DNA of 64,000 nucleotides from Asterias amurensis (lineage: Eukaryota > Echinodermata > Asteroidea > Forcipulatida > Asteriidae). Made by a program: the position numbers and the translations under genes. Position 1 is the stretch's first letter. The number at the start of each line of letters is the position of its first letter. The DNA lies in the NCBI RefSeq assembly GCF_032118995.1, contig NC_092653.1:22835202-22899201 (forward strand). Direction: 5' to 3'. The notes under the pieces are model-generated. The model was given only the letters and a program-made list of their open reading frames with translations, made no database searches and was not told the origin of the DNA. Shown here in pieces: positions 1 through 64,000 of this stretch.

Positions 1-3000
1 GAGCTCTGCTTCATACCCCACATCATCAATGGCATCTCGGAGTTGTAGAGGAGTTATCTCCTCAGGGTAGAACTCCACGGAAGCCATCTCCTTCTCAAGC
101 GACACTGAGACGCTGTCGATACCTTCAATCTTCCCTAAGGCTTCCTCGATAGAGTGAGCACAGTTGCCACATAACATTCCATGGACCTAAATGGTATGGG
201 TACAAATACAAAATATATATTGTTAACTTATCATTCCTTCTTTTGCACCGAACATTCAGTTGTCCAAAGTGGCTTTCATTCTGGGTAACAGCAGACTTGT
301 CCTGTGGCTTTGGCAATGTGGTCAGCAACCTAAATTTAAAAGTACTTTCTAAACCTAAATAAAATACCATCACTCAAAGGTAAACAAAAAAGAAATAATA
401 AACAAACTCTGGAATAACTATATATAAGCAGTTAACAGATAAGATTAAAAAACTATACACATGTGGGTGTAATTGGTGGGTTTACAAATCCAGGACAGAA
501 AAAGAAAAAGAGGAAATTGTCTAGCACAACAAAGACTTTGAAAAAGTAAGTTTTTTACAATTTTCAGTACCACAGCCAAGAAGTCACAGGATCGACAAAG
601 AAAGTCAAGGAAATAAACAAGAAAACCAGAAAGCAATTCCTTAATCACATACATCAAAAGCTGATGCAAAAATTACAAAAAATATTCATCAAAAAACATC
701 CATTTAGTATATACGCAGGGTGTGTTTAAATTTGTGGTGGTTGTACAAAAGGCCCGGTAAGCCACTGGTTGGTGTTGGTTGTACAGGCCTGATACTTAAC
801 ACCGAGGCAATGAAGGCGATTGCCTCCATGCCCCCTGGCCACTTGCCTTAGTGCCCTACAAATGCTCCAGTAGAATGTTATAATTCTCCTCGCAGGATGA
901 TCTTTATCTAGGAGAAAATGTCTTGGTGCCTTGCCCTCTCAAAAACAAAGGAATAGCCTGACAAAACATATGGACACTCTGTGAACAGCAATGGAAACTC
1001 TCAGGGATGCAGAATGCGTGGAGGATCGAGACACAAGTTTCCAAATCCACAGCCACTTACATTTTGCAACACAACTCAATAATTTAATCCATCAATTTTA
1101 TTTGAGGGCGGAGTCTTCATTCCCTTGGGAATTACTGCTATGTGCAGTATTTGTTGGGGGTATTAGGTTTAAATTTTTATATGTAAAGACAATACAGGGT
1201 TACAGCTATGCTTTGGTTTTCAGTAAATGAACAAGTGCAGAGATGCCAAGTCCAGAGGCCAGCTTTGTGTGAGATTTATGAAGGCCATATTATATTTCAG
1301 GTATTGTTCTGTAGTTCACCCTACACAAGTAAAGAATCAAGCCAAACTAGGCTTAATTAAAACATAATAGGTTGAAATGTAATACCCGTTCTCCCAGATG
1401 GAGGGAAGCATTTATGTTGAATACAACCCTATTGAGTTGATCCCAATCAGATTTTTAAAACAAAATTTTGGCCATACCATAAATTCTTTTGATGCTAATT
1501 TAAAAACATACTGTTTGTACCCCCATAGATTTATTATCAAACACAAACAATCAAGTACAATGAAGTAGATTGATACTATTAAAAGAAAAAGCACAACTAC
1601 TTGTTTCAAGTTTCTTTAAATGACCTTACCTAAATTTGTCTTCAGAGGTCCAAAAACACAATCCTAAACCTACACTATACCACCTTGATAAATACATTGT
1701 AGGCCATTGATAGCATTTACTGTGTGCCTTTTTATTAGGTCAACACGAGGTTCCTGAGAGGCGAGACGGTATGAATGGTTCAATCTGATTGTTTGTCATG
1801 GAAGTTGACATACCCCTAGGATTTTTGTACGGTTCAGTGACTCCACTGATTAACATGTGCAAGGTGTATGCAACCTGAAAAAAAGGTTTACCCCGAAGAA
1901 AACAAAAATACATGCCTAAAATCTTTTGTATAGTATACATATTCCGCAGTTTAACAACTTGTACTTCGGACTCAATCAGCATGGCAACAAACATTCATAA
2001 ATGATTTATAGTGCACATTTATTAGTTGTGCTTCAAGTAAACTTCAACCCCATCAGAAGAGTCGACACCTGTAGATCATGATCACTATGAAAGGTTGCAT
2101 TTAGAAAAAACCAAGGTATGCGTTGTTAGGGGGCCTCTATCTCTTGTAAACTGCACGTAATTTGTTCTCAACTATAATTCTTTTTCCTTGAATATTTGTT
2201 GAACCTGTATGCATAGTTTTGATTGTTTGGACTTGTTAGTGAATTATCTTTATAGGTCTCCATGTAAATTGTGTGTATTTGCAAAATACCAAATTGCAGG
2301 ACTTTGATTGTGAATGCTTAGTTATCACATACTCTGACCACTGGATCTGTTTCATGTCAGGGCTTGGATGTATAATCTGTGAAATAAACACAAATTTAGT
2401 AATTAGGGAATAACAGTGCGAGGATAGCGCCAGCCACCAACCCGGTCATTACCACGCAGTGAAGACCGGGTCCGAACACTGTAACCCATACGAATTAAAC
2501 GGCTAAAATTGTCCAAATTTTGTGACTTTTCTCTCGGCGGTACTTCCAGACACGTTCAGGGGCCATATTTGAGCTTTTGATGGTTCCCATCTCTTTCGTG
2601 CGTTAATCACATTACTGATGTTTGAGACCAGTGACTCTTTTAAATAATGGTCTGTTCAGCGCCTTCACTGGGTCAAAGGAGGCAAATAATTGGACGATAG
2701 CTGTTCTTTGTGCATTAAAACACACGCATGAGCTCAGCGTCCATGTAGCATGTCGCTGTAATGGACAAATGAGTTTATACACGCGCACCTGTTACACGCG
2801 CGCACTCAAAATTGATACATTTTCAGCGCGCGTACGCACAAGTGCGTGAAGTTGCAATGAAACTAACATGGATATAAATAAGCATGCGATACAGAGCAAC
2901 GCGCAGGCTTTAACAATGTATGCTGATTTAGGGGCCACTTATTCGCTATTTTCCAAAGCCGGTTAATACTCCCCCACGTGACCGGGTTTTGACCAATCAG

Positions 3001-5082
3001 AGACTTGAAACCGTCCAAGGTATTTATTAATGTCTGTTGTTTTTCTGATTTGTGAAAAAGTTTTTCATGAGGGGAAGAAGACCCAACATCAAGGGGGAAA
3101 CCAAAAACTGACAGTAATTAAAATGCTGACCACTTTACAGCACTTGACAGTGATGAGATGACAAATTATAACAAAATGAATCAGCTAATTTAAAGAGAAC
3201 TTTTAGTGTGCAAGTAAGTTTTGTCTTTGCAGTAATTTTTGATAAAGAGACAAACGCTATCTCTCATACATGCACTGACGTGCAATTTGTGTAACAAACC
3301 ATGACCACTGTTGCATGTCACAAGGGATAAGCTGTGTGCCCATGCAGGTTTAGAGGTACACACTCCATCTCTTTTATATGGCCTGAGCAGCAAGTGCCAG
3401 ACACTGACACGCCATAGCAAGACAAAATACATGGCTTAAAAACTAAGTGATGTTTAATTTAAAGCTTTGCATGGTGTACGAGGATTAAAAGAAAAACTAT
3501 ATAAAATTATTTTAAGAGAAGTGTTGTTCTGAGAAGAATCAGTGTGGTCGCGAAATCAAACAGTATACTTTGCTTGCCTTCTGGAGGATAGATTAGATTA
3601 TCAGCTAACTGATTTTGATACAATATACTTCATGTATATCCTCCTATATAGTATTGTACATCTTGCTCTATCTGATAGTCAATTGAAGTATACCTTTCAT
3701 ACACTGTATCTCTTGATATTGTCATTTTCTGCAAGATGTTGGCCATGAATTCCTAAATAAAACAAGATCTGTAGAAATGTAGTCACTTCTGTTTATCTGT
3801 CACTTCACACGATGACACCTGTTCACTTCCTATTTCTATATTCATCAAAAGAGGATCCTCTTTAATGGTGAAATGAAGAGCGCCCTCTAGTGGTTACAAC
3901 TTACACCAAAACCAGATCAATACAAACCATTATTTTGATGAGCTCTGGCGGGCTTGTAGCATGCACAATTCCTTGCATTGTTTCTTTGTCATCTTGTGAA
4001 TGGGAGACTTTGCCCAGTTCAATTGCTACAGGGTCCTCCTTTGATATAGTTTCAGCAGCTTGTTGGCATTCTTCACAAAATAAAGACAAACATACAATGA
4101 GAGAATTGGATAAAACAAAATGTGATTAAAAAAGAAAGACAGTTCTGAGATGGCTTTAATCTTTTTTGAGCTAAGTTTCCGAAACTAGTATCTTTGTCTC
4201 ACAGCTAGGCCCTAAGTAATTAATGTACAGGCTTTGAACTTCATCTTTGAGAGGGCATGGGCCATTTTCATTTTGAAAAGCTCTTCCATTGGAAAATCTT
4301 AAACTCTATGTGAAGCTTTTGAAGGAGCACCAACCCAAGACAGGGGGGGGGGGCATGGCCTCTGTGAAATTCAAGGCCTGAAAGTAGGATAATACATTTA
4401 GTGTACCAACAAAACATGAAAAATTCACATGATTCGACTCCTTATCATGCTGACAAACACAATTACAATTTGGGTTTCCTTTCTTGAGTGAACTGAAACT
4501 CTAAAAACTCAAATTTTAGGTCAGCAACCTTAAACCTAGGAATTAAATTGGTATTTGCTACCAAATTAACCAGAGAGTCTGTTGGGTAATAAGTAAAAAC
4601 AAATCCCTACATATTGGTTGTATATGGCTTCTGACTGGCTTGACCCTGAACACTAATTGGGGAACCGTCAACAGGGCTAGATAGCTCAGTTAGTAGAGCA
4701 CTGGCACCCTAATCTCGAGGTCGTTGGTTGAAGTCCAGTTCTAGTCAATTTTATTATGTTCAACCATAGAGAAAAGGACCAAAATCTTTTAAAATTTACC
4801 CAGTCAGTTTCCCTTGTGGTTTATTTTTTGATGTTATTCTGCAACTTTATACTTTGAAAGGAGTAAAGTAAATTCTAATTCAGTTTTTGAGTTAACAAAG
4901 AAAACAATCTAGAAAAGGGATTTTTACCCTTATTTTGATCAACATGCCTCTAGATTTTGAATCTGTTTGATTGCCATTCAGAAGCAATACAAACCCTACA
5001 CCTCTGCGATAACCAGGGATCATGTTTTGTACAGTTTGAAATTGCTTGGGCACTTACCTGATTTTCTATTTGCAGTCTCCAT
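1..5082 (-). CDS. ATP7: Copper-transporting P-type ATPase, N-terminal exons (partial)
   Basis: Three coding exons are visible: 5082-5058, 4070-3928 and 186-1, the last running off the window. They join in frame (phases 1 and 0). The first encodes METANRKS, followed by about 40 acidic, low-complexity residues. The end of exon 2 (PELIKIM) supplies the first beta strand of a heavy-metal-associated domain that continues in exon 3 with VHGMLCGNC, so one HMA domain spans the 3.7-kb intron. The metal-binding CxxC is CGNC; the usual threonine of GMTCxxC is leucine. The tail TPLQLRDAIDDVGYEAE matches the HMA repeats of ATP7A/ATP7B rather than CCS or ATOX1. These pumps load copper into secreted enzymes in the Golgi and export excess copper. 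The catalytic part lies outside the window, so another HMA protein is not fully excluded. Splice sites: donor gtaagt after exon 1, gtttgt after exon 2, acceptors tttcag, gtgaag and tttag. Confidence 0.78.
187..3927 (-). other. Intron 3 of the ATP7-like gene (second coding intron), repeat-rich
   Basis: No exon with good coding character was found here. About 780-860 holds a fragment of a dispersed repeat (caggcctg ... ccctggcc) also seen in PPIL2 introns. About 2400-3000 is an unusually GC/CpG-rich island with alternating purine-pyrimidine runs (gcgcgc, cgcgcgtacgcaca) and an inverted CCAAT (gaccaatcag near 2991). The rest is AT-rich. Confidence 0.6.
4674..4748 (+). repeat. tRNA-derived SINE or tRNA pseudogene
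   Basis: A tRNA-like unit with A box (tagctcagttagtagagc) and B box-like ggttgaagtcc. The outer arms gggctag and ctagtc can pair, but the anticodon stem pairs poorly, so a functional tRNA is unlikely. A related copy is at 15316. Confidence 0.55.
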
Positions 5083-5100
5083 GTTTATCTTTTAATTAAT

Positions 5101-7949
5101 CTGAAATAAAATAGAATTTAAAATCAACATTATGATAACTCATCTTAGAATTCCTAGGTAAATTATGATTTTCTTTAGGTATGTGATTCACAATCATAGA
5201 AAAGGTGTTTTGGGGGGAGTTGACAATTCTTCTTTAAAAGGATTTTGTTTTTCTTCACAGCAATCTGTTTTTGTGCCAAAACAAACAAGCCTTGGAAGAC
5301 AGTTGAGTTTACTTTTTTTTAAGAGTATTTGATGGTATTGATTTACCCTGTTTACCAAACTGTATACCCGCCAGTCAGTCCTTTTTGTTCTTGTAGCCTG
5401 TCACTTAAGTCAATTTTTACAACATTTGAACTTCATTTTAGTTCAATAAATTTTAACCTTTGTTCCCTTTCTTCCTTGTGCTGCTGCAAGCATGACAGCC
5501 AAATACTTTGCTCTTATCAAACTGTTTAGTTATAGCTTTTAAATTAATGAAATCACTTTGTTTAGTAGGTTAGCTTTGTTAATTTTCAATTAATAAGAGG
5601 ATGATTATGCAAAATTAGTAAAATAATTCTTTTAAAAAAATTCGTACCAAACGCCCTCTGCAAGTCCTAAAGAAGCCCTTGCAAGACAAACTAATGTTAA
5701 CAAATTATTTCAAACAAGACACAACTAAAAATCTTATTTCGATCTTTACTCTTCAAAAATAAAACTTCTCAAAACTTAGAACACCCTTGAAGTACTCAAA
5801 ATACCCAATGAACCACATAAAGTCACTGACAAATATACCTTTGAACAAATGTTCGAGGTTTTAAATAAAGTAATTTCTGTTCGAGCAGTATATAGGCATA
5901 TAGCCCACTACCAATATGGTACTCAAAGCGCTTGAACAAACAGGATCACTTTAAAACAGTACAGGTGTTTGATTTTTTTCAAATTATGAGACCAATGTAG
6001 CACCTTAGACTATTATGGGTTTACAATGTACAGTTTACTGAGCTACATTCAAAAATGTGTGTGGTCTAGTAAAGGTTTTCTTAAAGTTCAAGTTGTGTCT
6101 TTGTGGTAAAAGTAACTTCTGAGCAGCCGATTAACTCACCAAACATTTTCTCTATAAATAAAATTCTATTAACTTAGTCATAATTGTATGATATTAGTAA
6201 TACTTACATGCATCACTCTGCATGCATGCAGATGAATGGTGAATGCAGCACCAACACCTCACAATGATAAAAAGTAGCACTCCTAAAATGCACTACAAAA
6301 CACCTCAAACAAAATAGCATGCAACAACAAGAACGACTTGTACCTACTTTTAACTACCGATAAATAAAGCAGAATTTTGTTAAGGCAATTTGTGAGCAAA
6401 GTAGCTTGATGTGAGATTCTGAAGTTGTAAATGATGATATGAACAGAATAACAGTGCAAAACAGTAAAATTAAGTATAGTTTTAGGTGCAGTATTATACT
6501 AAATGAGCAAAACAAGTTTTGATGACATGAAATGATTGCATAGATTTATGATTGATCAAAATGTTGAATCAATATGCTTGATATGTAAAGGTTAAGTTTT
6601 AAATACTCAGGGCTCAAGTTTGACCCTGGATTGCAGGTTGAGGCGATTGATTTTAACATGGGCCAGTAAACTGAGGACCAAACAAATCTGACTGTCTTGT
6701 GTTGCTCAGTTGTGTTTAATTCATACCTCAGCACCTTGCAATAATCTTGTAGTGAATTGAAAATGAAATGATGTTCAAATGTTGACTTTGTTTGAGTGTG
6801 AATCTGGTTAAACCTTGCATTTCTTTGTTGGGCATCAAAGTATACTCTCCAACTAAGCAAGTTCAAATGAAAACAGTTTACATACGTATAACTTTGTGGA
6901 AAGTTCTCTCTCCTTTTGATTCTGGTTGTAAAATAAATTCTGGTCCAGTTAAAACTTTCAGCTCCAAGCCAAGCGGTCCGATTCTACTTTCCCTGATAAT
7001 TAAAAGGTGTTCATTCACAAATCTTTGACTTGACTCCTATAAAATCTTTGGTCTAAAACTTATGTTTTTCTTCATAAAAATTTAAAAGATAAAAACAATA
7101 TGTAGAAAGTTTGTTCAAATGACTTTGTTTGATGTGAATATGGTTGACCTATGACATATTGACTAGAAGTTAGAACATGAATGAGAATATAAATTTGAAA
7201 AAAACATGTTTGTGTAAGTTATTATTTAAACTTACATTTATTCCGAAACATCTTTTTTTGTTGGCGTTTTGTTTTCCTGAAATAAGATATCTTTTCACTT
7301 ATTAATTATTCTTGAATATAAAAGTAAATGTAAAGTTGCAAGTTAGTAAGCATTAGCACATTGCATGCAGTTTTAGCTCAAGCAGCAGAAGCAAAAGAAA
7401 AGAATACGTGGGCAGAGATGGGTTTACTTAGCTACGGTTAGTCCAGAGAGGAAAGTAAAGCAAAATATCAAACGAGTAATTAAAGACAAAGACTATTGGC
7501 CTCGATTTTTTTTTTCATGGTTTTATCTTGTTTTTATGAAACGTTTTTGTTCAAAATAACTAGACTACGGTTTGGGAAGAAGAAAGAAAATGCCAAATGT
7601 TGTTGATCGTATCTGGATATATCTCGATCTGGATATAACATTCTCAACGCTCTATAAAGTATAATTCGACTTTAGAGCCAAACGAGAAGAGAGAAGACAT
7701 TGAAAACATTTCAGTATGGTTATATGATGCGATAATTTTTCGTACGTCGTCATACAAAAAATGCAAACGTCACTCTTTCTAGATCCTCCCTTTCTTCGTC
7801 GTGCGTAGCGTACGAAGACGCCACACAAAAAGAAGAATTTGTTTGTAGATTTCACTGTAAAATTAGGCTTTAAACAACCAAATGTTTCGTCCACTCTAAG
7901 GACAAGATATCTTAATTTATTTTAAGCTTAAGATTGTCTCATAACTTAC
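5101..7949 (-). other. 5' intron of the ATP7-like gene
   Basis: AT-rich DNA between the UTR exon and the ATG exon. I see no coding exon, RNA gene or well-defined repeat here. Confidence 0.5.
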
Positions 7950-8030
7950 CTTAAAACTCGTTGGAAAAATAGATAAATTACACGTCGCGTCCTCTTTGTT
8001 TATCCACGTAAAACAACAATGGCGCTAGAA
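7950..8030 (-). other. Probable 5' UTR exon of the ATP7-like gene
   Basis: On the minus strand a GC-richer stretch ends at 7950 with a strong donor (AAG then gtaagt). It has no long open frame and lies upstream of the exon at 5100-5058, which begins 18 bases before its ATG at a tttcag acceptor. It fits a non-coding first exon that starts somewhere near 8030. The transcription start is not defined by sequence alone. Confidence 0.5.
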
Positions 8031-8351
8031 ACGCAATTCACGTGTTAAGTCAGCTGACTGTACCATGTGACTACATTCCTGATGTATCAGGTGGTTAGCG
8101 TGGGATCACCTGATATAGCGTGTATTTTTAGCAACAAGGATTTTCACCATAGTCTGGTACCAGGACTTGTAATACCATTGTATTAATGAGTTATACGTAA
8201 AAAGGGTTGACAAGTCCAGGTACCAGGTAAAATGATAGCTCCGTGTACAAACTGTAATTTTTTTTAGTGAGTCTGTGTTTTTGGTGCGGTGTATCCTTTC
8301 AGTTTTCACTCCTTCTGTCTGAAAAACATAGTTTTTCTTCGATAAAGAAAG
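8031..8351. promoter_or_regulatory. Shared divergent promoter, ATP7-like gene and PPIL2
   Basis: The 5' ends of two oppositely oriented genes lie within about 400 bp. The interval holds an E-box (cacgtg at 8039-8044) and a nine-base inverted repeat, tatcaggtg at 8085-8093 with cacctgata at 8107-8115, around a short spacer. No TATA box is obvious. This is the usual layout of a bidirectional promoter for two housekeeping genes. Confidence 0.55.
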
Positions 8352-11300
8352 ATGGGGAAGCGACAGCATCAATCAGATAAGATGTAAGTCGTTTTTTGGA
8401 AAAGTTTCCGTATCCTGCCACCACTTTTTCATTGGTTTAAAACAGCCAATTAATTGTTAATCGTCTTCGTGTACCGTGTACTGTAGTACTTTTGTGTGGC
8501 GAGTTGGCCACATCCACACAAAGTCAAGTGGGGCTAATTGTTCGGTAATTTTTACCCGTACTAGTAGTAGTACTGTACTACTACTATATTTATAGTGCAA
8601 GTAGTACTGTGGTACTTGACACCCAGTCAACATAAATTCACTCAAACAAATGAAATATTAATATTCCCTAATTAAAGTTTTCCAAATTATCATTGACATT
8701 TTGAATCCTCTTTTTTTAATGAGGATAACATTCCGTATGGCGCCACCACTTTTTCACTCATTTTTGCAAAAAGGGATATCTTTGAAGTAAATCTAAGAAT
8801 TAAGATATTGTTTTTAAAGTTTATTTTAATTGAAACGTCAGGCCATTAACTATTTTTTGCTTTTCAATTTTTTGCCAATTGATTGGCGGCCTGATAAGTA
8901 GGCCTAATGGACTCCCTTCACTTTTTGGGCCTACCCCCACTTAGCATCAGGAATTGTGAAGATCTTATGAACAAAAACTTGTGATGTTTTTTTTAGCCAA
9001 ATTAAAAATCCCCCTCCAGTTTGCACTTCAATTGAATAATTGTGGAGCGATGTTTTGCTGTAATTTTATGAGAAAAACTATCTCTGACTGAGCTGACATT
9101 TGCCCATTTAAACATCTTCTGGAAACTGACTGGATAAATTTGAAATAATTTTGGGTTAATCAAAGTAAATTTACTAGAACTGTGACTATACACACTTGCG
9201 CTACTTTAAATCCAGTTATTATTTTGTTCTATTAACATTTTTAATTGTTCAATATTGACAGGTACATTACATCGAAGGAATGGGCAGCCTTCTATGGCGG
9301 AAAAAAACCAGGTACAAATTAGAGAAGTAAACTTTTTTTATTACTGTTTCACCATAATCTTCCTTCCTGTCTGATTATACAGTATTACCCACAATAGTAT
9401 GGGAAAGTGTCTATACAATGCAAATGTATATTTTACTCACACAACCTCTGGATGAGGCTTGTTCAGTACATTTACTTGTAACTCTGTCGTTCACTTTTCT
9501 TGTTGAAAATTCTTTTCAATTTAAACAAGCAAATGGAGAGCAATGTGTAACAAGCCAGATGGGCCTCTTGGACATTTTGTGTACTGGCTGGTCCTGGTGT
9601 TTTATACCTGAGCTTTGGCCATCGGACTACTATTAGGAAAAAATACTGCCCTTGGCCTGGTCTTGGTACCTGCTCATGAAATAAATATCCTTGCACATTC
9701 TAAGAGTAAGATGAAATTCATGGCCTGCATAATGTCACTGTGATTACAAAACTATAGACACAGAAATGAATAGAAGGTCCACTTCATCACGAGGTTGCCA
9801 TCATCTTCATGATCTTTGGTTTCGCTCACAGAAAACACAATGTAAGCCATAGCTATTTTTTTTTTTTTAATAGATACTGGTGAAAGGGCAGCTTTTCGAC
9901 GCTTGCCATATGACCATTGTAGGTAAGTTTCCGAGTCGCAGTAAACCTTTAGTAAAATACATTTCAATGTTACCTTTGTTAAATACCACTTTCATTACAA
10001 AAGTAGTTTTTACTAAGGTATTATTTTATTTCAGAACTGGAATTACACGTTGGCCACGACGGCCATGGCCGATGATGCACCTCAAACTGGCTGTGGTGCC
10101 CCATCAAAAAAATACAATTTTCACGGCCAAAAATGCTGTGCCCTATCTCCCCGTTGGCCGCCGCGCCTTTTTTTTTAACCCAAGTTCCATATTTTGTTAT
10201 TGACAAATATTTGTGTCTGACTACTTACGGCCGACAATAATATTATCCAGACTCTATTCAGCAGTCGTGGTCATTCAAGTTCACAAACACAACGGAGATC
10301 GATTATTCCCCTCGCATAGTCATTGCACATGCTAGCGCGAATCTGCGTCACATAATCTACACGCCCGTTTATTTGACAATGACGTCCCAATTTCAAAAGG
10401 ATCTAGTCTAACACAATTCATTTAACAACAGAGGGCGCTGTTGTCAGTAATGCCCATAATGGTATCACTTGTTTGTTGAATGGACAAAAAAAAAACATGG
10501 TGAATGAAATGACTTTTAGAACTTGTTTACGAAGGAATTTGCCAAGATAAAGACGCTAAAAGAGCGCTAGAAGCTAAAAATTTAATTAACTTTTCTTTGC
10601 TTACTTGTGTTCTTACTGAAAATAATCGTTTAGGGTTTCTCTATGCCCTATGAATGAAAACTGTCTCTTTGGGTTTACCACCCATAGGGAAACCTCTGGT
10701 CACTTTTTAAATTTTTAACAGACTTGCTTTAATAAAATGAGGCTAATGACCCGTTCGATAACTTAATGGCCTTCGCAATTTTGAAATCTTTTGGCCTTGG
10801 TGCCCTTTCTACTGGCCTTGGTGCCCTGCCGAATTTGGCCTGCTCCAAGGCCAAAGTGGCTGCCTTAAAAAAATGGTTATTCCAGGCCTGATAATTAATA
10901 AATGAGGTTTCTGGATGAGAGTTTTACCCTTCTGTCAAATTGTCCCCTTGCATTGGCTTCCATTGCTGATGTCAAGCAATGGTCACATGCTTGCGCACCC
11001 ACAAGTTTCAGCTAATGTTAGGGATCAGATCTTCCTTACAGCGACCTCGGTGAGGGCGCTGTTTTGGGGCTTTTGACGTTGTATGCAAGGGGTCTATAGG
11101 CTTATTTGATTCTATGTGTTTTTGTGTCTCTTATAGTTTGTCCTTCCAGCCTTTTGAACACCCGTACTGTACCAAAGATGGAGTCATATTTGACCTGGTC
11201 AGCATCATGCCTTATATCAAGAAATATGGAACAAACCCAATCACGGGTGAAGTGAGTTACTTGTCTTACTTAAAAAACTCTCCAGAATCTTAAATAAAGT

Positions 11301-14300
11301 TAATAATGCAATTTAGGTAAACTCTTGATCACAACACTGAAAAAATCAAAGTTGTGATCAAGAGTTTACCTAAATTGCATCTAACTACCAACACAGATGA
11401 ACTTTCACGCTAAAGTCAATAATAGTTAAGGTTTCTTTCACAGCGCTGATTTTCATCACTTAGTGACGCTCAAGGCTTGTCAACAAGCCGTATTTTCCTA
11501 CAATATATTGTGGAGCTTTGTTTTTGAAGTATGAGACCTATTCATTTTCATACATGAAGCACCAATGAATGAACTCAAGCTTTAGTGTTTCTGTTCAACA
11601 GAGTGTGGGTTCGAGTCCCGGTCTTTACACTTGTGTCTCTAAGCAATTGCTTCTCTCCACCCAGTGGTAAATGGGTACCTGTGAGGGCAGAGATGGTTCT
11701 TGTGATTGATTTAATGTAGCTCAGTAGCGCAAATGTTGCACAGGCTGTACACTCCCCAGGGAGCTGAGATGGTTTAAGGAATGAATTAATGGCCCAGTGA
11801 CCAGGGGTAGTAATGTTTGAAGCGCTTTGAGATGCCCTCTAGGTGTAAAAAGCACTACATAAAAACTGGTTATTATTATTATTAATGTGCTGCTGATCAA
11901 ACCAGGAACATCATTCAATAAGTGTACTGGGTTATTTAACAGTTTAACATGCATGCAATACACAACACACATGACCAACAGCTTTAAGTCCCATCTGAGG
12001 GATGCAGATTATTATCATTATTTTTCTCAGGTTTCCTATGAAAAGCACACTGAAGATTTGTTTCTATTTGTTCCAATCTTAGGCAATGGATACAAAGGCC
12101 CTCATCAAATTGAACTTCCACAAGAATGCTGGTGGTAAGTTGCAACCTTGATAGAATCAGATCTAATTTACCAATAAAAGCAATTTCTTGGCATTTTGTA
12201 ATGATTATACAGAAATGAATTGTCTCTTAAAGCCATTGGACACTTTCAGTAAACAGTGTTGTCCAAGGCCCACACTTCGTGTATGACAACTTATATATAA
12301 AATAACAAACCTGTGAAAATTTAGGCTCAATCGGTCATCGGAGTCGGGAGAAAATAACGGGAAAACCTACGTACCCTTGTTCCGCACGTTCGCCGTGTCA
12401 TGACATGTGTTTAAAATAAATCCGTAATTCTCAACAACGAGAATTTATAATTGTTTTAATGTTTTCTCAAAAAGTAAAGCATTTCATGGAATAATATTTC
12501 AAGAGAAGTCTTTCACCATGACCTTCTGTAAACCCTGTAAGTTATTTGTAAATCTGTGATTTTTTTTTTTCTGTTCCGAAAGTGTATAATGGCTTTAAGG
12601 GATAATCTTCAGATACATGTACGTGTACCATTAACTTTTGCAAGAAAATGTTGGTGTATATCAAAAATGAGAGTCTCAAAATATTTGTCAGTTGTGTAAC
12701 ATTCATTGTCTTCTTCCAATTTAATCAATTAAGTGTTTGGTTTCTTTTAATAATATTTTCTCCCTATAGGTAAATACCATTGTCCGGTCACCTTTAAAGT
12801 ATTCAATGCAAACACACACATTGTTGGCGTCAAACCTACAGGCAATGTGTATGCGTATGAGGTAAGTTTTTATGCTAATAAATATTGTTAGTAATGCCTT
12901 TTGTCTAGTGCCTTTAAGTTTGAAATGTAATTATACTTCAAACTTCAATTTTTGTCTACATGTCTTCAAATCCGTTGCTCACCGGTCGCCATCATACATG
13001 TTCATATCTGACATTCTATATCTATATGTCCTACCGAGTTCTCTACACTCTTCCTCAGAGAACCTCTTGGCCGAACATCGCATCGTCTCTAGAACTGGTT
13101 TACGTGCATTTTCTGCTGCTGCTCCAAATGTATAGAACTCATTACCATCACATCTTTGCCATGCAACTACACTTGGACAATTCAAGAAACTACTCTAGAC
13201 TCATTAATCCTGAAATACTTGACTGTTTTATTTGACTATCAGTGGAACATCTTCTTGAGTTTTGACTTTTTGTTGTATCTTCTGTAGGCACTTTATATCC
13301 TTAGGAAAAAGGTGCCTGATATAAATGCTGGTATGTATGTATGTATGTATACAATTTGAACCCTGTTTGGACTTTGATAACTATTCAGGCAATTGAGCAG
13401 CTGAACATCAAGACCAAGAACTGGAAGGACCTTTTGACGGATGAACCAATCACCAGAAAGGACCTTATCACGCTACAAGATCCCAGCCATTTGGACAAGT
13501 TCAATATCTCTGCCTTCTATCATGTGCAGAATAACATCAAAGTGGAGACTGAAAGTAAGTGCCACAACAGCATTGATAAGACATCATTACTCAAACCTAT
13601 ACTCTGATCAGCAGAGGTTGGTTCGAATCCCAATTATGACACCTGTGTCCTTAAGCAAGACGCTTAATCATGAGCAAGACAGAAAGCCATTGGTCATTCG
13701 TATTGTATAACACAGGTAAACGAACCCCTTGCACTTACACTGTGAACGATCTGGATGTGATTTCTCACAAAAATGGTAAGGTGGCTCACTTGGATGTGAT
13801 ATTGGTAGGGCTTGTATGTGATATTGGTAGGGCTTGGACGTGATATTGGTAGGAATATAATATCACATGCAAGTGAGCCACCTCACCATTTTCGTAGAGA
13901 AATCACATCCAGGCCGTTCACAGTGTTATCAAAAAGAGAAGGGCTTCGCCCCTAGTGTTCCTGGTTTTATAAATTACAATGTCCCTTTCACATATATTAC
14001 ATTTATTTGTCTACTTTGTTCTCTCACTGCTCTGGTTTGTATTTAAACTGGATACAAAATAAACTTGTTAGAAAAACTTTGTCTCTGAAGTTAAACCTTT
14101 TTGTTCATCATATCCTCAGGTGAAAAGAGAGCAAAGGAAGGAGCAAATTACTACATGAATTCTACCAACTCTGAGACTAAGAACATTCTGAAGGAACTGT
14201 ACAGAGACTACAAACCTGCAGTGAGTACTTGGGAGCTAGCCTGATAGACCGTGCAAAGCTCACACAAATTCAACCATTTTAGGCAACTGTTGTCTTTCTC

Positions 14301-17300
14301 TGTTGGCATCGACATACACATAAATAATCAAACACATGAACACAGTCTACATAGAGCTGTTAATTCAGGACTTGCAACAAGCAAAAAGACTAATTTTTAC
14401 ATTTTGTTGAAGCACAGAATGGTTTGTAATGAAGCACCACGATTTCAGGAGCTCTTTATTTGCGGATCAACTAAGTCCTGATAATGGTTAAAAGTTAGCC
14501 TAAGTGGAGAACCTTGCATGTCGTGCACATAATGGTCTGGCGTCACCACCTTGCAAAGCAGCCCACTACCCTTAGTTGTAGCAGCTTCTTTTCATTTGTA
14601 TTTGAAGTGAGTTGATTTACATGTGTGAATTTTGCACATAAAGAATGATGTAGTGATTAGCCCATGCATGGATGGGTAGGAGAGCTTGTGGAGTGTGCAG
14701 TGTTACTTTTAATATTACCATTATCAATAGTAAGTATTTATGCACTTGTTTCAGGCCTTAAGCTTGAACTGTTCTTTTGACATTTTTTTTTAAAGGAGAA
14801 GAAGGAAGATGACACAAAGGGTGCAGACCACCTAAATGCTGTAAGTATTTCAGTGTTGATTATTCAAGAATGTACCTGACTTAAATTTGCTCCTACTCTA
14901 ACTTACTCCGTAGACTAACAAATGTTCTCATTCTCCTTCATTGATTAACAACAAAAATAAGAGATTTCACTACCAGAATCCCAAACTGCAGTTTTTTAAA
15001 AGGGTCAGGGATTCTGTTTGTACTACACAGGTTTGCTTCAGAAATGTAAATAATAGATTGTGTAAATGTAATTTCTGGATGTTATATGCTAACATAGCTC
15101 TGTGTGTTGACAAAATAGTCATATTGATATCATGACATGTGTCCTGTTCGTTGTATTGGTATATTTGATTAACATTATCACATGGTGGTAGAGAATCGAA
15201 AGTCAGATATTGAAAACATCAACATTATGAGAAACAGAGTATGTTTACTCTCATTTAACTAAATGGCACCCAAAACAACGATTTTGACTAATACGGAGAC
15301 GGCCAACATACATGTAGGGCTGGATAGCTCAGTTGGTAGAGTATCAGTACGTTTATCTGGAGGTGGTTGGTTGGAATCCACCTTAAGTAAATTTTGTTGT
15401 AGTTCAAACCCAAACCATTTAATTAAATACTTTTCAACTGTTTATAATAATTCATTTGGTATGGAAATGTGAGTCTTTATTTTTGATTTTGTTAAGTACC
15501 GTTAGTTTGTTTTATTGTATATATACATGAGTTGCTGTAGTGAAATGCATTTTGGTTTTTGAATTGATTTAAAATGTTTACAACTGTGCCTAAATTCTCA
15601 AGTGATGGGCATAAACAACATAATAACAAACTGATGTACACTAAAACAACATTCATAAAAACCCCAGACAGTTTCTCTACTCCTATTGGTGGAGTGGGGG
15701 TGTTTAAGCGGTTGATAATGACCAGTGTTTATAACCGGCTGGCTTCCGCATGTCAGGCGCGCAAGATTATCACGCGGAACGCAATTCATAGCTATTAGAA
15801 ACAGCGCGTAATCTACTTCTAAGCGCGTGCGCGTATTCTATTTCTAAGCGTGCGCGTGTACACACAACCCACACGCAACAGACTCTTCACAAAGTTTTTG
15901 ATAAAAATATTTAAAACCTCAAATTTTCAACTGTCGTCTGTAATTGTATTATTTTTTCTTCGTTTTTTAACAAAAGGGCATTTATGAACGGGAATAAAAG
16001 AGTGGTGACTTGTTCTTTTTCACATGACAATTCGACCTTGCTGGCTTTAAACAGCCGTGTAAGAACTTGTCGCTACCCTTTTATTCCCTTAATAAACTAT
16101 AGCATTATCTTTTTTTCTGATACATGGCTACCCTTTGTATGTTTAGGCTCACTACAGCACTGGAATGGTTGCAGCAGGTTTCACCTCTACAGTCATGAGT
16201 CCAGAAACATCACAAAAAGCAGGTAAGCAGCGTTGGGTTGGTCTTTCCTTTTATATCATCTCGTATAATCGTTGCGGTACCCGCTGCCAAAACATAGGAT
16301 TCGAACTGCCTCTAGATACCGGGCAACCTCGGTAGTCTAGTTGGTAAGACACTGCTCTGGGTTACAATGGTCATGGGTTCGAATCCCTCCCGAGTAACAT
16401 GCCTGTGATATTTTTTCACAGGACTCGGGAAAGTACTGAGTTTACAGTGCTAACACACATCGGTGTATGGGTAAAAAACAAAATTAATATTTCCTTTTAC
16501 TGTTCATACAATTTGCTGGCCTGAGAGTTTAAAGGTGGGGTCATAGATTGATTTTTTCTGAGAATTTTTACCAATCCATGACCCTACATGCTAAACCCTT
16601 AATAGATATCATGACATAAGATTCTTACCATACCTGAAATAATTTTTCCTTTTTTAAAGACACTGGACATCTGTGGTAATTGTCAAAGACCAGTCTTCTC
16701 ACTTGGTGTATCTCAACATATGGACAAAATGACAAACCTACAGTGAAAATTTGAACCTAATTGGTCATTGAATTTGCGAGATAATAATGGAAGAAAAACA
16801 CCTTTGTCACACGAAGTTGTGTGCATTAAGATGCTTGATTTCGGGACCTCAAAATTTACATCTGAGGTCTCAAGATCAAATTCAAATATTTTTGTGGAAA
16901 TTTACTTCTTTCTCGAAAACTATGTTACTTCAGAGGGAGCTGTTTCTCACAATGTTTTATACTATCAACCTCTCCCCATTACTCGTTACCAAGTAAGTTT
17001 TTATGATAACAATTATTTTGAGTAATTACCAAAAGTATCCAGTGCCTTTAGAACAGTCTACAAGAAACAGTTACCGCACATAATTAATAAGTACTTTTCA
17101 TTTCACATCATTTTCATTTAGCTGTAATTGATGAGGATGTTATCAGGTACGAGCGAGTGAAGAAAAAAGGTTATGTTCGTCTGATGACCAGCAAAGGAGT
17201 TCTGAACCTTGAGCTTCACTGTGATTTGGTAAGTATTGATTGAATTATAGAATAACAGTGTCAGGACCCAGTCTTCAGTGGTAATGACTGTTACTTACCC

Positions 17301-20300
17301 ATTAATACAATCTTGTCAATGAACAAAACAAACAAAACCTGATAGATATGTTATGAGTTGGTGACTTTTCTTTTCTGTGGTATTCTCAAACTTTTTGTAG
17401 CCGTGTTCAAGCTGTATCTTTAATCTGATAAGTTTTTGTGTAGCGCCTATTCTCTTTCATATGGTCCAATATGAATGCATTTTTTTTAGAACTTATTCAT
17501 ATATTGGCTTCATGCTTTCTGATGTGTGTGTTTATTTTGTGGCTTCATGCTTTCTGATGTGTGTTCATTTTGTGCGATATGAGTTTGTGACTATCCTCAA
17601 ACTGTTTGTAGTCACGTTAAGTGCTGTGTTTTTAGGATGAGAAGTGTTTGTTTAGCACTTAGTCTCTTGCATATGATTCAATATAAATGCATATTTATAA
17701 GAACCAAACAGTGTATTGGTTTGTGCGTTACAATGTGCCAGCTACCTAAGCAAAAAATACTTGATGTCTCGATGTCTGCGCAGTCTTGCATACACTTGTA
17801 CACGCGCATGCATGCGGCATCGACTGCTCAACAACTCGCAAAAATGTGACCAAGACCCAAGTGGATAAAATCTTCAAGGTTAGTTATAGTTAATTTCCAA
17901 ACTGCTGTTTGTTTCACTGTTTGTTGAATTGCTATTAAGTATGCACCTTTTTATCTGATCATACTGAATTTCTCTTTTTATTGTATAGTTTCATAGAAAA
18001 TAAAACACAACACAAATTTGTGTATGTTGTGCCATATCCTCTATTTTGCAACTACCAAGTTGCATATATGTGGTATTTCATTATGTGGTATTTTATGTTG
18101 TTAATGTACTAATATGCTTTCCATAGATTGATCATAAATGTTGACACTCATGGACTTGATAAAGTGTTTTTGGGGTGAAAATTCTTCCTCTGATTGTTTC
18201 TGAATGCGCTAAATTTCTGTGTATTTTATGATGTAGTGTATATATTATGTTGTGTACATTTTCTGTGTATTTATAATGTACATACGTATGTTTTCAGACC
18301 ATACAAGTTCATTAATATTGAATTTATTTGTTGCTTTGTCGTTCTATCTTTGATCTTTTCCAGCTGCTTTTGAGTTGTACTATTGATTAATGTTGTTTTA
18401 ATCAGTTTATAAAGATATGCAATATACTTGTATTTTGTTTATTTCTATGATTGTTTTTATATTTGTATTTCTGGCATGTGTATTTTCGTCACCCCTCCCT
18501 CTTTATAATCTGGCTCCAAGATTCCATTTATATTAATAAAAAGTAAAATTTGCATTGTACTTGTTTATTACCAGTTGGTTTTCATATTTATATTATTGAC
18601 ATTCATTTATTATATTCTTTAACACACCATTCCCTTTTTTAATCCATCTTCAAGGTGACCCTATGTTACAACGAATCCATAGAAACCAAATAATTTGATT
18701 CAGATTTTAAACATTTTCTATTCCAGGTCAAAAAAACATGTGAGAATTTCTTAAAGTTGATTGCCAAGGGCTACTACAAGGGAACGATATTCCACAGGTC
18801 CATCAAAAACTTCATGGTAAGCATTCAAGTTTCATTTAGTGGGTACTTACTGTTTGCTTTCAAACTGCATTTTCAGAGACTGTTCACCATTTATATCATT
18901 AACATTTTGCTATGTACAATGTAGTCATCATGTACAGTGATCCATCAATAAACTACAAAGTTCTCTGTTTTTTGTTGTGCTTTTCAGTCACCAGTCAACT
19001 TTTCAGACAACTACTAAGTTAATTAAAAATAAAAAAGTTTATTAAAACTGTAATACTCTTTGAACATTCATGTTTTTTTTCTTCAATGTTTGCTTTTATT
19101 TATACCTCTGTACATAGATTCAAGGCGGGGATCCAACAGGAACTGGCAAAGGTATGTTTTAACATTTACTCAAAACTACCCATTATTGCATTAAGTGTGA
19201 ACCATAAGCCATTATATAGTGTCTATGTTGTATAAATATGTTGTACTTTCTTTGGTATTTGTATAAATTTTGCTTGTTCAGCCCCATGAGCATCATGCCT
19301 GACGGACCTGAGCGCTCTATAAGAGGCCACTATTATTATTATTATTAATATTTTCACACAAGAGTAATTTAGCATGGTTCCTTTGGTTAAATGTAGCATG
19401 GTTGTAAAATTTTTACAAAATTTACCTTGTGTGAAACGACAAAAATTTTTTTTTACTGACCAGGGTCCCTTGTAAAATCTTGTCAAACATTGCTACATTT
19501 TGTTGGAGTTCCAGACCTCTTCCAAATTTTGACCATGGACGTGACCGAAATTATCATTTGGTCAGACATCCTGTGTGATGTCTTTCACACTGCACATGCA
19601 AGGCAACATTTTTGTGTGACCTTTTGCATCGCATGTCAAGGGGCAGTAAAAACCATGCATGCTGGTGCTGCTTCTTACAGGATTGTTTAGCCCATGATGG
19701 TTGTTGGCTGTATGAAAGCTTGCTAAATCATGCACAACAACAACGATGAAACCATGCTGACCATTTTGTAATTGCAAAAAGATATATAGCAATAATTGAG
19801 CTTTAAAAAATACATGTTTTCTCAATTTGTTTATCTTCCAATAGGGGGTGAGTCTGCGTGGGGTGACCCAATTAAGGATGAGTTCAATCTAGGCCTTTCT
19901 CACACAGGCCGAGGTATTCTCAGCATGGCCAACTCGGGACCAGACACCAACAAATCACAATTGTAAGTATGTGCTTCACACGTCCACCATTTCTGCCTTT
20001 GTTTGGAGCCCTGCTTGTAGAGTGGGTCACTTGGGGGTGACCTGAGGTGCATGCAGTCAACGCGAGAGGGCGATTGTGATCATTCGATTAGCTCTTGTCA
20101 GGGGCTCACCCGAGTGAGCACTGCGGGGTCGACCCAGGGAAGCTAAACGAATGCACCCATTGTGGGGAAGAGTTTTTCTGGACATAATTTCTCTAACCAT
20201 TTTGCAGAATTTTTTTTATTAAATTTTTCGAAACCAAACAAGGTGTATTTTTGATTTTTGTTCATGTATATTTTGTATCAAACTAAATTTTATCACACTT

Positions 20301-23300
20301 TACTACTAATGCCACCAAATATGTCATTTCATGTTGGTCGTTCAACTTTTCAAGTTCAATAGCATTTGTTTATTACATTTATGTACTGTGAAAGTGTATG
20401 CCTGTAGTGTATTTTTATGTTATTGCTATGGTATGAAGTATTTTCAGTTATTTATTTTAAAATAATTATGTCAACTGCATTAAAAGTGAAATGTAGTTAT
20501 CACTTTTGCCCCTAGTAGAATCTTTCTCAACACGCATAAACAGGTACCCTGCAGTAAATGTGAAACATTTAGAATTGCTTTGTTTACTATACTTAATCAT
20601 ATAGTTTAGTTTGTGTTGTTATAATTTTACTCCTGTCAAATACATCTTTCAAAACCGTTTGATAAATGAAGAAATTTTATAATGTGTTTTATTTTAAATT
20701 TATATTCTCTATTTAGTTTCATCACGTATAGATCCTGTAAGCATCTAGATAAGAAGCACACCATCTTTGGGAGGTAAGTAAATGTTCTCAGCAACGGAAG
20801 ACAATGTAACATGAAACTTTTTTATATATACCCCTGTATTATAGGCACTGCTTACATTCAATTAACTTAATTCCCCTATCCAGGGTGGATTTCACAAAGA
20901 GTTTAGACTACTCTTACTGTGAGTAAGGACGGGCTACTCAACCTTTCATAGGTCTTGCCGTATAAATTTTTAAGTTAGGACTATCATTGTAATACTGACC
21001 CCAGTCCTTCAAGTAGAATTATTAAGAGCAACATGACAAATGATGTACTCGAAAAATAACAAAAGCAAAGTGCTGTGGAGGTAAAAAAAATAAAATAATA
21101 GTAATATCAGTCAATAAGGAATGAAGAAAACAGCAATAAGCAGATTCGGTGATTGGCTCTTGACATGGTTTTTGCAGATTCCAGAAAAGCACTTAGATTG
21201 CATAAAAGTTTCTTTTATCTTCAGAAAATGGCAACTGCCCCGCTTGTAGAAAAGTTTGAAACCTGAATTTAAAGTACTTACAATTTTTCTGCTTGACTGG
21301 AGTCTGTCAGTGGATTAACCAGTAGCTGGGTATTCTTCTTTAAGGGCCCAATACTAGAAAGCTTCCATGCACAAAATTGACACAAGCAAGAACAGTTGTA
21401 TCTGCTTAACAGAAACGCTTGTATCTGCTTAGCAGAAACGATGTACCTGCCAAAATAGTATGCTACAGCGTATGTACATGACTGGTTCCCTGCATTATCT
21501 GCTTAGCAAAAATGTTAAGTGATGCTTTGCTGCTTTGAAACAAATGGGACAGATGAGCCAGGGGCTTTTGAGATAAACAGGACCAAATTTTATGAAGCTA
21601 TGTAGCCGAAAATACTGCTTGACAAATTTCTCTGCTCATTACAAAATGAGTGGGGCACCAATCACAATAGTGTAAACTTTATGGACCGTTGGTTGGTAAC
21701 CTGTTTTTTGCCAAGCTAAGCAAGATTTTCTCGTGCTTAGCAGTGTTTTGTGCTTACAGGCTCTATGAAATTGAGCTGAGGTTTGCATGAGCAACAGGAA
21801 GTGTCCTCATTTCCTCCCTATAAATCAAGACAAGCCCATCCTGAAGGTTTTTACCTGTATCAGTGTACTCTTTTAAAGGTTATTGGCGTTCATCAGACAA
21901 CTTGCATGTCAGAAAATTAGGCCTGTGTTTTTTCATAACTTGATTTCTGATTGCACAGGAAAAGACCTAGACAGAATATTAAAAAAAACCTCCTGTGAAT
22001 AAGCTGCTGGATTGGTCAGGTTGTCAAGCGAGTCTTTACCCAACCACACTGGACTTGAGCCAAAATCTAAAAGCTAAACATTAAGAGGACATGAAGAAGT
22101 CCTTGATTTACGAGGTTGACAAACATAAGTGTACAGGTGACATTTAAATGATGAACCTGATTGCTACAACAAGGGCAAACAATAGGGGTCCACCTTTGTC
22201 AGGACAAAGAATTCAACATATAAGGGTAAATGATTTTGTGTTTGTGTGTTGAAGGAAATCACATCAGAGTATTCTTTCCCTCATCTCTAGGTTGGTAGGA
22301 GGAATGGATACACTAGCTAATATGGAGAGGGTGGAGACGGACAAGAAGGACCGGCCCAAGGAGGTCATTACTATTGAAGATGCTGTCGTCTTCGTTAATC
22401 CATTTGATGAAGTAGATGAAGAGGTAAATACAGCCAGCTCTCATTATAAAGAACTCTTTTAAGAAGAGGTTCTGCTTATAAAGAGTACATTCTGAAGTCC
22501 CTCATCTCATTTCTGCTTTGTGTTTCTTTGGTTTACTCTTCTTTTTTATCAATTTTCCTGTTATGATTTGGCCAGTCCCAGTGATCTTGTTATAATGAGA
22601 GTCGGCTGTGCATTGTTCTCTTTTAACAGTGGACTACTGGCCATAGTGCTTGCCAAACACCCTCAATTTCATCAAACTCTTCCTTACCTAATCTTAGGAT
22701 TAATGTTAGGACTTATGACGAGTTAAGTTCTGTATCCATAGACATTAGGACGCATTGAAGACATCCAAAGTTAGGACTCATCCTAACTTGAGTTAGGATT
22801 AATCCTAGAGTTTCGTGAAATCGGCTGCAGGACGTGTTTCCCAGTGAGCCTGGGTGCCTAGTACATGTGGGTGCCTTACTTCCTCTTGCCTGTTATTTTA
22901 CAATCTGCTTATTTGATCTTGTTTTGCCTTTAAACATATTACTAGGCTGATGAAGTATATTCGTTTGTTTGTTTGTTTGTTTTACCTGCCATTGTACAAA
23001 TGTTAAAAACTAACCCTGCCATACCTTTTCTTAATTGCACAATGATTTAAAATTGTACATAAAGTTTGATCCATCAAACAAATGTGTAATGTGTGTAGTG
23101 CAACCAAGGTTTTGTCTTATTCACCATATTATTATTATATGAACAATGTTTGTAAGCCTAACTTTTATCTTTTTAAATGACTGTATTTTTTTCTTTGTAT
23201 TTTGAAACCAAGCTGAATGCTTGTTGAATGCTTTGTTCGACTACTTTGAAAATGTGCCTTCTAAACTTTTAATTGGCAATTGTTTTTATCTGCTCTTCTT

Positions 23301-24426
23301 AATTTTTTTGGCTATACTATAAAAATATGACTGAATTTTTCATTTGTTTTTTACATACTGGTGCTGTGTGTAATTTTGTTTTGTCATTAAAACATGATTT
23401 ATCCTCTGCATCACACTTGATGATTATAATAGAAAACATCAATTTAAATATTGTGAAAGTAAAGATGTACATATTTTATATAGAGATAAATAAGATTTAT
23501 AGAGACTAGTTTAGAGTAAATTAATCATTATACATTTATAACGCCAACACTTATATCTAATACTAATTTGTTACTTTTATTTTCCACAATGAAGCTCGCA
23601 AGTGAACGAAGGAAAAAGCAAGAAGAAATGGAGTCCAAGAAAGACAGCCAGCCCACAAAGGTTACTGGCGTGTTACCAAGCTCAGAAGAAAAACCTGCAA
23701 CATACAGACGAGGCGTTGGCAAGTACATCCCCTCAACAGCTACATCACCTAGCCAAGCACAAAGGTACTGATCGTACTAAAGAATTGCCAAGTTTGGCCA
23801 CAAAAAAACTTAGAAAGTATATATCCTTTTCCAAGAGTGGTTGTAATAACATTTAATTACTTGAGTCATTAAACTTAATGGATTTGCAGTGACATGTAAT
23901 TTACATTGGACAGTCAGCAACCCTACTCTTTTGTGCATGATCCAACAAAGTTCAATGTTTGGAAAAGGAATTGCATAGAGATAACAGGTGTTAGTTGGCA
24001 GATGAAAAGGATGTTGTATTCCGTTTTTAATGGAGCTTTTACCTTCTTCAATCTTCCATTCATTCATTCACAAATGACTAAAAATACACTTTCCAATGTT
24101 TGCATACTTTTGTTTCTATATTTTTAAACCCAAACTCTGACCATTTTGTCCTTATTTTGTGGGACCACTTTGGTCCCACTTCCATTGTTTAAATATGTGA
24201 GAGAAACAAACATGTGCCCTTTACTGTGTTTAACTACACGTAAGGCTTGCACAGTTTAAAGCAAGACTCATGGTTATTCACGATAAATCCCAGTGACATT
24301 TTCTTCTTTTCTATTTTCAGCACAAGTAAGCGACCTGCAGAAACCTCTGTCAGTTCAGATGCCACATCATCATCAAAAAAGAAGTCAAAGTCATCCTCAA
24401 AGCTTACAGACTTCAGTGCTTGGTGA
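8352..24426 (+). CDS. PPIL2: Peptidyl-prolyl isomerase-like 2 (U-box cyclophilin), 18 coding exons
   Basis: Exons: 8352-8383, 9262-9311, 9874-9922, 11137-11251, 12083-12134, 12770-12861, 13389-13554, 14120-14220, 14796-14840, 16147-16222, 17122-17228, 18727-18816, 19118-19151, 19845-19962, 20717-20773, 22291-22423, 23595-23764, 24321-24426. They total 1593 nt, 530 residues plus stop; the human protein is about 520. The start [14 protein letters not shown] matches the family. A split U-box occupies roughly residues 40-130 ([21 protein letters not shown]). The cyclophilin domain lies near 280-440: FHRSIKNFM keeps the catalytic Arg, then [26 protein letters not shown] and SQFFIT. The lysine/serine-rich tail ends in DFSAW, as in human PPIL2. 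The protein is a nuclear spliceosome-associated isomerase and U-box ubiquitin ligase. At the position of CypA Trp121 the sequence has His (KHLD), as in this low-cyclosporin class. All introns are GT-AG and no frame is broken. Confidence 0.96.
9923..11136 (+). other. PPIL2 intron 3 with two dispersed-repeat fragments
   Basis: 10040-10180 and 10780-10895 are GC-richer patches built on ggcc and ccttggtgccc motifs. They are related to each other, to 24549-24640 and weakly to 780-860. No coding potential is supported. The family is not one I can name. Confidence 0.45.
11306..11380. repeat. Perfect 30-bp inverted repeat (hairpin) in PPIL2 intron 4
   Basis: The left arm 11306-11335 is the exact reverse complement of 11351-11380, with a 15-base A-rich loop between them. 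The arm begins atgcaatttaggtaaactct. Confidence 0.95.
11570..11885 (+). mobile_element. tRNA-derived SINE with ATT-repeat tail
   Basis: It starts in a B box (gtgtgggttcgagtcccgg), continues through cacttgtgtctctaagcaa and a body with gaagcgctttgagatgccc, and ends in aaaaactggttattattattatta. Related copies lie at 13575 (+), 28598 (+), 39095 (-) and 47992 (-). The A-box half is missing, so this is a 5'-truncated copy. Confidence 0.75.
12227..12598 (+). mobile_element. TTAA MITE, family B
   Basis: TTAA at both ends flanks terminal inverted repeats: agccattggacactttc on the left and its near reverse complement gaaagtgtataatggct on the right. The interior has no coding capacity. A second copy in opposite orientation is at 34094-34434. 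A TTAA target duplication fits non-autonomous piggyBac-like elements. It sits in PPIL2 intron 5. Confidence 0.8.
12960..13352 (+). mobile_element. LINE 3' end (non-LTR retrotransposon fragment)
   Basis: In PPIL2 intron 6. The translation contains [11 protein letters not shown] followed, after an in-frame break, by [20 protein letters not shown]. This is the typical end of jockey/CR1/L2-type reverse transcriptase ORFs (G.RAFS.AAP.LWNSLP...FKK.LK). It ends in a short UTR and an ATGT microsatellite (13332-13350), a usual 3' tail for such elements. It is degraded by at least one stop and one frameshift. Confidence 0.75.
13575..13980 (+). mobile_element. SINE split by a later MITE insertion
   Basis: In PPIL2 intron 7. 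The left half (to 13737) has B box ggttcgaatcccaatt and cacctgtgtccttaagcaa. The right half resumes at 13926 with tatcaaaaagagaagggctt cgcccc, matching the order in the fuller copy at 28598-29023. The interruption is the inverted-repeat element at 13738-13925. Confidence 0.65.
13738..13925. mobile_element. Long-TIR MITE nested in a SINE (TTA target duplication)
   Basis: Imperfect terminal inverted repeats of about 65 bp start with cactgtgaac and end with gttcacagtg. TTA flanks both sides (13735-13737 and 13926-13928). The middle has about three copies of tgatattggtagggcttg. TTA duplications are typical of PIF/Harbinger-type elements; family assignment is tentative. Confidence 0.7.
15316..15392 (+). 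repeat. tRNA-derived SINE or tRNA pseudogene
   Basis: In PPIL2 intron 9. A box tagctcagttggtagagt, B box-like ggttggaatcc. Related to 4674-4748; it is diverged and lacks good cloverleaf pairing in the anticodon arm. Confidence 0.55.
15660..16095 (+). repeat. GC-rich insertion and 30-bp inverted repeat in PPIL2 intron 9
   Basis: 15740-15880 is rich in gcgcgtgcgcgt runs, unlike the surrounding AT-rich intron. Next to it, 15988-16017 (acgggaataaaagagtggtg...) and 16061-16090 are imperfect reverse complements around a 43-base spacer. Probably the end of a dispersed repeat; not classified. Confidence 0.5.
16320..16480 (+). mobile_element. tRNA-derived SINE, second type
   Basis: In PPIL2 intron 10. 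The head resembles a tRNA (acctcggtagtctagttggt A box; gggttcgaatccc B box; pairing end cccgagta). A tail of about 80 bp (ttcacaggactcggg, acacacatcggtgtatgggt) follows. Confidence 0.6.
16654..17051 (+). mobile_element. TTAA MITE, family A
   Basis: Begins TTAAAGACACTGGACAT with TGGTAATTGTCAAAGACCAG and ends with GAGTAATTACC...CCAGTGCCTTTA, so the ends are inverted repeats. The same body occurs at 31597 (+), 35491 (+), 48467 (-) and 53115 (+, left end lost). Short open frames within it are not genes. Confidence 0.85.
17375..17720 (+). repeat. Local tandem duplication in PPIL2 intron 11
   Basis: About 17380-17490 (tctcaaactttttgtag ... catatggtccaatatgaatg) is repeated with changes at about 17590-17700 (cctcaaactgtttgtag ... 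catatgattcaatataaatg), a unit near 205 bp. Inside it, ggcttcatgctttctgatgt is itself repeated twice (about 17506 and 17542). Confidence 0.7.
21350..21790 (+). repeat. Dispersed repeat in PPIL2 intron 15
   Basis: Repeated tatctgcttagcagaaacg motifs (three copies from about 21400 to 21500), then gagtggggcaccaatcacaa and a mirrored tctcgtgcttagcagtgttt. Its internal repetition and lack of coding capacity indicate a non-coding repeat; I cannot assign a superfamily. A second repeat patch (ttaggactcatcctaact, with inverted copies) follows in intron 16 at 22690-22830. Confidence 0.5.
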
Positions 24427-25615
24427 CAGAGTGGGATTGCTTGTTGTACCAACAGCTTCTATGCAGATCAACCCAGCCACTTTGGGTAAGGGTCGTTGAC
24501 CTCCATTGTACATTCTTTGTCTGGAGATTTGTAATCTCCTAAATATTCAGGCCTGGAACTATGCAGGAGCCATAAAGGCTATGGCTTCTGTTGCCCTGGT
24601 CTTAGCCTTGGTGTCCCATCAAAAGTTTCCCATAGACATAAAGATTTGCCACTGGAAGTGGTTGGTTTGTGAGGTTTCATCTATACACAGATCCAAATTT
24701 TAGCAGTTCTTGACCATGATGATTTGTCTTTACAGAATTTATCCCTAAGACACCATCACCCCTTGAAACAAAAATAGTTTGGAGTCAGATTTAATGCATA
24801 ATTGTTTCCTTCCCTGCCTTTCACCTCTGTGGACCCCTGTTCACACTAGAGTCATTCATGTGCATTGAGATTTCAGTCCCAATCGGACTGCATGTAAAGC
24901 TGGACTATTGATAGTGTTACTGATCATTTTGTTGTTGGATGTATACTAAAATGAGGTAAACTAAAAATGGTTCTGCTGATAATTATAAACAGACAAACAA
25001 CCTGGAATTCACACTTGGACAGAAAACCTTACAGCACAGAGAGAGAGAGTATGGGCTTTCCACTTTGATTCAATCGTTTTTTTTTCTGAAAAGTTTCATG
25101 CTAACATTCTTTTTGGTGTTTAAAATAACATACAAAAAAACATTTACAGTTCATACCTAAAAATTACCCCATGTGTAGCTCTTGTAAACACAATGAAAGG
25201 TGTGACTTTTGTTAAAAGCTAGATTGGACTAACACCATCTCCCACCTCTCGTTGTTCATGCTTAGCCCTGACACCCTTACAAATAAACCCTTCCTTTTTT
25301 CCCCCTTATACCCACCAATACATTGCCATCCAGGAATTTGATGTCAGTTTATCAATCAAGATCCCATAAGATAATATAGACATGCCTTTAGAAAACATTT
25401 TCTTGGGTCTTTCTAAATTCTGGAAAAGTGAGTTTTGTGTATAAATATTGAAGGTTATCCTTCAGACCTTACATGTTGTTTACTAAAGTTTAACAGTTAA
25501 TAACTTTTGTACAAATTATCACATTTCTTATTTCAACAAGGATACAATAGCTTGATGTAAAACGTGTAAATACCAGTGTGCATTTCGATAGAATAAACTT
25601 GGAAAAGGAAGTCTG
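24427..25615 (+). other. PPIL2: PPIL2 3' UTR with polyadenylation signal
   Basis: AT-rich DNA follows the TGA. An AATAAA lies at about 25592 (gaataaacttgg), a plausible end of the transcript. Inside, 24549-24640 resembles a dispersed repeat also present at 10040-10180 (caggcctggaa ... ttggtgtcccatcaaaa). Confidence 0.55.
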
Positions 25616-26170
25616 TTGTTGAGTTTATAACTTTTTGTGGTTTAATCAGAAACTTTTGTTTACTCCCCAACTAAATTTGCTATATAAATTGCAGTCACTA
25701 TTCATAACAATTCATATGTTTATGAACATATGCCAGTATACAATGTCCAAGATCGCAAAGGACATAGTAGAAACTCAAGCTTACTTCGAACTTAACTATT
25801 TTGTAAAATGTTTATAATGATTTGCAACAAATCTAACAGTATCTGCCACATGTTTTGTGTTCACGTAAGCGGTGCATGCAATGTCATTGTTTACTGTACT
25901 GTCACCGTTTTGGCGTTATGACTGCAGTTAGTGGTCATATTAAATCTCCGAGAGGCGTTGCCATGGCCAGGGGATTTTTTTTCCTATAATCATCCCTTTG
26001 CCTCAAAAGTAAGAAACTAAAGTGTTGAAGCGAAAAATTACTTAACAATTAATATGTCTTACATTTTATATATGAGGTACACATTTAGTAACCACAAACA
26101 ATATTGACATGTAAATTGTAGTATCTATATACATGTATAAGTAAGTTTATATAGGCCGAGTGGGTTAAAA
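25616..26170. other. Intergenic spacer between PPIL2 and lectin gene 1
   Basis: The two genes are convergent here. AT-rich sequence without a recognisable gene or repeat. No clear AATAAA for gene 1 was found close to its stop on the minus strand. Confidence 0.5.
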
Positions 26171-29100
26171 TCAGCCTTCACGACGCATTTTCATTTCACT
26201 CTTCACAATCTGTCTTCCTTCCCAAGTACTCCATCGCATCCCGCGATACTCCTGACTCGAATACTCGACGTAATACGAATCGTCGCCATTCAGGTTACTT
26301 TCCACAATCTTCTTATGGTAACTACCATAAGGGACACCAGAACAACGGTCAAACCACCAACCTCCCTCCAGTAGACCAGCACAGTTAGAAGCATCACCAT
26401 CGTTGTCGCGGTCATAGGTTGAGAATGGCCGGTTGTTGACCAGGTCAAGAACATCCCCTTGGGAAACAATTTTAATACATTTTAATACAATTTAGATCAG
26501 ACGCACATTGTTACAGAAATGGGCTGATAGTATCACCCCTGTCACAAATAATACTGGTTCGCGGAGTGAATGCTTGTAACTGCCTCTAAAATCAAGAGCA
26601 TCATTTTGGGCAACAATTTATTAACAACGTTTAGATCAGACGAACATCATAACATACATGGGCAGAAGGGTGTAGTATCACACCCCTGGCAACAAATACG
26701 GGTTCGTGGAGTGAAGTCAATCGTCTTTGAAGCAGCAGCGAAGATAAGGTACTATTTTAATGTGTAAATGGGGTGCACTGCTGTGAAGTTTATGCTGATG
26801 TATACATTAGCCAAACCACCAAAGGATGAATGTGGCCTAGACAACAACTCTATAATGGAAACCACCCAATCGCTCAGTCATATCTTTAAAAGTTTTTGCA
26901 GCAGTGTGCCTACCTTTGCAGCCAATAAGTTCGATGCGCATCGATGGCCATTCTCGATACCGAGTAGGTAGAACGCGAACGTACCGTGCACGTATGGGCC
27001 TCTGAAATATGCTTGTAACTGCCGCCACATCGTCGACGTTTCCTCGAAAGACCTGTATTAACAACGTAATGCATTTTAACATTGAGGGTTCATTGCATTC
27101 TAATATCCGGTTTGCTGTTGATAACTAGAGAGCACAGTATCTTTGTGAACTAATCTCTACCAAGGAAAGCAGTCGTGCTCTAAGATATGCAGGAACCCAC
27201 TTGGTAGAGTCAAGATCAAGAATAATTCGATACGGAGACCGTGCTTTCGCCAAAGCTGCTCCTGCCCTGTGGAATAAGCTCCGAATAAACCACCATCACT
27301 CGAAACCTTCGAGCATGTCAAGAAGGAAATAAAGTCACACTTGTTCACGTATATACTTACATTGGGTTTGATTTAACTACAGGTATTTTATGTTCCTACT
27401 TTTTTCTTTTTGTGTAGGCACCTTTTTCGGTTTTCTGGAGAAGTGCGCTGTATAAATCAATATAATAATTATTATTATTAAATCAACGACAACTTACCTT
27501 TGCTGTCTGCAAAGATGATCCACCGGAGTAATGCCATGTCGTCTGATCATCACTGTAGCTCACTTTGTATTGTGTGACCCAGTCCTTGTATGAATTCAAT
27601 GGATCCGTGCTGCCTTGTATAATGACACCTTCAACCTGATTCGTTGTCTCCAAATCCACTTGAAACCAGGGTGTTTGGAGGTCGCTAATTGCCGGACACC
27701 AGCCTCCTACGACCCCTTCGTTTCCTTCCTGGTTAAGACGCCCGTTCTTTGGCTTACAATTATCAGGTGGCCGCTCTTCTGGTGCTTTGTGAAAACTTGA
27801 TGCTGTAATTTGAGAGTCAGCGATGCTGCCGTCTTCCATTCCAAGACGTTGACCACAAATTCCGTGATCTTAAGATAAAATTAACATAAATTAAGCACAA
27901 ATTGGATTAAACCCAATTCAATTAAGTTCAACATAATTTATTCCCTTATTCCTCTATCATTATAAATACAGTGTAAACAAAGTGATTCAAGAATTTTAGG
28001 AATTGGGGGCACAGGCAAAACAGCACAGCTTGTGTTAGGGAGTGCCCATACAAAAACAATCACGAGATAAATACATACAGAACAGAGAAAGCACAATATC
28101 AACAAAACAACTCGAAACAAAATCTGAGGACAAAAATGCATCGTTTGTAAAAGAGGGCCTAGCATGAATTGAATAATTACGTCCAATCATTTGTTTGTCT
28201 CTTTATTTACCAATTGGTCCCATTCCTGAAGTCCCAACACTGATGTTGTAAAACTCTCCACTAACACGGAATTGAGATTTCGTCAAAGACCCTTCTATGC
28301 CCGTTTCATCTGTGAGATTCACACGGATAGTCCATGTGGACTCGGCTAGACCAGTCAGCAGACGGACTGCTTCATTACCAAGCCAGAACTCCCCTTGAAG
28401 GTTCCCAAAGCCTCTCTTGTACTCGCTCCAGTTCCGAGTGAAGTTCACAGATCCATTCAGACGTCTCTGAAACACCTGCACACAAGTAAACGATACACTT
28501 CTTTTACATGGTTGCGTCTTTATTTATTTGGATATTCAACCACTGTTAGGGGGAGGGGGAGTACTGAACTTTAAACGGATTGGTTGTCCAAAGAGTGCAT
28601 TGGCGTGGCCGAGAGGTTAAGATCACCGGACTCAAGCTCTGGTATTTCTGTTCAGCAGAGTGTGGGTTCAAGTCCCAGTTGTGACACTTGTGTCCTTAAG
28701 CATGAACGATTAACTAGTACTGCATCGTTCGTCCTTAGAATGGGACGAAGAGCCCTTGGTCCCGTGCGTTGTGCAATGCACGTTAAAGATAGCAGTAACA
28801 CTTGTCGCTTTGAGAGAAGGGGTTCACCCATGTGTTCCTTGCAATGGCTGCTAAATGCGCCATAGCACCCTGTGAACCATTTTAAGGTGCTACATAATGG
28901 GGTCTCAAAATTCATAACTTCAATAGCGTGTCTTTCTAAAACAATGTGTATTCTAAGCGCATTGAGTACCTTCTTGTTGGTAGATACATGCGCTATACAA
29001 GACTTCGGTATTATTATTATTCATTTCAATCATCTACTTCTCAAAGGCATATTTACCATACAATTCATCAACATTAAGTCGTCATGTTTGAACGAAACTA

Positions 29101-32022
29101 TTTCAGGTGGGAAAATATTTCTCCGGGACCAAAACAAAAGTTCAAATAAAAAGTTTAATTACCAGCCAGCCCGTAGTACCGTCCATGTCACAGTAAACGT
29201 CCAGCACCTCTGGCTGGTTGTTGGGCAAGTAGATAGTGTAGACACCACTCTCAGTGTTACCGGCATCCAACAACTCCTGACAGTCCTTGGGTTCATCATC
29301 TAAACAGTTTGTTGAAAATGTATTCATACTCTACATTGAAACTTAACAGTAGTTGCGATTTATTTGTATTGTTATAAATAGTGATGGGAAGAAAAAAACA
29401 CCTTGATGCTGTCAAAAACTCTCGGCATGTTGAAAATAGAACTCTTGTTCTACCATGGTGCTGCATAATGCATGCACTAGCTCGTTTGCACTCAGAGTTG
29501 GGACAGCAAACAGTTCATAGTTACAAGGTGTAATTTTTTGGGTACGGTGTTGGTGTAAAATAATATCCCATAACTTTCTTTTGTAAATGTTTGATCTATA
29601 TCAAGAGTATGGTTTGCAAAATTGACTTTATGTTATGCTTGTATGGGCTCTATGTATTCATCGATACAGAAGTTTTGACATTCTGACACATTTAAGGTAT
29701 TTGAATTTGTTGAGGATGCTATGAGTACACAGATCATGGAAATGGTGTATTAACACATCTAAACCTCTATTCATTGAAGTGATGGGAAAATCCTTCTTGA
29801 AAGCCAGTACAGATGAAACAAAATATCAACAAATGTGTATTTTAACCAGTGATTATAAGGACGTTACTTGGTATGATTAGAAATTTGAAAGTTAAAAGCT
29901 TTTATATGTAATGAACTGTTAAATTAAAAAGGCTAAATTTTTCAATTTGCGCCTTTAACCGATTAGCCACTGGACCGCCCAGCCGCCTAGCGATACACTG
30001 TATGCGGTAGGAGGAAACCTCGCTAGCTTGTGTTTGTAGAAAAAAAAGGAACATCAACAGAAAACATGATAGTCATTATGTAGGTCTACGCATTTGTTAA
30101 CCCATCTAGTTTTTTATAGATCATTACTAATTCTCCCTTCATAGTTGACTTGTCGAAGCTAATGATGATGAAATAATTCAGCTCTTACCCAACAAAATGC
30201 TCATTAGTAAACACAAAGGAAACTATATTTATTAATCATTCATGATGGTATTGTCGAAAACTAACGCCTTCGCATTTGATCAGTATGATCACTGAGCCAG
30301 ATAAAAGCCTTGAACAGCTATTGTGTCCATTTTATCCTTAATACAAAAAAATATTCGCCATAAAAATTACCATAGCCGTTTAACGAGAGGCATTTATTGT
30401 TCCCATGAGAACTTGTACTTTAGAAATATTACCGAAAGGGGTAACAAATTGTGCATAAATATTAAGCCATGGCTATCTTTTAAAATTTGAACTACGATCA
30501 GGGACTAGAGGGATAAAATGATATTTGGGTGGCTAAAATTCATCCTCCATTTCGGGCTTTGGTACATGTTTAGTGATACTTTGAACATGGAAAAGCAGGT
30601 GCAGATGCAGGAAATTTGTGGGAGGGGTAGGGGTCAGGCCCCCCCCCCCCAAAAAAAAAAAAATGTTTTTGATTCACCAAAATGCATAAGTGCAAGACTT
30701 GTTGACTCTCCTATCCCCTGCAGAATGTAATATTTTGTAATTTCAGTGACGTCTACTTAATTATTTATTTATTTTTTTTTTTTTTTTGGGGGGGGGGGGT
30801 CAGAGCAAGTGGTATTGAAATCTTGTCATCTTGGTTTGAGCTGGTCATCGTAAAACCCATGTGATCCTGTCATTATCTCATCAAATTTTTGTCATAATGT
30901 TTGAGCTGGGGATCGTAACCCATGATCCTGTCATTGTCTTATCAAAATCTTGTCATCTTGGTTTGAGCTGTTCAACGTGATCCTATTGTCTTATCAAATT
31001 CTTGTCATATTATTGCTTTGAGCTGGTCATCGTAACCCATGATCCTATCACTGTCTTATAAAAATCTTGTCATCTTCTTGTTTGATCTGGTCGGTAACCA
31101 TCATGATCTTAGGCCTTTTTCTGTATATAGGCTCTATGGATTGTATATATGCATGAATTTGATGTTTTACTTCGTTTATAAATTACTCACAATGGCAGTT
31201 AAAATAATCATGAATCATCTCTATGTCGTCAGTAAACATAGGTCGATCAGTGTAGTATGGCTCAACATGTCTGTTTGGTGCCATGGCGTTTACACCCCCT
31301 GGTAATATAACGGCGCAAGAACACCGTTCTTGATGGCTACCCGGCATCACCCATCTGAGCTTGCCGTGATGATCCGGCTCTTGCTCAAAATAACATACTT
31401 TGACTGCAGCTCCTTCACTGACAACTAGAAAAGAAAATCCCGTAATAGTTTAACGTGCGCACATGATGTTTCTAAATATATCAATATCAAGTTTCCCGAA
31501 CTGTTAAACGTATAGGCAACAAATGCTATAAGAAAATTCTTACCTTGAGATCTTTGCCGTTTATTTATTTTCCTTTATTTATTTATGTCAAGATCTTTAA
31601 AGACACTGGACACTATTGGTAATTGTCAAAAACCAGTCTTCTCACTCGGTGTATCTCAAAATATGCATAACACAAAAAAAAACTGTGAAAATTTGAACTC
31701 ATTTGGTTGTCGAAGTTGTGGGATAATAATGGAAGAAAAAACACCCTTGTCACATATAAGTTATGTGCCTTCAGATGATTGATTGCGGGACCTCAACATT
31801 TAATTCTGAGTTCTCGAAATCAAACTCGTGGAAATTTTTTTTTTTTTCTTAGAAACATCGTTACTTCAGAGGGAGCCTGTTTTCACAATGTCTTATACTA
31901 TCAACAGTTCTCCATTGCTTCTATTAATTACCAAGTATGAAGAAAAAGAAGTAGAGTAAGACAAAACTTAGCTTACCGCATAAGAAGACCATCAAGGCGC
32001 CTGTCGACAATAAAGAGTCCAT
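26171..32022 (-). CDS. Lectin gene 1: secreted FBG protein with an inserted F5/8C domain
   Basis: Exons (5' to 3'): 32022-31977, 31424-31191, 29299-29163, 28475-28211, 27868-27498, 27052-26914, 26457-26171; 1479 nt, 492 residues. Exon 1 encodes the signal peptide MDSLLSTGALMVFLC. Exon 2 holds the unrecognised four-cysteine domain (CYFEQEP, ERCSC, NCH). Exons 3-4 are the N-terminal FBG half (DCQELLDAG, VYCDMDG, FWLGNEAVRLL, WTIRVNLTDE). Exons 5-6 form an F5/8C domain (ICGQRLGMEDG to RIELIGC). Exon 7 completes FBG (FSTYDRDNDGDASNCAG, WWFDRC, SNLNGDD, RGMRWSTW, EMKMRREG). It is the most diverged copy: the discoidin part is 11 residues longer, the last exon carries an extra loop after WWFDRC, and the end is REG rather than RNN. 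Predicted extracellular lectin-like protein; ligand unknown. Confidence 0.87.
27140..27480 (+). mobile_element. LINE 3' end in intron 5 of lectin gene 1
   Basis: The translation contains IIRYGDRAFAKAAPALWNKL, then after a frame change TFEHVKKEIKSHLFTY, the conserved C-terminus of jockey/CR1/L2-like reverse transcriptases. It ends in gcgctgtataaatcaatata followed by ATT repeats. That tail resembles the tails of the SINEs in this window. It is antisense to the host gene and carries a frameshift. Confidence 0.8.
28598..29023 (+). mobile_element. Near full-length tRNA-derived SINE in lectin gene 1
   Basis: In the intron between exons 3 and 4 (29162-28476). The head gcgtggccgagaggttaaga is a Leu/Ser tRNA-like A box, gtgtgggttcaagtcccag is the B box, and the body ends gctatacaagacttcggtattattattatt. 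This is the fullest copy in the window. Confidence 0.8.
30640..30800. repeat. Homopolymer tracts
   Basis: A C10 tract followed by a run of A near 30640-30662, and a long T run followed by G10 near 30768-30800. Such tracts are prone to assembly or length error. Confidence 0.8.
30805..31110 (+). repeat. Minisatellite, about 60-bp unit, four to five copies
   Basis: In intron 2 of lectin gene 1. Each unit reads roughly aatcttgtcatcttggtttg agctggtcatcgtaacccat gatcctgtcattgtcttatc, with small indels. It ends shortly before the gene's second exon. Confidence 0.8.
31597..31937 (+). mobile_element. TTAA MITE family A, right end lost
   Basis: Starts ttaaagacactggacactat and follows the family body to attaccaagta. 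The right inverted repeat is missing. It lies in intron 1 of lectin gene 1, about 40 bp from the signal-peptide exon. Confidence 0.8.
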
Positions 32023-32340
32023 ATTCCAGTACCATAGATAGAAAGAATACTGGTATATATAGCGATGACGAGGTAAGAAAAAGGTTGCTGAAACACTGCC
32101 AATCACAGCAAGGTCAAACAACAACCTTTAAACAATAGCCATTTTCTTTGACCTTCATTAACATGATTTGTTTTCCCGGAGATTCAAAATGTCCATATTC
32201 CAGTTCAGGTAGAAAGAATAGACTGGTCAAATAGGAAAGACGAGGCAAGAAAAAGGTTGCTGAAACACTGCCAGTTAAAGCAATCTCAAACAATAGGCAC
32301 TTTCTTTGAAGTTCAAAATGTCCGTTCGGCTGCCATCGCA
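32023..32340 (-). promoter_or_regulatory. Promoter of lectin gene 1, tandemly duplicated
   Basis: Two diverged copies of about 150 bp: 32010-32150 next to the gene and 32188-32330 upstream. Both contain aagaaaaaggttgctgaaac actgcca and tccatattccag, so the upstream copy even includes the start-codon context (GGAATATGGAC) before it diverges. A TATA-like tatatata is at 32054-32061, about 32 bases upstream of the ATG, which would make the 5' UTR very short. Confidence 0.6.
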
Positions 32341-32906
32341 TGCAGTCAGTATTCCGAAACGCACAACCTTGCCGTCATGGAGATAGTGGAGCTACACCAC
32401 ACCAACAATTAGCAGTAGGGGCTTGTTGTTGCGTGGATTTTGAGTGGAAATTTTTATCTGACTCTCTTATTACTTCCTGTGACAGAAAATCAAAGTTAAT
32501 TTTTTTCCATCCGTTGTCGGAGCATCCTCATTTGATGATGTCTAATACGATCGATTGCATATTCATCGCGGACCATGAGCGATTAATATTAACACTTGCA
32601 TTGAACTATAATACTAAACTAACGGCTGTTTAATGCCAAATATATTGTATCCAACAAGACTTTACCCACAGCATACTTATAATGCTAAATAATCATACTG
32701 CTCATTATAAAACAAAGCTTCACAATAAAATAATTTAAAAAACAAACTATCGGGTAGACTCAATAATTTCAATTCAAATAAACTCAATTATTACAACTTC
32801 ATGGACAATGACAATGTTAATGCAGTTACAATGAGCAAGACAATTCTAAAGATAACAAAATGCGTTTTGAGTTAAGATTTATGGATGTTTGTATATGTGC
32901 GGGCGG

Positions 32907-33164
32907 TTAACACATCCCTCCAACGAGGAGCAGCAGCAGAAAATTATGCCCCGTTCCCCAAACATCATTTGGAACGAGGAGTAAAATGTTGAGGAACTCT
33001 ACAATCATGATCATAGACCAAGACGATTGAGTGATGACGCCAGTAATGTAGTACGGAGCTAGTAGACTTGTTGGTCTCCAGTCTTTATATCCGTATAGGG
33101 ATAAGGACATGTGTTGGCTGTACAGAACCAGTGATACCATTGGATAAAATGTACCTGTAAACAC
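32907..33164 (-). other. Possible exon of an unidentified membrane protein
   Basis: An open frame of about 80 residues ends in TAA and is hydrophobic in two stretches (SLLAPYYITGVITQ.. and NFLLLLLVGGMC). A possible acceptor (tgtttacag) precedes GTACATTTTATCC at 33156. No partner exon, homologue or polyadenylation signal was found. It may be a gene relic or chance; I do not recognise the family. Confidence 0.25.
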
Positions 33165-34093
33165 TACGTGGGGGTACGTCCATTATTATGGATGTTTTAT
33201 ATATCCAAATGTACGTTGAATTTGAATGCAAGATCAACGGTATATCAGGAATTTTAAATGGAACATGTTATTATCTTTTTGTACGATGGCACTTTCTATA
33301 GCGAAAAGGCGGGGCAATAAAGCCGTTGCACACGTGTACCGATTGTTGATATAGGCTTCCAAACGAGTTGTTAGAGTGAGTGCGTCACTACTGCGCATGT
33401 ACGTTGTTGGTCAGTAGTCAACTAACATGAGCGCTCTCGAACTTGCCCTTTATTGCACAAAGGGTACTAATTACTGACAATTCGGAGTAGTTCCCGTAGA
33501 CGCTGTTGTAACCACTGATTGACAGACAGCGAAATAAGGAACAAACAATTTCAACCATGGGAGGGATGAGGCGAGAGAGGGATTTATTGCAGTGTCCGTT
33601 ATAGCAACACAGACAGTTAAATTGGAAAACTTAAAAGACCTTTTTCATACTGCTTCGCTCTGAAGTTTGGTTACGCCAGAATAGTAAAAATTACACAACG
33701 GACAAAGGATATGCTTTTCGAGAACATTCATAATACGCCCCTCTTAACATTCATGCATGACGTCATAGTTCTATCCCACATTTAGGCTATAGAGGCGCAC
33801 GTCCGCCACCACTTGCAGTCGAACTTGCAGTGGAGTTGTGACGTATATTATATTGTATTATGCATATAATATTAGGAGAGGCGTATAAAATTGGTTTATT
33901 CAGACAACATGGGGATGAAGGCTTGTACGCACAATAATGCAAGCAACTATATCACTGCTATTAATACAACGACATGCTAATTCTTAGATTGTTATTATCC
34001 GGGGTGACACCTGTATATCCACTATTTTGACCGTAAATTATTTATTGAAAACATCCAGTTTAAAACTATAATATGTAACAAATACTAATTGTA

Positions 34094-34434
34094 TTAAAGC
34101 CACAGATTTACAAATAACTTACAGGGTTTACAGAAGGTAATGGTGAAAGACTTCTTTTGAAATATTATTCCATGAAATGCTTTACTTTTTGAGAAAACAT
34201 TGAAACAATTATCAATTCTCGATATCGAGAATTACGGATTTTTTTAAACCCATGTCATGACACGGCGAAATGTGCGGAAACAAGGGTGGGTTTTCCCGTA
34301 ATTTTCTCCCGACTTCAATGACCGATTGAGCCTAATTTTGTTTATAGAGGTTTGTTATTTTATATATAAGTTGTGATACACAAGGTGTGGGCCTGTGGAA
34401 AATAATGTTTACCGAAAGTGTCCAATGGCTTTAA
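34094..34434 (-). mobile_element. TTAA MITE family B, partial end
   Basis: Reverse-orientation copy of the element at 12227: the end ccgaaagtgtccaatggct followed by TTAA is intact, while the other end has lost most of its inverted repeat. It shares gaattacggattt, catgtcatgacacggcgaa and acccattg-type segments with the first copy. Confidence 0.75.
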
Positions 34435-35490
34435 GAAACCCATGTGGCATGTTGTTCCTTCAACCGACATTTTCAATGATTTACACCATTGACAATTGGC
34501 ATGATTTACACCATAGACAATTGTAAAAAATATCCATCTGTCGTTGTTTTTTAAGTAAAATAAACAACGTTTAAAGTTGTCCGATACCAACAAACCTTTG
34601 GACATGTCTTTCCCATGAGCAAGTACCCCCAACTGTATAGCAGGCACAATGGTTTACATACTTTATTCTGATTTCCAATTACTTCACCCTCTACAACCTT
34701 AGAAATTTTAAGCTTGGAAATCTTGATAAGCCTCTGTATGTAGGTCAGACCTTGTGTTAAATAAAATGTTCAAACTTTTTCTAAAAAAATTAATACCATA
34801 CGATTTAGTTCCTGTGACGCAAGATGCATTTGAGCACAATGACGTGAATTATTCTGAAAAGTGCACCCAGTTGTATGACAAGTTTGGATCTGATGTGTGG
34901 GATATTCTGTCTCCCATCAGCATTGTGTGGGTTGTCTAGGATAGTATGTCTATCGAGACAGATTATCGTGGTATAAAATGTCACCCTCTCCAGGCTCTCC
35001 ATTATTTCATCCGTTTTGTCTCTTCAAACAAAATCTGCCATGACTATTACGTTGTTTGTTAATCTGTAGGATTAGAGCATTTTTTACTCTGGTTTATGTT
35101 CCACGATGGTGAAAGGGAGAACTACATGCATGAATACTATTAATATTTGACTTTGGGTCGATAGCATTATGCCTACTTTAAGTTCCAGGTACTGAACTAT
35201 TCTTACACACTAGATCACATAGCACAATAATTACTTAAAAAAAACCTTCGTTGAAATAGTGTATTTAAAGATCTGTGTAAGCCCGGTTCATACTTCCTGC
35301 CAATGCGATATGAATCCTGACGACACAAATTCGCAACGAACATTTGAGTTGTGCTCAACTCCTGCGAAATATTCGCCAAGAAAACAGAGATGTGACGTCA
35401 AAGAACTTGTAGTGAGAAGTAAGAACTTGGCTTTAGGTGGAATGCATGTTCACAACCCAGTAAGTTGAAGAGGCAACTTTTAGCATGAGC

Positions 35491-35870
35491 TTAAAGACAG
35501 TTTACACTATTGGTTATTGTCAAAGACCAGTCTTCCGACTTGATGCATCTCAACATATACACCAACCTGTGAAAATTTGAGCTCAATATTGGTCGTCGAA
35601 GTTGCGAGATTATAATGAAAGAAAAAGCGCCCTTGTCACACGACGTTGTGTGCTTTCAGATGCTTGATTTCGAAACCTCAAATTCTAAACTTGAGGTCTC
35701 GAAATCAAATTCGTGGAAAGTTACTTCTTTCTCGAAAACTACGTCACTTCAGAGGGAGCCGTTTCTCACAATGTTTTATACCGTCAGCCTCTCCCCGTTA
35801 CTCGTTACCTAGTAAGGTTTTTTGCTAATAATTATTTTGAGTAATTACTAATAGCGTCCACTGCCTTTAA
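35491..35870 (+). mobile_element. TTAA MITE family A
   Basis: Ends ttaaagacagtttacactat and gtccactgcctttaa; the body matches the copies at 16654 and 53115. It lies in the spacer between lectin genes 1 and 2. The rest of this spacer (32341-36048) shows no supported gene beyond the doubtful frame at 32907. Confidence 0.85.
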
Positions 35871-36048
35871 AGCGTACTTGTAATCTTCTATCTATTACTA
35901 ATTTTTATTATTATTACAATTTTGAAGTTGCTTGCATCAAGATTTGATGATATATACAGCATTTCTAAAAAAAAAAAAAGGACTGAATAGTTAACTACTG
36001 ATGTTAGAATTGATTGCATCCCGCAAACAAAAATTACTATGGTCTGCT

Positions 36049-39000
36049 TTAGTTATTGCGACGCATCTTCATTTCGGTCTTGACAATTTGTCGTCCCTGC
36101 CAAGTGGACCAGCGAATACCGCGATACTCCAGACCCGAAGCGCTCACTCGATGCGAATATTCGCCGTTCAGGTTCGATTCTACTGCACAGTCATCGAACC
36201 ACCAACCTGCCTTGACGACATCTGCACAGTTTTGGACATTGTTGTTGTCATTGTCGTTGTCATAGGTTGAGAACGTACGGCCATTCAACGACTCAAAAAC
36301 ACCACCTGATAAGAAATAAAGGAAAATTGATATACGAGAAAACAACTATAGTGTTTTAAGCTGAAGCCATTTGAACTAAAATGAGCCTAGGCCTTACCTT
36401 CAAATTGTAAACATCCTTGAAACTTGACTGAAATAAGCCCTATTAAACCGAAACCGCTTGAAGAATCTATGCGAATACTAAAATGCAATCACTAAAAAAA
36501 TACTTTGGTTTTGCAACTATGGGTCTTTGTTTTGGCACATTTCATTCTTCATTTTGAAAGTTCACCCAATGTGTGTCCAGAAGTTGAAAGTCCATTGACC
36601 TCATTGGATATCGGATCAAGTCATGAAATCGATAGTTTCTTACGTTTGCAACCAATGAGCTCAATCCGCATTGATGGCCACACGTTATAATCTGTCGGTT
36701 TGATGCGGATGTACCGTGCTTGAACAGGCTCGTCGAACATGCTGGTAACGGGGGTATTATGATCCGTATTGCCATCGAATACCTGTATAGGGAAGCACAT
36801 TTCCAATAGCTTGAATTGTGTTTATATTGCAACAATTTACATCGGTAGAGCATGGCAATCCCAGAATAAAGTTTGTCCGTGGAGGTTACCTTTGTTATTA
36901 TCAATTATGCATTTGTTGAAAAGCAACGTCAGCCACGTGTTCAAATAGAACAAGAATTCTGTTACCAGCAAAACGAAAAAAAACAAACACGTTTTTTTAA
37001 AAAAGCAATTTCTCTGTCGCATCGATTTACTCACCTGTGCTGTAGCCGGAGTTGTTCCACCAACGTAGTCCCATTGTGTCTGGTCGGAACTATACTCCAC
37101 TGTGTACTTTTTTACCCACTCCTTATCGGAAGAAAGATAACTTCCTTGCATAATGACACCTTCAACCTGGGTCTGTATCTTTAGATCCACCTGAAACCAT
37201 GATGCTTCCACTGCATTTGTTTGAGAGCACCAACTACCTCCCACCTGGTTTAGACGCCCATTAACCTCAGAACAATAACCCGGATCAGCTTCGTAGACAC
37301 CTGATGATGTGATGCTCGAATCAGGAATGGTTTTGTCTTCCATTCCGAGGGGTTGTTCACATTTCCCACTATCTAAACAAAAAAAATCAAAGCGCGGTTT
37401 GAAATTACTTGAAATATCAATTCTCTATATCGTAAGTAAAAAGTGGGAAGGGAGGAGAAGAATTCCTTGCAAAAAAGAACAACAAAACTCGTGCAGAATA
37501 AATGTTTCTTTCTTAGTGGATTCAAGGTTTTTATTACGTGACACATACTTTGTAAACGTCAACCTTTCGGCATTAGGCATAATAAGTAAGTTACGTTCCA
37601 TACCTGGCTCAATTCCAGGGCTTCCAACATAGAGGGCGTACTTGTCTCCAGTAATGCTGAAGGGTGATATCATCATAGACATTTTCTGACCCTCTTCATC
37701 TGTGAGATCCACACGGATTGTCCAATTAGATCCATCCTTAGTCAGCAGACGGAGTGCTTCATTTCCAAGCCAGAATTCACTGCTGACATCACCAAAGCCT
37801 TCTCTGTACTCGAGCCATGTCCGAGTGAAGTTCACAGACCCGTCTTGGCGCCTTTGAAAAACCTTGGAATAAAACCAACAGAGAGCGCGCTATCAATAAA
37901 TCGGCCGTTTTTCATATGAAAGCGTGCTTAAATTTTGGTATCTCTTTATTTAGCATCGTTTGTATGGAGAAATTTTGTTTTGTCATTTACGCCGAAAATA
38001 TCGGCTAGCGAAAGTGAAGTTTGGTGCTATTTATTTCAATTGACTTACCATCCAGCCTTTGTCACCTTCCATGTCACAGTAGACTTCTTTCGTGCCTGTA
38101 GGTGATTGTAAACCGATGTGGTAAACTCCACTGGTAGTGCTTCCGGTATCAAGCCAAGCTTGGCAGTCGGCATGTTCTGAGATCAAAGACAAAAGCTATT
38201 TAATTGTGATGAAACATTTGGGTCATATTTGAGAAAGCAAATTTGTGTTTACTGTAGCATAAAAATGTGCGTAAGTATTAAGGTATTTCACCTTGATTTC
38301 TCAAGAAGGCAAAACATTTCTAAGGCTATGGTGCGCATGCACATTCACATTGGATTTCATTGTTGCGTCACTTGCGTGCTTACCACGGGTGAGTCAGCAT
38401 TTACCCTTGCTTTCGGTAAACAGCTTTATGAAATATAAATTATGCCAAGGGACGCCCCGTAAGCACAAAACGGCTGCTTACATGTTTTATGAAATTGGGC
38501 ACAGGCTTTGAATATGTTTGGGAAGATAAAACAAAACATTGTTCTTATTTCACAATAAAACGACAAGGTGTCTGGGAACCAAATCGCCCATGAAACAAAA
38601 ACGAAGGATTTTAAGCGGCACAAACAGACATGGCAGAATAATACCAACTCGACCGTAGAGTCATACACCATAGAGGCAATAATTACCTTGTGTCTTTTTA
38701 GTGGTCATCATGCTTTCATCATGACAATCGAAGTAATCGTGAATCTTTTCTACGTCTTGAGTGAACAGTGGTTGATCGGTGTAGTATTTTTCGTACGGTG
38801 TCTTCGTTGCCCTTGTGTTTACTCCTCCTGCTAAGATGTTCGTACACGAGCAGCGTTCGTCTTTACTACCTACCATCACCCATTGGAGTTGATGTCCACG
38901 GCTAGGATTGGGCTCTTGAGCAAAGTAACACACCTTTGCTGAGACTCCTGCATGTATTGTAACAAAAATTGCCAGCGTTAAAAATTTAAAAACCAAAACA

Positions 39001-39483
39001 TCGGAAATTGTAGAAAACAATTCAAACCGTTTTCTATAGAAAATTGCATGCTTTATACAATTATTATACACAGCCCATATTTACAACAACGTATCAATGC
39101 GCTTTATACATAAGTGCCCTTTGCTCATTGGCTAGTATCATTCCTTAATTGTTTCTCAGCTCCTTTTTGAGTATTTAACATTGAGCTGCCATTGTTCCAA
39201 TTGTGTTTTCTTTTCAAACATAATTTAAACCCTACCCTCGCAGAGGTACCCGTTCATACCAACTTGGTGCAGAGAAGCAATTATAGTGAAGTGTCTTTCT
39301 CAAGGACACAATTAGTATCATGACCCGGATTTAATAACGCACCAGCCACGAAACCCTTACATAAGAAACTGCCTTAAGATCGAGGGTATCTGCTCTTAGA
39401 TACCAAAAATACAAATATTCTTAATAATTATGCTTACCTCCAATGAGTACCATCAGTGCCACTATAGAAAGAAAGCTGCACAT
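36049..39483 (-). CDS. Lectin gene 2: secreted FBG protein with an inserted F5/8C domain
   Basis: Exons: 39483-39438, 38947-38687, 38176-38049, 37862-37604, 37372-37035, 36782-36644, 36305-36049; 1428 nt, 475 residues. Signal peptide MCSFLSIVALMVLIG. The four-cysteine domain is the most unlike its sisters (CYFAQEPNPSRG, ERCSCTNILAGG, FDCHDES). FBG first half: EHADCQAWLDTGSTTSGVY, VYCDMEGDKGW, FQRRQDG, FWLGNEALRLLTKDG, WTIRVDLTDEEG, YALYVG. The F5/8C domain runs from KCEQPLGMEDK to RIELIGC; both cysteines that normally pin its ends together are present. FBG second half: NGRTFSTYDNDNDN (calcium loop), NCA and WWFDDCA (second disulfide), SNLNGEYS, RWSTWQGRQ, MKMRRNN. This is the most compact copy, with introns of about 260-500 bp. 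FBG lectins (ficolins, tachylectins, FREPs) bind acetylated sugars; discoidin domains bind sugars, lipids or collagen. The protein's real ligand is unknown. Confidence 0.9.
39095..39355 (-). mobile_element. Diverged SINE in intron 1 of lectin gene 2
   Basis: Reverse-complement relation to the family: gcgctttatacataagtgcc, gtttctcagctcctttttga, ctaccctcgcagaggtaccc, ctcaaggacacaattagtatcatgacccgg. The B box is degraded. It matches the copy at 47992-48350 in the same order. Confidence 0.65.
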
Positions 39484-42400
39484 CTTCTTAACGGTCCCCA
39501 GTATTGCGCACAAGCAATGCATGTTTCTGTAATTGCCAAGCATATCGTGAACAAGACTATACTGAAATTGTGATTTTCGCCAACATCAGCTGAGATTTTG
39601 ACTCTGAAGTCGATTTGTAACGAACAGATGTTATAGATTTTGCTCACTTGAGCAGCAGTTCAGCAGAATCTTGTGAGCTAATTGGACTGGAGTTATCACC
39701 AATTTATTTGTAGGTCGGTTCTAGCAAAACGGCAAAAAATGTGGTGAGCTTTGAGTATGTCGTCTCATTTTAATAGGATCGCAATGGATGACGTGAAAGC
39801 CGTGCGTTCCTCTTAGTAATCTTGCCATTTTTTAAAACCTTGAATTTCTATGGTAGAAGGCAATCTTTGGTGACGCAGTGTTTATACTTATAACATTAAC
39901 GGCTGTTTCTTGATCGAGAATAACTCTTTAATTAAAACGCACATGATGTTAAACTAGCATCTACCAACCATTGTAGGGAAAGATACGATTCTTTTAATTA
40001 TCATGTACCTTGCTTACTAGTGATGTTTTGGACACTTTAAAATTGTTGTTGTTGTTGTCGTCGTCGTTGTCGTTGTTGTTGTTTTACACTCAGTTTTCTT
40101 TGCTTTGTATTGTACCGTGTTTAACTGTACACAGGGACCTCTAGAGAAAGCACTGCAAAGCTTTACTGTCTAAAACAAAACACCACTGCAAATAAAGCTT
40201 AGAATTGTGTTTGGAATAGTAGGTACATTTCTAAAATAACGAAATCTTATATTTTGTGCACGTTCTAATCAGGCGTATACTTCGTGCGCTGTAATCGAAA
40301 TTTGGCAACGTTGATTGATGGGGTTGTATCAGATGTTTTGTCCTGAATTTTTCGTGTCACAAGAAAACTAATGTATGCTTGTACAGGTACAAGTGACTTA
40401 TGCAACTGATTATCAGTGCACTGTCAGCAGACTGATGAGAGTATGTTTTTAAACAACTGACCCTTTTTCATAATACCTAATAACAATTTTTTTAAACAAA
40501 TGAAACAGTCGTCGAATTCCTGTACTGTTTTCCCCCTTTAGATCAGTTTAGATATACTACAGCTGCTTTTAAAGGTACTAGCTATCTCGATGCATACAAT
40601 CAATCTGAATAAAACATTAAAGGTGTGCATTCATTTTACCTTTTCTAACACTCTGACACTTGTTCTATGCTAACAAAGCAATGCAAACTTTAGGCCCCAC
40701 TAATTTGAGCTAGATGAATTTGCGCTCGTCGCAAACTACCTTCTAAAGGCTTAGTTAGAAACTATAAAGTAGTTAGCACCATGCACATCAGAAATATTTT
40801 ATGAATTTATAAAATGTTATGCTCATTTCATGAAACAATACAATTGGCAAGTTTTTATACAGCATCGCCTATACTCTCAATTAACGGTTGTAACCATTGC
40901 CTCAATTCCTTTCAGATGATTGTTTCAAACTTAACGGACACAACCTATTTTGTAAAGATACTGGAGTATTTACCAATAAAATCCGGTGCCTTCAACTGTA
41001 ATTTAAATAAAATAAGATTAAAGCCCGACAATCGTAAGGTTTATTAAAAATATGCCTGGAACGTTTCTTTGTTGTATTTTTTTATTCCACTGAGAATTAA
41101 TCGATAGTGAGCGCAACTGGTGGCGTGGTGCTCCTAATTGCCAAATCGTGTATGAATGGCAAAATGACCTTGACATATAAACGTTTTAGACGATTTGTTT
41201 TTGCTGTCAACAACTCTATTAAAAGACTCCAATTGGCTACAACGATTTTTCTTGTTCTTCATCATATAATTTTTTTCATAATTTGCCGCGTTTGCGAATT
41301 GGACATTTTATCAAAATTTTCTGAAATGGATCATTATATTTATTTACATAGTTATTGCAGTCAGAATGTATGCAATATTATTGGACTCCCACCGTTCTAG
41401 ATATTTGATAATAGTTAAAGAAAATGACAGTGTTACATGTATCGCTACACGCTACAGCACAGTATACTACATTAAACCATTACATATCGCCAATTACTTT
41501 TATAAATACCATACAGTAATGGTTAAAAACCGAGTTGATGGTTCTCGCTAACAGTTTGAACAGAAAAATGATGTTGTTTATTTTTTGAAGGTAGTTTTTA
41601 ACCCTGATAAATTAATTCTGACGTTTGCTTTTAATCTCGTTTATAAGCTCATTTTCTATTAATTATAAGATAAAATTATCTTGCCGAAAGATTATCGATT
41701 AAAACTAACTTGAACGAAAACGACAAGTGATCTTTGCTGCAAAGCAAAGCAACACCTTATTTTGATGACGTCAAAGTGTAGTATTTTGACGCAATTCCCC
41801 ATTTTCAGGTTGGGGGCCTATTTTCTTTTCGATAAATAACTACGAACAATTAAACATTTCATTTTAAACACATATTTTTATGATACATAATTTTAAATGT
41901 CAATTACGTTAACATGTGGTTTGCTCATTGTGGGTGGAGAGTAAGATTTTCATCTAATATTAAAGGGTAGCGAACAATGTAAAAACGTATAGGCCTAGTG
42001 TATGTCTCCTTTTCAGTACTTTGCCGAAACCTGTAAAATAAAATTTCAGGCATTTTTCTAAGGTGGGATTCAACCCACGACCTTTGCCAGTCTGAATCAG
42101 ACATCAATAATCTTCTCTATAGATTGGCAATGACTCATTAACGTTACGCCAAAGCTATAAGATGCTCATTTGAGTGAGACTGAAAGTAAAAACTCATTAG
42201 TCAATCACTTTAAACAATCTTCTGTTTTACTAGTCAACTCGTTTGCCTTACACCACAAGTTGAAAAAACATATGCTATGATAATGTACGTTTTCAATTGT
42301 CGGTTCACGAGTCACACCATCATCCAAGTTTGATTACAAAATGATTATGGGGTAACCTAAAAAGACAAGCGCAAACCAAAATCAAGTACGGACAGAGACG

Positions 42401-42651
42401 TCACGAGTCGTTTGTCACGTGGTTTTGCTTAACCTCGCGTTTTTGTGATTTCGCTCATAGTGATCGATAGAAAAACTGTGTTCGTTTTTACGATTGGCAC
42501 TCGTACTATATGTTTTTGAATTCCTTAGGACTTTCCCCACTTACATAAATGACAGATATCAATACTAAAACTGCGTAAGAGCCCCTCTTTAATAAAGTAG
42601 AAAATATAATGGGAGAATTGGTTGCCTCATACAAGAGAAATGCAACGTACT
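39484..42651. other. Spacer between lectin genes 2 and 3
   Basis: No supported gene. A GTT/GTC microsatellite lies at 40047-40083. The stretch 40505-40690 (agtcgtcg, tttaaaggtactagc, aacaaagcaatgcaaac) and 41098-41210 (atcgatagtgagcgcaactg ... ccttgacatata) recur in the spacer between genes 3 and 4, showing that spacers were duplicated with the genes. Confidence 0.6.
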
Positions 42652-45600
42652 TTATTTATTACGACGCATTTTCATTTCGGTCTTTACAATTTGTCTTCCT
42701 TGCCAAGTAAACCAACGAATACCGCGATACTCGATACCCGAAGCGTTCGCTTGATGCGAGTATTCGCCGTTCAGGTTCGATTCCACTGCACAGTCATCGA
42801 ACCACCAACCTGCCTTGACGAGACCTGCACAGTTTTGACCATCGTTGTCATTGTCGTTGTCGTAGGTTGAGAAAGTACGGCCATTCAACGACTCAAAAAC
42901 ACCACCTGAGAAGAAATATAGAAAAACTTAAAAACGTGTAAACAACGCGTCGTGAATGCTTAAACAATTTTAGTCACTCTAAAAAGTAAAAATGGTTTCT
43001 GGTATTCAAAGGACCTAATAGAACCAAGCCAAGAAATCCACAAGAATCGGGCTTCCCAATTTGAATTCAGTCGATCACAGGTTTTGCAATATTGACAATC
43101 ATACCTTTGCAACCAATGAGCTCAATCCGCATTGTTGGCCATTTCTCATATGTTGTCGGTCTAATGCGAATATACCGTGCTTGGATAGGCTCGTCTAACA
43201 TGCTTGTAACGGGGGTTTCATGATCCGTATTGCCATCGAACTCCTGCAAAGGAACCCATTTTCGTATTGTTTTTAAATTTTGTTTATGTATCCTGGTGTC
43301 ATGTGTTTTCAGTAGGATAACAGGAAAATTGTTCACAATAAAAAAAATATTAAAAAAATCATATATCCAGCTTGTTTACAATGATACTTGCACTTAGTCG
43401 TGTGTTGAAATCTTTTTTTTTCTGTTGGGAGAGATAATCCACTATTTACAGTGCCAATGACATTGGAGCGACGTCATATGTTTTCAAACCTTTCATTGGT
43501 TGGTATTTTATTGACTATTCAGAAGCTAGCATGGCATGCAAGATAAGCGTTCTCAAATGTAAAATGTTCGAACCGTTGACAATTGAAAAAAGTACATAAG
43601 GTGATTATTATGTTGTCGTTGTTTCAAGTCAGTATGATTAATTCCCATCCACTTTAACTTTTGATATATTTATTGATTATTATTACTAATATCATTTTTT
43701 TATTTTTTATTTTTTATTTTTACTTTTATTGTTATTGTTATTTTTTTTTTTTTTTTTTTTTGGGGGGGGGGGTACTTTCCATTCTGAAGGATTTTATTTC
43801 ATGCTCATTTGTGTTTATGTTGTGTTATCTGACATGAGTTTGCTTGAAAATGCTTTCAGTTCAGTCTTCTGAACAAACTGATATTGTGTGCAACAAAACA
43901 TACTTTAAAAAAAAATATATATATAACAAAAATATCATGGTATTGAAAGAACCACATATTCGAATCACATTGCACTCACCTTTGCTGTATCCTGCGATGT
44001 CCCGCCAACGTAATGCCATTGGCTCTGGTGAGAACTATACTCCACCGTGTACTTCTTTACCCACTCCCCATCGCCGGAAGTGTAACTTCCCTGCATAATG
44101 ACACCTTCGACCTGGGTTTGTGTCTTTAGATCCACCTGGAACCATTCTGCATTGTCTGTTTCCGGGCACCAATTGCCATCCACACTATTTAGCCGCCCAT
44201 TACCCCCAGAACAATAAACCAACTCCCTTTGGTAAACACTTGATGATGTGATGCTCGAGTCAGGGATGGTGTTGTCTTCCATCCCAAGACGTTGGTGACA
44301 GGTCCCATTGACTGAAAAAGCAAAACACGGTCGTTGTAAATAACGTCAAGAATCATTTTATTTTATTCTTTTCACAAGGGAAGGTGGGACTCAAGAATGC
44401 AACCTTGCCTTCCAGTTCAAATTGAATGTTTAAGTTTTCACATAATTCATATCTCAAAAACTACGTATAATTTAAGCATATTTAGTAGTAGTTAATAAAA
44501 AGTCGAGTGTTCTTAAAGTGTTGCACAGCTAGATGACAATTTCTTCGACATTGTAGGTGAAATTTAACAATTTAATGTTAAAAAATGAAAAAAAAACAAA
44601 AAAAAACAAAAACAAGTGGCTCGGGGTTTATTTGGGCATATTTTGTGACAATAACCTCATTAAACCATTTTAGCAATAGACCCAAGCAGTACAATCCAAT
44701 ATACCTGTAGGTTCAATTACAGAGATTCCAATACTGAGGGCGTACTTGTCTCCTGTAATGCTGAAGGGTGATGTCATTAGAGACATTTTCTGACCCTCTT
44801 CATCTGTGAGATCCACACGGATTGTCCAATTAGATCCATCTTTAGTCAGCAGACGAAGTGCTTCATTTCCAAGCCAGAACTCGCTGCCGACATCACCAAA
44901 TCCTTCTTTGTACTTGAGCCAAGTCCGAGTGAAGTTCACAGACCCGTCGTGGCGTCTTTGGAAAACCTTTGAATAAAATCAATAGAGTGCGCCCCATTTA
45001 AATGAGTATGTGATGCTTAAATTGCATTAGCAAAATATCTTGCCAAAATGGTTGACTGGTCGATCCCCTGTCGTTATCATCAAGGAAAAATACATACTAA
45101 TGTATTTATATTCACGAGTGAACGGACTGCGAATGGACTCCTGATGAAATGAATGCGATGTCGCGTAATTCACGAGCCTTAAATTGTGACGTCAGATGTA
45201 CAGACTATCAGTAATGGTATCTAGATCTCTGCAAGCATAATTTGTTTAATTTTAGAGAAGAGAACATGACCGGGAGGAATTAGCAGGGTGCTATTTGTTT
45301 CGGGTGCAGATGCAAATGTTCACCCAAGTATCACCAAGGTTCAATTTTGTGCCCACACAGCTAAAATTCTATGTGCACACCGTTTGCTTATTTTTCACTA
45401 ATAATCTGATTTGGTGGGATGTAGTTCAAGTGACATTTGTGTTTTGTTCTATTGTCATACACACTACGTATACTTAATTGCCGGGACTGGTTGGTGCTGT
45501 TTTTCAATCATTTGACTTACCAACCAGCCTTTGTCATCTTCCATATGACAGTAGACATCTTTCTTCTCTTTCATGCCTGTATGTGACTGTATACTGATCG

Positions 45601-47050
45601 GGTAAACTCCACTGGTAGCGCTACCGGCATCAAACCAAGCTTGACAGTCAGCATGTTCTGAGAGAGAAAACAAAACACCCCCAAAACATCGATTTTTTTA
45701 GGGACATTTTAGCTTGAACTGCATTGGGAATTTTTTTTCCCCAAAATGCATTTGGGAAGAATTATTTCTTTTTAAAAGTTGGCCCGATATGTCAGGACCA
45801 AAATGCAACCCCCCCCCTCAAAAAAAATGGGGGAGAAAGAAAAAAAAGAGCAAAGAAGAAGAAGAAGAAGAATACACGAATGGAGTTTTTATACAGGCCT
45901 GATAGATAAATGATCCAACTCGACCATAGAGTAAAACTAACCTATAGTCTTTTTGGTTACCACGCTTTCATCATGACATTCGAAATAGTCATGAATCTCT
46001 TCTACGTCATCAGTGAACAGCGGTTGGTCGGTGTAGTATGGTTCATAGGATCTCTTCGGTTCTATCATGTTGACTCCCCCTGGTAATAGAACAGCACAAG
46101 AGCAGCGTTCTTGTTGGGAACTAGGCATCACCCATCGGAGCTTTCCTTCATGGTCCGGCTCTTGCTCAAAATAACACGTCTTCTGTGCTCCTGTGCCTAA
46201 ACAAAGGAATACGATGTTATAGAAATGTATGAAGCTATAGCGTGTGGCTCTTTCGTAAGAGAGCACATTTTTTCAAGCCTTCTACATGTCATAACTTAAT
46301 TATAAAGATAGCGAGAGTTACAAATTACAATGTCTGTAAATGGATTTGTGAATCATAAAGATAATGTCAAGAAAGCTCCCTCAGTGTCGTCAAATGGCGC
46401 CCTATTATGTCCCATTATGACGCCAGTCTTTCATCATTGTAATGGGTAAGAACATTTCGAACCGTACGGAAATGGATGGGAACACTGATTTTAGTATAAC
46501 CATTATCAATGAGCAACAATGGCTTCGACCAAAATGCTCCACTGCTAATAATAATAGTGAGACCTTGCACTTCCAATGAAAAAGTGCTACTCTATTTATT
46601 TTGTAACGTACCAACATTATGTGGTCTTGCAGCAATACAACAATTTGTTTTGTCTTAAGTATGACACAACTGCACTACGCTAAGCCACACTAGGAAATGC
46701 ACGGAGTTATTTTTCTCCTATGTGTACTCGTCTAAATAAGTGTCGTAGTCTGTCCTCATTATAGAGATGTGTCTCTTAACGATGAAAATACAAAATCGTG
46801 TAAGGTAGCTCGATTAGTTTACTTGACTATCCGATGCCTTACAAATTACAGTCTTTAGAATTAGAAGAAGAACAAATATATTCGTTTTTCGTATATTTGT
46901 TTTTCTTGCAAATGTTTAAAAAGAAATTGCCTCGAATTCGATGGTATGTAAAAAAAAAATTACAAAGAGTATACAAAAAGAAATAATTGTTTTAAAACGC
47001 TTACCTCCGATGAAGACCATCAGTGTCACCACGAAGAGAAAGGTGCACAT
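42652..47050 (-). CDS. Lectin gene 3: secreted FBG protein with an inserted F5/8C domain
   Basis: Exons: 47050-47005, 46196-45942, 45657-45521, 44966-44705, 44311-43980, 43243-43105, 42905-42652; 1425 nt, 474 residues. Signal peptide MCTFLFVVTLMVFIG, close to gene 2, as is the 5' flank. Cysteine domain: CYFEQEPDHEGKLRW, ERCSCAVLLPGGVN, FECHDES. FBG exon 3 is three codons longer than in genes 2, 4 and 5 (SHTGMKEKKDVYCHMED). F5/8C reads TCHQRLGMEDN to RIELIGC, two residues shorter, with SSHQSQWHYVGG. The end is MKMRRNK. On the mRNA the stop lies inside AATAAATAAA, so the first polyadenylation-like hexamer overlaps the stop; an ATTAAA follows about 60 bases on (plus 42588-42593). Intron 5 contains long T and G10 tracts (43680-43775). 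Confidence 0.9.
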
Positions 47051-47991
47051 ATTCCTCAAGATTCCGAATATTGCGCATAGACAATAGTGTTTCTATACTA
47101 AATGCTGGTTTTCACCAATAAAGAGCTACCAGACGTTGACTCTGTATAGTTGTGATTTTATATCAAAAACTGAACTGATATCGATCAGTGTTTAGTGTTC
47201 ACCGGAGTGTAGTAGTTACTCAGAACCTTCTGAAAACGGTCATGAGCTTTGAATATTAAACTTCCTTCATATTTTTTATAGATTTTTGTTTTAAATCTTC
47301 ATTAGCGACACGAAGGACGTTTGTAGCCAGCTTCATTATAGATTTTTATTTCGAAAACCTTGTCTATGGTAGAAGGGCATCTTTGGTGATCTGATTTGCT
47401 ATAATTATCTCTTCGTGCTATAACGTTCGTACACCATAAACGTGGTGTCCTTCAAAATTAACGGCCAATTTGTGACCATCCTTGCTGCGATCGGATTTTC
47501 TTTGTAGGTTCTTCGATTGTTATATTAATAATCAAAGCATTTTCAGTCTGAAAGTATTGTATGCTTTAAAATAATTGACTGTCTACTGTATAAACCCTAA
47601 TAATAAAAGATTCAACAAGTTACACATTGTTAACAACCAAACAGTCGTCGGAGTAACAGTTACCCTTTGCACACGTTTAATAACTGAAGATGCCTTTAAA
47701 GGTGCTAGCGTTTACAATGAATCTGAACAACACATTGAATTTATGCCCTAAGTTGACTTGTTCTGACACTAATACTTGTTTTTTGTAACAAAGCAATGCA
47801 AACGTGATGTGTGCTAATTGAGTGTGCTCTTCGCTAATTATACCGTATACCCTAGGCTTAGGTATAAATACGAGATGTATCAAATAGTTGGCATCACGTG
47901 CGCAAGGATATTCTACTATTCCTTATGAAGTTTTGAATATGTGCACAATCAAAATATGAATTACGACGTTTTGGGGATAGCATTGCCTAAT

Positions 47992-48350
47992 AATAATAAT
48001 AATAACTTTCGATTTATATAGCGCCTAATAACTAACACTTAATTCTCTAAGCGCTTTACATTAGTGCCCTGGTCATAGGGTCAATAACATCCCTTTTTAA
48101 TGTTTCTCAGCTCCCTTGGGAGTATACAACCTGGGCAACAGTTTATATCGCTCCAAAGGCTTTTTCATTCACAATATCAACCTCTACCCTCGCAGGTACC
48201 CATTTATTCCCCTGGGTGAAGAGAAGTAATTATAGTAAAGTATCTTGCTCAAGGACACAAGTGTCACGACCGGGATTCGAACCCACACTCCGGTGAAAAC
48301 GCACCAGAACTTGAATTCGATGCTCTTAACCACTCGGCCATGACACTCTA
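47992..48350 (-). mobile_element. Near full-length SINE, reverse orientation
   Basis: Reads on the minus strand from a tRNA-like head (complement of cttaaccactcggccatgac) and B box (complement of cgggattcgaacccacactc) to the tail, complement of aataataataataata at 47992-48006. Same family as 28598-29023. Confidence 0.8.
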
Positions 48351-48466
48351 ACTCTACAACAAACATTGCTTCAATTGATTCTCTTTAAACTTTTTAAATT
48401 AAACAGACACAACCGGCTCTTTAACTGTTGGTTGGATAAACCCTAACGATTGAACGATCTATTCAT

Positions 48467-48837
48467 TTAAAAAGGCACTGGACACTATTGTGAATTTCTC
48501 AAAATAATTCTTATATAGCATAAAAACTTTGGTAACGAGCAACGGAGGGTTGTAATAGTTTGAAACATTATGAGGAACGGCTCCCTCTGGGAAGTCACGT
48601 AGTTTTTGATAAAGAGGGAATTTTTCACTCGAATTATAAAATGCTTTAGCTGAAGCCTCTTTATTAAGCATCTAGAAGCAAACCACGTAATGCAACAATG
48701 GTGTTGGCAAATTCTATGACCTATTGAGCCAAAAATATTCACAGGGTTGTTATTTTATGCATATATTTGGATACACAAAGTGAGGATACTGGTCTTTGAA
48801 CATAATAATACCAAACGTGTCATTCACGTGCCTTTAA
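48467..48837 (-). mobile_element. TTAA MITE family A, reverse orientation
   Basis: Flanked by TTAA at 48467-48470 and 48834-48837. The end aaaggcactggacactattg and the body (aacggctccctctgggaagt on the plus strand) match the family in reverse. It lies in the spacer between lectin genes 3 and 4. Confidence 0.8.
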
Positions 48838-49068
48838 AGGATTCTGTTTTAGGTATTTTGTGTTGAATTTATCTCTGATACTGATTGCAAGTAATCGATA
48901 GTGAGCGCAACTAGTGACGTGCTGCCACTTACCAGTGCGTGATTAAAGACAAATTACCTTGACATTTATGGCGATGTTTGCAGTCTGCAATTATAAAAGT
49001 TGATTCTTGTACATCTGAATTTGATATTTAAAAAAGTATAGCTTTCATGTTTTTTCTGCCTTTCAGAA

Positions 49069-50057
49069 TTAGAAATTTTACAGAACAATTATCTGAAATG
49101 TTAAAGTAGATTTCTATATAAATATTAAATAACAGTCTTATTAATTTCCCATAAAGGCAGAAGAATTTAAACAAAATCCGAGATTTGCATCAATTAGCTT
49201 AGTTCACTATAGATTACATTATTTTACATAAAGCAATTAACTAAGCACCCATTAACTTCAGTAAAATAATACCAGACAACATTTTTAAATACCGAGCTAA
49301 AAGTTCTCATCTACCGTCGCTAAGGAGGGGTCAAAATAAAGTGCGCCACCATGTGTTTCCCCAAGGAGAGGGTTGATGCGAAGGCGAAACAATGCAGGCA
49401 TTAGACTGGGCCCCTGTCTTTATCCGCAAGGATAAAGACAGGTCCCTGCTGGTAGATCACGTGATTCCATTGGATATCATAAACGTGCAGTGACATAGAT
49501 ACCCAAACAGTCACTGCTGTCAAATCCGCAATGGAATTTGACTGCGTATGTCTATGTGAAATAAATTAGGTCAAAGGTGAATCTACACGCCGGTTTTGGT
49601 ATTATTCACGAGCCTCGAAGTGTGACGTCAGATGTTCAGGCTATACAGGCATAATGCTGTCATAATTATTGACTGCAGTTAGTGATACTCAGTAGGTAGA
49701 CGCTCTTTACTACTAACGTAATACATTCCTCCTCTAACAATAATATTAAACAACAGTCTGACATGGCAGAAAAATAATTTTGTTAAATTTTGTAAATGTA
49801 ATTAGATAAAATTTTAAGAGATCTTAGATGGAATGTACTTGCCCATCATGATCAAAAGCGAAATGCTCCTCCGGTAACCACTTCAAATAATCTCCTATTC
49901 ACTAATTTGGTGTACGTTTTAGCTATTATTGTAATATCTGATTGCGTGCGCGACGATTTCATTCGATAACGTTTAGTGTAACCATGCACAACTTTAGTAA
50001 AACGTATCACACTGATGGTATAATTATTTATTGTATCGCTCAAAAATGCCACACGCT
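49069..50057. repeat. Duplicated 3' flank of lectin gene 4 (copy of 57767-58711)
   Basis: About 95 percent alike by eye to 57767-58711, including the segment aggaggggtcaaaataaagt, a tgtgacgtcagatgt site and the GCAA hairpin. It marks the left limit of the recent duplication. No coding region is supported. Confidence 0.85.
49411..49444. repeat. Hairpin with GCAA tetraloop, copy 1
   Basis: cctgtctttatcc, loop gcaa, ggataaagacagg: a perfect 13-bp stem. An identical copy is at about 58109-58142 in the duplicated flank. Confidence 0.85.
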
Positions 50058-53000
50058 TTAATTATTGCGACGCATCTTCATTTCGGTCTTTACAATTTGT
50101 CGTCCCGGCCAAGTGAACCAACGAATACCGCGATACTCCAGACCCGAATCCAATCGATGCGAAAATTCGCCATTCAGGTTCGATTCTACTGCACAGTCAT
50201 CGAACCACCAACCTGCATTGACGAGACCTGCACAGTTTTGACCATCGTTGTCATTGTCGTTGTCGTAGGTTGAGAACGTACGGCCATTCAACGACTCAAA
50301 AACACCACCTGGAAAGAAATAAGAAAAATTAAATAGGGACTACGAGAAAATAGTCATTTTTAAACAATAAGCCTATTAAACAAAATAACAAAAATACTTT
50401 GGTTTTGCAATTTAGCCGTGGTTTTGGCATAATGTTATTCTTCATTTGAAAGTCCAACCAACAACAAGTTGAAAGTCCATTGACATCAGTCGATATCGGA
50501 GAAAGTCGTGAAACTGATAGTTTCTTACCTTTGCAACCAATGAGCTCAATCCGCATTGATGGCCATTCGTTGTACGCTGTCGGTTTGATGCGGATGTACC
50601 GTGCTTGAACAGGCTCGTCGAACATGCTGGTAACGGGGGTGTCATGGTCAGTATTGCCATCGAATTCCTGCAAAGGAGCACATTTCCAATAATTTGAACA
50701 TGTAAATGTATAGCAACAATTTACATCGGTAGAGCATGGCAATGCCGGAATGCAAAATTTCCAGACCGCCGACACTAAAAAGAAGTAATCATGAATACCT
50801 TTTGTAAAAGAAAATAAAAAATTACAAGTACATAGAAATTCACTCGCACCATTTACCATTTGAGTTGTAATTTGAGTTACGGTAAAAATGTAATGGAAAA
50901 TCATGGTTTTCCGTTAGTTGTTGATAAATTTAACATAGCTTTGTTGCAAAACAGTGCCAGTCTTGTGTTACACTATAATTAAACCATTGTTATATAAAAC
51001 AGACAATATTAATTGATATAGATTAATGATCAAATGCTTTATACTCAGCATACGATATCACATTTCTTTGTATGTGCATTCCAAGATCAAGCCAATGATG
51101 TGGTCAGCCAATGAGTGCACATGATTGGCATGACGCTTGTTACATTTTGGAGGGAAATTCGGTTGCTTAGCGTCACTTTGTCACAGCTTGTGAATCAAGT
51201 CAACGTTTTACAACACAACGAAAAATAACACATTAAAACAATCACACATTCGCATCGATTTACTCACCTGTGCTGTAGCCGGAGTTGTTCCACCAACGTA
51301 GTCCCATTGTGTCTGGTCGGAACGATACTCCACTTTGTACTTTTTTACCCACTCTTTATCGGTAGAATAGTAACTTCCTTGCATAATGACACCTTCAACC
51401 TGGGTCTGTATCTTTAAATCCACCTTAAACCATGATGCTTCCACTGCATCTGTTTGCGAGCACCAACTGCCTCCCACCTGGTTTAGACGCCCATTAACCT
51501 CAGAACAGTAACCCGGATAATCTTTGTGGAAACCTGATGATGTGATGCTCGAGTCAGGAATGGTTTTGTCTTCCATTCCAAGGGGTTGTTCACATATCCC
51601 ATCGACTGAATACAAAAAAGCAATTACTTGAGGTATAATTTTTTATATTTCTTAAAAAAGGCAGGAGAGGCAAAAAATACTTTATAGCAAAATAAAAGAA
51701 CAACAACAAATGATTAATGCAAATATTATTGGAAATTAAATTTGTAATTAAATTGTTACTCTATCTACTTGATTTGAGGTGTTTACACCAAGATACATTT
51801 CGTAATTGTCAACTTTTCGGCATTGGGTCTATTAAGTAGAATACTTTCCGTTATACCTGGCTCAATTCCAGGGCTTCCAACACTGAGGGCGTACTTGTCT
51901 CCTGTAATATAGAAGGGTGAAGTAATCAGAGACAATTTCTGACCCTCTTCATCTGTGAGATCCACACGGATTGTCCAATTAGATACATCCTTAGTCAGCA
52001 GACGGAGTGCTTCATTTCCAAGCCAGAACTCGCTGCTAACATCACCAAAGCCTTCTTTGTACTCGAGCCAAGTCCGAGTGAAGTTCACAGACCCATCTTG
52101 GCGCCTTTGGAAAACCTTGCAATACAATCAACAGAGGGAAGCCCACATTTAATTGGTCAAGCCGATATATTTATAGTTGTATGAAGAAAGCGTGCCTCCA
52201 CAAATGTACCTCTAACATGAAAAATAATGTGATATTACGTTGGCACATATGAGGGCGCTGTTTGGTTTGGGTTATCTCACACCACTTTAAATTACCCTGT
52301 TTAGCAGCTCAGTTGTGTCCACCCACAGCCAAGTGTTTACCATTTGCTCGTGTTTATCTATATAATTTGGTGGGATGTAGCAATCAAAATGTTTTTTTGG
52401 TATAAATTAATAAAATTAATTTTCAGCAACAGTTTAGCCTTGTTAGAATCCATTAATTGACTTACCACCCAGCCTTTGTCACCTTCCATGTCACAGTAGA
52501 CTTCTTTCCCGCCTGTATGTGATTGTATACCGATGTGGTAAACTCCACTGGTAGTGCTACCGGCATCAACCAAAGCTTGACAGTCGGTATATTCTGGGTG
52601 GAAGAACACCAGAATTTGTAAACATATTCAAGCAAAGCATACTTTACGTCCCTCAAAGTATGGTTCTTTATGACATAATTTTGTTTACTTCACTTGGTTA
52701 AAGAGAACCAAAATTACAAAGCCCGCGAGAAAATGTTTTCGAGGTCATTTACGGCGTGGCGTCGGGCCCGGGAAGCTCTTCATAGACGTTCTGTCGTTCA
52801 ATCAGTTAGTTTCACTATTTGGAACATGTACCTTTGGGCCGTGCTGGAATAAATGTCCATTTGGGCCGTGCTGAAAATAGTAGCAGTGTAACATGCATAA
52901 TGATTAACCCTACAATGACGTAGAAAAGGCGAAGTTGGGTGAATTGGAAAAAACAGATGCAAATGATTGAATTAGCCAATATTCTGCCACAGTTAACGGT

Positions 53001-55776
53001 TTTCGGGTTCTATTGATGCTCTGTCCTGCAATCTGAGCCACTATTTGGCACTTGTTGTTTTGGTGGGGGATGTATAATTAATAAGAATATATAACTTTGT
53101 TATGTATATATAACTTGAAGACTAGTCTTCTCATGGTGTATCTCAACATATGCATAAAATAACGAACCTGTGAAAATTTGAGCTCAATTGGTCGTCGAAG
53201 TTGCGAGATAATTATGAAAGAAAAAACACCCTTGTCACACGAAGTTGTGTGCGTTTAGATGGTCGATACCTCAAGTTCTAAATCTGAGGTCTCGAAATCA
53301 AATTCGTGAAAAATTACTTCTTTCTCGAAAACTATGGCACTTCAGGGGGAGCCGTTTCTCACAATGTTTTATACCATCAACCTCTCCCCATTACTTGTCA
53401 CCAAGAAAGGTTTTATGCTAATAATTATTTTGATTAATTACCAATAGTGTCCACTGCCTTTAACTAAATTGCATTCATTAAGTGCCTCAACACTGTTTCA
53501 AAGCGCTGTACACTCAAATGCATTTATAAAACATAAGAATGGGGTCGAATAAGAACTGCACGTTGAGTACTCAGTATTAGTGCTTGACATACATCAGTGT
53601 AACACACAAACAATGTATGGGTCAAATGCAATTCCGGGTCCCGTTGGGGCCTGACCGATTTCGGGTCAGTACGAATCAGAGTCAAGAAGTGATACAAAAA
53701 AGGGTTAGTTGACCACTTTCTGTGTCCTAATGTAATCGAGATCATTATAGTATCTTCCGTGTGCAGTCTTCGTTGGTCAAGAAATTCAATATTTGATGGT
53801 TTGCCGTGCAAAACAGAGGAATGCAAGGTGTTTGGCACACCTCTCTCCTCATTGAACTTTCCTTGTCTACCTATTGCTTACTCCATCATGGTCAGAATAC
53901 CTCCATTGGGTGATTATTTTTGACCAAATTCTTATCGCCCGAGTTTGGCGTAAAAGGTAATTAATTTTCGAGCCTCTTTCAGTAAATTACTAATCTTGGT
54001 TCAAGTTTCTGAAGATGCCCAAGGCTTGTTATTTGCATGTCATTAATCGTCCTTTTCATTTAATGTCATAGATAACAAATTATGTCATGTTCGGAAGTGA
54101 TACTTCACTTAGGAACAATAGGTGCCTTTCGTTAAAGGTTACCCATAATTTTTAATGGTTATTAAAAATGTTGCACAACAATGTTTCTGAAGACTTTTCC
54201 CCCTGGCATCAAACGGTAAAACCACTCAACTGCCAAGTCATTGTTAGTAAAACCAATTAACTGCCAAGTTAGTATTTTGACATTATCATGCATAAAAGCT
54301 AAATAAATTCATCGTTAATTTCTTCATTATTTTAAAAGATGCACTTTGAAGAGGTCATGATCTATAACGATTTTCATAAACTGGAACAGTACGCGTACCA
54401 ATGTTGAGCACTAGCACAACGATAGCTTGTGAGAGTTCACCTACTGCATGTTACATTGTAATTGCTTTGGGCGGCTCTCGTCATTGGTTACCGCTAATTT
54501 TATGACGATTATTTTGTATAAGTAGGACAAAAACAACATTTGTGAAAGGCTTTGTTACATCATAAGTAATATCCCCATCACGGTTGACTGCTTGTAAAAA
54601 TGTTAATTTTTTTATGCAAGTTTGCCTCAAACAAGGCTAAAATCCACTCTAGGTAAGGGGCTGCAAGAAGAAAATGATTGAAAATGAAAATAACTCAGGA
54701 GAGCTGGAGGCAGGAATTGATATATTTCTCTAAAATAGTCCAGATCATAGGGTGGGGGAAACACCAGGCAAGGATTTCCAATAAGATGCAGTACGTAACG
54801 ATTGAATGTAATGTTCTTTCAGCCGACACGACATGGCAATTGTTCATTATGATAATTGTGATGCCAGGTAAAGGCTTTTAAATAGTTGATGGTTGGCTAA
54901 TTTCCAAGGTTGATCCGTCAATGAATTATTCGTTTGTCTAAGTTGTTGGTTTATTTATGAGGGGCTTTATTCGCTACTGAGCTGTGTGTTGCACACAATG
55001 AGTTCCCAGCTAATGGTGTTTTGTTTGCATTCAATAATTTTTTTCTCCAAAATTTATTTACCCATTTAATTGCGTTCTTTGTTAGGAATTCGTTAAGTTC
55101 TTTTGACTTTGAAATAACTTTTGTTTGTATCATGAAGAAAAGGTTAATTTAAAGCTGGATTTGTTTTTTCAGTTTGATTTTTTATTTTTACATTTACAGC
55201 TTACAATATTGTCATTATAGTAAAAAATTACTATCGGAACATGTTTTCAAAGCAACAAATTCTTCTTTAACATTTTCCCCTCCAAATTGCGAATCCCAAA
55301 CTGGTGTGATGCTTTGTTAACATACAAACACTACCTTGTCTAGTTTACCTTTTGTCTTTATAGTAGTCATCGTGCTTTCATCATGACAATCGAAATAGTC
55401 ATGAATCTCCTCTACGTCATCAGTGAACAGCGGTTGGTCGGTGTAGTATAGTTCATACGGTCTCTTGGGTGCCCTTCGATTGACTCCCCCTGGTAGTATA
55501 ACGGTACATGAGCATCGTTCTTGTTGGGTGAGAGGCATCACCCAGCGGAGTTTGCCTTCATGGTCAGGCTCTTGCCCAAAATAACACTTCTTTGCTGTGA
55601 CTGGGGAAAAACAAACATACAAAATAATGACATAAATAACATTGAATGGATGGTGTTACAATGTATAAAGCATTTCTAATAAGCATTCACTTTTCGCCAA
55701 TTGACATATTGTACCATGTATGTGTCTCTTATAGGTACAAACACACGTGTTCGGTTACTGCTTTTGCATCACAAAA

Positions 55777-55809
<33 letters not shown>

Positions 55810-57135
55810 CATGAACCAGACTAATGAGCCAATCTATACCGACTTTGAGAAAACCAATGCAATGTCGTAAATAGTGTGCATAGCATACCATGCACACAAA
55901 ATTCTAGGTTTGTCAGGTAATTTTTCCCATTTACTCCCCATATTTTAAGGATGGTGTCACAACTTCCAAAACGATGACAAAATGTAAGCCAAACATTTTG
56001 GTACTTTTTTTAGTTGTGACAGTGAGCTTTACATTGCCTAAAGAAAAACGCAATTCGCACACTTCGTTTCTAATGTCTTTCTGTCAAAGGGTATCAGCGT
56101 TGCCATACCGCATACAAACTATTTAAGCAATTACTCGAACTGCAACCATCTGCGGGGATTATTCAGATTATTCTTCAAAACTTCCGGGTCATGATTGACC
56201 TTGATCAGTGTTTTGTTCTGATCTTACCCGTTTTGGGGTCAGTACAGTATGAAACTTAATGAATAGTGTATGTCTATATAAATGACACGTAAATGTGTTA
56301 AAATAACCTTGTATCCGGGTTAACAATTCCATTTTCAAACCACTTGTGGGGTCACTTGAAACCTCACATTTTTTCCGTATAAACTCAGGGGTCAGTATGT
56401 CACTATGCATAACTTATTTAGTGTTCAAATGGTTTAAAGAAGATGGTTCACACAAATTCCTCGAAGATGTGCTGCATGTTTTCTGTTTACTTCGTGAACT
56501 AACCAATGAATCGGATTTTTTTTTACAATTTTTGCTTAGCCTACCTAAAATAGACCCCTGTACTGATGACGTCACGATTTATTTACCGCATTGCTTAAAA
56601 TGATGTTATACATGACTAGAGATACAATGGTTTCATCTATTCCGGAATTTGTATCAGTTGTAGTTGACAAACATTGGTATTGATGGGCAAGTTAACTATG
56701 TGTAAATAATTTTTCACCGTAGGTAGTTGATGACGCTGGCAAAGCCAAACAGTAACATTCCCAAACTGTAAGTAACATTCCCAAACTGTTTCAATATCTG
56801 TCCACTATTAAAGTGAAACTACGTAATATAAGTTCACGAAATGAACATAAACCAATTTATGAAAACAAACCAATTTTGAATTGAATTGAAAAATTGATAA
56901 CGTTCTCACAATGGTCATGAACGCAACTTCCCCCAAATAATTCACCCGCCTTTCGACACGGCCATACGCCAGAATTGAACTGACAGTTTTGAAGTTGCAC
57001 ATTATGCGTACATTCTTCGCCTATTTTTCTATTTCTGGTATCTCTGCAGCGCTACTTTTACATATTTTAATGCAAGGTGATGGTCTTACCTGCATGAATA
57101 GTAAACAAGAACACGGCGGTTTGCAGAATGTCCAT
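50058..57135 (-). CDS. Lectin gene 4: secreted FBG protein with an inserted F5/8C domain
   Basis: Exons: 57135-57090, 55600-55349, 52593-52466, 52115-51857, 51605-51268, 50667-50529, 50308-50058; 1413 nt, 470 residues. Signal peptide MDILQTAVFLFTIHA, unlike genes 2 and 3. The mature start VTAKKCYFGQEPDHEG leads into the cysteine domain (ERCSCTVILPGGVNRR, FDCHDES). FBG halves and F5/8C (ICEQPLGMEDK ... RIELIGC) are nearly identical to gene 5. The FBG calcium loop is STYDNDNDNDGQNCAG. A minus-strand AATAAA (plus 50027-50032) follows the stop by about 26 bases, so the 3' UTR is very short. The intron between exons 2 and 3 is 2.8 kb and holds a MITE absent from gene 5. Start context GCCATGG is strong. 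Confidence 0.9.
53115..53463 (+). mobile_element. TTAA MITE family A, left end lost, specific to gene 4
   Basis: The body runs from agtcttctcatggtgtatct to gtgtccactgcctttaa. The equivalent site in gene 5 (near 62330) lacks it: tatatataacttataactaa is uninterrupted there. About 35 bp of the left end are missing. Confidence 0.8.
53900..55320. repeat. Duplicated intron segment, gene 4 copy
   Basis: 54170-55320 is nearly identical to 62610-63715 in gene 5. A 67-codon open frame on the plus strand (54678-54881; 63069-63272) is carried along in both; one residue differs. It lacks features of a gene and is explained by recent duplication. Confidence 0.8.
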
Positions 57136-59235
57136 GGCTTGTCTCGCTTCCAATACCAAATGATAGGATATAGTCAGTAGAGCACCCTGTACGACCCTGT
57201 TATAAAACTACAACACGTCATAATTGCACATTCTGCTATGGGGGTATTCTAATGACCAATCAACACAAGCCGTTTGTCTACTATCTGGAAAATAGACAGT
57301 CATCCAACTGAAACCGATTAGTGCCTGCTGGCGGTTTTTGCGGAAATCCAAAGAAACAATGACAATGGCTATAACTGGTGACTAGTTTTTCAGCTAAAAT
57401 TGTACTCCACTTTATTGGTGGCTTTATTAATTTGTTCTTCTACCGAACTGTAAATTGTAAGCCTCTGCAACACAATGTGCCCCCTAGTGTTGCAGTGTGT
57501 GAACAGAGGAAGATGTCAAAAGAGGTTTGCTTTTTTTCAACATGAAGGTGATGTTTAGACGGGGTTTTTTTTTACACCAGATTTGCTGTGTTTGCATGCC
57601 CTTGTACTATTATATTAACTATACGTGTAGAACGATCTGTAAACTAACCATCAGTGTTGAGTGTGCCTTCATGATCAAGGATAGTATCTTTACTCAGATC
57701 AGGTTAATCATTAGAATCATCCCCCATCCCCGACCCCCCAAAAAGCCACGCATTTTAATTATTAGAATTAGAAATTGTACAGTACAATTATCTGAAATGT
57801 TAAAGTAGATTTCTATATAAATATTAAATAACAGTCTTATTAATTTCCCATAAAGGCAGAAGAATTTAAACAAAATCCGAGATCTGCATCAATTAGCTTA
57901 GTTCACTATAGATTACATTATTTTACATAAAGCAATTAACAAAGCACCCATTAACTTAGTAAAATAATACCAGACAACCTTTTTAAATACCGAGCTAAAA
58001 GTTCTCATCTACCGTCGCTAAGGAGGGGTCAAAATAAAGTGCGCCACCATGTGTTTCCCCAAGGAGAGGGTTGATGCGAAGGCGAAACAATGCAGGCATT
58101 AGACTGGGCCCCTGTCTTTATCCGCAAGGATAAAGACAGGTCCCTGCTGGTAGATCACGTGATTCCATTGGATATCATAAACGTGCAGTGACATATATGC
58201 CCAAACAGTCACTGCTGTCAAATCCGCAATGGAATTTGACTGCGTATCTCTATGTGAAATAAATGAGGTCAAAGGTGAATCTACACGCCGGTTTTGGTAT
58301 TATTCACGAGCCTCGAAGTGTGACGTCAGATGTTCAGGCTATACAGGCATAATGCTGTCATATGAATGCAGTTAGTGATACTCAGTAGGTAGACGCTCTT
58401 TACTACTAACGTAATACATTCCTCCTCTAACAATAATAAATTTTGTAAATGTAATTAGATACAATTTTAAGAGATCCTAGATGGAATGTACTTGCCCATC
58501 ATGATCAAAGTGCGAAATGCTCCTCCGGTAACCACTTCAAATAATCTCCTATTCACTAATTTGGTGTACGTTTTAGCTATTATTCTAATATCTGATTGCG
58601 TGCGCGACGATTTCATTCGATAACATTTAGTGTAACCATGCACAACTTTAGTAAAAAGTATCACACTGATGGTATAATTATTTATTGTATCGCTCAAAAA
58701 TGTCACACGCTTTAAAGTCACCTGGAAATAGAATTGTTTTTCTTTCAAACATTAGAGTATATGCTTACGAACAATAAAACAATTTTTTTAGTAATTGTTT
58801 GTCACGATTTATTTGTTTAAAAAATATATAAAGTTGTTTGGGGGCTGACTCCGCCTACCCCTTTTGTGACGTCAATCGAGGCAGACTTTGCCTGCAATGA
58901 GTATAGTAAACACACGTGCAAAGTACATGTACGTCCAAGTCGTGAGTTGGTACATTTCAAAAAGTGTTTTTCTGCATTCAGCAGCAATACACCTGGTCGG
59001 CATTTTTTTTTTGAAACGTACAAACTCACGACTTGGTCCGTACATGTACTTTGCAATTGTGTTTACTCTACGCATTACAGGCAAAGTCTGCCTCGATTGA
59101 CGTCACGAACAGCGCCCTCTCGGGTCGGGGTCTACTCTTAAATTTGTAAATAACATAAGAACTGATTGTTTAAAACCTTAGTTAACTGTTTATTCACATT
59201 CCACTCATCAAAACACATATATTAGTGACAAAAGC
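57136..59235. other. Spacer between lectin genes 4 and 5
   Basis: 57136-57766 is the promoter side of gene 4; minus-strand ttttataa near 57200 is the only TATA-like site seen. 57767-58711 copies the gene 4 3' flank. 58716-59268 is a MITE. No gene is supported. Confidence 0.55.
58109..58142. repeat. Hairpin with GCAA tetraloop, copy 2
   Basis: Same stem and loop as at 49411, kept unchanged although the flanking sequence has drifted slightly. Confidence 0.85.
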
Positions 59236-59272
59236 TTTATTTTGAAAAAATACCACTTCCAGGTGACTTTAA
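58712..59272. mobile_element. TTAA MITE family C at the gene 5 stop codon
   Basis: A 553-bp element between TTAA duplications (58712-58715 and 59269-59272). Terminal repeats are agtcacctggaa and ttccaggtgact. The empty site is preserved in gene 4 (acacgctttaattattgcg at 50051-50069). It contains a 95-bp imperfect palindrome: arms 58866-58960 and 59009-59106, both with tgacgtcaatcgaggcagac on opposite strands. On the minus strand the loop region encodes MPTRCIAAECRKT, which resembles the start of a THAP zinc-finger domain. Confidence 0.88.
59236..59241 (-). terminator. Polyadenylation signal supplied by the MITE (gene 5)
   Basis: Minus-strand AATAAA, 28 bases after the gene 5 stop and inside the inserted element. 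The ancestral signal, homologous to 50027-50032, is now at 58681-58686, about 555 bp further away. Confidence 0.65.
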
Positions 59273-62200
59273 TTATTGCGACGCATCTTCATTTCGGTCT
59301 TTACAATTTGTCGTCCCGGCCAAGTGAACCAACGAATACCGCGATACTCCAGACCCGAATCCAATCGATGCAAAAATTCGCCATTCAGGTTCGATTCTAC
59401 TGCACAGTCATCGAACCACCAACCTGCCTTGACGACATCTGCACAGTTTTGGACATTGTTGTTGTCATTGTCGTTGTCGTAGGTTGAGAACGTACGGCCA
59501 TTCAACGACTCAAAAACACCACCTGATATAATAAATAAAGGAAAATTTAAATAGGGACTACGAGAAAATAGTCATTTTAAAACAATAAGCCTATTAAACA
59601 AAATAACAAAAATACTTTGGTTTTGCAACTTAGCCGTGGTTTTGGCATAATTTTATTCTTCATTTGAAAGTCCAACCAACAACAAGTTGGAAGTCCATTG
59701 ACATCAGTCGATATCGGAGAAAGTCGTGAAACTGATAGTTTCTTACCTTTGCAACCAATGAGCTCAATCCGCATTGATGGCCATTCGTTGCACGCTGTCG
59801 GTTTGATGCGGATGTACCGTGCTTGAACAGGCTCGTCGAACATGCTGGTAACGGGGGTGTCACGGTCAGTATTGCCATCGAATTCCTGCAAAGGAGCACA
59901 TTTCCAATAATTTGAATATGTAAATGTTTAGCAACAATTTACATCGGTAAAGCATGGCAATGCCAGAATGCAAAATGTCCAGACCGCCGACACTAAAAAG
60001 AAGTCATCATGAATACCTTTTGTAGAAGAAAATCAAAAATTACAAGTACATACAAATTCACTCACACCATTCACCATTTGAGTTGTAATTTGAGTTACGG
60101 TAAAAATGTAATGGAAAATAATGGTTTTCCGATAGTTGTTGATAAATTTAACATAGCTTTGTTGCAAAACAGCGCCAGTTTTGTGGTACACTACAATTAA
60201 ATCATAATTGTTATATAAAACAGACAATATTAATTGTTATAGATTAATGATCAAATGCTTTATACTCGGCATAATGATATCACATTTCTTTATCTGTATG
60301 TGCATTTCATGATTGCCAATCTGGCCTGGTTGCAGGCTGTAATGATGGGCGGATCAACAAGATCAAGCCAATGATGTGGTCAGCCAATGAGTGCAAATGA
60401 TTGGCATGACGTTTGTTAAAAAAATCACATTAAAACAATCACACATTCGCATCGATTTACTCACATGTGCTGTAGCCGGAGTTGTTCCACCAACGTAGTC
60501 CCATTGTGTCTGGTCGGAACTATACTCCACTTTGTACTTTGTTACCCACTCGTCATCAGTAGAAGTATAACTTCCTTGCATAATGACACCTTCAACCTGG
60601 GTCTGTATCTTTAGATCTACCTGAAACCATGATTCTTTCAGTGCATCTGTTTGCGAGCACCAACTGCCTCCCACCTGGTTTAGACGCCCATTAACCTCAG
60701 AACAATAACCCGGATCAGCTTCGTAGACACCTGATGATGTGATGCTCGAATCAGGAATGGTTTTGTCTTCCATTCCGAGGGGTTGTTCACATATCCCATC
60801 GACTGAATAAAAAAAGCAATTACTTGAGGTATAATTTTTTATATTTCTTTTAAAAGGCAGGGGGAGAGGCAAAAAGTACTTTATAGCAAAATAAAAGAAC
60901 AACAACAAATGATTAATGCAAATATTATTGGAAATTAAATTTGTAATTCAATTGTTACTTTTTCTACTTGATTTGAGGTGTTTACACCAATATACATTTC
61001 GCAAATGTCAACTTTTCGGCATTGGGTCTATTAAGTAGAATACTTTCCGTTATACCTGGCTCAATTCCAGGGCTTCCAACACTGAGGGCGTACTTGTCTC
61101 CTGTAATATAGAAGGGTGAAGTAATCAGAGACAATTTCTGACCCTCTTCATCTGTGAGATCCACACGGATTGTCCAATTAGACCCATCCTTAGTCAGCAG
61201 ACGAAGTGCTTCATTTCCAAGCCAAAACTCACTGCTTACATCACCAAAGCCTTCTCTGTACTCGAGCCAAGTCCGAGTGAAGTTCACAGACCCGTCGTGG
61301 CGCCTTTGTAAAACCTTGGAATAAAATCAACAGAGGGCAGCCCATATTTAATTAGTCAAGCCGATATCTTTACAGTTGTATGACTAAGAAGAAAGCGTGC
61401 CTCCACAAATTGTATCTCTAACATATCTGGTGTTTTAGAGAAATAATCTGATATTACGTTGGCACATAGGAGGGCGCTGTTTGGTTTTGGTTTATCTTAC
61501 ACCACTTTAAAATACCCTGTTGAGCTGTTCAGTTGTGTCCACCCACAGCCAAGTGTTTACCATCTGCTCGTGTTTATATATATAATTTGGTGGGATGTAG
61601 CAATCATAATGTTGTTTTGGTATATTCTGCTGTATGCAGTATACGAAAAAATTAATGTCGAGCAACAGTTTAGCCTTGTTTTAATCAATTAATTGACTTA
61701 CCAACCAGCCTGAATTGTTTTCCATGTCACAATAGACTTCTTTCCCGGCTGTATGTGATTGTATACCGATGTGGTAAACTCCACTTGTAGTGCTACCGGC
61801 ATCAAACAAAGCTTGACAGTCGGTATGTTCTGTTTGGAAAATAAAAACAGAATTTGTAAATGTTATATTCAAGCAAAGCATGCAGACTTTACTACCCTCA
61901 ATGCACTGTCTTTGATGACATAATTTTGTTTACTTCACTTGATTAAAGGGACCTAAAATTCCAAAGCCTGCGAGAATTTGTTTTAGAAGTCAATTACGGC
62001 GTTGCGTCCGGGCCCGCTTAAGGGCCCTGGAAGCTCTTCATAGATGCTCTGTCGTTCAATCAGTTACACAATTTGAAACATGTCCCTTTGGACCGTGCTG
62101 GAATAATAGTAGTGTAACATGCATAATGATTAACCATACAATGACGTGCATAAGGCGAAGTTGAGTAAATTGGAAAAACCAGATGTAGTTTTCCGGCATG

Positions 62201-63992
62201 GCTGAGGGCCCAAAAGTTTTCAGGTCCCATTGATGCTCTGTCGTGCAATCTGATCCACTATTTGGCACTTGTTTGTTTTGTTGGGGATGTATAATATATG
62301 AATATATAACTTTGTTATGTATATATAACTTATAACTAAATTGCATCCATAAAGTGCTTTAACACTGTTTCAAAGCGCTGTACAGTCAAATACATTATAA
62401 AAGAAAAACATAAGAATGGGGTCGAATAAGATTTTAATGCATGTTGAGTACCGGTATTCAGTATTAGTGCTTGACATCAGTGTATACCCTCTAAAAACTG
62501 ATGGGTCAAATAAACTTCCGGGTCCCGTTTGGGCCTGACCGATTTCGGGTCAGTATGATCCGGGATCAGGGTCAAGAAGTGTTTAAAACTGGATGACAGT
62601 AATGTTTCTCAAGGCTTTTCCCCTGGCATCAATCGGTAAAACCAATTAACTGCCCAGTCATTGTTAGTATTTTGACATTATGCATAAAAGCTAAGTAAAT
62701 TCATCGTTAATTTCATCATCATTTTAAAAGATGCACTTTGAAGAGGTCATGATCGATAACGATTTCCATAAACTAGAACAGTACGCGTACCAATGTTGAG
62801 CACTAGCACAACGATAATATGTGAGAGTTCACCTACTGCATGTTACAGTGGATTGCTTTGGGCGGCTCTCGTCATTGGTTACCGGTAAATTTATGACGAT
62901 TATTTTGTATAATTAGGATAAAAACAAAATTTGTGAAAGGCTTTGGTACATCATCAGTAATTTTCCCATCACGGTTGACTGCTTGTAAAAATGTTAATTT
63001 TGTTATGCAAGTTTGCCCCAAACAAGGCTAAAATCCACTCTAGGTAAGGGGCTGCAAGAAGAAAATGATTGAAAATGAAAATAACTCAGGAGAGCTGGAG
63101 GCAGGAATTGATATATTTCTCTAAAATAGTCCAGATCATAGGGTGGGGGAAACACCAGGCAAGGATTTCCAATAAGATGCAGTACGTAACGATTGAATGT
63201 AATGTTCTTTCAGCCGACACGACATGGCAATTGTTCATTATGATAATTGTGATGCCAAGTAAAGGCTTTTAAATAGTTGTTGGTTGGCTAATTTCCAAGG
63301 TTGATCCGTCAATGAGTTATTTGTTTGTCTAAGTTGTTGGTTTATTTATGAGGGGCTTTATTCGCTACTGAGCTGTGTGTTGCACACAGTGAGGTCCCAG
63401 CTAATGGTGTTTTTTGCATTAAACAATTTTTTTCTCCAAAATTTATTTACTCATTTAATTGCGTTCTTTGTTAGGAATTCGTTAAGTTCTTTTGACTTTG
63501 AAATAACTTTTGTTTGTATCATGAAGAAAAGGTTAATTTAAAGCTGGATTTGTTTTTTCAGTTTTATTTTTTATTTTTACATTTACAGCTTACAATATTG
63601 TCATTATAGTAAAAAATTACTATCGGGACATGTCTTCAAAGCAACAAATTCTTCTTTAACATTTTCCCCTCCAAATTGCGAATCCCAAACTGGTGTGATG
63701 CTTTGTTAACATACAAACACTACGTTGTCTAGTTTACCTTTTGACTTGATAGTAGTCATCGTGCTTTCATCATGACAATCGAAATAGTCATGAATCTCCT
63801 CTACGTCATCAGTGAACAGCGGTTGATCGGTGTAGTAGGGCTCATACGGTCTCTTGGGTGCCCTTCGATTGACTCCCCCTGGTAGTATAACGGTACATGA
63901 GCATCGTTCTTGTTGGGTGAGAGGCATCACCCAGCGGAGTTTGCCTTCATGGTCAGGCTCTTGTTCAAAATAACACTTCTTCTTCGCTGTGA
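59269..63992 (-). CDS. Lectin gene 5: FBG protein with an inserted F5/8C domain (5' exon outside window)
   Basis: Exons in the window: 63992-63738, 61829-61702, 61314-61056, 60802-60465, 59885-59747, 59522-59269; 457 residues. The signal-peptide exon must lie beyond 64000. The first visible exon opens at a cactcag acceptor with VTAKKKCYFEQEPDHEG, one Lys more than gene 4. All domains are intact: cysteine domain, FBG first half (EHTDCQALFDAG ... CDMENNSGWL), F5/8C (ICEQPLGMEDK ... RIELIGC), FBG second half (STYDNDNDNNN, NCA, WWFDDCA, MKMRRNN). The end of exon 5 is ACAT before gtgagt where its sisters have ACAG, changing Gln to His and the donor's last exon base. The stop codon lies inside the TTAA used by the adjoining MITE. 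Confidence 0.9.
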
Positions 63993-64000
63993 CTGAGTGA

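Follow-up and report, generated by a model that had tools for sequence, protein, structure and literature searches.

Five tandem genes with a common exon plan

The window, that is, the whole 64,000-nucleotide stretch of Asterias amurensis DNA analysed here, carries five tandem genes on the minus strand: A (63992-59269), B (57135-50058), C (47050-42652), D (39483-36049), and E (32022-26171). They share an exon plan that opens with a putative signal peptide and an N-terminal module, continues with two exons for a fibrinogen (FBG) domain and two for a discoidin (F5/8C) domain, and closes with a last FBG exon, as listed below.

63738..63992, minus strand: gene A exon 2, N-terminal module (the window does not reach exon 1)
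61702..61829, minus strand: gene A exon 3, FBG part 1
61056..61314, minus strand: gene A exon 4, FBG part 2, stopping past the YALSVG strand, with a phase-1 donor
60465..60802, minus strand: gene A exon 5, 5′ part of F5/8C
59747..59885, minus strand: gene A exon 6, 3′ part of F5/8C, with a phase-1 donor
59269..59522, minus strand: gene A exon 7, third FBG part, with the calcium loop, the last disulfide, and the stop codon
57090..57135, minus strand: gene B exon 1, putative signal peptide (from hydrophobicity and the donor)
55349..55600, minus strand: gene B exon 2, N-terminal module
52466..52593, minus strand: gene B exon 3, FBG part 1
51857..52115, minus strand: gene B exon 4, FBG part 2
51268..51605, minus strand: gene B exon 5, 5′ part of F5/8C
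50529..50667, minus strand: gene B exon 6, 3′ part of F5/8C
50058..50308, minus strand: gene B exon 7, third FBG part with the stop codon
47005..47050, minus strand: gene C exon 1, putative signal peptide
45942..46196, minus strand: gene C exon 2, N-terminal module
45521..45657, minus strand: gene C exon 3, FBG part 1 (model contains RefSeq P0002, as for exons 4 to 7)
44705..44966, minus strand: gene C exon 4, FBG part 2
43980..44311, minus strand: gene C exon 5, 5′ part of F5/8C
43105..43243, minus strand: gene C exon 6, 3′ part of F5/8C
42652..42905, minus strand: gene C exon 7, third FBG part with the stop codon
39438..39483, minus strand: gene D exon 1, putative signal peptide
38687..38947, minus strand: gene D exon 2, N-terminal module
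38049..38176, minus strand: gene D exon 3, FBG part 1
37604..37862, minus strand: gene D exon 4, FBG part 2
37035..37372, minus strand: gene D exon 5, 5′ part of F5/8C
36644..36782, minus strand: gene D exon 6, 3′ part of F5/8C
36049..36305, minus strand: gene D exon 7, third FBG part with the stop codon
31977..32022, minus strand: gene E exon 1, putative signal peptide
31191..31424, minus strand: gene E exon 2, N-terminal module
29163..29299, minus strand: gene E exon 3, FBG part 1
28211..28475, minus strand: gene E exon 4, FBG part 2
27498..27868, minus strand: gene E exon 5, 5′ part of F5/8C
26914..27052, minus strand: gene E exon 6, 3′ part of F5/8C
26171..26457, minus strand: gene E exon 7, third FBG part with the stop codon

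All five genes encode, in this order, a first FBG stretch (DCQ...YALSVG), an F5/8C domain split over two exons, and a second FBG stretch (FSTYDNDND...NCA...WWFDDC). Phases after exons 1 to 6 read 1, 1, 0, 1, 0, 1 in every gene (for gene A, the five introns within the window). Exon ends were picked with GT-AG in view, so that the 29 GT-AG introns are partly so by construction; the frame, open throughout, and the identical intron phases are independent of this choice. The F5/8C cassette is symmetric (phase 1-1), with a length of 477, 471, or 510 bases. From residue 59 onward, the gene C model is identical in every residue to RefSeq P0002 (A. amurensis "lactadherin-like", 416 aa), an independent annotation. 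The FBG-F5/8C-FBG order that the initial annotation had read in all five genes was thus borne out by the exon plan, the phases, and P0002, as well as by the Pfam matches described below.

Segment-wise dN/dS among the window genes lay mostly between 0.09 and 0.48, with higher values for F5/8C in the pairs A/B (0.69) and A/D (0.57) and for FBG-C in A/B (1.88, at a dS of 0.019). Selection on each segment, F5/8C exons included, is mostly purifying. That A to E are pseudogenes was rejected, given open and spliceable reading frames and dN/dS mostly below 0.5. Two further genes of the nested type adjoin the end of the window on its outer side; neighbor Y, beyond the window, lacks one Cys of the last disulfide and may be decaying. 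An Rfam scan of the whole window returned no matches, and the N-terminal module (pieces of gene B and P0154) had no Pfam match up to an E value of 10.

A discoidin domain interrupts the FBG domain

In each of the five window genes, Pfam comparisons gave two stretches of PF00147 and a single one of PF00754. Scores were 160 to 173 bits for PF00147 with both halves (gathering score, 22) and 82 to 94 bits for PF00754 (gathering score, 28.2), and the E values (8e-47 to 1e-50 for FBG, 5e-23 to 8e-27 for F5/8C) are so low that chance is excluded as the source of these matches. The FBG sequence is therefore not continuous: F5/8C interrupts it after the YxLxVG strand. The split FBG match around a single F5/8C match, as anticipated from the letters, was found in all five genes, with unclean borders in C and D, where the best FBG stretch extends into the F5/8C part and the HMM borders are blurred. 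Gene B gave a clean split in a comparison with PDB sequences. Angiopoietin-2 matched residues 100 to 222 and 385 to 458, and the inserted domain, with Cys at both ends, matched the F5/8C domains of known structures over its full length. Removal of the insert turned the FBG match of gene B into a single stretch of 142.7 bits, versus 132.2 with the insert.

In known structures, the first and last residues of an F5/8C domain are close neighbors. AlphaFold2 models were available for two relatives, P0001 and P0008, rather than for the window proteins (pTM of 0.56 and 0.59). A near-complete ficolin FBG domain superposed across the insert in both (204 of 209 M-ficolin residues at 2.1 Å and 213 of 218 L-ficolin residues at 1.5 Å), although residues 401 to 470 of the P0001 model, most of the last FBG part, had a pLDDT of 59 to 70 and about one-third of the P0008 insert fell below 50. 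A nearly complete FBG fold is thus present in predicted models of relatives, and these strongly support the nesting of a discoidin domain within an FBG fold predicted to close across it.

In ficolin/TL5-type lectins, a His directly behind the second Cys of the final FBG disulfide has a role in the ligand pocket. Alignment A3 has this His in 15 of its 40 rows, whereas the window proteins carry Ala (A to D) or Ser (E) at that position. Of the "nested two-lectin module" proposed initially, the nesting stands, together with a predicted closure of FBG; the "two-lectin" part was not established, the pocket His being replaced in all five genes, and nor was a discoidin domain placed near the ligand and calcium face, given the low pLDDT of much of the P0008 insert.

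Relatives, multi-insert genes, and a probable receiving intron

The nested order, which the initial annotation proposed to look for in other echinoderm proteomes, recurs in predicted RefSeq proteins from three sea stars, Asterias rubens, A. amurensis, and Patiria miniata, under names that vary between lactadherin-like and coagulation factor VIII-like. A related type holds four F5/8C domains and, in one gene, seemingly seven. A genome search with the last FBG exon of this type gave 37 matches, and all seven multi-insert loci examined showed the nested exon order. In the four-cassette gene of C17, every outer cassette border was read as phase 1, and six more loci share the exon order of this gene. 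C10 holds 35 loci with the last FBG exon, some of which were sampled for exon order; these are exon matches rather than spliced models, and some may be broken. The nested family is thus multiplied in sea stars. In the multi-insert proteins P0005 and P0121 to P0123, Pfam matched the first FBG half only. The calcium-site motif DxDND before NC, present in all five window genes, is absent from these four proteins.

The differing RefSeq names suggest that annotators saw parts only, which would fit an artefact of gene prediction or assembly in which neighboring FBG and discoidin genes were merged or their exons interleaved. We regard this as very improbable. The five tandem genes concur in order, phases, and splice sites, selection on each segment is mostly purifying, and the exon order repeats in two neighbors, in the seven multi-insert loci, and in predicted proteins of three species; with the same plan in so many copies and in those proteins, a merged-gene artefact was rejected. 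Exons 5 and 6 might instead be alternative, an ordinary FBG protein being the main product and the discoidin form a minor isoform. The symmetric phase 1-1 cassette would allow this, since skipping exons 5 and 6 preserves the frame. However, the predicted models P0001, P0002, P0008, and P0131 (the last a C-terminal piece only) all contain the equivalent of these exons, and the F5/8C exons are mostly under purifying selection, as is the rest of the gene. Such skipping is therefore unlikely as the main form.

Uninserted relatives have an intron at the matching loop, with phase 1 in 13 of 13 downstream exons and clearly so in 10 of 11 upstream exons, one being ambiguous. Read by eye, Patiria paralogs continue ...ESGDA|GDSL..., versus ...ESGDA-[F5/8C]-CKIT-GDSL... 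in P0008. The cassette thus behaves as a class 1-1 module, with phase-1 flanks in all five genes and a phase-1 intron in the recipient loop; phase-1 introns flanking the F5/8C cassette match the prediction of exon shuffling.

The explanation that we favor, and consider likely, is that these are sea-star FBG-related proteins in which a discoidin cassette was shuffled into an older FBG intron and then multiplied. The recipient would have been an FBG gene in which a phase-1 intron already split the loop behind the YxLxVG strand, the GDAG/DSL loop of the uninserted relatives, and a class 1-1 exon cassette for an F5/8C domain would have entered that intron. Because the F5/8C ends are near each other, the FBG chain would then exit to the insert, re-enter at nearly the same point, and close into a normal FBG globule, carrying the insert as a second domain on its loop. 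Under this scheme, the window type, with its single cassette, has retained the FBG calcium motif, and the related, strongly multiplied type would have built an array of four, seemingly seven in one gene, and lost the motif.

One capture or several

An FBG tree was built from hand-picked rows (55 identifiers, i.e., 50 of 232 proteins plus the five window genes, yielding 58 domain rows); P0101, P0127, P0150, and P0154 were listed and dropped by the domain-cutting filter. Separate FBG-N and FBG-C trees, from which P0017 and P0031 were also left out, comprised 55 rows. A single clade of nested FBG hosts uniting Asterias and Patiria was rejected (AU P = 3.7e-68). FBG-N alone and FBG-C alone each placed P0008 among uninserted Patiria paralogs, with AU P values of 3e-113 and 0.0096, respectively, for one nested clade. 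In the FBG-C-only tree, the nested rows require three changes, and the window and multi-insert types are unjoined. Rejection of one host clade implies two or more arrivals of the cassette in this loop, or its movement from one paralog to another.

The F5/8C tree gathered the inserts of all lineages inside one sea-star group. Neither a single clade of all inserts (AU P = 0.096) nor a group of window-type and Patiria inserts (AU P = 0.195) was rejected. The best tree joined Patiria inserts to free Acanthaster F5/8C domains, with a support of only 63/47. Within Asterias, the gene E insert fell apart from those of A to D in a weak grouping, and it is 60% identical to a free Acanthaster domain versus 56% to the A to D inserts.

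These patterns could reflect one ancestral sea-star capture followed by transfer of the cassette to the P0008 lineage of Patiria, through intron recombination or gene conversion of flanking FBG exons, in which case a double host origin is not a double capture. We judge this to be well within reach, if somewhat short of an even prospect. The common sea-star group of the inserts and the two unrejected groupings speak for it, and the sharply different dS of segments between A and D (1.29 in the N-module, 0.11 in F5/8C) fits exchange between tandem copies. On the other hand, both FBG halves of P0008 side with uninserted Patiria paralogs, its N-module is, by eye, of Patiria type, and the best tree links Patiria inserts to free domains, albeit weakly. 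With FBG and N-module both Patiria-like, transfer would need replacement of everything except the insert. Returning to shuffling into the FBG intron, we tentatively suggest that the FBG domain of sea stars is an open scaffold whose loop intron captured discoidin cassettes more than once, and that one to about seven came to lie inside one FBG fold at dozens of clustered loci and the recognition repertoire was diversified by intron-borne cassette duplication, not by point variation alone.

Relation to known proteins and possible roles

The window type shares the FBG fold, the first and last disulfide regions, and the calcium motif DxDND with lectins of the ficolin, tachylectin-5, and FIBCD1 (FReD) type. 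It differs from ficolin-type lectins in its FBG chain, broken by F5/8C, and in Ala or Ser in place of His. Its insert, as matched for gene B, belongs with the F5/8C domains of factors V/VIII, lactadherin, and neuropilin (PF00754). In those proteins, F5/8C domains stand in line along the chain, whereas the sea-star domain sits inside another domain. The lancelet proteins P0042 and P0132 likewise combine F5/8C and FBG but in series, F5/8C first and then an unbroken FBG. Exon shuffling has given rise to nested-domain proteins elsewhere, a domain with close ends being tolerated in a loop of another. The sea-star case differs in two respects: uninserted paralogs still show an intron at the receiving site, and the cassette later multiplied. 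Gastropod FREPs carry IgSF at the N terminus and FReD at the C terminus (PMC12074976). These and other invertebrate FREP families have likewise multiplied and combine FBG with a second recognition domain; in gastropod FREPs, however, this domain lies in series and is not nested. The main text of that review contains none of the words discoidin, echinoderm, and starfish. A literature search by topic, genome, and locus tags, with subscription journals mostly outside its reach, found no description of the nested architecture; the initial annotation likewise knew of no described family with this order.

The putative signal exon suggests that the window proteins are probably secreted. They may act as soluble multi-site recognition proteins binding glycans, lipids, or cell surfaces and, by analogy with invertebrate FREPs and lactadherin-like proteins, probably have a role in immunity or coelomic-fluid clotting. 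A function in adhesion, matrix, or regeneration instead is a minority possibility that deserves weight: the sea-star footprint proteins Sfp10 and Sfp11 have galactose-binding or FA58C domains (PMC9382459), and FREPs are expanded and induced in sea-cucumber regeneration (PMC5638244), but the word fibrinogen is absent from the main text of the footprint study (PMC9382459).

Nested domains are usually inferred afterwards; in sea stars, empty and filled sites can be compared within one species. The surviving receiving intron and a host phylogeny indicating more than one arrival, or transfer, make domain insertion by exon shuffling directly testable. The genes represent a large, so far unnamed sea-star protein class, kept in databases as lactadherin-like or factor VIII-like, and raise the structural question of how four or more discoidin domains are arranged on one loop of one FBG globule.

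Domain order and exon structure of the tandem genes

Conserved peptides and splice signals guided the manual assembly of models for the five tandem genes A to E (26171..63992, minus strand), which were then checked by splicing. Genes B, C, D, and E comprise seven exons each, whereas exon 1 of gene A is missing from the window. All 29 introns are GT-AG, which is partly the modeller's choice, unlike the reading frames, which are open in all five genes after splicing, and the intron phases after exons 1 to 6 (1,1,0,1,0,1, with no exception). Exon 1 encodes a putative signal peptide and exon 2 an N-terminal module; exons 3 and 4 supply parts 1 and 2 of a fibrinogen C-terminal (FBG) domain, part 2 ending after the YALSVG strand; exons 5 and 6 encode a discoidin (F5/8C) domain; and exon 7 supplies FBG part 3, including the calcium loop and the last disulfide. 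The gene C product contains, letter for letter, the 416-aa A. amurensis "lactadherin-like" RefSeq protein P0002, which identifies the window as A. amurensis DNA.

Pfam matched PF00147 as two stretches and PF00754 as one in all five proteins, the split hit with an enclosed F5/8C domain that the initial annotation had anticipated; borders were blurred in genes C and D, where the FBG alignment extends into the insert. Together with the spliced models, this bears out its claim of a two-exon F5/8C domain inside FBG in all five genes. When gene B was compared with PDB sequences (phmmer), Angiopoietin-2 aligned to residues 100-222 and 385-458, and the stretch between these matched the F5/8C domains of factor V. 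Upon excision of the insert, FBG matched as a single piece with a higher score than with the insert, and the isolated insert gave full-length matches to factor V/VIII, neuropilin, and lactadherin domains. The domain anatomy of the nested proteins is shown, as is their predicted fold. The N-terminal module (exon 2 of genes A to E, e.g., 55349-55600) is a Cys-containing stretch of 80 residues for which Pfam searches of the window proteins returned no match. By eye, it recurs in sea-star nested, FBG-only (P0021, P0025), and F5/8C-only (P0026, P0013) proteins, as one head on different bodies.

Segment-wise dN/dS among the window genes was mostly 0.09 to 0.48 (exceptions, F5/8C A/B, 0.69; F5/8C A/D, 0.57; FBG-C A/B, 1.88 at a dS of 0.019; one N-module pair gave no value). 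Divergence was uneven between exon 2 and exons 5-6 of A, B, and D (A/D dS, 1.29 in the N-module and 0.11 in F5/8C). Such disagreement between segments points to gene conversion or recombination between the tandem genes.

The nested order in other sea stars

Protein searches yielded 239 different proteins. Scanned by pattern, the first 232 included seven in which F5/8C stands between two parts of FBG; the remaining seven of the 239 have no PF00147 among their precomputed domains. The order sought in other species thus occurs also in A. rubens and Patiria miniata.

Proteins with F5/8C inserted in FBG
P0001, A. rubens, one insert
P0002, A. amurensis, one insert
P0008, Patiria miniata, one insert
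P0005, A. rubens, two inserts
P0121, P0122, P0123, A. amurensis, four inserts each

Pieces with the same order are P0129 (Patiria) and P0131 (A. rubens). No nested member from outside sea stars was among the matches listed (best 120 of 1021 and best 120 of 232); the lancelet proteins P0042 and P0132 have both domains but in series, whereas the sea-star type is nested. Searches of the literature by topic and by locus tags found no paper describing this architecture. Sea-star footprint proteins carry FA58C domains, with "fibrinogen" absent from the main text of that article (PMC9382459). FREPs have been reviewed (PMC12074976), their expansion in a sea cucumber has been reported (PMC5638244), and the published A. 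amurensis assembly spans 491.53 Mb (PMC10625585).

Two further window-type genes lie on C6, the contig of the window, within 19 kb past the window end. In the nearer one, NLTG replaces NCAG, so that the leading Cys of the last disulfide is lost; this gene may be decaying.

Nested genes elsewhere in the A. amurensis genome (G000)
C6:22902950-22907097 and C6:22910028-22917876, nested neighbour genes (loci L017-L019)
C10:17974386-17994385, apparent seven-cassette gene (loci L047, L048)

The four-insert protein P0121 maps to contig C17, where its second FBG exon (the matches did not include the first) is followed in order by four cassettes of two exons each and by the last FBG exon; all outer cassette borders are in phase 1 (by eye). 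Its last FBG exon has at least 37 genome matches among the best candidates scored, 2 on C17 and 35 on C10; some mirror-image pairs among them may be recent or assembly duplicates. Among the matches listed, at least 34 of the 35 C10 last exons have F5/8C matches within 25 kb upstream on the same strand. Unspliced exon matches at seven loci (six of the 35 on C10, chosen non-randomly, and the C17 gene) follow the order FBG-N, cassettes, FBG-C in every case, with four cassettes at six loci and seven at one, which has two extra 3′ pieces besides. This last gene thus seems, from its exon matches, to hold seven F5/8C cassettes inside FBG. A three-cassette block occurs twice in it.

Origin of the insert

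Exon shuffling, in which a class 1-1 F5/8C module would have entered a pre-existing phase-1 intron of an FBG gene, predicts phase-1 cassette borders and a phase-1 loop intron in uninserted relatives. Both outer borders of the window cassette are phase-1 introns. In A. amurensis genes related to two uninserted proteins (P0022-type on C6 and C9; P0154-type on C4), all 13 downstream exons offer a phase-1 acceptor at the homologous position in this loop. Of the 11 upstream exons, 10 clearly end with a phase-1 donor and one is ambiguous; the splice is set by the annotated proteins for P0022 and P0154 and by homology for the remaining copies, which count as uninserted in having no F5/8C match nearby among the matches listed. 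Read by eye, uninserted Patiria paralogs run ESGDA-GDSL directly, versus ESGDA, F5/8C, CKIT, GDSL in P0008; this site thus seems to have lost no FBG residues. Many other FBG genes have the domain in one frame; 150 scored matches span nearly the whole profile, in a sample (best 150 of 700) that favours unbroken domains.

The FBG tree (58 rows) unites the Asterias nested proteins (100/90) and places P0008 among uninserted Patiria paralogs. A single group of all nested hosts was rejected with these rows (AU P = 3.7e-68) and with FBG-N alone (55 rows; P = 3.1e-113), and less strongly with FBG-C alone (55 rows; P = 0.0096), in whose tree the nested rows need three changes. In the F5/8C tree, the inserts fall within one sea-star group that includes free Acanthaster domains; Patiria inserts and free domains group at only 63/47, and the gene E insert stands apart from those of A to D. 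One clade of all inserts was not rejected (P = 0.096). Since the host trees reject one group whereas the insert tree does not, either one and the same intron would have received the cassette two or more times, or a single capture would have been followed by passage of the cassette between paralogs.

Likely working and adjacent features

With their putative signal peptide, window-type proteins would be secreted, and we infer that they serve in solution as recognition proteins, presenting an FBG face alongside at least one discoidin face. In the last FBG Cys pair, the second Cys can be followed by a His that forms part of the acetyl-group pocket. This His is present in 15 of the 40 rows of alignment A3 and replaced by Ala or Ser in genes A to E; hence, their FBG ligand is probably different from that of ficolin. 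The calcium motif is kept in the window type, with HHH instead in the multi-insert proteins P0005, P0121, P0122, and P0123. The His-rich stretch that replaces their calcium loop (HHHTD, HHHKD, or HHHTN) might bind another metal.

Elsewhere in the window, hydrophobic exons on the plus strand (22253-24700) may form a small gene; three pieces of it were compared with Pfam, and none matched. A heavy-metal-associated domain (PF00403; 1-186, minus strand) lies at the window edge, and frames of the neighbouring locus L020 resemble a copper-transporting ATPase (by eye).
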